A DNA stretch of 64,000 bases. Source: Comamonadaceae bacterium ALPHA2B (GTDB lineage: Bacteria; Pseudomonadota; Gammaproteobacteria; Burkholderiales; Burkholderiaceae_C). Made by a program: the position numbers and the translations under genes. The notes under the pieces were generated by a model. It saw nothing but the letters and a program-made list of their open reading frames with translations. It ran no database searches and was not told the origin of the DNA. Below, in pieces: positions 1 to 64,000 of this stretch (the stretch's first letter is position 1; every line of letters begins with the position of its first letter). The stretch spans positions 1 through 64,000 of the forward strand of contig SCOE01000012.1 of NCBI GenBank assembly GCA_005503065.1, given 5' to 3'.

Positions 1-190
1 CAGATGAGGCCAAAATCGCCTGAAAGCGCGAGTCGGGAGCGGCTTTTCCTGGTCACGCGCCGACTTGTTGCGCCGAGCGTATCCGCGAATCGGCCTTGTT
101 CAGACCTTCCTTAGGGATGAGCGGAAAGCGAACCTGGAGAAGCCCGGCCCGCGACGCGGGGACGCACAGAAACATGGCGCCCCGAATTAC
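1..190. other. left edge of window, no gene recognised
   Basis: This stretch lies downstream of the ABC ATPase gene that ends at 191. Open frames here are short and have no recognisable protein features. I see no clear hairpin followed by a T-run, no tRNA-like fold and no match to the dusA attachment region. The island presumably continues to the left. Confidence 0.5.
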
Positions 191-2068
191 TTACGGTGCA
201 GGGCTCGTTGCATGCGGGAACAAACCGTACCGACCATGATGAGGGTTCTTACCGAACATCAGTGATTGCTCGCGTTTCATGATCGAATCAGGCGGGTCGG
301 TGTTCTCGACCACGATGACCTGTGTGTCGTTGGGCAATGCTTCAAGGTAGGCGTAGAACTTCTCCTGAAGGTCCGTGCCGGTCAAATCATCTTCTGTTCC
401 ATCGGGTTCTCGATACGCAAGCAAGGGAGAGTCGAGAACGACAAATCCTGTGTGCGGCGTCTGACGCGCGCGGCAGAAGGCGAACAACCCGAGAGTGAAT
501 GCCGCATGTGTAATGGCACGAAGGCCCTTGCCGAACGCGCTGCGAGACTTCCCCGCAATGACAAGATCGCGCGTTTTGGAGTCGAAGTACACATCTCCGG
601 CCTCGGGGAAATGCCAGCCCGTCAGGATGCTCTCGACAGTCTTGGCAAAGCCATGAGCTACGGTAGTGGGGATGTCAGCGTTGGTGAGAGTTCCGGCCTT
701 CTCATCGTCGGCGCCCTTCTCAAGATCGGCGCGGCGTCGTTCCATATCTTGCACCGTGGCATAGAGTCCCAGCGCCTCGCGCACCTCGGCGCGCTTGTCG
801 GCAAAATCGGAATAGGATTTTCGAAGGGTTGAAAGCTTTGGTGCGATCAGCTCTTCAACCGCCGAAGAGATTGATGCCAGTTCTTGGACTACGTTGGGCA
901 TCTTGCGGTCAAAGTTGCCGCTCTCGCGTTCAAGGCTATGCACAGTCGCTGCAAGCTCAGCGCGCAAGACCTCGATTTTGTAAATCTCCTGTCGTGCTGC
1001 CTGAACAACGGCGTCAATGTCTCCATTGCATTCAGCGTCGGTGCGGTGATGTGTGGGCTCCGCACCGCAGAGGGGGCAGTACCCGGAGCCCAGTACGTTG
1101 AATAAGGTTCCGCCTTCCTCGATAGCGCGCAGCCGTTCGATATCGGATGCGTAGTGCTTATCGAGAAGGCTGAACCGCTCAAGCATCGCCCCGACCTCTG
1201 CACGTCGCTCACGGCTTTCTTCCAGCTTCTTGCGCAGTTCGCGCCGCTTCCCAGCGGCCTCCTGAAATTCGGCTTCAGTGGTATTTACCTGGACTGCCTG
1301 CTGACGGAGCGAGGCATCAATCTTCTCTAGCTGCTCCTCCAACTCCTTCGGACTCTTGGTCAATTCCTTGAGCCGCTCACGGTAATCGTCGAGCAGTTGG
1401 TCAAGAAGTTTCAGTTGCGCCTCACGCGACAGTTCCTCTGGCTCACGCTTATTGCTGGCGACCAGCGCAGAGTCATCCGTGCCAGTCAAAAGCAACTTGA
1501 ACGTTGCGAGATTCGGCGTGTTGGCGATGGGATTGCCGTCAAAGAGCGGTGAGCTTTGTTGTGTGATCTCCGTCTCGTTGACGATCATCAGGCGCGCAAT
1601 ATTGCGAAAGCTCAGGCTGTTGGTTTCGTTCTTGGAGTTCCTGCGGACACGCTTGCCACCAAGGCCGCACAAGCCCAACAAGAACGAAGACAGGTTTTCG
1701 TCATTCTTGTCGCTGTGCTGTTCATCAAGCTGCTTGTACCGAACATCGGCCGCAGGTGGCGTCTGATGTAAGTCTTCGTAGAGTCGAAATCCACCACCGT
1801 CCATGCTGCGCCAGAGCGTGAAGGCCTTCCCGTCCAGCGTCTCAAGACCCAGAAGAATGAGGTCGTAACCGACACGCTCAGGAATGTCGCGCAAGGGCGG
1901 CTTGCCGCCGAGCATGAAGTCGATGGCTTCGACGATGAAAGATTTTCCAGTGTTCGATGCGCCATATATGACATTCAGACCGGGGCCGAAAGTCACGGTT
2001 GCGGGCGGCTTCTGCGGGCCGAAAAAGCCGAGAAATCGCAAGCGGATGCCGGGAGTAGCGGCCGTCAT
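191..2068 (-). CDS. ABC-3C system ATPase (SMC/Rad50-like)
   Basis: I read this as the ATPase of an ABC-three-component conflict system. A Walker A motif GASNTGKS sits at about residues 36-43. A long charged coiled-coil follows at about 210-320, then a zinc-hook-like CPLC at 331-334, a second helical stretch, and a C-terminal Walker B/D-loop-like segment (FVVLDSPL). This split-ATPase plan is that of SMC/Rad50-type ABC ATPases. The chosen start is the ATG at 2068 rather than an upstream GTG at 2119, because it gives a 4-nt ATGA overlap with the preceding gene (product 625 aa). In known ABC-3C systems the ATPase is thought to sense invading nucleic acid or a nucleoprotein state and license the effector. 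That role is family knowledge; the substrate here is unknown. Confidence 0.75.
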   Translation of the reverse strand: MTAATPGIRLRFLGFFGPQKPPATVTFGPGLNVIYGASNTGKSFIVEAIDFMLGGKPPLRDIPERVGYDLILLGLETLDGKAFTLWRSMDGGGFRLYEDLHQTPPAADVRYKQLDEQHSDKNDENLSSFLLGLCGLGGKRVRRNSKNETNSLSFRNIARLMIVNETEITQQSSPLFDGNPIANTPNLATFKLLLTGTDDSALVASNKREPEELSREAQLKLLDQLLDDYRERLKELTKSPKELEEQLEKIDASLRQQAVQVNTTEAEFQEAAGKRRELRKKLEESRERRAEVGAMLERFSLLDKHYASDIERLRAIEEGGTLFNVLGSGYCPLCGAEPTHHRTDAECNGDIDAVVQAARQEIYKIEVLRAELAATVHSLERESGNFDRKMPNVVQELASISSAVEELIAPKLSTLRKSYSDFADKRAEVREALGLYATVQDMERRRADLEKGADDEKAGTLTNADIPTTVAHGFAKTVESILTGWHFPEAGDVYFDSKTRDLVIAGKSRSAFGKGLRAITHAAFTLGLFAFCRARQTPHTGFVVLDSPLLAYREPDGTEDDLTGTDLQEKFYAYLEALPNDTQVIVVENTDPPDSIMKREQSLMFGKNPHHGRYGLFPHATSPAP

Positions 2069-2562
2069 GCTTTTTCGCCCCCCAAGCTCCGCTCGACCTG
2101 TTGGAATTCCTCGACCCACTTGTCAAAGAAGCGGCGCATGACACCCTTGAATTGTTCGTCAGTGAGGCCGCCGAGGGTTTCGACAAGCCAGGTGGCTCGA
2201 TCCTTCAGGGCCAACAGATAGCTCGACGAAACTGACGAAAGGAACGTTTCAGCGCTTTCGCCCGCACCATATTTAATGCCATCGGGTGTGACTTCGCGCT
2301 CTACGAGATCTCGGGTCATCATGAGAAGTAGCGATTGCTCGACCAGCTTGCGGCGCACCAGCAATTCAGCCGAGTGCATCGGCGTCGGTGGATGCAAATT
2401 GTCCGGGCCGTTGATATCGCCTGTGTGGACAAGAAGGTAGTCAAGGGCGACAAGTCGCTGAAGGTCGTAGGTCTGCGGAAAGGCGGCTGCCAGAATTGAC
2501 ACCGCGCGGATACCGGCCTCAAGCGGCCCATTGAATGTGATCGGCTTGCGTTCCAGGCTCAT
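2065..2562 (-). CDS. ABC-3C system middle component, MC2 type
   Basis: This is a 165-aa protein starting MSLERKPITFNGPLEAG. The FNxPLEAGxRA opening, the DLQRLVALDYLLVHTGD segment, the LHPPTPMHSAELLVRR segment and the helical C-terminus match what I remember of the ABC-three-component middle component 2 family, a winged-helix-like linker between ATPase and effector. A GTG at 2574 would add four residues, but the ATG at 2562 forms an ATGA overlap with the upstream gene, and the stop forms another with the ATPase start at 2068. The gene is thus translationally coupled on both sides. It has no catalytic motif. Its role is inferred from family and position. Confidence 0.72.
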   Translation of the reverse strand: MSLERKPITFNGPLEAGIRAVSILAAAFPQTYDLQRLVALDYLLVHTGDINGPDNLHPPTPMHSAELLVRRKLVEQSLLLMMTRDLVEREVTPDGIKYGAGESAETFLSSVSSSYLLALKDRATWLVETLGGLTDEQFKGVMRRFFDKWVEEFQQVERSLGGEKA

Positions 2563-3647
2563 GATCGTGTCCACCGCAGGCGATCCTCATTCGCGAGTTG
2601 ATGGCAGATTCCATCTCTATCTTTGGGGTTCGTACAGGTGATGAGGGCGTTCGCCGTGATTTGCATATCGCGAGCAGCCTTGGTGACGGCACAGACCTTT
2701 TCGTAGCCATCAGCATGGTTCGCGTCGTGCGTGTCGATGACGCCGCCGTGGATGTCATCGAGCAAGGATTCAAAGGTGCCAGGCGGCACACTATCGCGGG
2801 CAAAGACGCGCAGCGACTCCGCCTCATAGAACGCTTCGCGCTGGCGACGGAAATGATCCTTGAGCTTTGGTACGGACAGGGCCGAGGGATGGGTCACGAT
2901 CGACCCCGTGTGCTCGCCATATGCGCCGAGCAATTGCGTCACATAACGGCTCTCGGTGGCGGCGACTTCCTGGGGCGGCTTTTCGGAAGCAGGCCGCGCT
3001 GGTAACCCACCGCCAAAGCGCGCTGTATGAACCGGCGTGGCGCGGTGATCGTCAACAAGTTGGAGCGCTGTCTTGGCGTCGAAGATAGAGAAGTCGAAGG
3101 CATCCACATAGGCGCGGAGCGTTGCATCGAGCGGCACCGCTTGTGTGCCCGTGATCTCGTCCTTTACGTGCTTGTCCCAGTTGGCAATCAGCTCTTCGCG
3201 CAGCTTCGCAGCGTTCGCCAACAGGCGACTGAGCGATGTGCCCGCGCCTCGGGGGGCAACAAAGTAGTAATGACGGGGTGCGGCGTACTCACCGCTGTAC
3301 GAGTACCAGATGACCTTGCCGAACTCAACCCAGACATCGCCGGGCCTAAGGGCGTGGTCATAGTGCTTGCACTGGTAGTTATCCCATACACCCTTGAGGC
3401 GCTTGTCGTCGGCGAATCCGGCAATGTCAATTCCCATGTCGCCAGCACCCGAGAAGCGTTGGACATGTTTGTACTTCGCCGGGAGACAGTAGTAGGCCCA
3501 CTCTTCGACGAAGCCTTCCCACTCGTCTGGCGAGTAGGTCAACAGCCTTTGCTGTGGTGGAATGACGGGACCGTTCGCCACCTGCGCTGCGGTGACCGCG
3601 GTCGTGGGACTCGACGGCTTGTTGATGTTTTTCCAACTCGCCGTCAT
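2559..3647 (-). CDS. ABC-3C effector: PD-(D/E)xK nuclease domain plus C-terminal domain
   Basis: This 362-aa protein has an N-terminal restriction-endonuclease-like core: an acidic helix around residues 41-50, FSGAGDMGIDIAGF at about 65-78 and YQCKHY at about 91-96. These fit the D...QxK pattern of Mrr-like PD-(D/E)xK nucleases. The C-terminal half (about 220-362) is predicted to be mostly helical, with an LKDHFRRQREAFYEAESL segment. It resembles the C-terminal domains that tie effectors to the ABC-3C ATPase, although I cannot name the subtype. The start ATG at 3647 overlaps the stop of the preceding nuclease gene by ATGA. The likely job is cleavage of foreign DNA once the ATPase complex is triggered. 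The exact C-terminal family and the nucleic-acid target are open. Confidence 0.68.
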   Translation of the reverse strand: MTASWKNINKPSSPTTAVTAAQVANGPVIPPQQRLLTYSPDEWEGFVEEWAYYCLPAKYKHVQRFSGAGDMGIDIAGFADDKRLKGVWDNYQCKHYDHALRPGDVWVEFGKVIWYSYSGEYAAPRHYYFVAPRGAGTSLSRLLANAAKLREELIANWDKHVKDEITGTQAVPLDATLRAYVDAFDFSIFDAKTALQLVDDHRATPVHTARFGGGLPARPASEKPPQEVAATESRYVTQLLGAYGEHTGSIVTHPSALSVPKLKDHFRRQREAFYEAESLRVFARDSVPPGTFESLLDDIHGGVIDTHDANHADGYEKVCAVTKAARDMQITANALITCTNPKDRDGICHQLANEDRLRWTRS

Positions 3648-4639
3648 AACGCACCTTCTCCTTGGCCATCATGAGGACGGAAGTACGGGTTCTTGTGTAT
3701 CTGCGCCGCCTGGACTTTTTTCGTGAAGAACTCTGCGAGGTCGTCCTGTTGTTCGAGTAGATGCACCAGCTCTTGCAGAGTCGAAAGAATCAAGACCTTG
3801 TGTTGCAGGAACTCACGTACCGTGTGAAACGCGGGATCGGTGTAGTCACTGGCAGAGATGAAAATGCCTCGAACCTCTGCGCGCGACATGAGACGAACAA
3901 GATGCTCTGATATCTCGGGTTTTCCCACCGGGTTGCGATACCACTTCATTTCAACGAAGTACAAGGTGCTACCAAGCTCAATCACGCCGTCGATCTGCTC
4001 AACGATCCCCTCCCCAGCATTGCCGACCAAATGGAAGGCTTTGTGAATGAGAACGCCATAGGCTTGGAAGAGATTGTTGAGAGCGGTCTCCAGCATCTTG
4101 CCGCGTTCCTGTGCCGTCGCTGAAGTACCAAACAGCGCATACAAACCCTGCTTGGCATTCTCGATCCTGGAAGTGCGCTCGCGCTTCTCCGCAGCGATTC
4201 GCTGCGTCTCAGCGAGGCGCGCTCGCCGTTCTTCTTCACGAGCGTTGTTCATTCGTGTGAAGGCATCCTTCTGATTGACGACTTCACGGATGCTGGCGAC
4301 AAGGCCCTTGGCCTTGAGCTGATCGTCGGGCCAGCACGAATCGAAGTTTGCAAAGTCCACGACACGCCGCAGCACCTCACGTCGCTCGCGAAGAGCGGCT
4401 TCCCCCTTCGCGTTGAGGCGCTCCAGCACGGTGCGCACCATTTGGTACTTGTTGACGTCCTTTGGCGCGCTTCTCAAATGAGCGGCTATGTCCGCAGTCG
4501 TGGTGTCAGACACACCTGCGCCACGAAAGAAGACAAGCACATCTTGTTTGGATCGGTTGAGCAATGGGACAACATCCACCAGGAGATTGAACAGCTCCGG
4601 CGGATAGTGGAACGTGATGTCTGTAGCGGCATCGGTCAC
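3644..4639 (-). CDS. Mrr-like restriction endonuclease, first gene of ABC-3C operon
   Basis: This 331-aa protein has three parts: an N-terminal helical region (about 1-120), a strongly charged coiled-coil (about 125-165), and a C-terminal PD-(D/E)xK nuclease core. The core shows RGKMLE with E184, EQIDG with D217, and VEMKW with E230 and K232, the canonical E...D...ExK set of Mrr-type nucleases. The start is a GTG at 4639 with a good AAGGAG ribosome site upstream. The stop overlaps the start of the next gene by four bases. A second nuclease in an ABC-3C operon is not a component I would expect by default. It may be an extra effector or may process DNA for the complex. Visible base composition is lower in GC than the flanking chromosome. 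Confidence 0.7.
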   Translation of the reverse strand: MTDAATDITFHYPPELFNLLVDVVPLLNRSKQDVLVFFRGAGVSDTTTADIAAHLRSAPKDVNKYQMVRTVLERLNAKGEAALRERREVLRRVVDFANFDSCWPDDQLKAKGLVASIREVVNQKDAFTRMNNAREEERRARLAETQRIAAEKRERTSRIENAKQGLYALFGTSATAQERGKMLETALNNLFQAYGVLIHKAFHLVGNAGEGIVEQIDGVIELGSTLYFVEMKWYRNPVGKPEISEHLVRLMSRAEVRGIFISASDYTDPAFHTVREFLQHKVLILSTLQELVHLLEQQDDLAEFFTKKVQAAQIHKNPYFRPHDGQGEGAL

Positions 4640-4701
4640 GCGATGCTCTCCTTACAAACACACCCACCACCGTGAGATAAGGTTTTGTTCTCCCCCGTCA
4701 T
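4636..4701 (-). CDS. possible 21-residue leader peptide
   Basis: A tiny frame starts with ATG at 4701 behind an AAAGGA ribosome site and encodes 21 residues (MTGENKTLSHGGGCVCKESI then A). Its stop overlaps the GTG start of the nuclease gene as GTGA. It could couple translation between the HigA-like gene and the ABC-3C operon. At this length it could easily be chance. Confidence 0.25.
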   Translation of the reverse strand: MTGENKTLSHGGGCVCKESIA

Positions 4702-4711
4702 AAGTCCTTTC

Positions 4712-5035
4712 CTATGCAGTCTTCACCTGCTTGTGGGCCTTATGGCCGCGAACGACCGGACCAGTAGGGAGCGCTCTGATGGCTAGCCCCGACTCAGCTT
4801 CCGCCAGTTCAAGGTCGGATTGCACTTGCAGGCTCATCCAGAATTGCGGGGTGTCCCCGAACCAGTGGGCAAGCCGCAACGCTGAATCGCCAGTAATCCC
4901 TCGCTTGCCATTGATGATCTGAGTAATCCTATTGGCGGGGACGCTAAGCTGGCGCGCCAACTCAGTCGGTGACACGCCAATGGCTTCCAGCCTTTGTGCG
5001 AGAACTTCACCCGGTTGATGGACTGCCGCAGTCAT
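4712..5035 (-). CDS. HigA-family XRE regulator/antitoxin, no toxin partner visible
   Basis: This 107-aa protein has an early helix-turn-helix (about residues 20-50, SPTELARQLSVPANRITQII followed by NGKRGIT) and the family signature DSALRLAHWFGDTPQFWMSLQ. These mark HigA-type addiction-module antitoxins. Such proteins neutralise HigB mRNA interferases and repress their own promoter through a palindrome. No HigB/RelE-like frame lies on either side. Upstream is only 231 bp to the next gene, and a perfect palindrome sits 76 bp upstream of the start. The gene lies just ahead of the ABC-3C operon on the same strand (72 bp gap). It may therefore act as the operon's autoregulatory repressor, or be the remnant of a toxin-antitoxin pair. 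Confidence 0.85.
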   Translation of the reverse strand: MTAAVHQPGEVLAQRLEAIGVSPTELARQLSVPANRITQIINGKRGITGDSALRLAHWFGDTPQFWMSLQVQSDLELAEAESGLAIRALPTGPVVRGHKAHKQVKTA

Positions 5036-5110
5036 ATTGACCTCAAAATGAACAGGCTATCGCCCCCTCGCTTCCCGTGATTCATCAGCGTTGGCGCGAG
5101 AGAATTGACG

Positions 5111-5129
5111 ATGTACGTCAATCGTACAT
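5111..5129. promoter_or_regulatory. perfect 7-5-7 palindrome, candidate HigA-like operator
   Basis: ATGTACG-TCAAT-CGTACAT is a perfect 7-bp inverted repeat with a 5-bp spacer, placed 76 bp upstream of the HigA-like gene. HigA proteins bind palindromes at their own promoters, so this is a natural operator candidate. Binding has not been shown. Confidence 0.55.
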
Positions 5130-5266
5130 TACTTTTGCTTACTTGGGGCAACGCATGCGGTTCGGCAAGGGCCGGAGGCGTCAGGAATCAAGGCGAATGG
5201 CCGTGACTCGGCACGAGGCTCGGACGCAACCAGCGAAGCCCGACGGAGGAACGCGAGGACGCTCAG

Positions 5267-6403
5267 CTATGGCTTGCGTTCTTTGTGGGAAAGTGCCGCG
5301 CGAGATTCGAGCAAAAGCCGCGTGCTCTCCAGCTTTTGCTGCAGCAGCTCGGCATCCGGTAGCACCATGCGGTAGTTCGCCGCCATCACCTTGGTGGGCA
5401 AGCCCTCCAGCGCGTACCTTGCCAGCGCATGGCCTTTGTCGGCGCACAGGATCAGGCCCACGGGCGGGTTCTCCTCGGGGTAGGCCCAGTGCTCCTTGGC
5501 GTAGTTGCAGTACATGTGCATCTGGCCCACGTCCGCATGGCTCAGGCTGCCCAGCTTCAGGTCGACGATGACCAGGCAGCGCAGCCGGCGATGGAACAGC
5601 AGCAAGTCCACCCGATACCAGGTCTGGTCGATACGCAACCGGCGCTGCCGCCCGATGAAGGTGAATCCCTCTCCCAGCTCCAGCAGGAAGTCTTCCAGCC
5701 GCCGGATCAAGGCGTCTTCCAGATCGGATTCCGAATACTCGTCCTTGAGGTCGAGGAACTCCAGCACATACGGGTCTTTGATGGCATCGCCGGGCGCGAC
5801 GGAATCCTCGGGCTTGGCCACCGCGCCCTTGGCCAGCATCGCCGCCTTGTTTTTCGACAGCGCCGTGCGCTCGTAGAACTGGCTGCCGATCTGCCGATCC
5901 AATTGGCGCACGCTCCATCCGCCGCGCAGGGCCTCAGCTTCATAGAACTGGCGCGCATGCTCGTCCTTGACCGACAGCAGCCGCACGTAGGCCGACCAAG
6001 GCAGCGTGAAGACCTGTGCCAGCTCGTCAAGCCGCCACGGCCGCATGGGCTTCGGGGAAGATTTGCCAGACACTGTCTGGCGAATTGGCCGGGTCAGAAA
6101 GAACGATCGCATCTGCTGCAGGTTCTGGCGACTGAACCCGCGGCCGAACTGCCGTGTGAGGTCGCTGGACAGTCGCTCCATCAACTGCTCACCATAACCC
6201 GCACGCCGCTTGCCCTGTTGCTCAGCCTCCACGATGCGGCGACCAATCTCCCAATAGCTCGCCGTCATCAGTGCATTGACGCTGCGCGCCGCCGCCTGGC
6301 GCGCAGCGTCAAGCAGATCCACGATGCCGCTGTGGATGCCGGCGTAGCCGGCAGGCAAAGCAGCGGGTGCGGCTAGCACCGCCGCATGCGTCTTCCTGGT
6401 CAT
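5267..6403 (-). CDS. YhcG/DUF1016-family PDDEXK nuclease-domain protein
   Basis: This 378-aa protein has the two-part layout of the YhcG (DUF1016) family. The N-terminal helical domain contains SYWEIGRRIVEAEQQGKRRA and FGRGFSRQNLQQMR. The C-terminal PD-(D/E)xK-like core has D266 in WYRVDLLLFHRRLRC and D281/K283 in VIVDLK, followed by GQMHMYCNY. Members occur near restriction-modification genes and in mobile islands and are presumed DNA nucleases. Their biological role is poorly settled. The start overlaps the stop of the integrase gene by ATGA, so the two are co-translated. An insertion-like low-complexity stretch (about 105-120) is present. Confidence 0.85.
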   Translation of the reverse strand: MTRKTHAAVLAAPAALPAGYAGIHSGIVDLLDAARQAAARSVNALMTASYWEIGRRIVEAEQQGKRRAGYGEQLMERLSSDLTRQFGRGFSRQNLQQMRSFFLTRPIRQTVSGKSSPKPMRPWRLDELAQVFTLPWSAYVRLLSVKDEHARQFYEAEALRGGWSVRQLDRQIGSQFYERTALSKNKAAMLAKGAVAKPEDSVAPGDAIKDPYVLEFLDLKDEYSESDLEDALIRRLEDFLLELGEGFTFIGRQRRLRIDQTWYRVDLLLFHRRLRCLVIVDLKLGSLSHADVGQMHMYCNYAKEHWAYPEENPPVGLILCADKGHALARYALEGLPTKVMAANYRMVLPDAELLQQKLESTRLLLESRAALSHKERKP

Positions 6404-7599
6404 GCTGCTACCTCTGCGGGACGTTGCGCCTCAGTAATCGTCTTGCGCCGGTTCGCCACCAGTTCGGCGGCCTTTCGCACGGGATCATCCTCGGTATGGA
6501 CGTAGCGCATGAACATCGCCACGGTCTTGTGCGCCGTCAGCGCCATGCCGACCTTGACCGGGATGCCCGAGTTGGCAATGTCGGTCGCCGAGCGGTGGCG
6601 GATACCGTGCGTGCCGACGTGCGTGGCGCCCGCCGCCTTGAGGGCGCGGCTCCAGCCGTTGTAATACTCGCCCGTGGTCAGATGCTTGCCCGGATGGCTC
6701 GGGGACGGGAGCACGTAGGGAATGCCTTCCGGCCGCGGCGCCGTCGCGAGCAGCCGATAGGCTACCTCGCTCATGGGCTTGGACATGCCGCCGGTCTTGC
6801 TGTCGGGCCAGATCACACGGCGGTTGTCCAGGTCCACCCAATCCCATTGGAGCGTCACGATTTCGGAGCGGCGGCCGGCGAACTCGAATTGCAGGCGGAT
6901 CGCCAGCGGGATGACGTAGTTCTCCAGGCCCTCGGCCTCGATGTGCTCCAGTCGCCGAAACAGCTTGCCCATGTCCTCGTCGCTGATGAGGTGCGTGGCC
7001 TTGCCGTTGGGGTACATCGGGACGTGGCGGCAGGGGTTGGTGCCGTCCGGCCGGTGGCCCCACACCTCGGCCAGGTTGAACATCTTGCGCATCACGCTGA
7101 AAGCACGGTTGGCCTCGGCGGGCTTGTGGGCCATCTTCTTCATCGCTGTGGCCACGTCCGGCCGCTTCACGTCCTGCACCTTCAAACGGCCCAGCATCGG
7201 AACGATGCAGCGGTCGATGACGGCCTGATACCCGCGCTGGGTGCTGGGCTTGTTGCGCTGCTTGGAGTAGTCCTCCATGAACTTGGTGCACAGCTCCTTG
7301 ACCGTGGGGGCTGAACGGGCGGCGGCCTTGGCCGCGCTGGGGTCGCCGCCTCGGCGAACCTCGGCCAGCCATTCTTGGGCCAGCGAGCGGGCCTGTTCGA
7401 CCGTCAGTTCCCCATACAAGCCCAGGGCGGGCTTGCGTCGCTCGCCAGCGTTCGTGCGGTACTGGAGCATGAACACCTTGCGGCCCGCTGGTGTAACCTT
7501 GCACAGGAAGCCGGGCACCAGCGTGTCCCGGAGTTCGATGGCCTGCGCTTGGGGTTGTGCCGCATCGACTGCGGACTTGGTGAGCTTGATTTTCGCCAT
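6400..7599 (-). CDS. P4-type tyrosine integrase
   Basis: This 399-aa site-specific recombinase has an N-terminal DUF4102-like arm-binding domain (LRDTLVPGFLCKVTPAGRKVF, about 23-43), a core-binding domain (about 100-190) and a complete catalytic domain. The active-site residues visible are R243/R244 in AGRRSEI, K268, H331 and R334 in HGIRHR, H357 in TAHKT and Y366 in MFMRYVH. P4-type integrases usually insert genomic islands at tRNA or tmRNA genes, but no such gene is visible nearby. A CCGAGGAG ribosome site precedes the ATG. The YhcG-like gene follows with a 4-nt overlap. Being inside a larger dusA-adjacent island, it suggests one element nested in another. Confidence 0.92.
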   Translation of the reverse strand: MAKIKLTKSAVDAAQPQAQAIELRDTLVPGFLCKVTPAGRKVFMLQYRTNAGERRKPALGLYGELTVEQARSLAQEWLAEVRRGGDPSAAKAAARSAPTVKELCTKFMEDYSKQRNKPSTQRGYQAVIDRCIVPMLGRLKVQDVKRPDVATAMKKMAHKPAEANRAFSVMRKMFNLAEVWGHRPDGTNPCRHVPMYPNGKATHLISDEDMGKLFRRLEHIEAEGLENYVIPLAIRLQFEFAGRRSEIVTLQWDWVDLDNRRVIWPDSKTGGMSKPMSEVAYRLLATAPRPEGIPYVLPSPSHPGKHLTTGEYYNGWSRALKAAGATHVGTHGIRHRSATDIANSGIPVKVGMALTAHKTVAMFMRYVHTEDDPVRKAAELVANRRKTITEAQRPAEVAA

Positions 7600-7783
7600 G
7601 ATGACTCCTCGGAAAAGACCCGATTCCCAGGAGCCTTGTAGGGGCCAGCAGAGGGGAAGCCAGGTCAGGTTTCGGAAAGCACCGGCATATGTTGAACTCG
7701 CCTAAGTTATTGATAAACCTGCTGTATCGGGCTTCGGCGTAGTCCAGCGAAGTTCGGTGCTGGAGTCATGGTGAAATGAAAAA

Positions 7784-7802
7784 GGCCCCGACGTGCGGGG
7801 CC
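7784..7802 (-). terminator. rho-independent terminator
   Basis: A GGCCCCG-ACGTG-CGGGGCC hairpin is followed, on the minus strand, by TTTTTCATTT. It sits just beyond the stop of the 181-aa gene at 7825 and ends transcription coming from the dusA-side integrase module. It also separates that module from the P4 integrase. Confidence 0.8.
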
Positions 7803-7824
7803 TTGAAGCAGGAGGGCCGGCGAC

Positions 7825-8370
7825 TCAGGTGGCGGACGACTTCGGCTTGCGGCCGCGCTTTGGTGGCACCAGGCCGGGGATGAGGCGCTTGAAAGCCTGG
7901 AAGGCCTTGTCGTCGTGAGCCTTCCAGTAGCGGGCACTGTTCGCGCGCTCCTCTCGCTCGCCCTCCACGGTGTGCGAGCGAATCACCGCGCGCAACTCTT
8001 CAGCCTTGAGCTGCACCTCGCGGTTCGCGTGCCATTCGCGGTCGCGGCCGGTCACGTACACCCGGACAAACCAGTGGTCCATTCCCAGCCAAGAGCGCAT
8101 CGGGCCTTTGTGGCCTTCGGGACGGGTGCGCCGCAACCAGTAGCTGAAGCCGTTCGCTTCCCAGCGGACATCAGCTGCAGCACGGGGCCACTTGAAGCCA
8201 TCGGGGATGAGGCCTTCGGCCACGAGTTGGGCGGCGGTGCCCTCGAATTCCGCGTACTCGTCCTGCCAGATCTGGATCTTCAGTTCGCGCTCGGCGGGCT
8301 GATTCGTGACCTGCTGCACGGGCGAGGTTTCGGGGGCGGCCCCATTCGGGGCGACAATGCGGGAAGCCAT
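7825..8370 (-). CDS. uncharacterised island protein, 181 aa
   Basis: I do not recognise a family. The protein is 181 aa, with a flexible N-terminus, a central Trp/Tyr-rich segment (WEANGFSYWLRRTRPEGHKG, then SWLGMDHWFVRV) and a basic C-terminal tail PPKRGRKPKSS. The tail resembles an AT-hook-like or otherwise DNA-contacting tail. It lies between two integrase genes, is read in the same direction as both, and is closed by a clear terminator. It is probably cargo or an accessory gene of the phage-derived element. No signal peptide or membrane segment is visible. Confidence 0.7.
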   Translation of the reverse strand: MASRIVAPNGAAPETSPVQQVTNQPAERELKIQIWQDEYAEFEGTAAQLVAEGLIPDGFKWPRAAADVRWEANGFSYWLRRTRPEGHKGPMRSWLGMDHWFVRVYVTGRDREWHANREVQLKAEELRAVIRSHTVEGEREERANSARYWKAHDDKAFQAFKRLIPGLVPPKRGRKPKSSAT

Positions 8371-8476
8371 AGTGTGCGTTCCTTTGCTGGTTGTGCGTTA
8401 TGGTTAGAGCGGCTGCAGGGGTGCCTCCCTGTGGCCGTTCGCTTTGTGCCTCGGATCACGCCCCGAGGCGCGGCGG

Positions 8477-8791
8477 TCATCGTTTCTTGCCCAGGCTTGG
8501 CAGCCCGCCGGATGTAAGAGTTACCCAGCCGCGGCCGCGCTTCTCAGCAATGCGGTCCCACTGGCTTTTCTGGCTTTGGATCGGCTTGGCGTTATTCAAC
8601 TGCTTCGGCGAAAGCGGCGCGCCTCTGTCCTTGCTGCGAAGTAGATCCTTGAGCATGGCGCGAACCTCTTCGGAGGCCTGCGCCCTTTTTGTCAGTTCCT
8701 TCAGCGCTCGCTTGTCCCCGTCCCGGGCGTAGAGGCAAAGGTCGCCGGTCTCATAGTTCGCGGCGGTGCCGCGCAGGCGCAGCTTCGCCAT
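8477..8791 (-). CDS. uncharacterised small island protein, 104 aa
   Basis: I do not recognise a family. This is a small, basic, soluble-looking protein with a helical middle (DKRALKELTKRAQASEEVRAM then LKDLL) and a basic C-terminus. Its ATG lies 4 bp after the stop of the dusA-side integrase, with the ribosome site inside the end of that gene. It is therefore almost certainly co-transcribed with the integrase. An excisionase-like or regulatory role is possible from position alone, but no helix-turn-helix is evident. Confidence 0.6.
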   Translation of the reverse strand: MAKLRLRGTAANYETGDLCLYARDGDKRALKELTKRAQASEEVRAMLKDLLRSKDRGAPLSPKQLNNAKPIQSQKSQWDRIAEKRGRGWVTLTSGGLPSLGKKR

Positions 8792-8795
8792 GCCT

Positions 8796-9845
8796 CTACT
8801 CGGTCGCCCCAGCGTGTGCCATGAACGCGCTGTGCACGTCCTCGGGCTTGGTGGCGGTGTACCGCTTCAGCATCGCCCAGGTCTTGTGCCCGGTGAGCAG
8901 CGCCACGCGCGGGATGTCCAGGCCACGGCGGAAGAACTCGGCCGTAGCGCGGTGCCGCAGGTCGTGGAAGTGCAGATCCTCGATCGGCGGCTTCACGTTC
9001 TGACAGGCCCGGGTGAAGGCGGTCGACACCGACGTGGCCGAGTGCGGGAACAGGAACCCCTCCTGCCGCTCCCGCAGGATCGGCTCCACGATGGCCCATG
9101 CATCGGGCAACAGCGGCACGATCTGATCGTTGCCGGCCTTCTTCTTCGGGTCCTTGCGATCGCGGATCACCACGGTTTTGCGCGCTGCGTCGACGTCCTC
9201 CGCCAGCAGCCCGCAGATTTCTGCCTGGCGCATGCCGGTGGCCAGCGCGAAGCGGCAGAGTGTCACCATGTCGATCTTCTGGCGCGGGTTGCCGGTCCAG
9301 TGCGTATAGAGGCGCTGCAGCTCTCCGTCGGTGGGCTCGCGGTCGCGCTCCTTGCTGCGCGTCTCCAGGCCGCGGTGCTTGAGGCTTGCGCGCGCCTCGG
9401 CGGGCAGGTGGTCGGGCAGGTCGAGGTGCCGGGCGTGCTTGCCCCACTTCAGCACGGCGGACAGGAATGACAGGTCCGCGGCGATGGTCACGCCGCCGGC
9501 GCCGTCCTCGATGCGCTTGTCGATGAAGTCCCGCAGCACCAGCGCCGTGAGCGCGGCGAGCTTCACCTTGCCGAGTCGGTCGCGGAGCATCGCGAGCGTG
9601 GCGGTCTTTGTCCGGCCGGCGGCCTTCGCGTGCTTCTCGGTGTAGCTGTCGATCAGGTCGGCCAGCGTGGCGCCCTTCGGCGGCTGGGCATAGCCGCTGG
9701 CGGCTACCTGGTGAGCCTGGGACTCGATCGCCTTGGCCCACGCCTCAGCGTCGCGCTTGAGCGGGAAGGTGGCAGCACGGTAGAACCCGCCGCGCCTTAC
9801 CTGTACACGCCACTTGCCGCTGGGAAGCTCGGAAAATGAGGCCAT
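8796..9845 (-). CDS. dusA-type tyrosine integrase
   Basis: This 349-aa phage-type recombinase starts MASFSELPSGKWRVQVRRGG, the N-terminal pattern of integrases that insert beside dusA. Core-binding and catalytic domains follow. Catalytic residues visible are R206 in ATGMRQAEI, H294 and R297 in HDLRHRA, H320 in LTGHKT and Y329 in LKRYT. The gene reads away from dusA, and its 5' end lies 116 bp from the dusA start. That is the standard arrangement for the family of integrases known to target the 5' end of dusA. It is probably the integrase that placed the whole left-hand island. The second end of the element is outside the window. Confidence 0.9.
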   Translation of the reverse strand: MASFSELPSGKWRVQVRRGGFYRAATFPLKRDAEAWAKAIESQAHQVAASGYAQPPKGATLADLIDSYTEKHAKAAGRTKTATLAMLRDRLGKVKLAALTALVLRDFIDKRIEDGAGGVTIAADLSFLSAVLKWGKHARHLDLPDHLPAEARASLKHRGLETRSKERDREPTDGELQRLYTHWTGNPRQKIDMVTLCRFALATGMRQAEICGLLAEDVDAARKTVVIRDRKDPKKKAGNDQIVPLLPDAWAIVEPILRERQEGFLFPHSATSVSTAFTRACQNVKPPIEDLHFHDLRHRATAEFFRRGLDIPRVALLTGHKTWAMLKRYTATKPEDVHSAFMAHAGATE

Positions 9846-9995
9846 GTGTGCAATCTGTGTCGAACCAGTCTTGCACCAATTATTTACTCAAAAATGCCTG
9901 CGTGTGCGCTCCGTGTGCACTGGATCGTGAACATGGCCAAAATTGACCGGTTCTGATCATCATGAATAGTCAACAAAATCAACAACTTAGCGCCG
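9846..9995. other. probable island-dusA junction (attachment region)
   Basis: This stretch joins the integrase start to the beginning of dusA. It is AT-rich compared with the gene body, and the first dusA codons encode the low-complexity [10 protein letters not shown]. Conserved dusA sequence begins around 9,990. Integrases of this class recombine inside the dusA 5' end, so the island probably supplies the promoter and first codons. GTGTGC occurs at 9846, 9902 and 9913 and may be arm-type binding sites. The exact crossover cannot be fixed without the second copy. Confidence 0.45.
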
Positions 9996-10963
9996 ATCGC
10001 CTGTCCGTCGCCCCGATGATGGATTGGACCGACCGGCACTGCCGCTACTTCCACCGCCTGCTCACGCGCCGTGCGTTGCTCTACACCGAGATGGTGACGA
10101 CCGGCGCGCTGATCCACGGCGACGTGCCGCGCCACTTGCGCTTCCATGCCGACGAGCACCCCGTGGCGCTGCAGCTCGGCGGCAGCGAGCCGGCCGACCT
10201 TGCGCACTGCGCGCGGCTCGGCGAGCAGTGGGGTTACGACGAGATCAACCTCAACTGCGGCTGCCCCAGCGAGCGCGTACAGCGCGGCGCCTTCGGCGCC
10301 TGCCTGATGGCCGAGCCGCAGCTGGTGGCCGATTGCGTGAAGGCGATGGTCGACGTGGTCGACGTGCCGGTGACGGTGAAGCACCGCATCGGCATCGACA
10401 AGGTGGAGAGCTACGAGTTCGTGCGCGATTTCGTGGGCATCGTGGGCGAGGCAGGCTGCAAGACCTTCATCGTCCATGCGCGCAACGCCTGGCTCAAGGG
10501 CCTGAGCCCCAAGCAGAACCGCGAGATCCCACCGTTGCGCTATGCCCTGGTGCACCGGCTCAAGCACGACTTCCCGGCGCTGCGCTTCTCGGTCAACGGC
10601 GGCATCCAGAACGACGCTCAGGTGCACGAGCATCTGCGCCTGCTCGACGGCGTGATGGTCGGCCGCGAGGCGTACCACAACCCCTGGTGGCTGGCCGGAT
10701 GGGACGCTAGCTTCTTCGATGCCACGCCGAATGCGCTGACGCGCGAGGACGTGGAGTCGCGCATGTGCGACTACATGGCCCGCGAAGCGGCCGAGCACGG
10801 TACGCCGTGGTCGAACATCGCTCGCCACATGCTGGGCCTGCGCAATGGGCTGCCGGGTGCGCGGCGCTGGCGGCAGGTGTGGAGCGACCACCGCCTCAAG
10901 GCCTTGCCGCCGCACGAGGTGATGGCCCGCGCGCATGCCGTGGCCGTGGCCGATCCGGCCTAG
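9962..10963 (+). CDS. dusA: tRNA-dihydrouridine synthase A
   Basis: DusA is a flavoenzyme that reduces U20/U20a in the D-loop of tRNA with NADPH and FMN. This 333-aa protein has the family opening [20 protein letters not shown], the FMN-barrel motifs ALQLGGS and [16 protein letters not shown] with the active-site Cys at about residue 101, and the C-terminal helical domain ending in the [12 protein letters not shown] region. The length is normal. The first ten or so residues are low complexity and AT-rich, probably contributed by the neighbouring island. The gene appears intact. It converges on the gntR gene, with a degenerate dispersed repeat between the two. Confidence 0.95.
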
Positions 10964-10974
10964 ATTCCTCCAGG

Positions 10975-11030
10975 GCGAATCGGGCTGCATCACCCGTCGC
11001 GCTTGCGCGGCGCGCTATCGATTCAGGAGC
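10975..11030 (+). repeat. degenerate copy of a dispersed repeat
   Basis: GCGAATCGGGCTGCA, a GC-rich middle and GCGCTATCGATTC line up with the repeat seen at 15572, 19487 and 56418. The palindromic end is imperfect here. It lies between the convergent dusA and gntR genes. Confidence 0.4.
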
Positions 11031-11039
11031 AACCGGCGC

Positions 11040-11687
11040 TCAGGCCGCGGCTTCGAGCCCGTTGCGGAAGTGGGCGTGCATGCACGCCATCGCCGCCTGA
11101 GGGTCGCGCGCCTCGATCGCCGCCATCACCGCGCGGTGCTCGGCCAGCGATTCGGCGATCCGTCCCGCCTTGAGCAGCGAGTTGTGGCGGTTCAGCTTCA
11201 TGACCTTTCGCAGGTCGGCCACCATCTGGTCGCGCCAGCGGTTGTCGGCGATGGCCAGCACCCGCATGTGGAAGCGCTCGTTGACCGCGAAGAAGTGCTC
11301 GCGGTCGACCTGGCCGGGCCTGGCGGCGGCCTCCAGCTCGGCGTGCAGGGCCTTCAGCTCGGCGACCTGCGCGTCGCTCGCGCGTTCGGCCACCACGGCG
11401 ACGGCGTCGCTCTCGAGCAGCGCGAGCAGGTGGTACACGTCGGCCAGGTCGCGCTCCGACACCTCGGTCACGTAGGCACCGCGTCGAACCTTCATGGTGA
11501 CCAGCCCTTCGGCGGCGAGCACCTTGAGCGCCTCGCGCAGAGGGGTGCGGCTGATGCCGAATTCCTCGGCAATTCGGAGCTCGTCGATCCAGCTGCCGGG
11601 CTCGAGCTCGCGGCGGAAGATGCGCTGGCGCAGCTGCTCGGCCACATCTTCATAGAGGGCGCGCGGGGTGAGCGTGACGGCAGACAT
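11040..11687 (-). CDS. GntR-family regulator (FadR/FCD type)
   Basis: This 215-aa regulator has an N-terminal winged helix-turn-helix (about 10-75, with [20 protein letters not shown] and the wing RRGAYVTEV). An all-helical FCD ligand-binding domain follows (about 80-205), with likely metal/ligand residues in NERFHMRVL and the [12 protein letters not shown] region. FCD regulators commonly sense organic acids or acyl-CoA metabolites. It is divergent from scpA with a 201-bp intergenic region and very likely controls the propionate/methylmalonyl-CoA operon. The inducer is not evident from sequence. Confidence 0.88.
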
Positions 11688-11715
11688 GGCCGCGACTGTA
11701 TCGCAAAAATCGGGT

Positions 11716-11744
11716 TTGAATTAATAATTACGGATCGGTTAGAC
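11716..11744 (+). promoter_or_regulatory. candidate scpA promoter with TAATAATTA palindrome
   Basis: TTGAAT at 11716-11721 and TTAGAC at 11739-11744 are 17 bp apart, giving a plausible sigma-70 promoter reading into scpA. The spacer carries the palindrome TAAT-A-ATTA (11722-11730), the most AT-rich spot between gntR and scpA. It is a candidate GntR operator. Confidence 0.4.
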
Positions 11745-11888
11745 TCGTCGTCGGCTCTTCGGTCAGGTGCGGCGTGCAAGCTCGCAGGCTGGCTGCGGCA
11801 AGCCGCCGGTGACGTCACCGGCGCGCCTTGCGCCAGGGGCCGCGCCCGACCTTCCATCACTCCGCCCACCGCCACCGCACGCGCCGCC

Positions 11889-14048
<2,160 letters not shown>

Positions 14049-14083
14049 GTGCCACAGGCGCTTATTTCACCCTGACCTGTCCA

Positions 14084-14107
14084 CCGTTCGGGCTGAGCCT
14101 GTCGAAG
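14084..14107 (+). repeat. REP-type repeat unit
   Basis: The unit CCGTTCGGGCTGAGCC followed by TGTCGAAG is the well-known extragenic palindrome core found across many proteobacteria. It lies just after scpA and upstream of the GIY-YIG gene. Two further units occur at 14424-14508. Confidence 0.75.
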
Positions 14108-14129
14108 TCCTTCCCCAGCTTTCATTCGC

Positions 14130-14540
14130 TTGAAACCCTTCTTCGTTTATTTGCTGCGCTGTTCGGATGGGTCGTACTACGTGGGGCAGACCGACGACAT
14201 GGGCGCGCGGCTCCAGCAGCACGATGACGGCCTGATCGGCTACACGGCGACGCGCGAGCCGATCGAGCTGCTGTGGCAGGGCGAGTTCGAAACGCGTGAA
14301 GGCGCGATTGCCTTCGAGCAGCGGATCAAGGGATGGTCGCGGGCGAAGAAGGAGGTCTTGGCTCGTGGCGATTGGCCTGCGATTCAACAACTGGCTCGAC
14401 CTCGTACAGGTCCGTCCTCCCGACCCGTTCGCCCTGAGCTTGTCGAAGGGCAGGATGGAGCACCGGCATCGATGGCGTCTCGGCTTCGACGGGCTCAGCC
14501 CGAACGGGCAGGAGGCAAGCCGATGGGAGAGGCTCCGTGA
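14130..14540 (+). CDS. GIY-YIG domain protein with REP-derived tail
   Basis: This is a small GIY-YIG nuclease-superfamily protein. FVYLLRCSDGSYYVGQTD opens the domain, and RGDWPAIQQLAR closes the conserved part at about residue 88. The start is a TTG at 14130, since no ATG precedes the domain. The remaining 45 or so residues (RPVRPELVEGQ, RAQPERAGG) are what REP repeats look like when translated, so the C-terminus comes from inserted repeat DNA. The stop overlaps the GTG start of meaB. Single-domain members of this family have unclear function. The gene interrupts an otherwise metabolic operon between scpA and its chaperone meaB, suggesting a later insertion. Confidence 0.75.
   Translation: MKPFFVYLLRCSDGSYYVGQTDDMGARLQQHDDGLIGYTATREPIELLWQGEFETREGAIAFEQRIKGWSRAKKEVLARGDWPAIQQLARPRTGPSSRPVRPELVEGQDGAPASMASRLRRAQPERAGGKPMGEAP
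14424..14508. repeat. inverted pair of REP units
   Basis: A forward unit (14424-14451, CCCGTTCGCCCTGAGCTTGT then CGAAGGGC) and an inverted unit (about 14482-14508, GCTTCGACGGGCTCAGCC then CGAACGGG) are separated by about 30 bp. This is a typical head-to-head REP pair that can fold into a large hairpin. It lies inside the 3' part of the GIY-YIG reading frame. Confidence 0.75.
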
Positions 14541-15625
14541 GCACGTCGCAGGTCGGCTATCTGGACGGCATCCTGCACGCCACCACGCCCATGGCCCAGC
14601 GCCGAGCCATCGCCAAGACCATCACCCTGCTCGAATCCACCCGCGCCGACCACCGCGCTCAGGCCGACGAACTGCTCACCGCGCTGCTGCCGCACACGGG
14701 CAAGAGCTTTCGCCTCGGCATCTCCGGCGTGCCCGGCGTGGGCAAGTCCACCTTCATCGAGGCCCTTGGCCTGTTCCTGATCGGGCAGGGCCACCGCGTG
14801 GCGGTGCTCACCATCGACCCGTCGTCCACCGTCTCGGGCGGCTCCATCCTGGGCGACAAGACGCGCATGGAGAAGCTCTCGGTGCACGAGAGCGCCTACA
14901 TTCGCCCCAGCCCCTCGTCGGGCACGCTGGGCGGCGTGGCCGAGAAGACGCGCGAGGCGATGCTGGTGTGCGAGGCCGCGGGCTATGACGTCGTGATCGT
15001 CGAGACCGTCGGCGTGGGCCAGTCCGAGACGGCCGTGGCCGGCATGACCGACATGTTCGTGCTGCTGCAACTGCCCAATGCCGGCGACGACCTGCAGGCG
15101 ATCAAGAAGGGCGTGATGGAGATCGCCGACCTGGTGGTCATCAACAAGGCCGACCTCGACCGGGACGCCGCCACGCGCGCGCAGGCGCAGATCACCTCGG
15201 CGCTGCGCCTCTTCGGCCACCAGGGCAACCCGGACCATGCGCACGCGATGCACGACGCGCACGCCGGCACCGAAGTGCGCTTCTGGCTGCCGAAGGTGAT
15301 GCAGTTGAGCGCACTGACCGGCGCCGGCGTCGACCGTTTCTGGGCCGCGGTGAGCGAGTTCCGCGGGCTGCAGACTGCCAACGGCCGCTTGGCCGTGCGC
15401 CGCGAGAAGCAGGCGCTGGCCTGGATGTGGGAGCGCATCGAGGCCGGTCTGCGCCAGGCCTTCCGCCAGCACCCGGGCGTGCGCGAGCAGTTGCCGCGCC
15501 TGACCGACGAGGTGCGCAGCGGACGGCTCCCGGCGTCCACCGCCGCGCGGCAACTGCTGGAAACTTCAAGGCAAATCGTGCCGCAGCGCCCACCGGACGG
15601 GCGCGAACAGCTATCGAATTCATAG
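14537..15625 (+). CDS. meaB: methylmalonyl-CoA mutase-associated GTPase MeaB
   Basis: MeaB is the G3E-family GTPase chaperone that loads and protects the B12 cofactor of methylmalonyl-CoA mutase. The 362-aa protein has Walker A GVPGVGKS at 64-71, the switch segment [20 protein letters not shown], the ETVGVGQSE motif, and NKAD near residue 207 for guanine recognition. The GTG start at 14537 overlaps the previous stop (GTGA) and has a GGGAGAGG ribosome site. The last 15 or so residues ([13 protein letters not shown]) are encoded by a dispersed repeat that also supplies the stop codon. A very similar tail ends the unrelated gene at 56434. The family assignment is secure. Confidence 0.95.
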
Positions 15626-15627
15626 CG
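15572..15627 (+). repeat. dispersed repeat copy forming the end of meaB
   Basis: The element runs from a CAAATCG-type end through a GC-rich middle (CGCCCACCGGACGGGCG) to a near-palindrome AGCTATCGAATTCATAGC. The TAG inside ATAGC is the meaB stop codon. It matches, in the opposite orientation, the element at 56418-56475. Confidence 0.7.
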
Positions 15628-15669
15628 AATCGCCGTAACGAACAAGAACCTCAACCGAGTCGAAGCACC

Positions 15670-17214
<1,545 letters not shown>

Positions 17215-17242
17215 ACGCCTGCCACACAGGAGCACGACGACC

Positions 17243-17860
17243 ATGTCCCTGAGCCTCTACTACCACCCATACTCGCGCGCCGCGGGCACGATCTGGGCAC
17301 TGGAAGAAGCCGGTGTCGACTACGACCTGAAGGTCACCGACATCATGAAGGGCGAGCAGAAGGGCCCCGAACTGATCGCGGTGAACCCGATGGGCAAGCT
17401 GCCGACGCTGCTGGACGGTGACGTCGTCGTCACCGAGGCGGCCGCCATCGCGCTGTACTTGGCCGACCGCTATGCGCCCGCGCTGGCGCCGGCGCAGGGT
17501 GACCCGCAGCGCGGCACCTACCTGCGCTGGTCGCTCTTCGCACCCAGCGTGATCGAGCCGGCCGTGATGGCCAAGCATTCGGGCTGGGCCGTGAAGGACG
17601 TGTCGGCGGGCTGGGGCACCTTCGAAGCCATGCTCGCTGCGGCCGAGAGCGCCATCGCCGGCAAGTCCTACGTGCTGGGCGAGACCTTTTCCATGGCCGA
17701 CGTGGTGTTCGGCGGCACGCTGCGCTTCATGATCGGCTTCAAGCAGGTCGAGCCGACGCCCGTCTTCGAGGACTACGTCAAGCGTCTCGAGGCGCGGCCC
17801 GCCCTGCGGCGCGCCGACGCGAAGAACGCGGCGATGCGCAAGGAACTGGGGCTGCAGTGA
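17243..17860 (+). CDS. glutathione S-transferase family protein
   Basis: This 205-aa protein has a thioredoxin-like N-terminal domain (SLSLYYHPYSRAAGTIWALE; VNPMGKLPTLLDGD with the cis-Pro; TEAAAIALYLADRY) and an all-helical C-terminal domain (FSMADVVFGGTLRF). It is a cytosolic GST-like protein. It sits between pccB and pccA in the same direction with short gaps, so it is co-transcribed. A role in propionyl-CoA metabolism is not known for the family; it may handle a reactive by-product. The substrate is not predictable. Confidence 0.88.
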   Translation: MSLSLYYHPYSRAAGTIWALEEAGVDYDLKVTDIMKGEQKGPELIAVNPMGKLPTLLDGDVVVTEAAAIALYLADRYAPALAPAQGDPQRGTYLRWSLFAPSVIEPAVMAKHSGWAVKDVSAGWGTFEAMLAAAESAIAGKSYVLGETFSMADVVFGGTLRFMIGFKQVEPTPVFEDYVKRLEARPALRRADAKNAAMRKELGLQ

Positions 17861-17897
17861 GCGGCGCCCGATCCAGACACCCCACACCGGAGCAGAC

Positions 17898-19964
17898 GTG
17901 TTCAAGAAAATTCTGATTGCGAACCGCGGCGAAATCGCCTGCCGCGTCATCAAGACGGCCCGGAAAATGGGCATCAAGACGGTGGCCGTGTATTCGGACG
18001 CCGACAAGGACGCCCGCCATGTCGAACTGGCCGACGAGGCCGTGCACATCGGCGCGGCACCCTCGCGCGAGTCCTACCTGCAGGCCGACCGCATCATCGC
18101 GGCCTGCAAGAAGACGGGTGCCGAGGCCGTCCACCCCGGCTACGGCTTCCTCTCGGAGAACGAGGCCTTCGCCAGGAAGGTGGAAGAGGAGGGCATCGCC
18201 TTCATCGGGCCCAAGCACTACTCGATCGCCGCGATGGGCGACAAGATCGCGTCCAAGAAGCTGGCCAACGAGGCCAAGGTCAACACCATCCCGGGGTGGA
18301 ACGACGCCATCGAGTCGGCCGAGCGCGCGGTGCAGATCGCGAAGGACATCGGCTACCCGGTGATGATCAAGGCCAGCGCGGGCGGCGGCGGCAAGGGCCT
18401 GCGCGTGGCCTACAACGACAAGGAGGCGCTGGAAGGCTTCACGGCCTGCCAGAACGAGGCGCGCAACTCCTTCGGCGACGACCGCATCTTCATCGAGAAG
18501 TTCGTGCAGGAGCCGCGCCACATCGAGATCCAGGTGCTGGGCGATTCGCACGGCAACGTGATCTACCTGAACGAGCGCGAGTGCTCCATCCAGCGCCGCC
18601 ACCAGAAGGTGATCGAGGAGGCGCCGTCGCCCTTCATCAGCGAGGCGACGCGCCAGGCCATGGGCGAGCAGGCCGTGGCGCTGGCCAAGGCGGTGAAGTA
18701 CCAGTCGGCCGGCACGGTGGAGTTCGTGGTCGGCAAGGACCAGGACTTCTACTTCCTGGAGATGAACACGCGGCTGCAGGTCGAGCACCCGGTCACCGAG
18801 TGCATCACCGGCCTCGACCTGGTGGAGTTGATGATTCGCGTGGCGGCCGGCGAGAAATTGCCGCTGACGCAGGCCGACGTGAAGCGCGACGGCTGGGCGA
18901 TCGAGTGCCGCATCAACGCCGAGGATCCGTTCCGCAACTTCCTGCCCTCCACGGGCCGGCTGGTGAAGTTCCAGCCGCCGGTGGAATCGCTCACCGCCTC
19001 GCAGCCCAACGCCGCCGACGACTACGGCGTGCGCGTGGACACCGGCGTGTACGAGGGCGGCGAGATCCCGATGTACTACGACTCGATGATCGCCAAGCTG
19101 ATCGTGCACGGGCGCGACCGGCAGCACGCCATCGCGCTGATGCGCGAGGCGCTCAACGGCTTCGTCATCCGCGGCATCCACAGCAACATCCCGTTCCAGG
19201 CGGCGCTGCTGGCGCACCCGAAGTTCGTCGCGGGCGACTTCAACACCGGCTTCATCGCCGAACACTACGGCCACGGCTTCCGCGCGGAAGACGTGCCGCA
19301 TGGCGACCCGGACTTCCTCGTCGCACTGGCGGCGTATGTGCACCGCCGCTACCGCGCGCGGGCCTCGGGCATCAGCGGGCAGCTCGAAGGGCATGGCGTG
19401 AAGGTGCGCGAGCAATTCGTCGTCGTCACGCTGGCGGCCGACGGGCGGCATGTGCACACGCCGGTGTCGGTCACCGACTTCCAAGGAAAAACAGGTTCCA
19501 GCGCAGTCACCGTGGGTGCCAACAGCTATCAGATCGATAGCAAATCACCACTGGGCAGCATCCGCTTCGAAGGCCGGGTGGACAAGGGCCAGGGCAGCGT
19601 GCCCTTCACCGCGCAGGTGGAGCGCGGTGCCGGCAAGAACCCGCTGGCACTGCGGGTGCAGCACAACGGCACGCAGATCGAGGCGATGGTGCTCTCGCCG
19701 CTGGGCGCGCGCCTGCTGGGCCTGATGCCCTACAAGGCACCGCCCGACCTGAGCAAGTTCCTCATGTCGCCGATGCCCGGCCTGCTGGTCGACGTGGCCG
19801 TCACGGAGGGCCAGCAGGTGCAGGCCGGCGAGAAGCTGGCCGTCATCGAGGCGATGAAGATGGAGAACGTGCTCTTCGCCACGCAGGACGGCGTGGTGGG
19901 CAAGATCTCGGCCGGCAAGGGCGAGTCGCTGGCCGTGGACCAGGTGATCTTGGAGTTCGTCTGA
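17898..19964 (+). CDS. pccA: propionyl/acyl-CoA carboxylase alpha subunit (biotin carboxylase + BCCP)
   Basis: This subunit carboxylates its own biotin with ATP and bicarbonate and hands it to PccB. The 688-aa protein has a biotin carboxylase N domain ([19 protein letters not shown]), an ATP-grasp domain with the GGGGKGLRV loop, [17 protein letters not shown] and [14 protein letters not shown], a PccA-type linker domain, and a C-terminal biotinyl domain with EAMKMEN (biotin Lys about 654). The start is a GTG at 17898. A stretch around residues 530-550 is encoded by a sequence resembling the dispersed repeat found elsewhere in the window. The stop overlaps the bioB ATG as TGATG, coupling the carboxylase to biotin synthesis. 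Confidence 0.94.
19487..19546 (+). repeat. in-frame dispersed-repeat-like segment inside pccA
   Basis: CCAGCGC, a GC-rich middle and CAACAGCTATCAGATCGATAGCAAATC resemble the elements at 15572 and 56418. Here the segment is read through without a stop and encodes part of the linker ([12 protein letters not shown]). The match is weaker than for the gene-end copies. Confidence 0.45.
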
Positions 19965-20986
19965 TGGGCGCGAACGATCTGGCCACCGTCACCCTGCACC
20001 GGCGTCCCGAGCCGGCGGCCGCGCCCGGGCGCTGGTCGGTCGAGGCGGTGCAGGCGCTGCTCGACCTGCCATTCGACGACCTGCTGTTCCGGGCGCAGAC
20101 CGTGCACCGTGCCCACTGGCCGGCGCGCGACATCGAGCTGGCGACGCTGCTGTCGGTGAAGACCGGCGGCTGTCCGGAGAACTGCGGTTACTGCCCGCAG
20201 TCGGCCGAATTCGACACCGGCGTGCAGGCGCAGAAGCTGATGAGCGTGGAGGAGGTCACGCGTGCTGCCCAGGCCGCCAAGGACGCGGGCGCGACACGCT
20301 TCTGCATGGGCGCCGCCTGGCGCGCACCCAAGGACCGCGACATCGAGAAGGTGGCCGAGCTGATCGCCGCGGTGAAGGGCCTGGGCCTGCAGTCCTGTGC
20401 CACGCTGGGCATGCTGGAGGCACACCAGGCCCGTGCCTTGAGAGACGCCGGCCTGGACTACTACAACCACAACCTCGACACCGCGCCGGAGTACTACGGC
20501 GACATCGTCGACACCCGCAGCTACCAGGACCGGCTCGACACGCTCGCCCACGTGCGCGCGGCCGGCATCAGCGTGTGCTGCGGCGGCATCGTGGGCATGG
20601 GCGAGGCGCCGGTGCACCGCGCGGGCCTGATCGCGCAGATCGCCAACCTCGATCCCTACCCGGAGTCGGTGCCCATCAACAGCCTGGTGCGCGTGCCCGG
20701 CACGCCGCTGGCCGACGCGCCGCCCATCGACCCGCTGGACTTCGTGCGCGTCATCGCCGTGGCGCGCATCACCATGCCGAACGCGCGCGTGCGTCTGTCG
20801 GCAGGGCGCCAGCAGCTGGGCGAGGCGGTGCAGGCGCTGTGCTTCCTGGCCGGGGCCAATTCCATCTTCTACGGCGACAAGCTGCTCGTCACGGGCAACC
20901 CGGACGTGGAAGCCGATCGCGCGCTGCTGCACAAGCTGGGCTACGCGACGCGCGCGGTCCAGGTCGAACAAGGAGAACGCGCATGA
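19964..20986 (+). CDS. bioB: biotin synthase
   Basis: BioB is the radical-SAM enzyme that inserts sulfur into dethiobiotin. The 340-aa protein has the radical-SAM cluster motif C70-x3-C74-x2-C77 in [18 protein letters not shown], plus [22 protein letters not shown] and LSAGRQQ, all conserved in BioB. The start overlaps the pccA stop (TGATG), and its own stop overlaps the epimerase start (ATGA). Location inside the biotin-dependent carboxylase operon, away from other bio genes, suggests co-supply of cofactor with the enzyme that needs it. Confidence 0.96.
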
Positions 20987-21471
20987 GCAGTTCGAATCGT
21001 CCCTTCAAGGTGCTGGGCGTGCAGCAGATCGCCATCGGCGGGCCCGACAAGCTGCGCCTGCAGAAGCTGTGGGTCGACATGCTGGGGCTCACGGTCACCG
21101 GCACCTTCCGCAGCGAACGCGAGAACGTCGACGAGGACATCTGCGCCATCGGCGAGGGGCCGTTCAAGGTCGAGGTCGACCTGATGCAGCCGCTCGACCC
21201 CGAGAAGAAGCCGGCCGTGCACGCCACGCCGCTCAACCACATCGGCCTGTGGATCGACGACCTGCCCCGGGCCGTCGAGTGGCTGACGGCGCAGGGCGTG
21301 CGCTTCGCGCCGGGCGGCATCCGCCAGGGTGCGGCGGGCTTCGACATCTGCTTCCTGCATCCCAAGGCCAGCGACGAGTTCCCGATCGCGGGGGAGGGCG
21401 TGCTGATCGAACTGGTGCAGGCACCGCGCGAAGTCGTCCAGGCCTTCTCGGCACTCGCTGCTGCGCGCTGA
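20983..21471 (+). CDS. VOC-family protein, probable methylmalonyl-CoA epimerase
   Basis: This 162-aa protein of the vicinal-oxygen-chelate fold has two beta-alpha-beta-beta-beta modules. Candidate metal ligands are His in [10 protein letters not shown] and Glu in GVLIELVQ. The first ligand position, His in well-studied epimerases, reads Gln here (VQQIAIGG), so the metal site may differ. Epimerase would convert (S)- to (R)-methylmalonyl-CoA, the one step otherwise missing between PccAB and ScpA in this operon. That context is the main reason for the call. The ATG at 20983 overlaps the bioB stop. A lactoylglutathione-lyase-like or dioxygenase role remains possible. Confidence 0.65.
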
Positions 21472-21517
21472 ACCTTGCCGCCCGGCGTGCGGCAGCCGCA
21501 GCCGCACTCGTTTATTG

Positions 21518-21546
21518 TTGACATCTAAACTAATGCAAAGTAATGT
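21518..21546 (+). promoter_or_regulatory. strong sigma-70 promoter with MarR-like half-site
   Basis: TTGACA (21518-21523) and TAATGT (21541-21546) are 17 bp apart, a near-consensus promoter for the operon starting at 21598. TTGACATCTAAA overlaps the -35 box and matches 9 of 12 positions of the TTTAGGTCTAAA palindrome upstream of the iorA-like gene. The same MarR could therefore control both. Confidence 0.55.
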
Positions 21547-21597
21547 TTGTGGCAGAGCCCGGGCGCATCCGTCCGGCCGCGCTTGCCAGGAGCAGAC

Positions 21598-22671
21598 ATG
21601 CGGATTGCGGTGTTGGGTGGTGGCCACGGTTGCTATGCGGCCGCCGCGGACCTGTCGGAGGCAGGGCACGAGGTCAGGCTCTGGCGGCGCGATGCCGAGG
21701 CGCTGCGGCCGGTCATCGACGCCGGTGCCATTACGCTGAAGGACGCGGCGGGTGCACGAGACATCGCGATGGCCCTGGCGACGCCGGACATCGGGCTCGC
21801 GATGCGGGACGCCGAGTTGATCGTTGCCCCGGTTCCCGCCACGGCGCAGCTGGACATCGCCAGGGCCATGGCGCCTCACCTCGTGGATGGGCAGGTCGTG
21901 TTCCTCCCGCCGGGCACCTTCGGCAGCTACGTGATGGCCCGAGCCGTGCGCGATGCCGGCCAGAACGCCGACGTGGCATGGGCGGAAACCGGCACGTTGC
22001 CCTACCTCGCACGCAAGCATGGTCCGCGGGAGATCAACGTGACGGTCCGTGCCATACGCCTGCCGACGGGGGTCTACCCGGGGCGTTCGTCGGCGCACGC
22101 GCTGGCGGTGGTCCGGCACGCCTATCCCGCCGTGCACGACTGCGGCGATGCCCTCTCCGGCGCGTTGATGAACGCGGGCCCGGTGATCCATCCGCCGCTG
22201 ATGGTGATGAACGCCGCCCCGTTGCAGCACTTCGAGCGCTGGGACATCCACAACGAGGGGACGCAGCGGGCCGTGCGGGAGGTCACCGACCGGCTCGACC
22301 GGGAGCGCGTTGCCGTGCGCGAGGCCCTGGGCTATGGCGCCCCGCATTACCCGTTGGCCGATCACTACAACAACGACCAGTGGATGTACGGCGATGCGCA
22401 CAAGCAGCTCGTGAAGTCCGGAGACTGGCGCGAGCACATCGACCTCTACGGCCATCGCTACGTCACCGAGGACACCGAGCTGGGACTCGCCCTCCTTGCA
22501 TCGGCGGCGCGTCACGCCGGGGTCGATGCGCCCGTCGCGCACGGCCTGCTGGCCATCGTGGGAGCCTTCCTCGGTCGTGACTTGCGGGAAGGGCCGAGGA
22601 GCTTCGAGGCGCTGGGCCTTGCGGGCCTCGACCGCGGCGCCCTGGCTCAGAGGCTTCACGATGGCCGATGA
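21598..22671 (+). CDS. NAD(P)-dependent octopine/nopaline dehydrogenase-family protein
   Basis: This 357-aa protein has an N-terminal Rossmann domain (MRIAVLGGGHGCYAAAADLS) and the helical C-terminal domain of opine dehydrogenases (NAGPVIHPPLMVMNAA; HYNNDQWMYGD). Opine dehydrogenases reductively condense amino acids with 2-oxoacids or oxidise such conjugates; related proteins act on hydroxy acids. The ATG at 21598 has a CCAGGAG ribosome site; the upstream in-frame extension shows no family sequence. It leads a four-gene operon, and the next gene starts inside its end (11-nt overlap). The real substrate is unknown. In a plant-associated context, oxidation of an amino-acid conjugate is a reasonable guess only. 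Confidence 0.82.
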   Translation: MRIAVLGGGHGCYAAAADLSEAGHEVRLWRRDAEALRPVIDAGAITLKDAAGARDIAMALATPDIGLAMRDAELIVAPVPATAQLDIARAMAPHLVDGQVVFLPPGTFGSYVMARAVRDAGQNADVAWAETGTLPYLARKHGPREINVTVRAIRLPTGVYPGRSSAHALAVVRHAYPAVHDCGDALSGALMNAGPVIHPPLMVMNAAPLQHFERWDIHNEGTQRAVREVTDRLDRERVAVREALGYGAPHYPLADHYNNDQWMYGDAHKQLVKSGDWREHIDLYGHRYVTEDTELGLALLASAARHAGVDAPVAHGLLAIVGAFLGRDLREGPRSFEALGLAGLDRGALAQRLHDGR

Positions 22672-23680
22672 AGTCGCGCCTTCCGCGGCAGTCCTGCCAC
22701 GCTTCGTGGCAGCCGGCGCCGGCCGCATGGGTCGGGGCATCGCCATCGCGTTCGCGTATGCAGGCCACCGGATCTCCCTCGTCGACCTTCGGCATCGATC
22801 GCAGCAGGCGTGGGAGGCACTGGCGAAGGAGGTGCAAACGGAGATCGAGGGTGCGCTGCGCAGCCTTGTCCAGCAGGGCGTGCTGCGAGAGGACCAGGTT
22901 GCGACCCTCGCCGCGCGCGTGAAGCTGGTGGACGCGCAGGCTGCGCCCTCCGCGCTCGCGGCAGCCGAGGTGGTTTTCGAGGCCGTGCCGGAGACACTGG
23001 CGGCCAAACGGGAGGCCTTCGAATGGCTCAATCGCCATTGCACCCCGGAGGCCATCCTCACGTCGACGACGAGCAGCATCCTGGTGAGCGAGCTTGCGCC
23101 GCTGGTGCACCGGCCCGAACGGTTCCTGAACATCCATTGGCTCAATCCGGCCTACGTCATTCCGGTCGTCGAACTCAGCAGCCACGAAGGAACAGCCGCG
23201 CCGGTGCTGGCCCGGGCGCGGGCCGTCATGGAGTCGATCGGCAAGCTTCCCGTGATGTGTGGCGCAACGCCCGGGTACATCGTGCCGCGGCTGCAGGCGC
23301 TGATCATGAACGAGGCGGCCCGCATGATCGAAGAAGGTGCGGCGACGGCGGAAGAGATCGACAAGGCCACCCGCTATGGGCTGGGGCTGCGGTTCGCGGC
23401 GCTGGGCGTCGTCGAGTTCATCGACTTCGGCGGGTGCGACATCCTGCATCACGCGAGCCGCGAGATGTCGCGCTCGGTCGACCCTGTGCGCTACGAGGCG
23501 CCGCCCATCGTCGGCAAGATGGTCGAGCGCGGCCAGCTCGGGCTGAAGACCGGGCGCGGCTTCTACGACTACGAGGGCCGTGACCTCGCGGCCTATCGAG
23601 GCGACGTCCTGGCCCGCACCCTCGGCATGCTGCGGCACGTCCGGATGCTGCATCCGGCACGGGACGACATCCTGTCATGA
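22661..23680 (+). CDS. 3-hydroxyacyl-CoA dehydrogenase family protein
   Basis: This 339-aa protein has the NAD-binding motif GAGRMGRGIAIAFAYAGH, the catalytic His in NIHWLNPAYVIPVVEL, and a C-terminal helical dimerisation domain (GYIVPRLQALIMNEAARMIEEG; GLKTGRGFYDY). It should oxidise a 3-hydroxyacyl-CoA, or a related 3-hydroxy acid, with NAD. The ATG at 22661 lies within the end of the opine-dehydrogenase-like gene, and the stop overlaps the next start by ATGA. It belongs to a small catabolic operon whose substrate is not identified. Confidence 0.88.
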   Translation: MADEVAPSAAVLPRFVAAGAGRMGRGIAIAFAYAGHRISLVDLRHRSQQAWEALAKEVQTEIEGALRSLVQQGVLREDQVATLAARVKLVDAQAAPSALAAAEVVFEAVPETLAAKREAFEWLNRHCTPEAILTSTTSSILVSELAPLVHRPERFLNIHWLNPAYVIPVVELSSHEGTAAPVLARARAVMESIGKLPVMCGATPGYIVPRLQALIMNEAARMIEEGAATAEEIDKATRYGLGLRFAALGVVEFIDFGGCDILHHASREMSRSVDPVRYEAPPIVGKMVERGQLGLKTGRGFYDYEGRDLAAYRGDVLARTLGMLRHVRMLHPARDDILS

Positions 23681-24477
23681 GGCGCGTTCTGCGTGCGTTC
23701 GCCGACCTGTCCGGCGGGCAGGTGCATTACGCGGCGTGCGGCGATCCGAGTGCCGAACCGGTGCTGCTGCTTCACCAGTCGCCGCGCAGCTGGCGCGAGT
23801 ACCGGGCCGTGCTGCCCCTGCTGGGCGCGCATTGGCGGGCCATCGCCATGGACACCGCAGGCTTCGGTGATTCGGAAAGCTCGGGGCCGGCCACGATCGA
23901 GCACTATGCCCAGGTCGCTCTGGAGCTCCTGGTGCACCTGGGCCTGAAGCACGTGCACGTGGTCGGGCACCACACGGGCGGCGTGATCGCGGTGGAGCTT
24001 GCAGCCTCGGCGCCGCAGCGGGTGGCCTCGCTCACCCTGTCGTCGACGCCGTTCACCGATGCCGCCTTCCGGGCCGCACGAGCCAGCCGCCCGCCGATCG
24101 ACGAGGTGGCGCCGAGCGCGGACGGCAGTCACCTGACGGTACTGTGGCAGCGGCGCCAAGGCTTTTATCCCGATGGGCGGCCGGAGCTGCTGGAGGCCTT
24201 CGTGCGCGATGCGCTGGCGGTCGGCAACCCGGAGGATGGCCACCGGGCCGTCGCCGCCTATTCCATGGAGCAACGCATCGGACTGGTCCGCCAGCCGGTC
24301 TGCATCCTGCGTGCCACGCACGACCCTTTCGCCGCGCCACACGCGGCTGAGCTCATGGCGCACCTGCCGCAGGCCAGCCTGGCCGAGATCGAGGGCGGCA
24401 TGGTGCCGCTGCCGGACCAGATGCCGTCCCGGTTTGCCGAAGCCGTTCACGGCTTCCTGTCGGGGCTGCCGAGATGA
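23677..24477 (+). CDS. alpha/beta-hydrolase fold protein with atypical nucleophile position
   Basis: This 266-aa alpha/beta-hydrolase fold protein has the oxyanion-side segment LLLHQSPRSWREY, DTAGFGDS, and the nucleophile elbow VVGHHTGG. In the elbow the usual Ser/Asp/Cys position is occupied by His. The acid is likely Asp in THDPFA. The loop that normally bears the catalytic His reads GGMVPLPDQ, with Met where His is expected. A classical Ser-His-Asp triad is therefore not visible. It is coupled by ATGA overlaps to the genes on both sides. It could be a lyase-type or pseudo-enzyme member of the fold, or use the elbow His directly. Confidence 0.8.
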   Translation: MRRVLRAFADLSGGQVHYAACGDPSAEPVLLLHQSPRSWREYRAVLPLLGAHWRAIAMDTAGFGDSESSGPATIEHYAQVALELLVHLGLKHVHVVGHHTGGVIAVELAASAPQRVASLTLSSTPFTDAAFRAARASRPPIDEVAPSADGSHLTVLWQRRQGFYPDGRPELLEAFVRDALAVGNPEDGHRAVAAYSMEQRIGLVRQPVCILRATHDPFAAPHAAELMAHLPQASLAEIEGGMVPLPDQMPSRFAEAVHGFLSGLPR

Positions 24478-25340
24478 GAGCCTGGCGCGTGCTGGCCTGG
24501 GGCGGGCCGCTGTCGTTGCAGGAGCTTCCGCCTCCGGTGCCCAGGCCCGGGCGCAGCCTCGTGCGCATGGCCGCCGCGACCGTGGGGCACATCGATCGCA
24601 CCGTGATGGCCGGGAAGTTCATGGCACCGCCGGCGTTGCCGTACACGCCAGGCGTGGAGGCGGCGGGCGTGGTTGTCGATTCGACCCGCTTTTCCGCCGG
24701 CACGCGAGTGTGGTTGCGCGGCGGCGGGCTGGGCACGCGCTCCGATGGCACCTGGTGCGAACTCATCGATGCCCCGGACGAGGCCCTGGGCCTGCTGCCC
24801 GACGAGGTGTCGATGGAATGGGGCTCCGCCTTCTTCTCTCCGTCGACCTCGGCGTGGGTGGCGCTGCATGAGCTCGGCGGGTTGCGCCCGGGCGAGCGGG
24901 TGGGCGTCACCGGGGGCAGCGGCGCGGTGGGTTCCATGACGCTGCAGCTCGCGCGTGATGCGGGCGCGGAAGTCGTCGGTCAGCCGGACGAGTCGTCGCC
25001 GGTGGACCTACTTGTCGACACCGTCGGGGGCCGCGTGCTCGAGGAAGGCATCCGCTCGGTGGCGCCGGGCGGGCGCATCGTGCTGGTCGGCTACACCGCA
25101 GGCGAGCACGTGAGCATCGCTCTGCCCGAACTGCTGCAGCGCGACGTGCGCCTGTTGCCCCTCAACATGTACCGCAGGGAGGCACAGGGCCGTGCGGCGG
25201 CGCCGCAGCTCCTGGAGCGGCTGGCCGACGGCAGGCTGCAGCTGGCGACGCGCCGGTTTGCGCTGGCCGATGCGCCTCAGGCCTTGCAGTGGATCGCCGA
25301 GCGGGGCCACCGCGGGCGCGCCGTGCTGGTGGCCGACTGA
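24474..25340 (+). CDS. medium-chain dehydrogenase/reductase (quinone-oxidoreductase-like)
   Basis: This 288-aa MDR-superfamily protein has an N-terminal GroES-like domain (LPYTPGVEAAGVV) and an NADPH-binding Rossmann domain (GVTGGSGAVGSMTLQLARDAG; LLVDTVGG). The zinc-ligand cysteines of alcohol dehydrogenases are absent, as in quinone oxidoreductase or enoyl reductase types. It is shorter than the usual 320-330 aa. It is the last gene of the four-gene operon, with an ATGA overlap at its start, and it converges on the MarR gene 15 bp away. Confidence 0.85.
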   Translation: MRAWRVLAWGGPLSLQELPPPVPRPGRSLVRMAAATVGHIDRTVMAGKFMAPPALPYTPGVEAAGVVVDSTRFSAGTRVWLRGGGLGTRSDGTWCELIDAPDEALGLLPDEVSMEWGSAFFSPSTSAWVALHELGGLRPGERVGVTGGSGAVGSMTLQLARDAGAEVVGQPDESSPVDLLVDTVGGRVLEEGIRSVAPGGRIVLVGYTAGEHVSIALPELLQRDVRLLPLNMYRREAQGRAAAPQLLERLADGRLQLATRRFALADAPQALQWIAERGHRGRAVLVAD

Positions 25341-25355
25341 GCAACTGGTCGGTCC

Positions 25356-25841
25356 TCAACCTTCGTCATCGAGTTCCGCGCCTGCCGCCTCGCCGTCGGC
25401 GTGCAGTTCGACCAGGCGCCTCAAGGTTCTCTTCAGCTCCTCGGCACGCGCCAGGCCGAACGGTTCGAGCACACGACGCTCGTGCGCTCGCGCCAGCGCG
25501 ATCAGGTGCTCGACGGCCTTCGCACCTTTGCGGGTGATGCGCACCAGGGTGATGCGCCGGTCGCTGTCGTGGGGCAGACGTTCCACCTGCCCCTTGCCTT
25601 CCATCCTGTCCAGCAGGCGCGTCACTGTCGGCTGCTTCGTGACGGTCACCTGCGCCAGGTCCGTGATGCTGATGGGCTCGCCATCCGCCAGCGAGGCCAT
25701 GACGCGCCACTCCGACACGGAAAAGCCGTGCTGCCGCGCCACCTTGTGGAATTCGCCGGAGATGAGCTGGCTGGCCTGGGCGAGCAGGGCAGGCAGGTAG
25801 TCGTCGACGAAGTGGCGCGAGTTGGGGTCATGCAGGGTCAT
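25356..25841 (-). CDS. MarR-family regulator, divergent from the iorA-like gene
   Basis: This 161-aa MarR protein has an alpha-helical dimer end and a winged helix-turn-helix (GFSVSEWRVMASLADGEPIS; VTVTKQPTVTRLLDRMEGKG). The wing DSDRRITLVRITRKGAK is conserved. MarR proteins are usually ligand-released repressors of the adjacent operon. It sits between the 21.6-25.3 kb operon and the 26-kb catabolic locus, and its own promoter region holds TTTAGGTCTAAA. In Variovorax a MarR protein is known, as I recall, to repress the auxin-degradation locus and to be released by indole-3-acetate. By position this is the best candidate here. Confidence 0.92.
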   Translation of the reverse strand: MTLHDPNSRHFVDDYLPALLAQASQLISGEFHKVARQHGFSVSEWRVMASLADGEPISITDLAQVTVTKQPTVTRLLDRMEGKGQVERLPHDSDRRITLVRITRKGAKAVEHLIALARAHERRVLEPFGLARAEELKRTLRRLVELHADGEAAGAELDDEG

Positions 25842-25875
25842 AGAGCACCCATCGTACAGATGGCACAGCGATTGC

Positions 25876-25918
25876 TTTGCTAGGGTAATGCATGATTGTG
25901 AATAGATTTAGGTCTAAA
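25876..25918. promoter_or_regulatory. iorA/marR divergent promoter with TTTAGGTCTAAA operator candidate
   Basis: The palindrome TTTAG-GT-CTAAA occupies 25907-25918. A possible promoter reading into the iorA-like gene is TTTGCT (25876-25881) and TGAATA (25899-25904), which would put the palindrome over the start of transcription. The same arrangement recurs at 38286-38328. Confidence 0.55.
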
Positions 25919-25983
25919 CAGAATCATCCAATCGATCCTGATGGATGGCCGCACCCCACGGCGGCGATGGAGCACGTACACCG

Positions 25984-28155
25984 ATGGCCGAGCGATCTTT
26001 CGTCGAAGAAGTGAAGAAGCTGCGCCTTGCCGAAGGCCAGACCTTCCGCGGTGAGGGCATTCTGGCCGTCACCAAGGCGTTGCTGGAATCGGGCGTCTCG
26101 TACGTCGCGGGCTACCAGGGCGCACCGATCTCGCACCTGATGGATGTGCTGGCCGATGCGCAGGACATCCTGGCGGACCATGGCATCCGGTTCGAGAACA
26201 GCGCCAGCGAGGCCACGGCCGCCGCCACGCTGGCCGCCTCGGTCAACTACCCGCTGCGCGGCGCCGTGACCTTCAAGGCAACGGTGGGCACCAATGTGGC
26301 GTCGGATGCCTTGGCCAACCTGGCCTCCGGCGGCGTCACCGGCGGCGCACTCATCATCGTGGGCGAGGACTACGGCGAGGGCTCCTCCATCATGCAGGAG
26401 CGCAGCCATGCCTTCGCGATGAAGTCGCAGATGTGGATGCTCGATCCGCGGCCCAACCTGCCCAGCATCGTGCAGGCCGTCAAGACGGGCTTCGAGCTCT
26501 CCGAGGCCAGCAACACGCCGGTGATGCTGCAACTGCGCATCCGCGCCTGCCATGTGCACGGCCAGTTCACTGCTTCCGACAACCGGCGCGCCAGCTTCAC
26601 GCTGAAGGAGGCGCTGGAGAACCCGCAGCGCGACGTGGACCGCATCGTGCTGCCGCCCGCAAGCTTCCTGCACGAGCAGGAGAAGATCAAGCAGCGCTGG
26701 CCCGCCGCAGTGCGCTTCATCGAGGAGCGCGGCCTCAACGAGTTCTTCGCCGAGGGCGCCGACGACATCGGCATCATCGTGCAGGGCGGTTGCTACAACA
26801 CGCAGGTGCGGGCGCTGGAGCGCCTGGGCCTGGCCGACGTGTACGGCCGCTCCAAGGTGCCGCTGTACGTGATGAACGTGGCCTACCCGGTCATCGACAG
26901 CGAGGTGCTGCGCTTCTGCGAGGGCAAGCGCGCCGTGCTGGTGGTCGAGGAAGGCCAGCCCAACTTCGTCGAGCAGAACATCGCGACCATCCTGCGCCAG
27001 GCGGGCAGCAGCACCGCGCTGCACGGCAAGGACATGCTGCCCGTGGCGGGCGAGTACACCGCGCAGGCCGTGATGGCCGGCACCCGCGCCTTCTGCGAGC
27101 GCTACGGCCGCCTGGCGCCCAAGGCGGCGCCAGCCGAGGTGGTGCCCGCCAGGCCGCGCAAGATCATTCCGCTGATCAGCGAAGCGCAGCTCATGCCCTT
27201 GGAGCGCAGCGTGCACGCGCGCCCGCCGGGCTTCTGCACCGGCTGCCCCGAGCGCCCCATCTTCAGCGCCATGAAGCTGGTGCAGCGCGAGCTGGGCCAG
27301 CACCATGTGTCGGCCGACATCGGCTGCCACCTGTTCTCCATCCTGCCGCCCTTCAACATCGGCAACACCACCATGGGCTATGGCCTGGGCGCTGCAGGCG
27401 CGGCAGCCCTCAACACCCAGGCCGACAAGCGTGCCATCGCGGTGATGGGCGATGGCGGCTTCTGGCACAACGGCCTGACCAGCGGCATCGCCAACGCCGT
27501 GTTCAATCAGAGCGACAACCTGACGGTCGTGGTCGACAACAACTACACCTCGGCCACCGGCGGGCAGGACATCCTCTCTTCCAAGGCCGTCAACGCCACG
27601 CGCAGCACCGGCCACGAGATCGAACAGGCGGTGCGCGGCGTGGGCGTGAAGTGGGTCAAGACCCTGCGCCGCACCTACGACGTGGCCGGCATGCGCGACA
27701 CGCTCAGGGAGGCGCTGACGACCAAGGAGAAGGGCCCCAAGGTCATCATTGCCCAGTCCGAGTGCATGCTGAACCGCCAGCGCCGCGAGAAGCCGCTGGT
27801 GCGCAAGGCCGTCGCCGATGGCAAGCGCATGGTGCGCGAGAAGTTCGGCGTCGACCCCGACACCTGCACCGGCGACCATTCCTGCATCCGCCTTTCGGGC
27901 TGCCCCTCGCTGTCGATCAAGCCGAACCCCGATCCGCTGCGGCAGGAGCCCGTGGCCGCAGTCATGGACAGCTGCGTGGGCTGTGGCGTATGCGGCGAGG
28001 TCTCGCACGCGGCCGTGCTCTGTCCTTCCTTCTACAAGGCGCAGGTGGTGAGCAACCCCACCGGCTGGGACCGGCTGCGCGAACGCGTGCGCGGCGCCGT
28101 CATCGGCTGGCTGCAACGCCGCGACGCCGAGCGCCGTGCGCGTCTGGCCTTCTGA
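25984..28155 (+). CDS. indolepyruvate ferredoxin oxidoreductase alpha-like subunit
   Basis: This 723-aa TPP-dependent 2-oxoacid:ferredoxin oxidoreductase large subunit resembles IorA. It has the N-terminal pyruvate-oxidoreductase-like domain (YVAGYQGAPISHLMDVL). The TPP motif GDGGFWHNGLTSGI lies near residue 489, with NNYTSATGGQ following. C-terminal ferredoxin-type Cys groups (CTGDHSCIRLSGC and CVGCGVC, about 628-680) close the protein. The ATG at 25984 is preferred to 25945 because family sequence starts there. It is paired with the next gene. In this locus I suggest it oxidatively decarboxylates isatinate (2-aminophenylglyoxylate, an aryl 2-oxoacid) to the anthraniloyl level. Arylpyruvate oxidation is the known family reaction; the isatinate role is inference. 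It is probably the first gene (A) of the iad-type locus. Confidence 0.88.
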   Translation: MAERSFVEEVKKLRLAEGQTFRGEGILAVTKALLESGVSYVAGYQGAPISHLMDVLADAQDILADHGIRFENSASEATAAATLAASVNYPLRGAVTFKATVGTNVASDALANLASGGVTGGALIIVGEDYGEGSSIMQERSHAFAMKSQMWMLDPRPNLPSIVQAVKTGFELSEASNTPVMLQLRIRACHVHGQFTASDNRRASFTLKEALENPQRDVDRIVLPPASFLHEQEKIKQRWPAAVRFIEERGLNEFFAEGADDIGIIVQGGCYNTQVRALERLGLADVYGRSKVPLYVMNVAYPVIDSEVLRFCEGKRAVLVVEEGQPNFVEQNIATILRQAGSSTALHGKDMLPVAGEYTAQAVMAGTRAFCERYGRLAPKAAPAEVVPARPRKIIPLISEAQLMPLERSVHARPPGFCTGCPERPIFSAMKLVQRELGQHHVSADIGCHLFSILPPFNIGNTTMGYGLGAAGAAALNTQADKRAIAVMGDGGFWHNGLTSGIANAVFNQSDNLTVVVDNNYTSATGGQDILSSKAVNATRSTGHEIEQAVRGVGVKWVKTLRRTYDVAGMRDTLREALTTKEKGPKVIIAQSECMLNRQRREKPLVRKAVADGKRMVREKFGVDPDTCTGDHSCIRLSGCPSLSIKPNPDPLRQEPVAAVMDSCVGCGVCGEVSHAAVLCPSFYKAQVVSNPTGWDRLRERVRGAVIGWLQRRDAERRARLAF

Positions 28156-28174
28156 GGCGGGGAACGACACCGTC

Positions 28175-29719
28175 ATGACGCAAGCAACCCAACCCATCAA
28201 GATCGCGATCCTCGCCATGGGCGGCGAGGGCGGCGGCGTGCTGGCCGACTGGCTGGTGGACCTGGGCGAGGCCAACGGCTGGATCGCGCAGACCACCTCG
28301 GTGCCCGGCGTGGCCCAGCGCACCGGTGCCACCATCTACTACGTCGAGATGTACCCCGAGGCCCAGGCCCATGCCGACGGCGGCCAGCCCGTGCTGGCGC
28401 TGATGCCCCTGCCGGGCGACGTGGACGTGGTGTTGTGCTCCGAACTCATGGAGGCCGGCCGCGCCGTGCAGCGCGGCCTGGTCACGCCCGAGCGCACCAC
28501 GCTGGTCGCCTCCACGCACCGCGTCTATTCCATCGCCGAGAAGAGCGCCATGGGCGACGGCCGCGTCGACAGCACGCAACTGCTGGCCCACGCCGGGCAG
28601 GCGGCGCAGCGCTTCGTGCGCTTCGACATGGCCGAGGCCGCAGCGCAGAACGGCAGCGTGATCAGCGCCGTGCTCTTCGGCGCGCTGGCCGGCACCGGCG
28701 TGCTGCCCTTCGCCCGCGAACAATTCGAGGCCACCATCGAGCGCGGCGGCGTGGGCGTCAAGCCCAGCCTGAAGGCCTTCGGCGCGGCATTCACGCGGGC
28801 GCAGGCTGGTGAGGCGCCTGTGCAGGCCGAGCCCGTGGTGCCCACGACGGCGCGCGCGACCGCGCCCGATCCGGTCATCCAGGCGCTGCTCACGCGCTTG
28901 TACGCCGAGTTTCCGGCTCAAGCCCAGCCGCTGATGCTCGAAGGCCTGCGCCGCCTCGTCGACTACCAGGACCCGGCCTATGCCGAGCTCTACCTCGGCC
29001 GCATGGCCGAGATTTGCCAACTTCCCGACGACCCGGCGCGGACCTTGGCCTGCGAGACCGCTCGGCACCTGGCACTGTGGATGAGCTACGAGGACACCGC
29101 CCGCGTCGCCCAACTCAAGACGCGCTCCAGCCGCTTCGCCCGCGTGAAGCAGGAGACCGGCGTCGATGCCGACCAGGTCATCGCCATCAACGAATACATG
29201 CATCCCGGCCTGCGCGAGATCTGCGAGACCTTGCCCGGCGGCCTGGGCCGCTGGCTGATGGGCTCCGGCGCGCCGCGCCGGCTGGTGGAGGGCATGACGA
29301 AGAAGGGCCGCGTGGTGCAGACCAGTTCGGTGCACGGCTTCCTGCTGCTCTCGGCGGTGGCCTTCGCCCGCCGCTGGCGCCGCAGCACGATGCGCTATGC
29401 CGAAGAGAACGGCCGCATCGAGCAGTGGCTGCAAGGCATCCGCGAGGCCGCGGCTGCCTCGTCCGATCTGGCGGTGGAACTGGCGCGCTGCCAGAAGCTG
29501 GTCAAGGGTTACAGCGACACCCATGAGCGCGGCGTGCGCAACTACGACACCGTCATGGCCGCCTGGCGCCAAGCGGGCACCACGCTGCCGCCCGCCACGT
29601 TGCGCGCCTGGCGCGAAGCGGCGCTGGCGGACGAGCATGGCCATGCACTGAAGGCCGCGCTGGCCCGGCACGCGCAAGCGGCCATCGTCCCCGCTGCGAC
29701 TGTGGTCGCCGCAGCCTGA
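28175..29719 (+). CDS. indolepyruvate oxidoreductase beta-like subunit with C-terminal extension
   Basis: This 514-aa partner of the preceding subunit has an N-terminal gamma/beta-type domain (IKIAILAMGGEGGGVLADWL; VPGVAQRTGATIYYVE). A long helical C-terminal region (DUF6537-like, about 230-480, with YADEF-type substitution RLVDYQDPAYAELYL) makes it much longer than classical IorB. Such extended subunits accompany IorA in aromatic-degrading bacteria. The ATG at 28175 follows the iorA-like stop by 19 bp. An Ala-rich C-terminus is present. The two subunits should form a cytoplasmic TPP/Fe-S enzyme that needs a ferredoxin partner not obvious in the window. Confidence 0.85.
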   Translation: MTQATQPIKIAILAMGGEGGGVLADWLVDLGEANGWIAQTTSVPGVAQRTGATIYYVEMYPEAQAHADGGQPVLALMPLPGDVDVVLCSELMEAGRAVQRGLVTPERTTLVASTHRVYSIAEKSAMGDGRVDSTQLLAHAGQAAQRFVRFDMAEAAAQNGSVISAVLFGALAGTGVLPFAREQFEATIERGGVGVKPSLKAFGAAFTRAQAGEAPVQAEPVVPTTARATAPDPVIQALLTRLYAEFPAQAQPLMLEGLRRLVDYQDPAYAELYLGRMAEICQLPDDPARTLACETARHLALWMSYEDTARVAQLKTRSSRFARVKQETGVDADQVIAINEYMHPGLREICETLPGGLGRWLMGSGAPRRLVEGMTKKGRVVQTSSVHGFLLLSAVAFARRWRRSTMRYAEENGRIEQWLQGIREAAAASSDLAVELARCQKLVKGYSDTHERGVRNYDTVMAAWRQAGTTLPPATLRAWREAALADEHGHALKAALARHAQAAIVPAATVVAAA

Positions 29720-29733
29720 ACCGAGCCGCTACC

Positions 29734-30738
29734 ATGAACACATCGCCGGCCATTGCGACTCTGCCGCTCAAGGTGGCCGAGGCCCGTACGCTCAACCCGC
29801 TGATCCGTCTGCTGCGGCTGGAGCACGCCGACGGCGCGCCGCTGCCCGGATGGACGCCCGGCGCACACATCCAGGTGCAGGTGCGGCTGCCCGACGGGCA
29901 GACCGACTGGCGCCACTATTCGCTGATCGATCTGGAGGGCGTGGCCGGCACGCCGGGTTTCGCACCCATGGCTTACACCATCGCCGTCCGGCGCGAAGAG
30001 AGCGGCCGCGGCGGCTCCCGCTTCATGCACGAGGGCGTGCGGCCCGGCGACCGTCTTGCCGTGCAGCCGCCGCGCAACGACTTTCCGCTGGAAGAGGGAA
30101 GCGCCCGCGCCGTGCTGCTGGCGGGCGGCATCGGCATCACTCCCCTGGCCAGCATGGCGGCGCGTTGCCGTGCGCAGGGACGGTCCGCGGCCCTGCACTA
30201 TGCCGGCCGCACACGTCCCCTGTTGGCTTTCGCCGACGAACTTCAGGCACTGCTGGGCGCCGACCTGCGCTTGCATGCGGACGACGAGGCCGGCGGCCAG
30301 GGCTTCGACATCGACGCGCTGCTGGACGGCATGGCAGCCGGGGAGCCACTCTACGTCTGCGGCCCCAAGCCCCTGCTCGATGCTGTGCTCGCCGCCGCGC
30401 AGGCGCGCGGCTGGGCGCCGGGCCGCGTGCATTTCGAACTGTTCAGCGCGCCGGCGGTGGAGGCCGGCGACCAGCCCTTCGAGGTCGAACTGGCCCAGTC
30501 CGGCCGGCGGTTCATGGTGCCGGCCGACCAGACGCTGCTGGACTGCCTGATCGAGCACGGCTGCGATCCGCTCTACGACTGCAAGCGCGGCGAATGCGGT
30601 GTCTGCGCCGTGCCCGTGATCGCGGGCGAGCTGGATCACCGCGACTACGTGCTCTCGCAGGCCGAGAAGGACGGCGGGCAGGTGATGCAGATCTGCATCT
30701 CCCGCGCCAAGGGTCCGCGCCTCGTGCTCGACCTGTAG
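29734..30738 (+). CDS. iadC: flavin/2Fe-2S oxidoreductase, reductase for the Rieske dioxygenases
   Basis: This 334-aa class IA-type (PDR/VanB) reductase has an FMN/FAD-binding barrel (WRHYSLIDLEG), an NAD-binding domain (LLAGGIGITPLASMA; YVCGPKPLLDAV) and a C-terminal plant-type [2Fe-2S] ferredoxin domain (CKRGECGVC ... QICIS). It passes electrons from NAD(P)H to a terminal oxygenase. It is the only such reductase in the locus and precedes the first oxygenase pair, so it probably serves both pairs. The symbol follows my recollection of the Variovorax iad order (C next to the D/E dioxygenase) and is less certain than the biochemical family. Confidence 0.88.
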   Translation: MNTSPAIATLPLKVAEARTLNPLIRLLRLEHADGAPLPGWTPGAHIQVQVRLPDGQTDWRHYSLIDLEGVAGTPGFAPMAYTIAVRREESGRGGSRFMHEGVRPGDRLAVQPPRNDFPLEEGSARAVLLAGGIGITPLASMAARCRAQGRSAALHYAGRTRPLLAFADELQALLGADLRLHADDEAGGQGFDIDALLDGMAAGEPLYVCGPKPLLDAVLAAAQARGWAPGRVHFELFSAPAVEAGDQPFEVELAQSGRRFMVPADQTLLDCLIEHGCDPLYDCKRGECGVCAVPVIAGELDHRDYVLSQAEKDGGQVMQICISRAKGPRLVLDL

Positions 30739-30770
30739 GCGCCGAGACCTCCGAACGAGAAAGGCATGCC

Positions 30771-32084
30771 ATGACACGCTACAGAGACAACCCCGATGCG
30801 ATCCGCGCCCTGGTGCAGCCGCAGCAGGTGCACCGCGACCTCTACATCAGCCCCGAGCTCTTCGAGCTGGAGCAGGAGCACTTCTTCGCCAACACCTGGA
30901 ACTACGCAGGCCATGACAGCCAGGTGCCCCAACCGGGCGACTACATCACCGTCGACATTGCCGGCCGGCCGCTGATCGTGGTGCGCCACACCGACGGCAC
31001 GGTCAAGGTGTTGATGAACCGCTGCGCCCACAAGGGCTCGCGCGTGGTCAACGGCGCCTGCGGCAACACCGGCAAGTTCTTCCGCTGCCCCTACCACGCC
31101 TGGACCTTCAGGACCGACGGCGCGCCGCTCGCGATTCCGCTCAAGAACGGCTACGAGGGCACCGGCCTGAAGGATTGCGACGCGTCCAAGGGCCTCGTGC
31201 CGGTGCGGCATGTGCGGCAGTACCGGGGCTTCATCTTCGTCAAGCTCAACGACGTGGGGCAGGACTTCGAGGAGTATTTCGGCGATTCGCTGTCCTCCAT
31301 CGACAACATGGCCGACCGCTCGCCGGAGGGCGAGCTGGAGGTGGCCGGCGGGTGCCTGCGCTTCATGCACCAGTGCAACTGGAAGATGTTCGTCGAGAAC
31401 CTCAACGACACCATGCATCCCATGGTGGCGCACGAGTCCTCGGCCGGCACGGCCAAGTCCATGTGGGCGGGCCAGCCGGCCGACGCGCCCAAGCCCATGG
31501 CCATCGAACAGTTCGTGCCCTTCATGTCCGACTACCAGTTCTTCGACGGCATGGGCGTGCGGGTGTACGACAACGGCCACAGCTTCTCGGGCGTGCACTT
31601 CAGCATCCACAGCAAGTATTCGGGCATCCCGGGCTATGAGGAGGCGATGAAGGTGCGCTACGGCGAGGAGCGCACGGCGCAGATCCTGGGCATGGCGCGG
31701 CACAACACGGTGTACTACCCCAACCTCACGATCAAGGGTGCGATCCAGGCCATCCGCGTGGCACGACCGATCGCGGTGGATCGCACGCTGGTCGAAAGCT
31801 GGACCTTCCGCCTCAAGGGCGCGCCCGACGAACTGCTGCAGCGCACGACCACCTACAGCCGCCTCATCAACTCGCCGTTCTCGGTGGTGGGCCACGACGA
31901 CCTGCAGGCCTACCGCGGCATCCAGGCCGGCCTGCACGCCAGCGGCAACGACTGGGTCAGCCTGCACCGCAACTACGACGAGAACGAGGGCCGCGAGCGC
32001 GAGCAGACCAGCAACGGCACCAACGAGCTGCCCATGCGCAACCAGTACCGGTCGTGGCTCAAGCACATGACCCTGACGATGTGA
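30771..32084 (+). CDS. iadD: Rieske aromatic-ring dioxygenase alpha subunit 1
   Basis: This is the catalytic subunit of a Rieske non-heme iron oxygenase (437 aa). The Rieske [2Fe-2S] ligands are C85/H87 in RCAHKG and C106/H109 in RCPYHAW. The mononuclear iron site lies in the ENLNDTMHPMVAHE segment (about 210-222), with the bridging Asp and two His. It is paired with the small beta subunit that follows. In the iad locus the D/E pair attacks the indole ring of indole-3-acetate; that assignment rests on remembered literature and gene order. The closest relative in the window is the alpha subunit at 40875, with the same length and near-identical layout. Confidence 0.9.
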   Translation: MTRYRDNPDAIRALVQPQQVHRDLYISPELFELEQEHFFANTWNYAGHDSQVPQPGDYITVDIAGRPLIVVRHTDGTVKVLMNRCAHKGSRVVNGACGNTGKFFRCPYHAWTFRTDGAPLAIPLKNGYEGTGLKDCDASKGLVPVRHVRQYRGFIFVKLNDVGQDFEEYFGDSLSSIDNMADRSPEGELEVAGGCLRFMHQCNWKMFVENLNDTMHPMVAHESSAGTAKSMWAGQPADAPKPMAIEQFVPFMSDYQFFDGMGVRVYDNGHSFSGVHFSIHSKYSGIPGYEEAMKVRYGEERTAQILGMARHNTVYYPNLTIKGAIQAIRVARPIAVDRTLVESWTFRLKGAPDELLQRTTTYSRLINSPFSVVGHDDLQAYRGIQAGLHASGNDWVSLHRNYDENEGREREQTSNGTNELPMRNQYRSWLKHMTLTM

Positions 32085-32098
32085 GAGGGCGCACGACC

Positions 32099-32596
32099 AT
32101 GTCCATGCTCACGCCCGCCACCGTCACCCGCGAGCAACTGCTCGACTTCGTCGTGAATGAAGCCCGGCTGCTCGACGAGAAGCGCTTCGACGAATGGAAC
32201 GTGCTCTTCACGGGCGACGGCATCTACTGGGTGCCGCTCACGCCGGGCCAGCCCGACGGACTCACGCACACGTCGCACCTGTACGAGGACAAGCTGCTGC
32301 GCGACCTGCGCATCGAGCGCCTCAAGAGCCCGCGCGCGTTCTCGCAGCAGCCGCCCAGCCGGAGCCAGCATGTGCTGCAGATGCCGGCGGTGGAGTCGCG
32401 CGACGAGGCGGGCAACCGCTTCGTGCTGCGCACGCCCTTCCACTACAGCGAGGCGCAGGCCGACGAGATGCTCTTCCTCACCGGCGTGGCCTGGCACCAC
32501 CTGTGCGTGGAGGGCGGCGAACTGCGCATGATGCTCAAGCGCGTGGACCTGATCAACAGCGACGCCGCGCTGCCGGCGGTGCAGCTTTTCCTGTGA
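32099..32596 (+). CDS. iadE: Rieske dioxygenase beta subunit 1
   Basis: This 165-aa structural beta subunit of an aromatic-ring dioxygenase has a SnoaL-like cone fold (EARLLDEKRFDEWNVLFTGD; IYWVPLTPG; RIERLKSPRAFSQ; LLINSDAALPAVQLF-type end). The ATG at 32099 is chosen over an upstream frame start because family sequence begins there and the alpha stop lies 12 bp upstream. The beta subunit has no cofactor and stabilises the alpha3beta3 enzyme. A homologous beta subunit at 42185 goes with the second alpha subunit. Confidence 0.88.
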   Translation: MSMLTPATVTREQLLDFVVNEARLLDEKRFDEWNVLFTGDGIYWVPLTPGQPDGLTHTSHLYEDKLLRDLRIERLKSPRAFSQQPPSRSQHVLQMPAVESRDEAGNRFVLRTPFHYSEAQADEMLFLTGVAWHHLCVEGGELRMMLKRVDLINSDAALPAVQLFL

Positions 32597-32609
32597 AGCG
32601 GACATCGGC

Positions 32610-34238
32610 ATGATCCACCGCACCGTCCACGGCGCCTTCGCCGCGAGCGCCGCCCGCACGCCGCTGGCGGACTTCCTCTATACCGAGGCCGTCACCGCCG
32701 GGGTCTACGGCATCCCGCCCGGCGCCACGGCCTGGGCCGAGGCCGCGGCCGAGGTCGAGCGCCTGCGCCTGGCCTACGCGCAGGCCGGCTGGGGGCATGG
32801 CCACCGCGTCGGCCTGCTGCTGGAGAACCGGCCGGTCTTCCTGTACCACTGGTTCGCGCTCAACGCCCTGGGCGTGAGCGTGGTGCCCATCAATGCCGAG
32901 ATGCGTTCGGCGGAGCTGGCCTACCTGATCGGCCACAGCGAGATCGGCCTGGCCGTGACGCTGCCGCAGCGCGCCGGCAACCTGGAAGCCGCGGCCGCCC
33001 AGGCCGGCAGGCGGCTGCACACCATGGCGGCGGATGCGGCCGACGTGCCGTCGCCCGTCGAGCCCGCGCCGCGCGCCGACGCGGTGGTGGGCCCCGACAC
33101 CGAATGCGCGCTGCTCTATACCTCCGGCACCACCGGCCGGCCCAAGGGCTGCATGCTGAGCAATGCCTACTTCCTGCGTGCAGGCGAGTGGTATGCGGGG
33201 CTGGACGGCGTGTGCGCCTTCCGCCGCGACCAGGAGCGGCTGATGACGCCGCTGCCGTTGAACCACGTCAACGCGATGGCCTTCTCGACCATGGTGATAC
33301 TGGTGGCCGGCGGCTGCCTGGTGCAGCTGGACCGCTTCCATCCCCGCAGCTGGCTGAAGAGCGCGCGCGACAGCGGCGCCACCATCGTGCACTACCTGGG
33401 CGTGATGCCGGCCATGCTGCTGGCCGCCGCCGAGGCGCCGGCCGACCGCGACCATGCGATCCGCTGGGGCTTCGGCGCAGGCGTGGACCGCAAGAACCAC
33501 GCGTCCTTCGAGGCCCGTTTCGGTTTCCCTTTGGTGGAGGCCTGGGCCATGACCGAGACCGGCGCCGCTGCCTGCATCATGGCCAACCACGAACCGCGCC
33601 AAGTGGGCACCAGTTGCTTCGGCCGGGCCGAGGGCTTTGTCGACGTGCGCCTGGTCGACGACGAAGGCCGGGACGTGCCCGCCGGCACGCCCGGTGAACT
33701 GCTGGTGCGCTCCAGCGGCGACGACCCGCGGCGCCATTTCTTCGGCGGTTACCTGAAGGACCAGACGGCCACCGACGAAGCCTGGCAGGGCGGCTGGTTC
33801 CACACCGGCGACATGGTGCGGCGCGACGAGGCGGGCAGCCTCTATTTCGTGGACCGCAAGAAGAACGTCATCCGCCGCAGCGGCGAGAACATCTCGGCGG
33901 TGGAGGTGGAGAGCGTGCTCAACCAGCATCCGGCCGTGAAGGTCTCTGCCGTCGCCGCCACGCCCGATGCGGTGCGCGGCGACGAGGTGCTGGCCTGCAT
34001 CGTCCTCGATCCCGAGGCCGCGGCCACGCCGGACGAGGTGCTCGCCGCCGACATCGTGCGCCATGCGCTGGCTCAACTGGCCTACTACAAGGCACCGGGC
34101 CACGTGGCCTTCGTCGAGGCCCTGCCGCTCACGGCCTCGCAGAAGATCCAGCGTGGCGAGCTGCGGCAGATGGCGCAGGCGCTGCCTGGCGGCGCCGGCT
34201 GCTTCGACACCCGCGCCATGAAGAAAAGGCAGGACTGA
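32610..34238 (+). CDS. AMP-dependent acyl/aryl-CoA ligase 1
   Basis: This 542-aa ANL-superfamily adenylate-forming enzyme has the P-loop-like YTSGTTGRPKG (about 168-178), AWAMTETGA, the hinge YFVDRKKNVIRRSGENIS, and the catalytic-Lys region SQKIQRGEL near the C-terminus. It activates a carboxylate as CoA thioester. In the proposed route it would make the CoA ester of the oxygenated indole-acetate, setting up the retro-aldol step by the next two genes. Its stop overlaps the thiolase-like start (TGATG). The specificity cannot be read from sequence. Confidence 0.88.
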   Translation: MIHRTVHGAFAASAARTPLADFLYTEAVTAGVYGIPPGATAWAEAAAEVERLRLAYAQAGWGHGHRVGLLLENRPVFLYHWFALNALGVSVVPINAEMRSAELAYLIGHSEIGLAVTLPQRAGNLEAAAAQAGRRLHTMAADAADVPSPVEPAPRADAVVGPDTECALLYTSGTTGRPKGCMLSNAYFLRAGEWYAGLDGVCAFRRDQERLMTPLPLNHVNAMAFSTMVILVAGGCLVQLDRFHPRSWLKSARDSGATIVHYLGVMPAMLLAAAEAPADRDHAIRWGFGAGVDRKNHASFEARFGFPLVEAWAMTETGAAACIMANHEPRQVGTSCFGRAEGFVDVRLVDDEGRDVPAGTPGELLVRSSGDDPRRHFFGGYLKDQTATDEAWQGGWFHTGDMVRRDEAGSLYFVDRKKNVIRRSGENISAVEVESVLNQHPAVKVSAVAATPDAVRGDEVLACIVLDPEAAATPDEVLAADIVRHALAQLAYYKAPGHVAFVEALPLTASQKIQRGELRQMAQALPGGAGCFDTRAMKKRQD

Positions 34239-35413
34239 TGGGTCGACGACAACGCAGCAACTACGACGGCGTGGCCGTGGCCGTGCCCGTCACGGTGCCC
34301 TACCAGCGCTACTCCACCGAGGGCGCGCACTGGTTCCTGGGCAAGGCGGTGCGCGCGCTGGTCGAGGCCAGCGGCATCGCCAAGGACGACATCGACGGCC
34401 TGTGCCTGTCCAGCTTCTCGCTGGCCCCCGACACGGCCGTTGGCGTGACCCAGCACCTGGGCCTGTCGCCGCGCTGGCTGGACCATGTGCCCACCGGCGG
34501 TGCCTCTGGCGTGATGTGCCTGCGCCGCGCCGCGCGCGCCGTGCAGTGCGGCGATGCGGACGTCGTGGCCTGCGTCGCGGCCGACACCAACCATGTGGAT
34601 TCCTTCCGCCAGACACTGGGCGCCTTCAGCCACTTCGCGCGCGACGCGACCTATCCCTACGGCTCGGGCGGGCCCAACTCCATCTTCGCCATGATCACCG
34701 CGCACTACATGCGCCAGTTCGGCGCCCGCCGCGAGGACTTCGGCCGCATCTGCGTGGCCCAGCGGCAGAACGCGCTGGGCAATCCCAACGCCATGTTCAA
34801 GAAGGCGCTGACGCTCGATGAGTACATGGCGGCGCGGCCGATCTCCGACCCGCTGCACCTCTTCGACTGCGTGATGCCCTGCGCCGGCGCCGAGGCCTTC
34901 CTGGTGATGACCGCGCAGCGGGCCCGCGACCTGGGCTTGCCGTACGCCATGGTGCGCGGCAGCATCGAGCGCCACAACGCCTTCGCCGACGATCCGATCA
35001 TGGTGCGCGGCGGCTGGGCGCGCGACCGCGACGACCTGTATGCGCAGGCCGGCGTGCGGCCCCAGGACATCGACTTCATCCAGACCTACGACGACTACCC
35101 CGTCATCGTGATGATGCATTTCGAGGACCTGGGCTTCTGCGAGAAGGGCGAGGGCGCTGCCTTCGTGCAGTCGCACACGCTCACGCACGACGGCAGCTTT
35201 CCCAACAACACCAGCGGCGGCCAGCTCTCGGCCGGGCAGGCGGGCGCCGCGGGCGGCTTCCTGGGCATGACGGAGGCGCTGCGCCAACTCACGGGCCAGG
35301 CCGGGCCGCGCACCGTGCCCGACGCGAAGCTGGGCCTGGTGGCCGGCTTCGGCATGGTCACCTACGACCGTTGCCTGTGCACCGGCGCCGTGATCCTGGG
35401 GAAAAGCGAATGA
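34238..35413 (+). CDS. thiolase-fold protein without thiolase catalytic residues, probable CoA-thioester aldolase
   Basis: This 391-aa SCP2-thiolase-like protein has the overall fold motifs (IDGLCLSSFSLAPDTAVGV; YPYGSGGPNS; NTSGGQLSAGQAGAAGG; GFGMVTYDRCLCTGAVIL). The nucleophilic Cys position reads Gly (VPTGGASGVM), and the His of the GHPxGATG loop reads Gln (GQAGAAGG), so it should not be a true thiolase. Thiolase-fold proteins of this kind that pair with DUF35 partners (Ltp2-type) are retro-aldolases releasing acetyl- or propionyl-CoA. Its stop overlaps the DUF35 gene start by ATGA. I infer cleavage of 3-hydroxy-2-oxindole-3-acetyl-CoA to isatin and acetyl-CoA. Confidence 0.82.
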   Translation: MGRRQRSNYDGVAVAVPVTVPYQRYSTEGAHWFLGKAVRALVEASGIAKDDIDGLCLSSFSLAPDTAVGVTQHLGLSPRWLDHVPTGGASGVMCLRRAARAVQCGDADVVACVAADTNHVDSFRQTLGAFSHFARDATYPYGSGGPNSIFAMITAHYMRQFGARREDFGRICVAQRQNALGNPNAMFKKALTLDEYMAARPISDPLHLFDCVMPCAGAEAFLVMTAQRARDLGLPYAMVRGSIERHNAFADDPIMVRGGWARDRDDLYAQAGVRPQDIDFIQTYDDYPVIVMMHFEDLGFCEKGEGAAFVQSHTLTHDGSFPNNTSGGQLSAGQAGAAGGFLGMTEALRQLTGQAGPRTVPDAKLGLVAGFGMVTYDRCLCTGAVILGKSE

Positions 35414-36663
35414 CCATGCCCCTGATGCGCCCCAAGCGCAAGAACCCCGTCCTGCGCACCCGCCAGATGAACCTGCCGCCCTGGGCGCGCGGGCGCGAGG
35501 CGCTGGGCATCACCGCCGCCGCCGCCGAGGGCCGCTTCGAGCTGCAGGTGTGCGAGGAATGCGGCACCGTGCAGTACCCGCCGCGCGGCGCCTGCAGGCA
35601 GTGCCTGTCGACCGAGCTGCGCTGGCGGCCGCAGACGGGTGAGGGCGACCTGCTCAGCGCCACCACGCTGCACCACAGCAACGACCTGTTCTTCCGCGAG
35701 CGCCTGCCCTGGCGCCTGGGCATGGTCAGGCTGGACAGCGGCCCCTCCCTCATGGTCCACCTGCATGGCGAGGTGGGCGAGGCGCCCCAGCGCGTGCGCG
35801 TGGGCGCCCGGCTCGACCGCGCCGGACAGGCGGTACTGATCGGATTCCCCTTTGAAGGAAGTGCACACATGGCCGACGACCCGATGCTGCGTGAAATGAC
35901 CAGCGACCCCAAGTTCCGCAAGGTGCTGGTGACGGACGGCAAGACGCCCACTGGCCAGGCGCTGGTGCGCGCTCTGGTCAAGGCCGGTGCCGACATCGTC
36001 TGGGTCGGCCATGCCGAGCCTTGGAAGCAACTGGGCGGCCTGGAGGACATCGCGGCCCTGCCGCAGGTGACGCTGGTGCCGCTGGACCTGACCAATGGCC
36101 GCGCGGTCACCGAGCTGGCCGGCGAGATCGGGGGCAAGGTGGACATCGTCATCAACAACGCCGAGGTGCACCGCACCTTCGGCATCGGCGCGCGCCGCGG
36201 CACCGACGTGGCCAAGCTGGAGATGGACATCAACTACTTTGGCCTGCTGCGGCTGGCGCAGGAGTTCGGCCCGGCGCTCAAGGGCCGCTCGGCCGACGGC
36301 GCGACTGGGGCCAGCGCCTGGGTCAACCTGCTGTCGATCTATGCGCTGTCCAACTTTCCGCCGCATGGCACCTTCAGCGCCAGCAAGGCCGCGGCCCATT
36401 CGCTGGCGCAATGCCTGCGCGCCGAGATGCGGCCGGCCGGCATCCGTGTCATCAATGTCTTTCCCGGCCCGATCGACGATGAATGGAACCAGCACATGCC
36501 GCCGCCCAAGCTGGGCCCCGACGCGCTGGCCAATGCCATCGTGAAGGCGCTGCGCGATGGGGTGGAGGACGTCTACCCCGGCGACGTGGCGCAGGAATGG
36601 CTGCAGCGCTGGCGCGACAACCCCAAGGTGCTCGAGCGCGAGCTGGCGACCAACGGCGGCTAA
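35410..36663 (+). CDS. DUF35 (Zn/OB-fold) domain fused to a degenerate SDR domain
   Basis: This 417-aa two-domain protein starts with a DUF35-type domain: a zinc rubredoxin-like knuckle with C48, C51, C62 and C65 (CEECG ... CRQC), then an OB-fold (about 70-150). An SDR Rossmann domain follows (about 170-417). In the SDR part the TGxxxGxG loop is altered (VTDGKTPTGQALV), NNAG reads NNAE, and the YxxxK tyrosine is replaced by Phe (TFSASKAAAH, about 322). Normal SDR catalysis is therefore doubtful. DUF35 proteins are obligate partners of thiolase-fold aldolases, and the gene starts inside the stop of such a partner. The fusion is unusual; the SDR part may bind the product or act as a scaffold. 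Confidence 0.82.
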   Translation: MTMPLMRPKRKNPVLRTRQMNLPPWARGREALGITAAAAEGRFELQVCEECGTVQYPPRGACRQCLSTELRWRPQTGEGDLLSATTLHHSNDLFFRERLPWRLGMVRLDSGPSLMVHLHGEVGEAPQRVRVGARLDRAGQAVLIGFPFEGSAHMADDPMLREMTSDPKFRKVLVTDGKTPTGQALVRALVKAGADIVWVGHAEPWKQLGGLEDIAALPQVTLVPLDLTNGRAVTELAGEIGGKVDIVINNAEVHRTFGIGARRGTDVAKLEMDINYFGLLRLAQEFGPALKGRSADGATGASAWVNLLSIYALSNFPPHGTFSASKAAAHSLAQCLRAEMRPAGIRVINVFPGPIDDEWNQHMPPPKLGPDALANAIVKALRDGVEDVYPGDVAQEWLQRWRDNPKVLERELATNGG

Positions 36664-36679
36664 GGCCGAAGGAGACACG

Positions 36680-37498
36680 ATGAGCCCAACCCCGACGACC
36701 CTTGCCGAACCCAGCGGTCTCGACGCCCTGGCTGGCCTGGTGAGTGCCCTGGCCAGCGGCCGCATCCGCGTGGTCGACCTGACGCAGACCCTGACGCCCG
36801 AGTTTCCGCAGATCGCGCTGCCGCCCGAGATGGGCCAGTGCTGGCCCTTCCGCATCGAGGAGGTGTCGCGCTACGACGAGCGCGGCCCGGGCTGGTACTG
36901 GAACAACTTCTCCTGCGGAGAGCACACGGGCACGCACTTCGACGCGCCCATCCACTGGATCTCGGGTCGCGACCTGCCCAACAACGCGGTGGACACCATT
37001 CCCGTGCAGAACTTCGTGGCGCCGGCCTGTGTGATCGACTGTTCGCCGCAGGTCAAGGACGACCCGGACTATCTGCTCACCCTGGACGACATTGCCGAAT
37101 GGGAGGCCGTGCATGGCCGCATTCCCAAGGGTGCCTGGGTGCTGATGCGCACCGACTGGTCCAAGCGCACCGATCCGGCCGAGTACCAGAACTTCGACGA
37201 GACTGGCCAGCACACGCCCGGCCCCAGCACGGCGGCCGTGCGCTTCCTGGTGGAGGAGCGCGACGTGCTGGGCTTCGGCTCCGAGGCCATCGGCACCGAT
37301 GCGGGCCAGGGCTATCACCTGCGCCCGCCGTACCCCTGTCACTACTACATGCACGGTGCAGGCCGCTATGGCCTGCAGTGCCTGTGCAACCTGGACCTGC
37401 TGCCGCCCGCGGGCGCTGTGCTGATCTGCCCGCCATTGAAGATCGAGAAGGGCAGCGGCAGCCCCTTGCGCGTGCTCGCGCTGGTGGGGGCGGCGTGA
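36680..37498 (+). CDS. cyclase/kynurenine-formamidase-family hydrolase, isatin-hydrolase-like
   Basis: This 272-aa metal-dependent hydrolase of the cyclase (PF04199) family has the signature GEHTGTHFDAPIHW (about 79-92), giving the HxGTHxDxPxH metal ligands, and a distal GTDAG segment. Known members include isatin hydrolases and arylformamidases. An enzyme opening isatin to isatinate is exactly what the proposed aldolase product needs. The ATG at 36680 has a GGAGA ribosome site. The stop overlaps the next SDR start (TGATG). Arylformamidase activity is the main alternative. Confidence 0.82.
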   Translation: MSPTPTTLAEPSGLDALAGLVSALASGRIRVVDLTQTLTPEFPQIALPPEMGQCWPFRIEEVSRYDERGPGWYWNNFSCGEHTGTHFDAPIHWISGRDLPNNAVDTIPVQNFVAPACVIDCSPQVKDDPDYLLTLDDIAEWEAVHGRIPKGAWVLMRTDWSKRTDPAEYQNFDETGQHTPGPSTAAVRFLVEERDVLGFGSEAIGTDAGQGYHLRPPYPCHYYMHGAGRYGLQCLCNLDLLPPAGAVLICPPLKIEKGSGSPLRVLALVGAA

Positions 37499-38232
37499 TG
37501 GCGGATCAGGGGCGGGGCGTCGCCGTCGTCACCGGCGGCAGCGCCGGCATCGGCAAGGCCATCTGCCAGGACCTGCTGGCGGGAGGCTGGGAGGTGGTGA
37601 GCCTGGCCCGCCGCCGGGCCGACATCGGCCACGCGAGGCTGCACAGCATCGAGGTGGACCTGAGCGATCGCGCCGCCACGGCCCAGGCCGCGGCCGAGGT
37701 CGCGTCGCGCTGGCCAGTCACGACCGTCGTGCACAACGCGGGCGTGATCCGCGCGGCCCTGCTGCCGCAGGTGCAGCTCAACGACCTCGATGCGCTGGTG
37801 GACCTGCACCTGGGCTGCGCGGTGCAACTGGTGCAGGCGGCGCTGCCGGCCATGCGCGCCGCGGGATTCGGTCGCGTGGTGCTGCTCTCTTCGCGCGCCG
37901 CCCTGGGTCTGGCCACACGCACGAGCTATTCGGCCACCAAGGCCGGCATGCTGGGCATGGCCCGCACCTGGGCGCTGGAGCTCGGCGGGGAGGGCATCAC
38001 CGTCAACGTGGTGGCGCCGGGCCCCATCCGCACCGACATGTTCTATGACGTGGTCGATGCCGGCAGCGAGAAGGAGAGGGCGCTCGCAGCCAGCGTGCCC
38101 GTCAGGCGCCTGGGAGAAGCCGCCGATGTGGCACGGGCCGTGCGTTTCTTCGTGGAGCCGGCCAACAGCTTCGTGACGGGGCAGGTGCTGTACGTGTGCG
38201 GGGGCACCAGCGTGGGAAGCCTCGCGCTGTAA
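37498..38232 (+). CDS. SDR-family oxidoreductase
   Basis: This is a 244-aa classical short-chain dehydrogenase with TGGSAGIG at about 12-19, HNAG, Ser in LLSSRAA, and catalytic YSATK at about 144. All catalytic residues are present. It is coupled to the cyclase gene by TGATG. It ends the first transcription block before a new promoter at 38286. It may interconvert an alcohol and a ketone intermediate of the indole ring, but the substrate is unknown. Confidence 0.87.
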   Translation: MADQGRGVAVVTGGSAGIGKAICQDLLAGGWEVVSLARRRADIGHARLHSIEVDLSDRAATAQAAAEVASRWPVTTVVHNAGVIRAALLPQVQLNDLDALVDLHLGCAVQLVQAALPAMRAAGFGRVVLLSSRAALGLATRTSYSATKAGMLGMARTWALELGGEGITVNVVAPGPIRTDMFYDVVDAGSEKERALAASVPVRRLGEAADVARAVRFFVEPANSFVTGQVLYVCGGTSVGSLAL

Positions 38233-38285
38233 AGCGTGCATCGACGCACCACATCGCAACTGCCGACCCCATGAGATCAGTCCCC

Positions 38286-38328
38286 TTGTCACACAGGTTG
38301 GCCGTCGCTAGGATTGTTTAGGACTAAA
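38286..38328 (+). promoter_or_regulatory. internal promoter with TTTAGGACTAAA operator candidate
   Basis: TTGTCA (38286-38291) and TAGGAT (38309-38314) are 17 bp apart. The palindrome TTTAG-GA-CTAAA (38317-38328) covers the expected transcription start. The same palindrome lies in the marR-iorA intergenic region. This promoter would drive the transporter and second oxygenase genes in step with the first block. Confidence 0.6.
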
Positions 38329-38426
38329 TAATTGATAAGTCATGTGCTGAGGCGAGGCGCCGCGCGACGCGGCACATCGACGTCGGCGCTGTTTCGTGTG
38401 TTTCCAGCCATCAGATGGAGTTCGCC

Positions 38427-39596
38427 ATGATGAAGTCTCTACGTCCCCTGCGCGGCCTGGCTGCGTTGGCCTGTGCCACCCTGCTGGGCGCAGCCGCGCC
38501 GCTCGCCGCGGCGGCCGACTACAAGGTCGGCTTCATCACCTCGCTGTCGGGCCCTGTCTCGTCGCTGGGCATTCCCTACCAGAAGGGCATGGCCGCCGCC
38601 CAGGCCTTCAAGGCCGACATCGGAGGGAAGAAGGTTCAGGTGATCCAGCTCGACGATGCGTCGGACCCGAGCACCGCGGCGCGCAACGCCCGCAAGCTGA
38701 TCGACGAGGACAAGGTCGACGTCATCATCGGAACCGCCGGCTCACCGGGTGCGTTGGCCATCGCCGCAGTGGCGCGCGAAACCAAGACGCCGCTGATCTC
38801 CATCGCCAACGCGAACCTGCCGGGTGAAGAGGGCGCATGGATGGTCACACTGCCACAGCCGGCGCCGCTGATGGTCAGCGCCGTGGTCGACCGCATGAAG
38901 AAGTCGGGCGTCAAGACGGTGGGCTACGTCGGCTTTTCCGACGCCTGGGGCGACCTGGTGTACGACGCACTCCAGAAGAGCGCGGAGCCGGCCGGCATCA
39001 AGGTGGTCTCCAACGAGCGCTACGCACGCGCCGATTCGTCGGTGACGGGCCAGGTGCTCAAGATCGTGGCGCTGCGCCCGGATGCGGTGCTCACCGGCAC
39101 CTCGGGCACGCCCGGTGCGCTGCCCTACCTGGCGCTGGCCGAGCGTGGCTACAAGGGCCAGATCTACGGCATGCATGCGCTGATCAACCCCGACTTCGTC
39201 CGGGTGGGCGGCGCTGCGGTGGAGGGCCTGCTGGCGCCCACCGGGCCGGTCATCGTGGCCGAGCAGCTTCCTGCGGACAACCCCATCCGCAAGGTCTCGA
39301 TGGACTTCCGCGCGGCCTACCAGAAGGCCAACGGTGCCGCGCCCACCGATGCCTTCTCGGCCTACAGCTTCGATGCCTGGCTCATCTTCCTGGATGCGGC
39401 CAAGCGTGCGTCGGCCCATGCCGAGCCGGGCACGCCGCAGTTCCGCGTAGCGCTGCGCGACGCCATCAACTCCACCCGCGAGCTGCCGGGCACCCACAGC
39501 GTCTACAACTTCAAGCCGACCGATCGCTATGGCTCCGACGAGCGCTCGCGCGTGGTGGTGCGGCTCGAAAAGGGCCAGTGGAAGCTGGTGCCCTGA
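38427..39596 (+). CDS. ABC transporter periplasmic substrate-binding protein 1
   Basis: This is a 389-aa Leu/Ile/Val-binding-type (Peripla_BP_6) protein. It has an N-terminal signal peptide ending in an Ala-rich PLAAAA stretch, followed by DYKVGFITSLSGPVSSLGIP. I choose the ATG at 38427 because GGAG lies 8-12 bases ahead; an ATG at 38415 is also in frame. Two more homologues follow at 39707 and 42702. It should capture an aromatic acid in the periplasm for the LivHMGF-type importer at 43.9-47.6 kb. The ligand, perhaps indole-3-acetate, is inferred from context. Confidence 0.88.
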   Translation: MMKSLRPLRGLAALACATLLGAAAPLAAAADYKVGFITSLSGPVSSLGIPYQKGMAAAQAFKADIGGKKVQVIQLDDASDPSTAARNARKLIDEDKVDVIIGTAGSPGALAIAAVARETKTPLISIANANLPGEEGAWMVTLPQPAPLMVSAVVDRMKKSGVKTVGYVGFSDAWGDLVYDALQKSAEPAGIKVVSNERYARADSSVTGQVLKIVALRPDAVLTGTSGTPGALPYLALAERGYKGQIYGMHALINPDFVRVGGAAVEGLLAPTGPVIVAEQLPADNPIRKVSMDFRAAYQKANGAAPTDAFSAYSFDAWLIFLDAAKRASAHAEPGTPQFRVALRDAINSTRELPGTHSVYNFKPTDRYGSDERSRVVVRLEKGQWKLVP

Positions 39597-39706
39597 GCGC
39601 CCGAATCTTTCCCGCTGGCGACGCCAGTGCCTCCGCGGCAGCGGTGCGGGCGTCACGCTTACCGAGCCTTTCCGCTTCTTTTTTTGTTCTTTCTGGAGCC
39701 TTCTCG

Positions 39707-40852
39707 ATGGCCTCTCGCGCGCTTCGTCCTCTTGCACTGCTGGCCGCCTCGGCCTTCGCCATCGGTGCCTTCGCCGCCGATCTCAAGGTGGGTGTCATCA
39801 GCTCGCTTTCCGGTCCGGTGTCGGCGCTGGGCCTTCCCTACGAGAAGGGCATCCGCGCCGCCCATGCCCAGATGCCCACCATCGCCGGCCGCAAGGTCGA
39901 ACTGATCGTGCTGGACGACGCCTCGGATCCGACGACCGCCGGCCGCAACGCCCGCAAGCTGGCCACCGAGGACAAGGTGGACGTGCTCATCGGCACCTCT
40001 GGCGTGCCCGGCGCCATGGCCATCGCCGCCGTGGCGCGCGAACTGAACGTGCCGCTGATCTCGCCCACGCCCGTCTCGCTGCCGGGCGCCGAGAACGGCT
40101 GGACGGTGTCGGTGTCGCAGCCCTTCGAGCTGATGGTGGCGGCCGTGGTGGACAAGATGAAGGCCTCCGGCGTGAAGACCGTGGCCTTCATCGGCTTCTC
40201 CGACGCACTGGGTGACCTGGCCTATGACTCCCTGGTCAAGAGCGCCGGTGAGGCCGGCATCAAGGTGGTGGCCAATGAGCGCTATGCCCGCAGCGACAGC
40301 TCGGTGGCGGGCCAGGTGCTCAAGATCGTTGCCCAGCGGCCGGATGCGGTGTTCGCGGGCAACTCGGGCACGCCCGGTGCGCTGCCCTACCTGGCACTGG
40401 CCGAGCGCAACTACAAGGGACGCATCTACGGAACGCACGGCCTGATCAATGCGGACTTCGTTCGCGTGGGCGGCAAGTCCATCGAGGGCCTGGAAGTGCC
40501 CAGCGGCCCGGTGCTGGTGGCCGAGCAACTGCCCGCGGACAACCCGATCCGCAAGGTCTCGATGGACTTCCGCGCGGCTTACCAGAAGGCCCACGGCGCA
40601 CCGCCGGTCGACGCCTTCTCGTCGTACACCTACGACGCCTACCTGCTGCTGGCCAATGCCGCGACGCGTGCCAAGGGCGAGCCGGGCACGCCCGCCTACC
40701 GCCAGTCGCTCAAGGACGCCATCGTCGCCACGCGCGAGCTGGTGGGGACGCACGGCATCTACAACTTCAAGCCCGACAGCCGCTACGGCTCGGACCAGCG
40801 CGCGGTGGTGATCGTTCGCATGGAAAAGGGCCAGTGGAAGCTGGTGCCCTGA
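39707..40852 (+). CDS. ABC transporter periplasmic substrate-binding protein 2
   Basis: This 381-aa paralogue of the preceding protein has a signal peptide (MASRALRPLALLAASAFAIG followed by AFA) and the same start of the mature chain, DLKVGVISSLSGPVSALGLP. The shared segments AADNPIRKVSMDFRAAYQKA-like and YGSDxRxxVxVRxEKGQWKL show recent duplication. The ATG at 39707 follows a TGGAG ribosome site. The differences in the ligand-pocket region suggest a related but not identical ligand, such as a pathway intermediate. It is followed directly by the second oxygenase pair. Confidence 0.88.
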   Translation: MASRALRPLALLAASAFAIGAFAADLKVGVISSLSGPVSALGLPYEKGIRAAHAQMPTIAGRKVELIVLDDASDPTTAGRNARKLATEDKVDVLIGTSGVPGAMAIAAVARELNVPLISPTPVSLPGAENGWTVSVSQPFELMVAAVVDKMKASGVKTVAFIGFSDALGDLAYDSLVKSAGEAGIKVVANERYARSDSSVAGQVLKIVAQRPDAVFAGNSGTPGALPYLALAERNYKGRIYGTHGLINADFVRVGGKSIEGLEVPSGPVLVAEQLPADNPIRKVSMDFRAAYQKAHGAPPVDAFSSYTYDAYLLLANAATRAKGEPGTPAYRQSLKDAIVATRELVGTHGIYNFKPDSRYGSDQRAVVIVRMEKGQWKLVP

Positions 40853-40874
40853 GCCTTCTTCAACCGCCACCACC

Positions 40875-42188
40875 ATGAGCCGCTATCGCGACGACCCCGC
40901 CGCCATCCAGGCCCTGGTGCAGGACCGGCGGGTGCACCGCGACCTGTACCTGAGCCAGGAGCTGTTCGAGCTCGAGCGGGAGCGCTTCTTTGCCCGCACC
41001 TGGCAGTTTGCCGGCCATGCGAGCGAGGTGCCGGCGGCCGGCGACTACTGCACGCGCGAGATCGCCGGCCGTCCGCTGCTGATGGTGCGGCAGGCCGATG
41101 GCGGCGTGGGCATGTTCTACAACCGCTGCGCGCACAAGGGCGCGCAGTTGGTCACCGAGGAGCATGGCAACGCCGGCCGCTTCTTTCGCTGCCCCTATCA
41201 CGCCTGGACCTACAAGCTGGACGGCGCGCCGCTCGCCCTGCCGTTGAAGACCGGCTACGAGGGCACGGGCCTGGCGCAGTGCGAGTCGGGACAGGGGCTG
41301 CAACGCGTGGCCGGTGTGGCGGTCTATCGGGACTTCGTCTTTGTGCGGCTGGCGCAGGACGGCCCGGACTTCGAAGACTACTTCGGCGACATCCTGCATG
41401 TCGTCGACAACATGGTGGACCGCTCGCCCGAGCGCCGGCTCACGGTGGCGGGCGGCGTGTTGCGCAACGTGATCCACTGCAACTGGAAGATGTACCTGGA
41501 GAACATCAACGACACGGTACATCCCATGTCGACCCACGAGTCGGCCACGCAGGCGGCCGACGCGCTGTGGAAGGACCAGCCGGCCGATGCGCCCAAGCCC
41601 ATGGCGATGGAGCAGATCCTGCCCTTCGGCTCGGGCCACGACTTCTTCGACCGCATGGGTGGCCGCGTCTATCCGAACGGCCACAGCGTGCTGGGCACGC
41701 GCTTCAGCATCCACTCCAACTATGCGCAGCTGCAGGACTACGAGGACGCGCTGCGTGCTGCCCTGGGCGAGGAGCGCGCCAGCGAGGTGCTGCAGCGCTC
41801 GCCGCAGAACGCGGTGCTCTTTCCCAGCCTGTCGGTGAAGGGCTCGCCGCAGGCCATCCGGGTGATTCGGCCACTGGCGGCCGACCGCACCCTGGTGGAG
41901 GCCTGGAGCTTCCGCGCCGAGGGCGCGCCCGACCTGCTGCTGCAGCGGGCCATGGGCTACAACCGCCTCGTCTTCTCGCCCATGTCGGTCGTGGCCCACG
42001 ACGATGTGCACCTGTTCGAGAGCATGCAGCAGGGCCTGCGCGGCGAGGGCAACGAATGGGTCAGCCTGCATCGCGGCTTTGCGCCGGGCGAGCGCAGCGA
42101 CGCGGTCGAAGAGACCAGCGGCACCGACGAGCGGCTCATGCGCAACCAGTTCCGGGCCTGGGCACGCTGGATGGGGGAGGGCGCATGA
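40875..42188 (+). CDS. Rieske aromatic-ring dioxygenase alpha subunit 2
   Basis: This second 437-aa Rieske oxygenase alpha subunit is clearly paralogous to the one at 30771 (MSRYRDDPAAIQALVQ against MTRYRDNPDAIRALVQ). The Rieske ligands are C85/H87 and C105/H108. The iron-site segment reads ENINDTVHPMSTHE. The active-site surroundings differ (for example GSGHDFFDRMGGRVYPNG), so a different step or substrate is likely. It shares the single reductase gene at 29734. The beta subunit follows with a 4-nt overlap. Confidence 0.9.
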   Translation: MSRYRDDPAAIQALVQDRRVHRDLYLSQELFELERERFFARTWQFAGHASEVPAAGDYCTREIAGRPLLMVRQADGGVGMFYNRCAHKGAQLVTEEHGNAGRFFRCPYHAWTYKLDGAPLALPLKTGYEGTGLAQCESGQGLQRVAGVAVYRDFVFVRLAQDGPDFEDYFGDILHVVDNMVDRSPERRLTVAGGVLRNVIHCNWKMYLENINDTVHPMSTHESATQAADALWKDQPADAPKPMAMEQILPFGSGHDFFDRMGGRVYPNGHSVLGTRFSIHSNYAQLQDYEDALRAALGEERASEVLQRSPQNAVLFPSLSVKGSPQAIRVIRPLAADRTLVEAWSFRAEGAPDLLLQRAMGYNRLVFSPMSVVAHDDVHLFESMQQGLRGEGNEWVSLHRGFAPGERSDAVEETSGTDERLMRNQFRAWARWMGEGA

Positions 42189-42664
42189 CCTGGGCCCCCG
42201 AGGAATTCGTGCTGCATGAGGCCGAACTGATCGACGACCGCCGCTGGGACGAGTGGCTCGCGCTCTTCGCGCCCGACGGCCGTTACTGGATCCCGCTGCA
42301 GGGTGCCGTCCAGTCCGATGCCGAGTCGCACAACGCGCTTGCGCTGGAAGACCGATTGCTGCTCGAGCTGCGCGTCAAGCGCCTGCACAGCCCGCGTGCG
42401 CATTCGCAGCACCCGGCCAGCCGCTGCCAGCATGTGCTGCAGGCGCCACGCTGCCTGCCGGCCGGACCGCACGACGGCGAGGCCGTGCGCCTGCGCACCG
42501 CCTTCCTCTACCTCGAATCGCGCGGGCCGCAGCAGGTGCTGCTGGCCGGCCACTGCCTCCACACGCTCGTGCCCGGCGGGTCGCTCGGCTGGCTGATCCG
42601 CGAGAAGCGGGTCAACCTGCTCGATGCGGGCCAGCCGCTGCCTGCCATCCAGTTGTTCGTCTAG
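42185..42664 (+). CDS. Rieske dioxygenase beta subunit 2
   Basis: This 159-aa beta subunit has the same SnoaL-like plan as the one at 32099 (HEAELIDDRRWDEWLALFAP; YWIPLQG; VKRLHSPRAHSQHPASRCQH; QPLPAIQLFV). It is translationally coupled to the second alpha subunit by ATGA at 42185. It has no catalytic residues of its own; it completes the second oxygenase. Confidence 0.87.
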   Translation: MTWAPEEFVLHEAELIDDRRWDEWLALFAPDGRYWIPLQGAVQSDAESHNALALEDRLLLELRVKRLHSPRAHSQHPASRCQHVLQAPRCLPAGPHDGEAVRLRTAFLYLESRGPQQVLLAGHCLHTLVPGGSLGWLIREKRVNLLDAGQPLPAIQLFV

Positions 42665-42701
42665 TCCTTCCGTTCCATTTCCTCCCAACCAGGAGTTCCC
42701 C

Positions 42702-43871
42702 ATGAAGAAGATGCTGATGTCCATCGGCCGCGGCGCGGTGGCGGCCGGCGTGCTGGCTGCGGCGGCCGTCGCGGCCCAGGCAGCCGACCTCAAGGTCGGC
42801 CTGAGCGTGTCGCTTTCCGGACCGAATTCCTCGATCGGCGTGCCCTATGCCAAGGGCATGCAGGCCGCACTGGCCTACAAGGGCGAGATCGCCGGCCGCA
42901 AGGTGCAGCTCATCGTGCTGGACGATGGCTCCGATCCGACCACCGCCGGCCGCAATGCCCGCAAGCTGGTCGAGGAGGACAAGGTCGATGTGCTGATGGG
43001 CACCTCCGGCGTGCCCGCTGCCATTGCCATGGCGCAGGTGGGGCGCGATGCCAAGGTGCCCATGATCGGCCTCACGCCACTCCTGCTGAACCCGGCCGAC
43101 AACGCCTGGGTGATGACCGTGGCCCAGCCCACGCAGCTCATGATCGACGCCGTGGTTCAGCGCATGAAGAAGGACGGAGTGCGCACCGTGGGCTACATCG
43201 GCTTCTCGGATGCCTGGGGCGACCTGGTCTACACCGCGCTCAACAAGGCCGCCGCAGACGCCGGCATCCAGGTGCTGGGCAACGAGCGCTATGCCCGCTC
43301 GGACCAGTCGGTCACCGGCCAGGTGCTCAAGCTGCTGGCCATGCGACCCGATGCCGTGATGACCGGTGGCGCCGGCACGCCGGGCGCCTTGCCCTTCCTG
43401 GCCCTCGCCGACCGCGGCTTCAAGGGCAAGGTCTATGGCCAGCATGGGCTGATCAACCCCGACTTCGTGCGCGTGGTGGGTGCGGCCGGGCAGGGCGCGC
43501 TGATGCCCACGGGCCCGGTGATCGTCGCGGAGCAGCTGCCGGCGGACCATCCTGCCCGCAAGATGGGCCTGGCCTACCGCGAAGCCTATCTGAAGGTCAA
43601 CAACGCACCCACCAGCGATGCCTTCTCCGCCTATTCCTTCGACGGCTGGCTGGTGTTCGCCGATGCGGCGCAGCGCGTGCTGGCCGCCGGCAAGGCCGAG
43701 CCGGGAACGCCCGAGTTCCGCCAGGCGCTGCGCGACGCCATCTTCAGCACCCGCGAGGTGGTGGGCACGCACGGTGTCTACAACTTCAAGCCCGGCGACC
43801 TGTATGGCGTCGACGAACGCGCCCGCGTGATCGTCACGCTCGACAAGGGCCAGTGGAAGCTGGCGCCCTGA
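42702..43871 (+). CDS. ABC transporter periplasmic substrate-binding protein 3
   Basis: This third Peripla_BP_6 paralogue (389 aa) has a signal peptide MKKMLMSIGRGAVAAGVLAA and a mature start DLKVGLSVSLSGPNSSIGVP. The ribosome site AGGAG precedes the ATG at 42702. Three binding proteins with one permease set imply that several related ligands feed the same channel. It lies immediately ahead of the permease genes. Confidence 0.88.
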   Translation: MKKMLMSIGRGAVAAGVLAAAAVAAQAADLKVGLSVSLSGPNSSIGVPYAKGMQAALAYKGEIAGRKVQLIVLDDGSDPTTAGRNARKLVEEDKVDVLMGTSGVPAAIAMAQVGRDAKVPMIGLTPLLLNPADNAWVMTVAQPTQLMIDAVVQRMKKDGVRTVGYIGFSDAWGDLVYTALNKAAADAGIQVLGNERYARSDQSVTGQVLKLLAMRPDAVMTGGAGTPGALPFLALADRGFKGKVYGQHGLINPDFVRVVGAAGQGALMPTGPVIVAEQLPADHPARKMGLAYREAYLKVNNAPTSDAFSAYSFDGWLVFADAAQRVLAAGKAEPGTPEFRQALRDAIFSTREVVGTHGVYNFKPGDLYGVDERARVIVTLDKGQWKLAP

Positions 43872-43932
43872 GCGGCGCGAAGGGAGCGCCGCGAATGACA
43901 ACGAACGCAACGACGCAAAGGACCCTCCGACC

Positions 43933-44984
43933 ATGACCTGGGACGTCGCCCTCATCCTGGGCATCGACGGCTTGGCCAACGGCGCCATCTACCTGCTGGC
44001 TGGCCTTGGCCTGGTGCTGATCTTCTCGGTCACGCGGGTGGTGTTCGTGCCCTTCGGCGACATCGCCGCTTTCGCCGCGCTGACGCTTGCGGCCTTCGAG
44101 ACCGGCAGGCTGCCGCCCACCATCGGGATGGTGATTTTCCTGGCCGTGCTGGCGCTGCTCACCGAGGTGGGCAGCCTGCTGCGCAAGGGCGAGGCGCGGC
44201 ACATTCCCAAGGCGTTGCTGCTGTGGGGCGTGCTGCCACTGGTGCCCTGCGCCATCGCCTGGGCGGCAGCGCGCGCCGGCGTGCCGGCGGCGCTGCAGAT
44301 CGCGGCCTCGGTGCTGCTGGTGGTGCCGGTGGCGCCGCTGCTGGCGCGGGTGGTCTTCCAGCCCATCGCCGACGCCTCGGCGCTGGTGCTGCTGATCGTG
44401 TCGCTGGCGCTGCACTTCCTGTTGTCGGGGCTGGGACTGTTGTTCTTCGGGCCCGAGGGCTCGCGCACCGGTGCGCTGACGTCGGCCACGCTGACGCTGG
44501 GCGACGGCTTCACCGTCAGCGGCCAGGTGGTGCTGATGGTGAGTGCGGCCATCGTGCTCAGCGGCCTGTTCTTTCTGGTGTTCGAGCGGACCGTCATCGG
44601 CAAGGCGCTGCGCGCCACGGCAGTGAATCGCGTGGGTGCGCGGCTGGTGGGCATCCGGCCGGCGCGCACCGCCCTGCTGGCCTATGGCTGCGCCTCGCTG
44701 CTGGCGGGCCTGATCGGTGTGCTGATCGCGCCGGTGACCACCATGTACTACGACTCCGGCTTCATCATCGGCCTCAAGGCCTTCGTGGCGGCCATCATCG
44801 GTGGGCTGGTGAGCTACCCGGCCACGGCGCTGGGCGCGCTGGCCGTGGGCATCATCGAGAGCTTCGCCTCCTTCTGGAGTGGTGCGCTCAAGGACGTGAT
44901 CGTGTTCAGCCTGCTCATCCCGGTGCTGATGGCTCGCTCGTACATGGCCCGCCACCACGAGGAAGAGGCCGAGGAGATCGACCA

Positions 44985-44988
<4 letters not shown>
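43933..44988 (+). CDS. branched-chain-type ABC permease, LivH-like, enlarged
   Basis: This 351-aa inner-membrane permease of the LivH type begins LILGIDGLANGAIYLLAGLG, and the family motif TAVNRVGARLVGIRPAR is present. It is about 60 residues longer than usual because of an inserted hydrophobic region (about 70-130) likely to add transmembrane helices. With the next two genes it forms the importer for the three binding proteins. Its stop overlaps the fused LivM-LivG start by ATGA. Confidence 0.88.
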
Positions 44989-46768
<1,780 letters not shown>

Positions 46769-46772
<4 letters not shown>

Positions 46773-47572
46773 GCCCCCGCACGGCCGTCATGAACGGCGC
46801 GCGCACCGCAGGCGATGCCGATGTCGCCGCAGCGACTGGCGGCACGCCGATGCTTGAGATCACCGATCTGCACGTCGGCTACGGTCAGGTCGAGGCGGTG
46901 CGCGGCGTGTCGCTTGCGCTGCAGCCAGGACAGATCATCTCGGTCATCGGTCCCAATGGCGCGGGCAAGACCACGCTGCTGGCCGCAGCCATGGGCCTGC
47001 TGCCCTCGCGCGGCACGATCCGTTTCGAGGGCGAGGACCTGTCGGGCCTGGACGTGGAGTCGCGCGTGGAGCGCGGGCTTTGCCTGGTGCCCGAGAAGCG
47101 CGAGCTTTTCGGCGAACTCACGGTGCTGGACAACCTGCGTCTGGGCGCCTATTCGCGCCGCCTGCGTTCGGACGCGCTGCGCCAGCGGCTGGACGGCGTG
47201 TACGCGCGCTTTCCGCGTCTGGCCGAGCGCCGCGGGCAGCGGGCCGACACGCTCTCGGGCGGTGAACGGCAGATGCTCGCGGTGGGCCGCGCGCTCATGT
47301 CCGCGCCGCGGCTCCTGATGCTGGACGAGCCCAGCCTGGGCCTGGCGCCGCTGATCGTGCAGGAGATTCTCTCCATCGTGCGCCAGCTGCGCGAGGACGG
47401 CGTCTCGATCCTGCTGGTCGAGCAGAACGCACGCGCCGCACTGGAGAGCTCGGACTTCGGCTACGTGCTGGAGACGGGCGAGGTGGCGCTGTCCGGCGAC
47501 TCCGCTGCTCTTGCGGAGGATGAGCGCGTGCGCGCGACCTACCTGGGCGGAGGCACCCATGACGACGACTGA
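46769..47572 (+). CDS. LivF-like ABC transporter ATPase
   Basis: This 267-aa second ATPase of the importer has Walker [10 protein letters not shown], the signature [15 protein letters not shown], Walker [12 protein letters not shown] and the H-loop [10 protein letters not shown]. All its ATPase motifs are canonical, unlike the degenerate signature in the fused partner. An N-terminal extension of about 25 residues precedes the domain, so an internal start is possible. The ATG at 46769 overlaps the LivM-LivG stop. The gene end overlaps the following ligase start. Confidence 0.9.
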
Positions 47573-49166
47573 GGCCGAGGCGCTGCTGCCGGTGGCGCGG
47601 CGCACGCTGCCGCAGATGCTGGACAGGCAGGCCGCGCAGTTCGGCGATGCGCCGGCCGTGCGTGTCGGGGGGCAGCGCTGGCGTCATGACGAGCTGCCGC
47701 ACCGGGCCGCGGCCCGTGCGGCGGCACTGCAGGCGGCGGGCATCGCGCGCGGCGACCGCGTCGCCATCCTGGCGGGCAACCGTCACGAGTTCCTGGAAGC
47801 CTTCCTCGGCTGCGGCTGGGTCGGCGCGGTGGCCGTGCCCATCAACACGGCCTCGATGGGGCCGCAGATCGAGTACTTCCTGGCCAACAGCCAGGCCAGG
47901 CTGCTGGTCATCGAGGCCCAGTACCTGCCGAGGCTGGTCACGGCCGACCTGGCCCGCACCTCGCTTCAGCGAATCTGGGTGCTGGAAGGCGAGGGTGTCC
48001 CGTCAGCAGCCGATGTTGCGGGCGTCGTGGTCGAAACATGGCCACAGGCTGGCGAGGAGGTCGTTGCAGCCGAGGTCGGCCCGGCCGATACGCTGGCCAT
48101 CCTCTACACCTCGGGCACCACCGGTCCTTCCAAGGGCGTGCTGTGCCCGCATGCGCAGTACTACTGGTGGGGCGTCAACAGCCTGCGGGTGCTGGGCGTG
48201 CAGGCCGAAGACGTGCTGTGCACCACATTGCCGCTGTTCCACATCAATGCCCTCAACACCTTCGCCCAGGCCTGCCTGTCGGGGGCCGAGGTGGTGTTCG
48301 AAGGCCGCTTCTCGGCATCGGGCTTCTGGCCGGCCATGCAGGCCTGCGGTGCGACGGTGGTCTACCTGCTGGGTGCGATGGTGCCGATCCTGCTGGCGCA
48401 GCCGGAAGGCGCCGTCGAGCGCCAGCACCGCGTCCGCATCGGCCTGGGCCCCGGTGTGCCGGGGATCGCCGGCGAGGCCTTCGCAACGCGCACTGGCGTG
48501 CGGCTCCTCGAAGGCTACGGCTCCACCGAGACCAACTTCGTCATCGCCACTGCGCCCGATTCGCCGCGGGGCGGAGTGATGGGCTGGGTGCTGCCGGGCT
48601 TCGAGGCCCGCGTGGCCGACGAACACGACGCGGAGCTGCCCGACGGTCAGGCCGGCGAGCTGCTGCTGCGTGCGCATGAGCCGCATGCCTTCGCCAGCGG
48701 CTACTTCAACATGCCCGACAAGACCGTCGAGGCCTGGCGCAACCTCTGGTTCCACACCGGGGACCGGGTCGTGCGCGAGTCGGACGGGGCCCTGCGTTTC
48801 GTGGATCGGATCAAGGATGCGATCCGCCGTCGGGGCGAGAACATCTCCTCCTTCGAAGTCGAGCAGGTGCTGCAGAGCCACCCGGCGGTGGCGACCGTCG
48901 CGGTGTACCCGGTGCGCTCCGAACTGGCGGAAGACGAGGTGATGGCCGCACTCATCCTTCGCGAGGGGGAAGCGCCGGCGCCGCAGGAACTGGCCGCGTG
49001 GTGCGAGGCCCGGCTGCCGTACTTTGCCGTACCGCGCTGGTTGGACTTCGTTCAGGATCTGCCGCGCACCGAGAACGGCAAGGTGCAGAAATACAAGCTG
49101 CGCGAGCGTGGAGTGACGGCCTCGGCCTGGGAGCACACCCGGTCTGCGCGTTCGCGTGGGAGCTAG
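47559..49166 (+). CDS. AMP-dependent acyl/aryl-CoA ligase 2
   Basis: This 535-aa ANL-superfamily ligase has [11 protein letters not shown] (about 181-191), [10 protein letters not shown], the hinge [20 protein letters not shown] and the C-terminal Lys region [12 protein letters not shown]. The start lies inside the end of livF (14-nt overlap). It has low similarity to the ligase at 32610 outside the motifs, so it probably activates a different acid, for example imported indole-3-acetate or the later anthranilate-level product. It is followed 2 bp later by an SDR gene. Confidence 0.87.
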
Positions 49167-49168
49167 GG

Positions 49169-49954
49169 ATGGAACGGCGTGCAGCGATCGGCTCCCGCGA
49201 AAGTGGGCACGACATCCAGGAGCGTGTGGCCATCGTGACAGGTGCGGCGCAGGGGCTGGGTGCCTCGATGGCCCGCGCGCTTGCCGGCTCGGGCGCCAAG
49301 GTCGTGCTTTCGGATACGAACGCAGAAGTTCTGCGGGCCGCAGAGCTGCTGGCGGCGCATGGCGCCAGTTGCCTCGGGGTGGTGGCAGACGTCGCGGACG
49401 AGAAGCAATGGCAGCTCCTGTTGCGCCAGGCGGTGGAGGCCTATGGATTCGTCGACGTCCTGATCAACAATGCGGCCCGCACGCCGTCGACGTCGATCTG
49501 GGACATCACGCAGGAGGAATGGGATTCGGTGATGGCAGTGAATCTGCGCGGGTGCTTTCTCGGCTGTCGGACTGTCGGGCGTCAGATGCGCGAGCGCGGA
49601 CGCGGCGGGCGCATCATCAATCTGGCCTCCATCGCGGGGCAGCAGGCGAGCCAGGCGAGCGGCGCGCACTATGCGGCATCCAAGGCGGGTGTCCTGGCGC
49701 TGACGCGTACCTTCGCGGCGGAGTTCGCCTCCGATGCGATCACCGTCAATGCGGTGGCGCCGGCAGCAATCCGGGGGCCGGTCCTGGATGCCCTGGATAC
49801 GGGCCGCCGTACCGACCTGTTGTCGAGCATCCCGCTCGGACGCTTCGGCGGCCCGGACGAGGTGAGTGGTGCCGTGCTTTTTCTGGTGTCTGACGCCGCA
49901 GCTTTCGTGACGGGCGCCACCTTGGACGTGAACGGCGGACGCCTGATGAGATGA
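49169..49954 (+). CDS. SDR-family oxidoreductase
   Basis: This 261-aa classical SDR has TGAAQGLG near 23-30, NNAA, the Ser region NLASIAG and catalytic HYAASK. The ATG at 49169 follows the ligase stop by two bases with GGAG inside the ligase end. It is probably an alcohol or acyl-CoA-level dehydrogenase of the same pathway. The substrate is unknown. Confidence 0.86.
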   Translation: MERRAAIGSRESGHDIQERVAIVTGAAQGLGASMARALAGSGAKVVLSDTNAEVLRAAELLAAHGASCLGVVADVADEKQWQLLLRQAVEAYGFVDVLINNAARTPSTSIWDITQEEWDSVMAVNLRGCFLGCRTVGRQMRERGRGGRIINLASIAGQQASQASGAHYAASKAGVLALTRTFAAEFASDAITVNAVAPAAIRGPVLDALDTGRRTDLLSSIPLGRFGGPDEVSGAVLFLVSDAAAFVTGATLDVNGGRLMR

Positions 49955-50006
49955 AGCCATCCTCCGGGACTGACGCGGCAGACATGAAGACGAACGAGGT
50001 GGAGCA

Positions 50007-50789
50007 ATGAACGACATCCGGGGCAGGACCAGCGGCCCGCGGCACGCGCTCGTGACGGGCGGGGGCACCGGCATCGGGGCGGCGGTGGCGCAGCGGCTCG
50101 CGTCCGAGGGCATCAACGTGACCGTGTTGGGGCGTCGGCGCGAGAAGCTCGCGGCGCTCGTGACCGGCGAACCGGCGCACATGCATGCCGTGGTGGCCGA
50201 TGTGTCGGATGCCGGGCAGGTGGCGGCCGCTCTCGCCGATGCGACCCAGCGCTTCGGTGCGGTGCAGGTGCTGGTCAACAACGCCGGGGCTGCGGAGAGC
50301 GCGCCGTTCCTGAAGATGGACGAGGCGCTCTGGCGGCGCATGCTGGACGTCAACCTGACGGGAACCATGATCTGCACCCAGGCCATGCTGCCCGGCATGC
50401 TCGAGGCCCGCTGGGGACGCGTCGTCAACATCGCCAGCACCGCCGGGCAGGTGGGCTACGCCTACGTGGCGGCGTACTGCGCGGCCAAGCACGGCGTGAT
50501 CGGCCTCACACGCGCACTGGCGCTGGAACTGGCGACCAAGGGCGTCACTGTCAACGCCGTGTGTCCCGGATACACCGAGACCGACATCGTGCAGCAAAGC
50601 ATCGCGCGGGTCGTCGCGAAGACCGAGCGCACGGCCGAGCAGGCGCTTGCCGAGTTCGTCAAGTCCAATCCCCAGGGCCGGCTCGTGCAGCCGCGGGAAA
50701 TCGCCGACGCGGTGGCCTGGCTCTGCAGCGAGGGCGCAGGCGCGGTCACGGGGCAGTCCATCTCGGTCAGCGGCGGCGAAGTCACCTGA
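50007..50789 (+). CDS. SDR-family oxidoreductase (3-hydroxyacyl/hydroxybutyrate dehydrogenase-like)
   Basis: This 260-aa SDR has TGGGTGIG, NNAGAAES, Ser in NIASTAGQVG and catalytic YCAAK. The C-terminal part (VNAVCPGYTETDIV; NPQGRLVQPREIADAVAWLC) resembles 3-hydroxybutyrate and 3-hydroxyacyl-CoA dehydrogenases. It lies 52 bp after the previous SDR and 32 bp before the second MarR gene, in the same direction, and is probably part of the same transcript. Confidence 0.87.
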   Translation: MNDIRGRTSGPRHALVTGGGTGIGAAVAQRLASEGINVTVLGRRREKLAALVTGEPAHMHAVVADVSDAGQVAAALADATQRFGAVQVLVNNAGAAESAPFLKMDEALWRRMLDVNLTGTMICTQAMLPGMLEARWGRVVNIASTAGQVGYAYVAAYCAAKHGVIGLTRALALELATKGVTVNAVCPGYTETDIVQQSIARVVAKTERTAEQALAEFVKSNPQGRLVQPREIADAVAWLCSEGAGAVTGQSISVSGGEVT

Positions 50790-50821
50790 TTCACAGAAAC
50801 GCAGAGGCGAAGAACATCCAT

Positions 50822-51385
50822 ATGGCCACCCATGCCAAGAATTTCAGGCTCGTCCAGGCTCTGGGCGACGAGCACATCGGCCTGGAAGCGCGTGCTCAGG
50901 TGGACGATCATCTCGACACCAAGATCTGGTTGCGCCTTCTGGCGTGCAGCACGCAGATCGAGCGGCAGATCCGGCAGCTGCTGCGCACCCGATTCGCAAC
51001 CACGCTGCCGCGCTTCGACTACCTGGCGCAGTTGGAGCGGCACCCTGAGGGCCTGCGCATGAACGTGTTGTCGCGCTTCCTCATGGTCACCGGGGGCAAC
51101 GTGACCGGCCTGACGGACCAACTGGTGAAGGAGGGTCTGGTGCAGCGCGGCGACGACCCGGAAGACAGGCGCTCCTGGCGCGTCGCGCTCACGCAGACAG
51201 GACGCACGGAATTCGCCCGAATGGCGGCGGAGCACGAACGCTGGCTTGCCGCATTGTTCGAGGGATTGCCGCCGAGTACCAAGGATGCGCTGTACGAACA
51301 CCTGGGTCGGTTGCGCGTCCATCTCGTCCGGCGGGCCGAGGAGATGCACCTCGCCACGGCGGATGCCGCGGGGCCGGGCCGATGA
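50822..51385 (+). CDS. MarR-family regulator 2
   Basis: This 187-aa MarR protein has an extended N-terminus and a winged helix-turn-helix (MNVLSRFLMVTGGNVTGLTD followed by QLVKEGLVQ, wing DPEDRRSWRVALTQTG). It is embedded near the end of the locus, co-directional with the catabolic genes and overlapping the thioesterase start by ATGA. It should therefore be induced with them. A second MarR in the same locus could give feedback control or sense a downstream intermediate. Two MarR genes in the auxin-degradation hotspot of Variovorax agree with what I remember of that locus. Confidence 0.9.
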   Translation: MATHAKNFRLVQALGDEHIGLEARAQVDDHLDTKIWLRLLACSTQIERQIRQLLRTRFATTLPRFDYLAQLERHPEGLRMNVLSRFLMVTGGNVTGLTDQLVKEGLVQRGDDPEDRRSWRVALTQTGRTEFARMAAEHERWLAALFEGLPPSTKDALYEHLGRLRVHLVRRAEEMHLATADAAGPGR

Positions 51386-51825
51386 CCGGATCAGGGGCGG
51401 TGGTCCCGCCGCCGCCGACGCCGTTCGTGCGCCAGGTGCCGATCCGCTTTTCTCACTGCGATCCGGCCGGCATCGTCTTCTTCCCGCAGTACCTGGTGAT
51501 GTTCAATCAGCTGGTGGAGGACTGGTTCAATGAAGGGCTCAGGGTGCCCTACGCGCAGATGATCGAGCACAGGCGCATCGGCCTGCCGATCGTCCGGCTG
51601 GAGTGCGACTTCAAGTCGGTCAGCCGCATGGGGGATCTTGTTTCCATGTCGTTGGCGGTGGAGCGCGCAGGCGTCCGATCTCTCGGCCTCGCGCTCGAGT
51701 GCCGGGGTGGGGGAGCGCTTCGCGTGGCTTCGCGGCAGGTGCTGGTGTTCACCGACCTGGCGACGCACCGGTCCATCGAGATGCCCGGCGACGTGCGAAG
51801 CCGCCTTCAGGCCTCATGGTCCTGA
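51382..51825 (+). CDS. 4-hydroxybenzoyl-CoA-type acyl-CoA thioesterase
   Basis: This 147-aa hotdog-fold thioesterase has the 4HBT active-site segment RFSHCDPAGIVFFPQYL, including the catalytic Asp, and VRLECDFKSVSRMGD. It hydrolyses aromatic or short acyl-CoA esters. As last gene of the locus, coupled to the MarR gene, it may release anthranilate or another acid from its CoA ester or recycle CoA from dead-end esters. It converges on the lrp-type gene one base away. Confidence 0.87.
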   Translation: MTGSGAVVPPPPTPFVRQVPIRFSHCDPAGIVFFPQYLVMFNQLVEDWFNEGLRVPYAQMIEHRRIGLPIVRLECDFKSVSRMGDLVSMSLAVERAGVRSLGLALECRGGGALRVASRQVLVFTDLATHRSIEMPGDVRSRLQASWS

Positions 51826-51826
51826 T

Positions 51827-52324
51827 TCACGCGTTGAGGACCTTCCGGATCGGCGGCTTCACGTCCTCCCGCTGCGGCGGCAGCATCGGCTGGTGCTCGC
51901 GCGCCGGGTTGAGGATGATCGAGGTGGCGGTCTCGGTGAGGATGCAGAACTTCGTCACCACGGCGTCGAGGTGTGCCACGTCGATGACGGCGATCTCCAG
52001 GATCCAGCTGTCGTCGCCGGTCACGTTGTAGGCATTCACGCATTCCGGCGTCTGCTGGATCAGCTTGACCACGCGGGCATAGTCGGCGCGGCCCACGCGG
52101 ATGATGGCGCGGATGCCGTAGCCCAGCCGGCCCAGATCGACGGTGGCGCGGTAGCCGCTGATGACGCCGGCCGCTTCCAGCTTCTTCACCCGTTCGGTGA
52201 CCGCCGGCTGGCTCAGGTGCACGCGCCGGCCCAGTTCGGCCATTGACAGGCGTGCGTCGGCCTGCAGCTCGGCCAGGATGCGGGTGTCGTGGGCGTCCAG
52301 GGCAGGGTTCAAGGTCGAGGTCAT
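51827..52324 (-). CDS. Lrp/AsnC-family transcriptional regulator
   Basis: This 165-aa regulator has an N-terminal helix-turn-helix (DTRILAELQADARLSMAELG; VHLSQPAVTERVKKLEAAGV) and a C-terminal RAM/AsnC ligand domain (VTGDDSWILEIAVIDVAHLD). I choose the ATG at 52324 over an upstream frame start because family sequence begins just after it. It is divergent from the DMT exporter gene, a common arrangement in which the regulator controls an amino-acid or metabolite exporter. Confidence 0.9.
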   Translation of the reverse strand: MTSTLNPALDAHDTRILAELQADARLSMAELGRRVHLSQPAVTERVKKLEAAGVISGYRATVDLGRLGYGIRAIIRVGRADYARVVKLIQQTPECVNAYNVTGDDSWILEIAVIDVAHLDAVVTKFCILTETATSIILNPAREHQPMLPPQREDVKPPIRKVLNA

Positions 52325-52445
52325 GAAAGTCCTTCGATTCGACGGCAAACGGGCGCCAGGACGATGAGATGCGCATGGCGAACTGTGAGTCGCCTTCATA
52401 CCATGAAGCGGTCAATTCTTGAACACGACCCGGAAAGCCTCGCCC

Positions 52446-53366
52446 ATGTCCAGCCTCGCTTCACCCGTCTCACCGGCACATGCCTCCTCGCGCGGCGGCC
52501 TCCCGCCGCTGATCTGGCTCTGCCTGGCCGCCACCTGGCTGGTGTGGGGCTCGACCTACCTCGCGATCAAGTACGCGCTGATCAGCTTTCCGCCTTTCCT
52601 GCAGATGGGCTCGCGCTTTCTTGTCGCGGGGGTGGTGCTGGCGCTGTGGATGCGCTGGCGTGGAGCGCCCTGGCCGACCGGGCGCCAGTGGCGGAATGCG
52701 CTGGTCGTGGGCGCGCTGATGCTGGGCGGCGGCATGGGGGGGACGGCGCAGGCCGAGGTGTCGGTCGGTTCGGGGCTGGTGGTGGCCTTCATCGCCGTGG
52801 TGCCGCTGATGATCGCGCTGCTCAACCTGCTGTGGGGCATCCGGCCTGCGCCGCTCGAATGGCTGGGCATCGCGCTCGGCCTCGTGGGCGTGCTGATGCT
52901 GACGCAGGGCAGCGGGTTCCGGTCCTCGCCGCCGGGCCTGGCGGCCATCGCGATCGCGTGCGTCTGCTGGTCGCTGGGCAGCGTCCTGAGCCAGCGCGCG
53001 CTGCTGCTGGCACCGGGTGCGATGGGCTTTGCGAGCGAGATGGTGTGCGGCGGCCTGGTGCTGATGGGCCTGGCCGCGCTGTCGGGCGAGCGCGCGCCGT
53101 GGCCGCCGCAGCCGGTGGCCATGGCCGCCTGGGCGTACCTGGTGGTCTTCGGCTCGCTGGTGGCCTTCAACGCCTACATGCTGCTGTTGGCGAGGGCGCC
53201 GGCGGCGCTGGCGTCGAGCTATACCTTCGTCAACCCGGTGATCGCGATGCTGCTGGGCGTGTGGATCGCCCACGAGAACGTGACGCGCTTCGAGTGGTAT
53301 GCGGTGGCGGTGGTGCTCGCGGGGGTGCTGCTGCTGTTGGTCCAGCACGGCAGGGTCCGGCGCTGA
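52446..53366 (+). CDS. EamA/DMT-family transporter (YedA-like)
   Basis: This 306-aa inner-membrane protein has about ten hydrophobic segments in two EamA repeats (WLVWGSTYLAIKYALISFPP; ASSYTFVNPVIAMLLGVWIA). It is a probable exporter of amino acids or related metabolites. The ATG at 52446 has GGAAAG upstream; a TTG at 52419 is less likely. It is divergent from the Lrp-type gene that probably regulates it. Confidence 0.9.
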   Translation: MSSLASPVSPAHASSRGGLPPLIWLCLAATWLVWGSTYLAIKYALISFPPFLQMGSRFLVAGVVLALWMRWRGAPWPTGRQWRNALVVGALMLGGGMGGTAQAEVSVGSGLVVAFIAVVPLMIALLNLLWGIRPAPLEWLGIALGLVGVLMLTQGSGFRSSPPGLAAIAIACVCWSLGSVLSQRALLLAPGAMGFASEMVCGGLVLMGLAALSGERAPWPPQPVAMAAWAYLVVFGSLVAFNAYMLLLARAPAALASSYTFVNPVIAMLLGVWIAHENVTRFEWYAVAVVLAGVLLLLVQHGRVRR

Positions 53367-53406
53367 GGTGCGGGAGGCCCGTGCGCCCGCGGGGGCGCGC
53401 TGCCGG

Positions 53407-54039
53407 TTATGGCTTGCCGGCCCGAGCCGCGGCCGCCTGCCGGGCGCGTGCCAACGCGGCCTCGACCACGCTGCGCTTGCGTTCGGTGGCGCCGGCGTCC
53501 GTGTCCGCCCCGTCTTCGGGTGAAATCGACTCCCCGCTCTCGCCCAGCCTGCGCCGAGTGCTATGAATTTCGTAGCGCCGTCGCGAGGAGGCAGCCTGTT
53601 CTGCCGACCAGGCATTCCAGCCCGTGCGGCCCGGCGTGGCGGACTCCAGCGCGATGCAGTCCACAGGACACACCGGAATGCACAGCTCGCATCCCGTGCA
53701 ATGGGGCTCGATGACGGTGTGCATGCGCTTGTTCACCCCCACGATGGCATCGGTCGGGCAGGCATCCAGGCACAGCGTGCAGCCGATGCACCAGGCCTCG
53801 TCGATCACCGCCAGCATGCGCGGGCCCTCGGTGCCGAATTCGGGATTCAGCGGCACCGCTTCTCGGCCGGAGATCGCCGCGAGGCGACGCACGCCTTCGT
53901 CGCCGCCCGGAGGGCACTGGTCGATGCCGGCCTCGCCCGCGGCGATGGCCTGCGCGTATGCCGCGCAATCTGGATAGCCGCAGCGCGTGCACTGCGTCTG
54001 CGGCAGGGCGTCGAGCAGTCGGGTGGCGAGGGGAGACAT
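53407..54039 (-). CDS. rnfB: RnfB-like electron-transport iron-sulfur protein
   Basis: This 210-aa protein has an Fe-S domain ([18 protein letters not shown], about 16-33) and two 4Fe-4S ferredoxin motifs ([24 protein letters not shown]). The order is as in RnfB, but it lacks the N-terminal membrane anchor of full RnfB. No other rnf subunits are adjacent. Stand-alone RnfB-like proteins of this kind are common in Burkholderiales and probably act as soluble electron carriers, possibly near the Nth or Fe-S biogenesis pathways. The C-terminal region includes a segment encoded by a dispersed-repeat-like sequence. Confidence 0.85.
53559..53605 (-). repeat. dispersed-repeat-like palindrome inside the rnfB-like gene
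   Basis: Read on the minus strand, GCTACGAAATTCATAGC is a near-palindrome of the same type as the ends of the elements at 15572 and 56418. It is read in frame as RRRYEIHS. The flanking middle part matches only weakly, so this copy is uncertain. Confidence 0.35.
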
Positions 54040-54108
54040 GCAAAGAAAGAGATGCGGGACGAAAAAAAGCCGGCGGCCGCCGGCGTGATTCTCGGGGCTA
54101 TCCGCCGC

Positions 54109-55590
54109 TCAGGCGCGTGGCTTGCGTGAAGTGGCGGACGCCTTGCGCGACGCCGTGGGCGCTAGCTTGCGTGAAGCGGCAGTCTTGCGGGCCGGCGCAG
54201 CGCTGGCGACCGGAGCGGCCGACGGCGCAGCCTTGCGCGCGGCTGCTGGCGCTCGCGCGGGGGCGGGCGCCCCCTTGATGGTGTCTTCCGAGGTGAGGTC
54301 GGGCGAGGTGGCGACGCGGCGCGTGCGCACCTGAGGCTCGTCGTGCGCGGCGATGAAGGCCCGCACGCGTGGGTACACCAGATCGCGCCACCGCCGGCCG
54401 CTGAAGATGCCGTAGTGACCGGCACCCTTGACCTCGTAGTGCTCGCCACCGCTGATGTGCGTGCACAGATCGTGTGCGGCCTGGGTCTGGCCCGAGCCGG
54501 AGATGTCGTCCAGCTCGCCCTCGACGGTGAGCAGGGCCGTGGTGCGAATGTCCTGCGGGCGCACGCGCTCGACCTGGCCCTCGGGGTTCTTCACGTCCCA
54601 GGTGCCGTTGACGAGGTCGAACTCCTGGAACACCGTCTTGATGGTCTCCAGGTAGTAGTCCGCATCCATGTCGAGCACGGCGTTGTACTCGTCGTAGAAC
54701 TTGCGGTGTGCCTCGGCGCTCGCGTCGTCGCCCTTGATGAGGTCCTTGAAGTAATCGTAGTGGCTGCTGGCGTGGCGGTCCGGGTTCATGGCCACGAAGC
54801 CGGTGTGCTGCAGGAAGCCCGGGTACACGCGGCGCCCTTCACCCGGGAAGCCCTGCGGCACGCGGTAGATGACGTTGTTCTCGAACCACTCGAAGCTCTT
54901 GTTCATCGCCAGGTTGTTCACCGCGGTGGGCGACTTGCGGGCGTCGATGGGGCCGCCCATCATGGTCATCGACAGCGGCGTGGTCTCGCCGCGGCTGGCC
55001 ATGAGGGAGATGGCGGCCAGCACCGGCACGGTGGGCTGGCACACGCTCATCACGTGGCAGTTGCCGTATTCGGCCTGCAGGTGGCGGATGAACTCCTGCA
55101 CGTAGTTGATGTAGTCGTCGAGGTGGAACTCGCCGTCCGCGAGCGGCACCAGGCGGGCGTTCTTCCAGTCGGTGATATAGACCTTGTGGCCCTGCAGCAT
55201 GGTGCGCACGGTGTCACGCAGCAGCGTGGCGTAGTGGCCCGAGAGCGGCGCCACGATCAGCACCACGGGCTGGGCCTTGAGCGTCTCCAGCACCTGCTCG
55301 TCGTCGGTGAAGCGCTTGAAGCGGCGCAACTGGCAAAACGGCTTGTCGATCTCCACGATCTCGTGGATGACCACATCCGTGCCGTTGACCTTGACGGTCT
55401 TGATGTCGAACTCGGGCTTCTCGTAGTCCTTGCCCAGCCGGTAGATCAGGTCGTAGCTCGCCGCCACGCGCTGCGCCATCGGCATCTGGCTGAACATCGC
55501 GCCGGAACTGAAGAGTTTGGAGGCAGCCTGCGCGAAGTCGGCGAACGGCTCCATGAGGGAGCGTTGCGCTTCGTAGAGTTGGTACAGCAT
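54109..55590 (-). CDS. phaZ: intracellular polyhydroxyalkanoate depolymerase with basic C-terminal tail
   Basis: PhaZ mobilises stored poly-3-hydroxybutyrate granules. The 493-aa protein has the family signature VMSVCQPTVPVLAAISL with nucleophilic C184, YITDWKNARLVPL, and the acid/His region near GELDDISGSGQT and VKGAGHYGIFSG. The catalytic part ends near 425. The last 65 or so residues are an Ala/Lys/Arg/Ser-rich repeat-like tail (ARKTAASRKLAPTASRKASA) resembling histone-H1-like tails such as that of PhaF. Most PhaZ proteins end without it. The ATG at 55590 is the family start; an AATATA (minus-strand TATATT) at 55619-55624 could be its -10 box. Confidence 0.92.
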   Translation of the reverse strand: MLYQLYEAQRSLMEPFADFAQAASKLFSSGAMFSQMPMAQRVAASYDLIYRLGKDYEKPEFDIKTVKVNGTDVVIHEIVEIDKPFCQLRRFKRFTDDEQVLETLKAQPVVLIVAPLSGHYATLLRDTVRTMLQGHKVYITDWKNARLVPLADGEFHLDDYINYVQEFIRHLQAEYGNCHVMSVCQPTVPVLAAISLMASRGETTPLSMTMMGGPIDARKSPTAVNNLAMNKSFEWFENNVIYRVPQGFPGEGRRVYPGFLQHTGFVAMNPDRHASSHYDYFKDLIKGDDASAEAHRKFYDEYNAVLDMDADYYLETIKTVFQEFDLVNGTWDVKNPEGQVERVRPQDIRTTALLTVEGELDDISGSGQTQAAHDLCTHISGGEHYEVKGAGHYGIFSGRRWRDLVYPRVRAFIAAHDEPQVRTRRVATSPDLTSEDTIKGAPAPARAPAAARKAAPSAAPVASAAPARKTAASRKLAPTASRKASATSRKPRA

Positions 55591-55736
55591 GGGGACCGCG
55601 GGAGTTTTGCTGCGGTGCAATATAGCAGCGGCGGGGCCGCGCTTCTATCGGCAAAACTACCGTGCCAGCGGCACAAGCACACATATCGAAGCGCCACCTG
55701 CGCCGTGGAGTCGCACAGGCGACGCCCCGCCGTCGC

Positions 55737-56360
55737 TCAGGTGCCGACGTAGCGCCCCGGCTTGTGGTTGATCCAGAGGAAGCCGCCCATGACGACCGCG
55801 CCCAGGATCGACCAGCCCACGCGCGCCGGCTCGACCACGAAGAGGGCCAGCACCACCACCGTGCAGTCGATCGCCAGCTGCACCTTGCCCGCCCGCCAGC
55901 CGCGCTTCTCCTGCAGGTACAGCGCCAGGATGGTCGCGCCGCCCAGGCTCGCGCGGTGCCGCGCCAGGAACAGGCAGCCCGTGCCCAGCATCAGCCCTCC
56001 GAAGACGGCCGCGAAGGCCGGATGCAGCGACTGGATGGCGATGAAGCGCGGCGCCAGCGTGGTCATGACCGACAGCAGCGCGATGGCGGCGAAGGTCTTG
56101 AGCGTGAACTCGCGTCCCATCTGGCGCCAAGCGAACCAGTAGAAGGGCAGGTTGACCACGAAGAAGAGCGGGCCGAAGCCGATGCCGGTGGCGTAGTGCA
56201 GCAGGAACGCGGCCCCCGCCGTGCCACCCGTCAGCAGGCCGGCCTGGCCGAACACCACCATCGCCATGGCGACGAAGAGCGTGCCGGCGAGCACGGCCTG
56301 CACGTCTTCGAAGCGGCTGTGGCTCAACGTGGGGCGCACGGCGGGATGAGGGGTGTCCAT
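55737..56360 (-). CDS. YitT-family membrane protein
   Basis: This 207-aa integral membrane protein has about five to six hydrophobic helices and the YitT (DUF161) pattern VFGQAGLLTGGTAGAAFLLH, FFVVNLPFYWFAW and FGGLMLGTGCLFLARH. Its function is unknown. The ATG at 56360 is chosen because the upstream frame extension has no membrane-protein or family features and overlaps a dispersed repeat. It is separate from phaZ, which lies downstream on the same strand. Confidence 0.85.
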   Translation of the reverse strand: MDTPHPAVRPTLSHSRFEDVQAVLAGTLFVAMAMVVFGQAGLLTGGTAGAAFLLHYATGIGFGPLFFVVNLPFYWFAWRQMGREFTLKTFAAIALLSVMTTLAPRFIAIQSLHPAFAAVFGGLMLGTGCLFLARHRASLGGATILALYLQEKRGWRAGKVQLAIDCTVVVLALFVVEPARVGWSILGAVVMGGFLWINHKPGRYVGT

Positions 56361-56417
56361 CGACACGCATGAATGCAAGAGCCGCGCCACACGCGGGCCG
56401 CGGCCGAGGTGCCGGCC

Positions 56418-56475
56418 GCTATCGAATCGATAGCTATTCTTGCCCGTCCGGCGGGCGCTGGAGGCCGATTCGATG
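56418..56475 (-). repeat. dispersed repeat copy forming the end of the nucleotidyltransferase-like gene
   Basis: Read on the minus strand the element is CATCGAATCGGCCTCC, a GC-rich middle with an inverted CGCCC/GGGCG core, and AGCTATCGATTCGATAGC. It supplies the last residues (IGLQRPPDGQE) and the TAG stop of the gene at 56434. It is the best-preserved copy in the window. Confidence 0.75.
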
Positions 56476-57117
56476 CACAAGCAATGAGCGCGCGGGCGCC
56501 TGGCTTTCGGTGTCGAGCACGGTGAGCCAGGGCCAGCGGCGCCGGTAGTCGGCCGCCTTGGCGGCGTACAGGCGGGGATCGGGGCTGCGCGGGTTGGGCC
56601 GCAGCACCCCGCCCATCAGGCCGGCCAGCCCGTCGGGCGCATACAGGGTGAGGCCGTCGGCACGCGCCTGCAGGCCGACGCAGGTGCCTTCGACCAGGAA
56701 GCGGTCGATGCCGTCCATGGCGTTCCGCAAAGGGCTGTAGGGGGCGCCGAAATGCGCTTCGTACCAGGTGTGGACGCGGGCCTGGTTCTTGACTTCCAGC
56801 GTCACCGGCAGGTCGGCGCAGGCCGCCTCCACCCGCCGGGCCACGGCGTGCTCGGCCTCGGCCGAGAGATCGCCGCCGTCGAAATAGAAGAGGTCGTAGT
56901 CGCGGATGCCGTCCATGGCCGGCCGGGCGGTGCGCAGATTCCATACCGTCTGGAACAGGCAACCGGCGACCAGCCAGGCATCGGGCAGCCCGAGCGTGGG
57001 CAGTCGCTCCAGGATGGCACGGTTCGCGGGATTGGCCAGTGCCTGATCGACAAAAAGCCGGGCCAGCGCTTCGGCGGCGCTGCCCGGCTTATCCGAAGGC
57101 GACGTCGGCTCAGACAA
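56434..57117 (-). CDS. nucleotidyltransferase-family protein (DUF925-like)
   Basis: This 227-aa protein has the NTP_transf_6 pattern: LVAGCLFQTVWNLRTAR, GIRDYDLFYFDGGDLS with the DYD acidic motif, VKNQARVHTWYEAHFG, and the LRPNPRSPDP segment. The family is a minimal nucleotidyltransferase fold of unknown substrate. Its start overlaps the aminotransferase end by eight bases, so the two are co-transcribed. The C-terminal eleven or so residues come from a dispersed repeat and resemble the end of MeaB. Confidence 0.87.
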   Translation of the reverse strand: MSEPTSPSDKPGSAAEALARLFVDQALANPANRAILERLPTLGLPDAWLVAGCLFQTVWNLRTARPAMDGIRDYDLFYFDGGDLSAEAEHAVARRVEAACADLPVTLEVKNQARVHTWYEAHFGAPYSPLRNAMDGIDRFLVEGTCVGLQARADGLTLYAPDGLAGLMGGVLRPNPRSPDPRLYAAKAADYRRRWPWLTVLDTESQAPARSLLVHRIGLQRPPDGQE

Positions 57118-58306
57118 CGTTGGCGATGGCCTGGCAGACGTAGTCGATGTTCTTGCTGTTCAGCGCCGCCACGCACATGCGGCCGGTGTCGGTGCCGTAC
57201 ACGCCGAACTCGCTGCGCAGGCGAACCATCTGGTCCTTGGAGAGGCCCGAGTAGCTGAACATGCCGATCTGGCTGGTGATGAAGCCCATGTCCTGCTTCA
57301 CGCCGGCGGCCTTCAGGCCGTCGACCAGCTTCTGGCGCATGGCCTTGATGCGCACGCGCATCTCGCCCAGTTCCTTCTCCCACAGGGCGCGCAGCTCGGG
57401 GTTGCCCAGCACGGCCGCCACCACGGCGCCGCCGTGCGTCGGCGGGTTGCTGTAGTTGGTGCGGATCATGATCTTGAGCTGCGACAGCACGCGCGCAGCC
57501 TCGTCCTTGTCGGAGCACAGCACCGACAGAGCGCCGACGCGCTCGCCATAGAGGCTGAAGCTCTTGGAGAACGAGGTGGCGACGAAGAAGTTCAGGCCGG
57601 CGGCAACGAACTTGCCGATCACGGCGCCGTCCTCCTGGATGCCGTTGCCGAAGCCCTGGTAGGCCATGTCCAGGAAAGGCGTCAGGTTCTTCGCCTTGAC
57701 GGCGGCAACGACCTGGTCCCACTGGGCCGGGGTGATGTCGTAGCCGGTCGGGTTGTGGCAGCAGGCGTGCAGCACGACGATGGTGCCGGCAGGCGCGGCG
57801 TTCAGCGCGGCCAGCATGCCCTCGAAGTTCACCCCGCGCTTCTCGGCGTCGTAGTAGGGATGCGTCTCGACGGTGAAGCCGGCCTGGGTGAACAGGGCGC
57901 GGTGGTTCTCCCAGCTCGGGTCGCTGATGAGCACCTTGGCGTTCGGGCTGAGCTTCTTGAGGAAGTCGGCGCCGATCTTCAGGCCGCCGGTGCCGCCCAG
58001 GCCCTGGACGGTGGCGACGCGGCCGGATTGGACGGGCTCGCTGTCGGCGCCGAAGACCAGCGACTTGACGGCTGCGTCATAGGCGGCGATGCCGTCGATC
58101 GGCAGGTAGCCGCGGGCGCTGGGCGCCTTCATCATGTCGGCTTCGGCCTTCTTCACGCACTCCAGCAGGGGCAGCTTGCCGTTGTCGTCGTAGTACACGC
58201 CCACGCCCAGGTTGACCTTGTTGGGGTTGGTGTCGGCAGCAAATTGTTCGTTGAGACCCAGGATCGGGTCGCGCGGCGCCATTTCGACGGCGGTGAACAG
58301 AGACAT
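57110..58306 (-). CDS. aspartate/aromatic amino-acid aminotransferase (class I)
   Basis: This 398-aa PLP enzyme of aminotransferase subgroup I-alpha (AspC/TyrB type) has NLGVGVYYDDNGKLP, the CHNPTGYDIT segment, the PLP lysine in SFSKSFSLYGERVG, and the substrate-carboxylate Arg in GTDTGRMCVAAL. It transfers amino groups between aspartate or aromatic amino acids and 2-oxoglutarate in the cytoplasm. TyrB or AspC specificity cannot be decided by eye. It is divergent from uvrB across 164 bp. Confidence 0.93.
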   Translation of the reverse strand: MSLFTAVEMAPRDPILGLNEQFAADTNPNKVNLGVGVYYDDNGKLPLLECVKKAEADMMKAPSARGYLPIDGIAAYDAAVKSLVFGADSEPVQSGRVATVQGLGGTGGLKIGADFLKKLSPNAKVLISDPSWENHRALFTQAGFTVETHPYYDAEKRGVNFEGMLAALNAAPAGTIVVLHACCHNPTGYDITPAQWDQVVAAVKAKNLTPFLDMAYQGFGNGIQEDGAVIGKFVAAGLNFFVATSFSKSFSLYGERVGALSVLCSDKDEAARVLSQLKIMIRTNYSNPPTHGGAVVAAVLGNPELRALWEKELGEMRVRIKAMRQKLVDGLKAAGVKQDMGFITSQIGMFSYSGLSKDQMVRLRSEFGVYGTDTGRMCVAALNSKNIDYVCQAIANVV

Positions 58307-58470
58307 TTGGAGAGAGTCCTTCGGATGGTGGGCTGCCCGGCACGGAAGGCGGGGCTTTCGGCGAGCCCGCGGCTGCGCTAGCCTTGCGGGTTCGCTTGAA
58401 TTTTACCGGGCCGGTCTGCAGCTGTACCGGAACACCGTCTCCCGACCACCGTCCCCATCTGTAGCGCACG

Positions 58471-60582
58471 ATGCCTTCCGCCCCCGATACCCCCGAAGCC
58501 GTCCAGGACACGCCCCGCCAGGGCGAGTTCGTCAGCTTCCCCGATTCCCCCTTCCAGCTCTTCCAGCCCTACCCGCCGGCAGGTGATCAGCCCAACGCCA
58601 TCGCCAAACTGGTCGAGGGCGTGCAGGACGGCGAGGTCTTCCAGACCCTGCTGGGCGTGACCGGCTCCGGCAAGACCTTCACCATGGCCAACGTGATCGC
58701 GCGGCTGGGCAAGCCGGCGATCGTGTTCGCGCCCAACAAGACGCTGGCGGCCCAGCTGTACAGCGAATTCCGCGAGTTCTTCCCGAAGAACGCCGTGGAG
58801 TACTTCGTCAGCTACTACGACTACTACCAGCCCGAGGCCTACGTGCCGCAGCGCGACCTGTTCATCGAGAAGGACTCCTCGATCAACGAACACATCGAGC
58901 AGATGCGCCTGTCGGCCACCAAGAGCGTGCTGGAGCGGCGCGACGTGGTGATCGTGGCGACGGTGAGCGCCATCTACGGCATCGGCACGCCCGAGGACTA
59001 CATGGAGATGCGGCTGATCATGCGCGTGGGCGACAAGGTCGGCCAGCGCGACCTGATCGGCCGGCTGATCCGCATGCAGTACACCCGCAACGAGCAGGAC
59101 TTCGCGCGCGGCACCTTTCGGGTGCGCGGCGACACCATCGACGTGTTCCCGGCCGAGCACAGCGAGCTGGCGGTCCGCATCGAGCTCTTCGACGACGAGA
59201 TCGAGACGCTGTCGCTGTTCGACCCGCTCACGGGCCGCATCCGGCAGAAGGTGCCGCGCTTCACCATTTACCCGTCGAGCCACTACGTCACGCCGCGCGA
59301 CAAGACGCTGCGCGCCGTTGACACCATCAAGGCCGAGCTCGCCGACCGGCTCAAGGAACTGGTCGGCGCCGGCAAGCTGGTCGAGGCGCAGCGCCTGGAG
59401 CAGCGCACCCGCTTCGATCTGGAGATGCTGGCCGAGATCGGCCACTGCAAGGGCATCGAGAACTACACCCGCCATCTCTCGGGCGCCGCGCCGGGCCAGC
59501 CGCCGGCCACGCTGACGGACTACATGCCCAAGGACGCGATCATGTTCCTGGACGAGAGCCACCAGATGATCGGCCAGCTGGGCGCCATGTACAACGGCGA
59601 CCGGGCGCGCAAGACGACGCTGGTGGAATACGGCTTCCGGCTCCCTTCGGCCCTGGACAACCGGCCCCTGAAGTTCGAGGAGTTCGAGACGCGCATGCGG
59701 CAATGCGTCTTCGTCTCGGCCACGCCGGCCGATTACGAGAAGACGCACACCGGCCAGGTGGTCGAGCAGCTGGTGCGCCCCACGGGCCTGATCGACCCCG
59801 AGGTGGAGGTGCGGCCGGCAACGCACCAGGTGGACGACGTGCTGCAGGAGATCCGCATCCGGGTCGAGAAGAACGAGCGCGTGCTCATCACCACGCTGAC
59901 CAAGCGCATGGCCGAGCAGCTCACCGACTACCTGGGCGACAACGGCGTGAAGGTGCGCTACCTGCACAGCGACGTGGACACGGTGGAGCGCGTGGAAATC
60001 CTGCGCGATCTGCGCCTGGGCACCTTCGACGTGCTGGTGGGCATCAACCTGCTGCGCGAGGGCCTGGACATCCCCGAGGTGTCGCTCGTGGCGATCCTCG
60101 ATGCCGACAAGGAAGGCTTCCTGCGGGCCGAGCGCAGCCTGATCCAGACCATCGGCCGGGCGGCGCGCAACCTGCACGGCAAGGCCATCCTGTACGCCGA
60201 CAACATGACCGCGTCGATGAAGAAGGCGATCGACGAGACCGAGCGCCGGCGGGCCAAGCAGATCGCATTCAACGAGGCCCACGGCATCACGCCGCGCAGC
60301 ATCGTCAAGCAGGTGCGCGAGCTGATCGACGGCGTCTACAGCGAGAAATCGGGCAAGGAGGCTGCCAAGCGCGATCTGGAGCGCGCCAAGGTCGAGGACA
60401 TGTCCGAGAAGGACATCGCCAGGGAAATCAAGCGGCTGGAGAAGCAGATGCTCGAGCACGCCCGGAACCTGGAGTTCGAGAAGGCGGCGCGGGTGCGCGA
60501 CCAGCTGGCCCTGCTGCGCGAACAGGCCTTCGGCGCGGCAGGCGGCGACAACATCGCGGTGCTCCCGGCCGGCGGCGCCTGA
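58471..60582 (+). CDS. uvrB: UvrABC excinuclease subunit B
   Basis: UvrB is the damage-verifying helicase-like subunit of nucleotide excision repair. The 703-aa protein has Walker A GVTGSGKT at 62-69, the beta-hairpin region [24 protein letters not shown] helicase motif II, the helicase C motifs ([32 protein letters not shown]) and a C-terminal UVR domain (about 650-690) for UvrC binding. The length is normal, with a 20-residue N-terminal extension. I saw no convincing LexA box upstream. Confidence 0.97.
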
Positions 60583-60680
60583 TCGAAAAGCCGGGGAGCG
60601 GACGCCATCCGGCGGCATCACTCGGGATGGAACCGGTTTCAGCGGGTTTACCCGAGCAGAACCCAGGGCTTTCTGTTAAA

Positions 60681-60699
60681 CTTGAGCGAAACACTCAAG
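60681..60699 (+). promoter_or_regulatory. candidate IscR operator in the isc promoter
   Basis: CTTGAG-CGAAACA-CTCAAG is a 6-7-6 inverted repeat in the 251-bp region between uvrB and iscR, about 135 bp upstream of iscR. IscR of the [2Fe-2S] form represses isc operons from such symmetrical sites. Nothing else was recognised in this intergenic stretch. Confidence 0.5.
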
Positions 60700-60833
60700 A
60701 AAAGTTTGAACTTCGCGATGAAGGGCCGCCTCTGATCCCTGGATGGGCACGAGGCGGGCAGGGGCGGAGACGACGCCACCCGGACTTGGGTCCAGGTGTC
60801 ATTTCAACGGTAAGCACTTCGAAGGAGCTTGCG

Positions 60834-61370
60834 ATGCGTCTCACAACCAAAGGCCGATTTGCGGTCACGGCCATGATCGATCTGGCACTGCGCCAGAACA
60901 CCGGCCCGGTCACGCTGGCGGCCATCAGCCAGCGGCAGCAGATCTCGCTGTCGTACCTCGAACAGTTGTTCGGCAAGCTGCGTCGCCACGAGCTCGTCGA
61001 ATCCACCCGCGGCCCCGGCGGCGGCTACTCGCTGGGCCGCAAGGCGTCGGACATCACCGTGGCCGACATCATCGTCTCGGTGGACGAACCGATCGACGCC
61101 ACCCAGTGCGGCGGCAAGGAAAACTGCCTGGGCGAAGCCGGCCGCTGCATGACGCACGAGCTGTGGGCATCGCTGAACCAGAAGATGGTCGAGTTCCTGG
61201 ATTCGGTCACGCTGCAGAAGCTGGTCGACGACCAGATCGCCAAGGGCGTGCAGATCGAGAACAAGCCGGCCGTCAAGCGAGCCATCTCGAGCCAGCCGGT
61301 GGTCAAGCCGATCCGCGTGAATGCGCCGAATTCGGTGTTCGCCCTCGGCAACGCCTTCGCCAAATCCTGA
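60834..61370 (+). CDS. iscR: Fe-S cluster regulator IscR
   Basis: This 178-aa Rrf2-family repressor senses Fe-S status through a [2Fe-2S] cluster. The winged helix-turn-helix lies in the first 70 residues ([39 protein letters not shown]). The cluster ligands are C92, C98 and C105 with H108 ([17 protein letters not shown]). The ATG at 60834 has a GAAGGAG ribosome site. It leads the isc operon and probably autoregulates via the upstream inverted repeat. The C-terminal tail is slightly longer than in E. coli. Confidence 0.97.
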
Positions 61371-61449
61371 TTCCACCGGGCAGTCGCCGGCGGCTGCGGC
61401 CCCGGCCGGCCTACGCGCATTGTTTGACCCACGCCAGCACGAGCAAGCC

Positions 61450-62670
61450 ATGGATGTGACTCCTCATTTCCCGATCTACTTGGACTACGGCGCGACCACG
61501 CCGGTCGACCCGCGCGTGGTCGACGCGATGATTCCCTGGCTGCGCGAGCATTTCGGCAACCCTGCGTCACGCAGCCACGCCTGGGGCTGGGAAGCCGAAG
61601 AGGCCGTCGAGAAGGCGCGGGGGCAGGTGGCCGACCTGATCGGTGCCGACCCGCGCGAAATCGTCTGGACCTCCGGCGCCACCGAATCCGACAACCTGGC
61701 CATCAAGGGCGCCGCGCACTTCTACAAGGGCAAGGGCAAGCACCTTATCACCGTCAAGACCGAGCACAAGGCCGTGCTGGACGTCATGCGCGAGCTGGAG
61801 CGCCAGGGCTTCGAGGTGACGTACCTCGACGTCGAGGAGAACGGCCTGCTCGACCTGGAGAAGTTCAAGGCCGCGATCCGGACCGACACCATCCTGGCCA
61901 GTGTCATGTTCGTGAACAACGAGATCGGTGTCGTCCAGGACGTGGTCGCGCTGGGCAACCTGTGCCGCGAGAAGGGCGTGATCTTCCACGTCGACGCCGC
62001 GCAGGCCACGGGCAAGCTCGAGATCGACGTCAAGACGCTGCCCATCGACCTGATGAGCCTGGCTTCGCACAAGACCTACGGCCCGAAGGGCATCGGTGCG
62101 CTGTACGTGCGCCGCAAGCCGCGCGTGCGGCTGGAGGCCCAGATGCACGGCGGCGGCCACGAGCGCGGCATGCGCTCGGGCACCTTGCCCACGCACCAGA
62201 TCGTCGGCATGGGCGAGGCCTTCCGCATCGCCAAGGCAGAGATGAAGGACGACATCGCGAAGGCGAAGCGCCTGCAGAAGCGCCTGCTCGACGGCCTGAA
62301 GGACGTCGAGCAGGTCTTCATCAACGGCGACCTCGAGCACCGCGTGCCGCACAACCTGAACATGAGCTTCAACTTCGTCGAAGGCGAGTCGCTGATCATG
62401 GGCATCAAGGGGCTGGCGGTGTCGTCGGGCTCGGCCTGCACCTCGGCCAGCCTGGAGCCGAGTTACGTGCTGCGCGCCCTGGGCCGCAGCGACGAGCTGG
62501 CCCACAGCAGCCTGCGCATGACCATCGGCCGCTTCACGACCGAGGAAGAAATCGACTACGCCATCGCCACCATCAAGCACAACGTGAGCAAGCTGCGCGA
62601 GCTGAGTCCGCTGTGGGAGATGTACCAGGACGGCGTCGACCTGAGCACCATCCAGTGGGCGGCGCACTGA
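61450..62670 (+). CDS. iscS: cysteine desulfurase IscS
   Basis: IscS is the PLP enzyme that takes sulfur from cysteine and delivers it as persulfide to IscU and other acceptors. The 406-aa protein has [30 protein letters not shown], the PLP lysine in [10 protein letters not shown] (about 206), and the mobile catalytic Cys loop [20 protein letters not shown] (about 327). The ATG at 61450 is used; the upstream in-frame stretch overlaps iscR. The C-terminal IscU-binding tail is present. Confidence 0.97.
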
Positions 62671-62712
62671 ACGCCGTCTGCTGCACGACACCACGATTGA
62701 AGAGGTAACACC

Positions 62713-63129
62713 ATGGCTTATTCCGAGAAGGTCATCGACCACTACGAGAACCCGCGCAACGTCGGCTCCTTCGACAAGGGCGACGACTCGGTCGGCACCG
62801 GCATGGTCGGCGCACCGGCCTGCGGCGACGTGATGAAGCTGCAGATCAAGGTCAATGCCGAAACCGGCGTGATCGAGGACGCACGCTTCAAGACCTACGG
62901 CTGCGGCTCGGCGATCGCGTCGTCGTCGCTCGTGACCGAATGGGTCAAGGGCAAGACGCTGGACGAGGCGGCCGCGCTCAAGAACGCACAGATCGCCGAG
63001 GAACTGGCGCTGCCGCCGGTGAAGATCCACTGCTCGATCCTGGCCGAAGACGCGATCAAGGCCGCCGTGAACGACTACAAGGCCAAGCACGGCGCCAAGA
63101 CGCCGGCCGGCGAAGAAGCCGTTCACTGA
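62713..63129 (+). CDS. iscU: Fe-S cluster scaffold IscU
   Basis: IscU is the scaffold on which [2Fe-2S] clusters are built before transfer by HscA/HscB. The 138-aa protein has the three cluster cysteines C37 (GAPACGD), C64 (TYGCGSA) and C107 (KIHCSI), and the HscA-recognition LPPVK just before the last Cys. The start follows an AAGAGGT ribosome site. It sits 42 bp after iscS. Confidence 0.97.
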
Positions 63130-63172
63130 TCCTTCGTTCTCGTTCGTTCGTTTGTTCGTCAGCTCCTGCACT

Positions 63173-63496
63173 ATGTCCGTCACCCTGACCGAAGCCGCTG
63201 CCCGCCACGTGAACCGCTACCTGACCAAGCGGGGCAAGGGGGTGGGCGTGCGGCTCGGCGTCAAGACGACGGGGTGCTCGGGCCTGGCCTACAAGCTGGA
63301 GTACGTGGACGAGATGGCGCCCGAGGACGTGGTCTTCGAAGACCATGGCGTGAAGGTGCTCGTGGACCCGAAGAGCCTCGCCTACATCGACGGCACGCAG
63401 CTGGATTTCGTGCGCGAGGGCCTGAACGAAGGCTTCAAGTTCAACAACCCGAACGAACGCGACCGCTGCGGCTGCGGCGAGAGCTTCCGGATCTAG
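63173..63496 (+). CDS. iscA: A-type Fe-S carrier IscA
   Basis: This is a 107-aa A-type carrier that receives and delivers Fe-S clusters. The conserved cysteines are C35 (TTGCSGLAY), C99 and C101 (RCGCGESF). The ATG at 63173 lies 43 bp after iscU. It is followed by a terminator-like hairpin before hscB. Confidence 0.96.
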
Positions 63497-63524
63497 CCAC
63501 TCGCTGGGCGAGGGCGATTGCAAG

Positions 63525-63548
63525 AGCCGCCGCCCGAGGCGGCTTTTT
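63525..63548 (+). terminator. rho-independent terminator-like hairpin after iscA
   Basis: AGCCGCC-GCCCGA-GGCGGCT forms a 7-bp stem followed by TTTT. It lies between iscA and hscB and could attenuate transcription into the chaperone genes. A second GC-rich palindrome (CCCCCCGGGGGG) lies downstream near 63577-63588. Confidence 0.65.
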
Positions 63549-63651
63549 GTCGCCGGGCCGCCCCAAGCCAAAAAGCACCCCCCGGGGGGTCGCGAACCAC
63601 GCGGCTGCGGGGAGCGTGGGGGCCTTTTTTGTTGGCCGTGCTGCGATCGAC

Positions 63652-64000
63652 ATGAACCTCAACGACACCGACTTCGAACTCTTCGCCGTGCCACCGACCT
63701 TCGCGCAGGACCGCGCGGCGTTGGATGCCCGCTGGAAGGAATTGCAGCGCGAGGCGCACCCGGACCGTTTCGCGGCCCAGGGCCCGGCCGCGCAGCGCGT
63801 GGCGATGCAGTGGTCGGTGCGCATCAACGAGGCCTACCAGCGCCTGAAGGATCCGCTCCAGCGCGCCGCTTACCTCTGCGAGCTGAACGGTGCGCCGGTG
63901 CAGGCCGAGACCAACACCGCCATGCCGCCCGAGTTCCTGATGCAGCAGATGGAATGGCGCGAGGCACTCGACGAGGCGGCCGACGAGGCCGCGCTCGATG
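63652..64000 (+). CDS. hscB: co-chaperone HscB, 3' end beyond window
   Basis: This is a J-domain co-chaperone that targets IscU to HscA for cluster transfer. Only the first 116 residues are in the window. They begin MNLNDTDFELFAVPPTFAQD and contain the J-domain HPDRF motif (about residue 36-40) and NEAYQRLKDPLQRAAYLCEL, typical of Hsc20. The reading frame is open to the window edge. Position after iscRSUA fits the standard isc gene order. Confidence 0.93.
   Translation, partial: MNLNDTDFELFAVPPTFAQDRAALDARWKELQREAHPDRFAAQGPAAQRVAMQWSVRINEAYQRLKDPLQRAAYLCELNGAPVQAETNTAMPPEFLMQQMEWREALDEAADEAALD

What the first reader, a model, noticed from the sequence alone, without database searches (positions are those of the whole stretch)
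25356..51825. Complete-looking indole-3-acetate degradation locus with a readable pathway
Seen: a MarR gene divergent from about 26 kb of co-oriented genes for uptake, two Rieske oxygenases, one reductase, CoA ligases, a thiolase-fold/DUF35 pair, a cyclase-family hydrolase and IorAB-like subunits. Known families give each reaction type. Inference: indole-3-acetate is oxygenated to 3-hydroxy-2-oxindole-3-acetate, activated to CoA, cleaved to isatin plus acetyl-CoA, hydrolysed to isatinate and oxidatively decarboxylated to anthraniloyl-CoA or anthranilate. The gene order A to E (IorA, IorB, reductase, oxygenase alpha, beta) agrees with the Variovorax iad locus as I remember it, but several steps have, to my knowledge, no firm enzyme assignment.
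Basis: partly seen in the sequence, partly recalled or inferred. Interest (0 to 1): 0.85.

Follow-up and report, generated by a model that had tools for sequence, protein, structure and literature searches.

The report
Bacterial plant-hormone (auxin) degradation gene cluster
This stretch is a full copy of the known Variovorax-type gene cluster with which root bacteria eat the plant hormone auxin, and comparing it across genomes suggests that several of its enzymes work differently from what has been published: an aldolase instead of a thiolase, an isatin hydrolase, and an exit through a coenzyme-A ester.

Summary
It spans about 21.5-51.8 kb and has the gene order of V. paradoxus NBRC 15149 and of Root473, a studied IAA degrader. 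IadD, IadK2 and MarR_73 orthologues are close to the solved proteins. New are enzyme assignments. IadG has Gly at the thiolase nucleophile and YDDY in 87/87 sequences. With the fused DUF35-SDR protein IadH (zinc Cys4 88/88; SDR Tyr/Lys in 3/88) it is most likely a retro-aldolase giving isatin plus acetyl-CoA, not the published ketothiolase plus alcohol dehydrogenase. IadI carries the isatin-hydrolase signature (86/86). The 23 of 398 genomes with a close IadA all hold a 2-aminobenzoyl-CoA monooxygenase/reductase-type gene, within 35 kb in 14; so IadAB probably turns isatinate into anthraniloyl-CoA. A second, intact Rieske pair differs by a fixed pocket change, His311 to Gln.

The parts
21547..25340 (+). 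Left arm: octopine-dehydrogenase-like protein (ORF 21547-22671), 3-hydroxyacyl-CoA dehydrogenase (ORF 22496-23680, true start probably later), alpha/beta hydrolase (23677-24477), zinc alcohol dehydrogenase-like (24474-25340); fits Variovorax genes 77-74 by count
   Evidence: families; same order in L163, L164, L165
25356..25841 (-). MarR1 = IadR / MarR_73 orthologue, IAA-responsive repressor; Ser28 and Arg46 kept
   Evidence: S28 and R46 in 52 of 52 rows
25881..25904 (.). Most conserved stretch of the MarR1-iadA intergenic region; candidate operator/promoter (inference only)
   Evidence: mean best identity 0.86 over 47 other intergenic regions against 0.48 (max 0.58) for 200 shuffled 24-mers; only weakly palindromic
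25984..28155 (+). IadA, TPP-dependent IorA-like subunit; proposed isatinate:ferredoxin oxidoreductase subunit
28175..29719 (+). IadB, IorB-like subunit (POR + DUF6537)
   Evidence: NF006179 over cut-off
29734..30738 (+). IadC, Rieske oxygenase reductase
   Evidence: synteny
30771..32084 (+). IadD, Rieske oxygenase alpha subunit acting on IAA
   Evidence: 7yls/9o71; cluster and iron ligands and His311 in 75/75
32099..32596 (+). IadE, oxygenase beta subunit
32610..34238 (+). IadF, AMP-forming acyl-CoA ligase, proposed dioxindole-3-acetate:CoA ligase
   Evidence: mutant data PMC12633357
34238..35413 (+). IadG, thiolase fold without nucleophilic Cys, YDDY motif; proposed retro-aldolase
35410..36663 (+). 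IadH, DUF35 (Zn Cys4) fused to a degenerate SDR domain; proposed aldolase partner
36680..37498 (+). IadI, isatin hydrolase
   Evidence: metal ligands and GLQC 86/86
37498..38232 (+). IadJ, SDR dehydrogenase with intact catalytic motifs
   Evidence: 82/82
38427..39596 (+). SBP1 = IadK2, IAA-binding protein
   Evidence: numbering set on the Trp172 position; six of the seven other published positions agree
39707..40852 (+). SBP2 = IadK3 (Val and Leu at the Ser104 and Trp172 positions)
40875..42188 (+). IadD2, second Rieske alpha subunit, intact, His311 to Gln
42185..42664 (+). IadE2, second Rieske beta subunit
42702..43871 (+). SBP3, third binding protein
43933..47572 (+). Branched-chain-type ABC transporter: permease 43933-44988, permease-ATPase fusion 44985-46772, ATPase 46769-47572
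47559..49166 (+). Lig2, second AMP-forming ligase (NF004808 over cut-off); proposed anthranilate-CoA ligase (weak; in L100 a Lig2-like gene stands where IadF should be)
49169..50789 (+). SDR2 (49169-49954) and SDR3 (50007-50789); SDR3-like genes lie next to the ACMR-type gene in L151, L154 and L157 and 2.9 kb from it in L155
50822..51385 (+). MarR2 = IadR2 / MarR_50-type regulator
51382..51825 (+). 4HBT-type thioesterase

Best explanation
The region is an iad-type aerobic indole-3-acetate (IAA) catabolic locus. IAA is taken up (IadK2 and the ABC transporter) and derepresses the locus through MarR1. IadCDE adds one oxygen and IadJ oxidises the hydrated product to dioxindole-3-acetate; IadF makes the CoA thioester. 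IadG with the DUF35 half of IadH cleaves it by a retro-aldol reaction (Tyr284 as base; Asp286 in the place of the Cys of Sal) to isatin plus acetyl-CoA. No thiolytic or redox step is needed and the SDR half of IadH is largely degenerate. IadI hydrolyses isatin to isatinate, and IadAB oxidatively decarboxylates isatinate to anthraniloyl-CoA, which a 2-aminobenzoyl-CoA monooxygenase/reductase-type enzyme encoded elsewhere in the genome takes on. Shown by sequence: gene identities, order, residues, co-occurrence. Published for Variovorax: IadCDE, IadJ, MarR_73 and IadK2 roles, and the need for iadF, G, H and I for anthranilate. Inferred: the retro-aldol chemistry, the IadAB reaction and the anthraniloyl-CoA exit.
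For: Synteny: 56 of 80 named loci have the 17-gene order, the whole right end is the same in V. paradoxus NBRC 15149, Root473, V. guangxiensis and V. gossypii and the left arm in 3 of 3 genomes. Orthologues of solved Variovorax IadD, MarR_73, IadK2 with ligand residues kept. IadG: Gly at the nucleophile position and YDDY in 87/87; Gln329 and Gln334 in 87/87, matching Gln347/Gln352 of Sal by the alignment; the P. furiosus acetyl-CoA acetyltransferase 7yvy has Cys there; best fold matches 9myr Sal-Shy(DUF35) aldolase (E 1.4e-32, TM 0.87) and 6ok1 Ltp2-ChsH2(DUF35). IadH: zinc Cys4 88/88 but Tyr+Lys of SDRs in 3/88, against 82/82 for IadJ. IadI: E 7.5e-113 to isatin hydrolase A, GLQC 86/86 (signature per PMC6117287). 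IadAB exit: ACMR-type NF006101 in 23/23 genomes with IadA of at least 63% identity versus 48/375 others (p 2e-19), 14/23 within 35 kb, 14/14 genera, linked in 7; isatin hydrolase-IadAB-ACMR clusters in L153, L154, L155, L157, whose genomes have no full-length IadH. In L091 and L095 the genes MarR1-A-B and G-H-I stand together without IadC-F. [quoted passage not shown]
Against: In Variovorax the iadC-K2 segment, without iadAB, already restores anthranilate (PMC12633357), so IadAB is not essential for anthranilate formation; a 53% IadA paralogue elsewhere in the own and Root473 genomes could stand in, untested. The accumulation of isatinate could reflect overexpression rather than lack of IadAB. 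Jiang et al. see C8H7NO2 (dioxindole formula), not isatin, upstream of IadI; my reading needs isatin to be reduced by another enzyme. Fold alone does not decide: true thiolases match the IadG model with TM 0.76-0.84. The acid residue of Sal (Cys) and Ltp2 (second Tyr) is not kept in IadG. Three of 88 IadH sequences (3 of 25 at 90% clustering) keep SDR Tyr and Lys, and 78 of 88 keep Lys with Phe. Two of five distant genomes with IadH (G265, G392) have no IadD match at 1e-60, so the G-H-I block may serve other entries too. V. gossypii has no NF006101 match over cut-off and G392 is just under. The ACMR-type gene is unlinked in the window's own genome and in the Variovorax looked at.
Confidence: 0.75

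Rival explanations
1. Published assignment: IadG is a ketothiolase and IadH an alcohol dehydrogenase that together reductively remove the acetyl side chain to give dioxindole; IadI may be a broad-specificity amidase.
For: Mutant metabolomics of V. paradoxus CL014: C8H7NO2 accumulates without iadI (PMC12633357, section read).
Against: IadG lacks the thiolase nucleophile in 87/87 sequences; the IadH SDR domain lacks the Tyr/Lys pair in 85/88 and its Gly motif is altered; the substrate is a tertiary alcohol without a 3-keto group (my chemistry); IadI carries the isatin-hydrolase signature.
Confidence: 0.12
2. IadAB only makes free anthranilate or 2-aminobenzaldehyde (non-oxidative decarboxylation of isatinate), and the ACMR-type gene is a general anthranilate route that merely tends to occur in the same soil bacteria.
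For: Anthranilate is the end product seen in cultures, and C7H7NO (formula of 2-aminobenzaldehyde; my identification) is detected (PMC12633357); ACMR-type genes occur in 71 of 398 genomes.
Against: Physical linkage of IadA and ACMR in 14 of 23 genomes and 7 of 14 genera is not expected from shared lifestyle; IadA keeps a C-terminal ferredoxin-like Cys-rich stretch (my reading) and IadB a POR domain, as in CoA-dependent ferredoxin oxidoreductases.
Confidence: 0.25
3. The locus mainly serves another aromatic acid and IAA is incidental.
For: A second oxygenase, two further binding proteins, a second ligase and a second MarR are present.
Against: IAA-contact residues of MarR1, IadD and IadK2 are kept; Root473 with the same gene order is among the strains studied as IAA degraders, whose iad genes are induced by IAA (PMC11630574, passages).
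Confidence: 0.03

Closest known systems
iad locus of Variovorax paradoxus CL14 (HS33)
   Same: Gene order, MarR_73 with IAA residues, IadCDE, IadF-J, IadK2/K3; by count also genes 77-74 on the left
   Different: Host is Pseudacidovorax-like. CL14 itself was not compared; the comparison is with other Variovorax (NBRC 15149, Root473 and others). In the two Pseudacidovorax genomes checked, SDR3 and the thioesterase were not found in this segment, while the window has both
Sal-Shy(DUF35) bile-acid aldolase (9myr) and Ltp2-ChsH2(DUF35) (6ok1)
   Same: Thiolase fold, Gly at the nucleophile position, Tyr of the YD motif, zinc DUF35 partner, acetyl-CoA leaving group in Sal
   Different: IadG has YDDY where Sal has YDCY and Ltp2 YDHF; its DUF35 is fused to a degenerate SDR domain, not to MaoC; substrate would be an oxindole
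Isatin hydrolase A (5nnb, Labrenzia aggregata)
   Same: Full-length similarity, HxGTHxDxP metal motif, GLQC
   Different: None that was tested
Anaerobic iaa pathway of Aromatoleum
   Same: Also leads IAA to 2-aminobenzoyl-CoA (as cited in PMC9613470)
   Different: Anaerobic and another gene set; convergence on the CoA ester is my inference for iad
BbsAB / BbsCD of anaerobic toluene degradation
   Same: DUF35-thiolase partnership; an SDR with inactive pseudoenzyme subunits (title cited in PMC10818641)
   Different: BbsAB is a true thiolase; in IadH the degenerate SDR is fused to DUF35

Membership tests
iad-like IAA degradation locus | Divergent IAA-binding MarR next to iadAB-CDE | tested here: met
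iad-like IAA degradation locus | IadD with Rieske, iron and IAA-pocket residues | tested here: met
   Cys85/His87/Cys106/His109, His216/His221/Asp377 and His311, Lys322, Arg329, Tyr362 in 75/75
iad-like IAA degradation locus | iadF-J and IadK2 in the same order | tested here: met
iad-like IAA degradation locus | IAA degraded to anthranilate, not catechol | not testable with these tools
   needs cultures and LC-MS
Sal/Ltp2-type DUF35 aldolases | Thiolase fold with Gly in place of the nucleophilic Cys | tested here: met
   (87/87)
Sal/Ltp2-type DUF35 aldolases | Catalytic Tyr of the YD-x-[FY] motif | tested here: met
   (87/87)
Sal/Ltp2-type DUF35 aldolases | Same catalytic acid as Sal (Cys304) or Ltp2 (Tyr344) | tested here: not met
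   Asp286 and Gln334 instead, 87/87; hence works like them but not filed as Sal or Ltp2
Sal/Ltp2-type DUF35 aldolases | Zinc DUF35 partner | tested here: met
   (Cys4 in 88/88); complex formation not tested
Thiolase (published label of IadG) | Nucleophilic Cys | tested here: not met
Alcohol dehydrogenase / SDR (published label of IadH) | Tyr-x3-Lys and TGxxxGxG | tested here: not met
   Tyr+Lys in 3/88; Gly motif altered; control IadJ 82/82
Isatin hydrolase | Mn motif and GLQC/GLAS signature | tested here: met
2-aminobenzoyl-CoA monooxygenase/reductase (own genome, contig C9) | Flavin monooxygenase fused to OYE-like reductase, NF006101 over cut-off | tested here: met
   (1358.7 bits, cut-off 1078); the model's own name is salicylyl-CoA 5-hydroxylase/oxidoreductase, so the substrate is not settled
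iac-like IAA degradation locus | iacA-type first enzyme | not tested
   not searched

The most novel reading that the evidence does not exclude
The iad locus is a CoA-tethered aerobic pathway with two entries and a separately sensed exit: IadCDE takes IAA; the paralogue IadD2E2 (pocket kept except a fixed His311 to Gln and Leu211 to Ile/Val), next to IadK3, which is reported to bind oxIAA weakly, takes the plant's own inactive catabolite oxIAA to dioxindole-3-acetate. Both merge at IadF, pass the IadGH retro-aldolase to isatin and leave as anthraniloyl-CoA through IadAB. MarR2 (MarR_50), an orphan without a known ligand, senses 2-aminobenzoyl-CoA: its relatives lie within about 4 kb of the ACMR-type gene in 7 of 12 regions examined.
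Probability: 0.25. Interest if true: 0.8.

Novelty: new member of a known kind. Interest (0 to 1): 0.55.

Why it matters
Bacteria with iad loci protect plant roots from excess auxin, and the locus is being moved into other root bacteria (PMC12633357, abstract). Which enzyme does which step after dioxindole-acetate, what the second oxygenase pair is for, and what MarR_50 senses are open or weakly based in the papers read here. The residue and neighbourhood evidence turns each into a one-enzyme test, and suggests that a transplanted iadC-K2 cassette leaves out the step (IadAB) that may carry carbon into central metabolism.

Tried and rejected
Thiolase reading of IadG: rejected on the missing Cys. 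SDR reading of IadH: rejected on motif loss, with IadJ as the control. Anthranilate 1,2-dioxygenase as the sink: the own genome has TIGR03228 matches, none over cut-off; its best one (contig C91) scores higher against benzoate dioxygenase (partial translation). PDB search with IadA: no match at 1e-5. PDB search with MarR2: only MarR-type and other transcriptional regulators named in general terms, best 3boq, so no ligand clue. MarR1 operator: a conserved stretch but only weakly palindromic. Idea that the IadH SDR domain docks an active SDR as in BbsCD: not testable here. Lig2 as anthranilate-CoA ligase stays weak: in L100 a Lig2-like gene (59%) stands in IadF's place.

Rows dropped before counts: L010 (IadH with an in-frame TAG, left out of all alignments); L113's IadH (TGA inside; its intact IadG was used); loci whose open frame failed the length filter. 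Homologue counts therefore differ by gene (52 to 88 rows). In one search, 29 of 398 genomes matched IadA at 1e-200; I counted the 23 with full-length identity of at least 63%. The other six are G019, G225, G231, G139, G191, G205 (51-56%, or partial matches of 78-79%); four of them (G019, G225, G231, G191) are among the 71 ACMR genomes, in G225 4.6 kb away, and G139 and G205 are not. In some searches at most two candidates per genome were scored. The counts are of related genomes, not independent events: 8 of the 23 are one genus (g117). The 12 ACMR regions were chosen by me, not drawn at random.

Not in print: no paper that I found assigns a retro-aldolase to IadG, isatinate oxidation to IadAB, or a function to the second Rieske pair. 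This rests on search listings and on reading parts of eleven papers, named in the full report; subscription journals and supplements were not available.
Full report
What is there. The window (67% GC) holds a gene cluster at about 21.5-51.8 kb. MarR1 (25356-25841, minus) is followed by co-oriented genes: IadA, IadB (IorAB-like), IadC reductase, IadD/IadE Rieske oxygenase, IadF ligase, IadG thiolase fold, IadH (DUF35 fused to SDR), IadI cyclase-family hydrolase, IadJ SDR, SBP1, SBP2, a second Rieske pair (IadD2, IadE2), SBP3, a branched-chain-type ABC transporter, Lig2, SDR2, SDR3, MarR2 and a 4HBT thioesterase. Four more genes left of MarR1 belong to it by conservation.

Whose it is. In a scan of named genomes with an IadH alignment, 536 of 568 candidate stretches encoded a relative and the best 80 were kept. 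The eight best records are 97-98% identical to the window's IadH: six Pseudacidovorax, one labelled Xenophilus aerolatus and one unnamed Pseudomonadota MAG (records very near the window may be left out). The 17-gene order MarR-A-B-C-D-E-F-G-H-I-J-SBP1-SBP2-D2-E2-SBP3-permease is found in 56 of 80 loci; 15 of the other 24 are cut by contig ends and 9 are rearranged or lack genes. G-H-I is contiguous in 79 of 80, F-G-H-I-J in 72, and D2 with E2 is present in 66. The right end (ATPase, Lig2, SDR2, SDR3, MarR2, 4HBT) is the same in V. paradoxus NBRC 15149, Root473, V. guangxiensis and V. gossypii; two Pseudacidovorax lack SDR3 and 4HBT in that segment. Root473 is among the strains studied as IAA degraders, with iad genes induced by IAA (PMC11630574, passages). 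By gene count from MarR_73 the left arm fits genes 77-74 of the CL14 locus HS33; CL14 itself was not compared.

Known function checks. IadD matches the solved Variovorax IadD over its full length (E 9.5e-255). The published cluster and iron ligands and the pocket residues His311, Lys322, Arg329, Tyr362 are in 75 of 75 sequences (residues from PMC10374108 passages). MarR1 matches MarR_73 (E 8.7e-75) with Ser28 and Arg46 in 52 of 52 rows. SBP1 matches the IadK2 structure (E 4e-217). I set its numbering on the Trp172 position; six of the seven other published positions then agree and the Thr125 position reads Ala. SBP2 has Val and Leu where IadK3 differs from IadK2 (W172L/S104V), so it is IadK3 (PMC10374108 passages).

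IadG and IadH. A preprint (PMC12633357; sections 3, 5, 6, 11, 42 read) calls IadG a ketothiolase and IadH an alcohol dehydrogenase that reductively remove the side chain. IadG's nearest solved relatives are 9myr (Sal), 6ok1 (Ltp2) and 4u4e. Its AlphaFold model (pLDDT 81.4, pTM 0.87) matches 9myr best (E 1.4e-32, TM 0.87), then 6ok1; true thiolases also match (TM 0.76-0.84), so the fold ranks but does not decide. The position of the thiolase nucleophile, Cys in the acetyl-CoA acetyltransferase 7yvy, is Gly in 87 of 87 IadG; YDDY is in 87 of 87; the two Gln aligned with Gln347 and Gln352 of Sal are in 87 of 87. PMC12329534 (passages) gives Tyr302 and Cys304 of Sal's YDCY as catalytic, states that Gly at the nucleophile position excludes thiolysis, and that Sal releases acetyl-CoA. 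In IadG, Asp replaces that Cys, so I call it Sal-like, not a Sal. IadH keeps four zinc Cys in 88 of 88, but its SDR Tyr/Lys pair reads Phe/Lys in 78, Tyr/Lys in 3, Tyr/Gln in 2 and others in 5 of 88; with clustering, both are kept in 3 of 25 representatives at 90% and in 0 of 8 at 80%. IadJ keeps T-G-x3-G-I-G, Ser, Tyr and Lys in 82 of 82. The model of IadH (pLDDT 82.0) has an SDR fold (best 5u4s). A retro-aldol cleavage of dioxindole-3-acetyl-CoA to isatin and acetyl-CoA needs neither thiolysis nor NAD. The C8H7NO2 seen without iadI would then be isatin reduced by another enzyme (inference).

IadI. Best matches are isatin hydrolases (5nnb, E 7.5e-113; kynurenine formamidase only 9.1e-5). The metal-binding His, His and Asp and GLQC are in 86 of 86 (one Thr/Ala exception at a neighbouring position); GLQC/GLAS with the Mn site is the stated isatin-hydrolase signature (PMC6117287 passages). 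The preprint called it a possible broad-specificity amidase.

IadAB and the exit. IadA falls in the IOR-alpha family below its cut-off; IadB is over the cut-off of NF006179. In 398 genomes of the phylum, NF006101 (flavin monooxygenase-OYE fusion, the architecture of 2-aminobenzoyl-CoA monooxygenase/reductase, ACMR; that equation is from my own knowledge) is found in 71 at 1e-250, 64 over cut-off. All 8 genomes with full-length IadH are among them (8/8 against 63/390, p 7e-7), and all 23 with IadA of at least 63% identity (23/23 against 48/375, p 2e-19); by genus 14/14 against 32/199 (p 8e-11). The two genes lie within 35 kb in 14 of 23, in 7 genera, as close as 332 bases. L153, L154, L155 and L157 hold IadAB, an IadI homologue and ACMR, and their genomes have no full-length IadH (G194 only an SDR-like match); L156 and L158 hold IadA-IadB-4HBT-ACMR; in L105 F-G-H-I-ACMR-4HBT-Lig2 are co-oriented; in L151 IadA and ACMR are divergent neighbours. 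In L091 and L095 MarR1-A-B stands with G-H-I without IadC to IadF, and G265 and G392 have no IadD match at 1e-60: the lower block also occurs without this first oxygenase. The own genome has ACMR on contig C9, beside a MarR2-like gene and an enoyl-CoA hydratase. This favours isatinate to anthraniloyl-CoA. [quoted passage not shown] overexpression is an alternative reason. That strain still makes anthranilate; a 53% IadA paralogue in the own and Root473 genomes might supply the activity. The 2-aminobenzoyl-CoA route for anthranilate is established in Azoarcus (PMC4539516 passages) and reported for an indole degrader (PMC6221969 passages).

Second oxygenase. IadD2 is 57% identical to IadD with all cluster and iron ligands in 68 of 68. 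Of the nine pocket positions two differ: 211 (Leu in 70 and Gln in 5 of 75 IadD; Ile or Val in IadD2) and 311 (His in 75/75 IadD, Gln in 68/68 IadD2). The more distant IadD of L128, L129 and L130 have His, so Gln is derived; D2 forms its own clade (support 0.95, FastTree). It is thus an intact, specialised paralogue without a reductase gene of its own in the cluster. IadK3 next to it is reported to bind oxIAA weakly (PMC10374108 passages), hence the oxIAA proposal. Against it: the preprint reports oxIAA as not depleted in the locus deletion, which by itself neither shows nor excludes consumption.

MarR2. PMC9613470 (sections 6, 8, 9, 10, 35 and passages) found no ligand or DNA site for MarR_50 and only gene 51 derepressed in its mutant. 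MarR2-like genes (41-53%) lie within about 4 kb of ACMR in 7 of 12 regions examined; in the own genome and two Variovorax the match begins less than 80 bases downstream. L156 and L158 have a MarR1-like gene instead, and L105, L151, L153 none. A CoA-ester ligand is a proposal only.

Papers: of PMC12633357 and PMC9613470 I saw outline, named sections and passages; of PMC10374108, PMC11630574, PMC12329534, PMC6117287, PMC8383072, PMC4539516, PMC10818641, PMC6221969 and PMC12538310 passages only. PMC8383072 reports dioxindole-acetate, isatin, isatinic acid and anthranilate in a Pseudomonas.

Noticed in passing
L151 (G265), L153, L154, L155, L157; L162 and L160 in part: Clusters of isatin hydrolase and IadAB, mostly with an ACMR-type gene, without the IAA oxygenase genes in the stretch: perhaps stand-alone isatin degradation modules.
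   Followed up: partly
L091 and L095: Alcaligenaceae and Castellaniella loci with MarR1-A-B and G-H-I but no IadC to IadF between them; another first oxygenase may feed the block.
   Followed up: no
53407-54039: Minus-strand protein with FeS and 4Fe-4S dicluster domains just right of the cluster; a possible electron partner for a ferredoxin-dependent IadAB, but no conservation was tested.
   Followed up: no
19964-20986 and 20575-21471: Radical SAM protein with BATS domain (biotin-synthase type) and a glyoxalase-family protein left of the cluster.
   Followed up: no
L123, L124: Two Pseudacidovorax relatives lack SDR3 and the 4HBT thioesterase in the segment where the window and Variovorax carry them.
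   Followed up: no
L010 (G200) and L113 (G510): iadH homologues with one in-frame stop codon each; left as they are and not used.
   Followed up: no
L106 with L161 (G217), L107 with L159 (G111), L105 with L160 (G392): More distant genomes split the locus: the G-H-I block with Lig2 lies apart from the IadAB block, and in G217 and G111 also apart from IadCDE and IadJ.
   Followed up: partly
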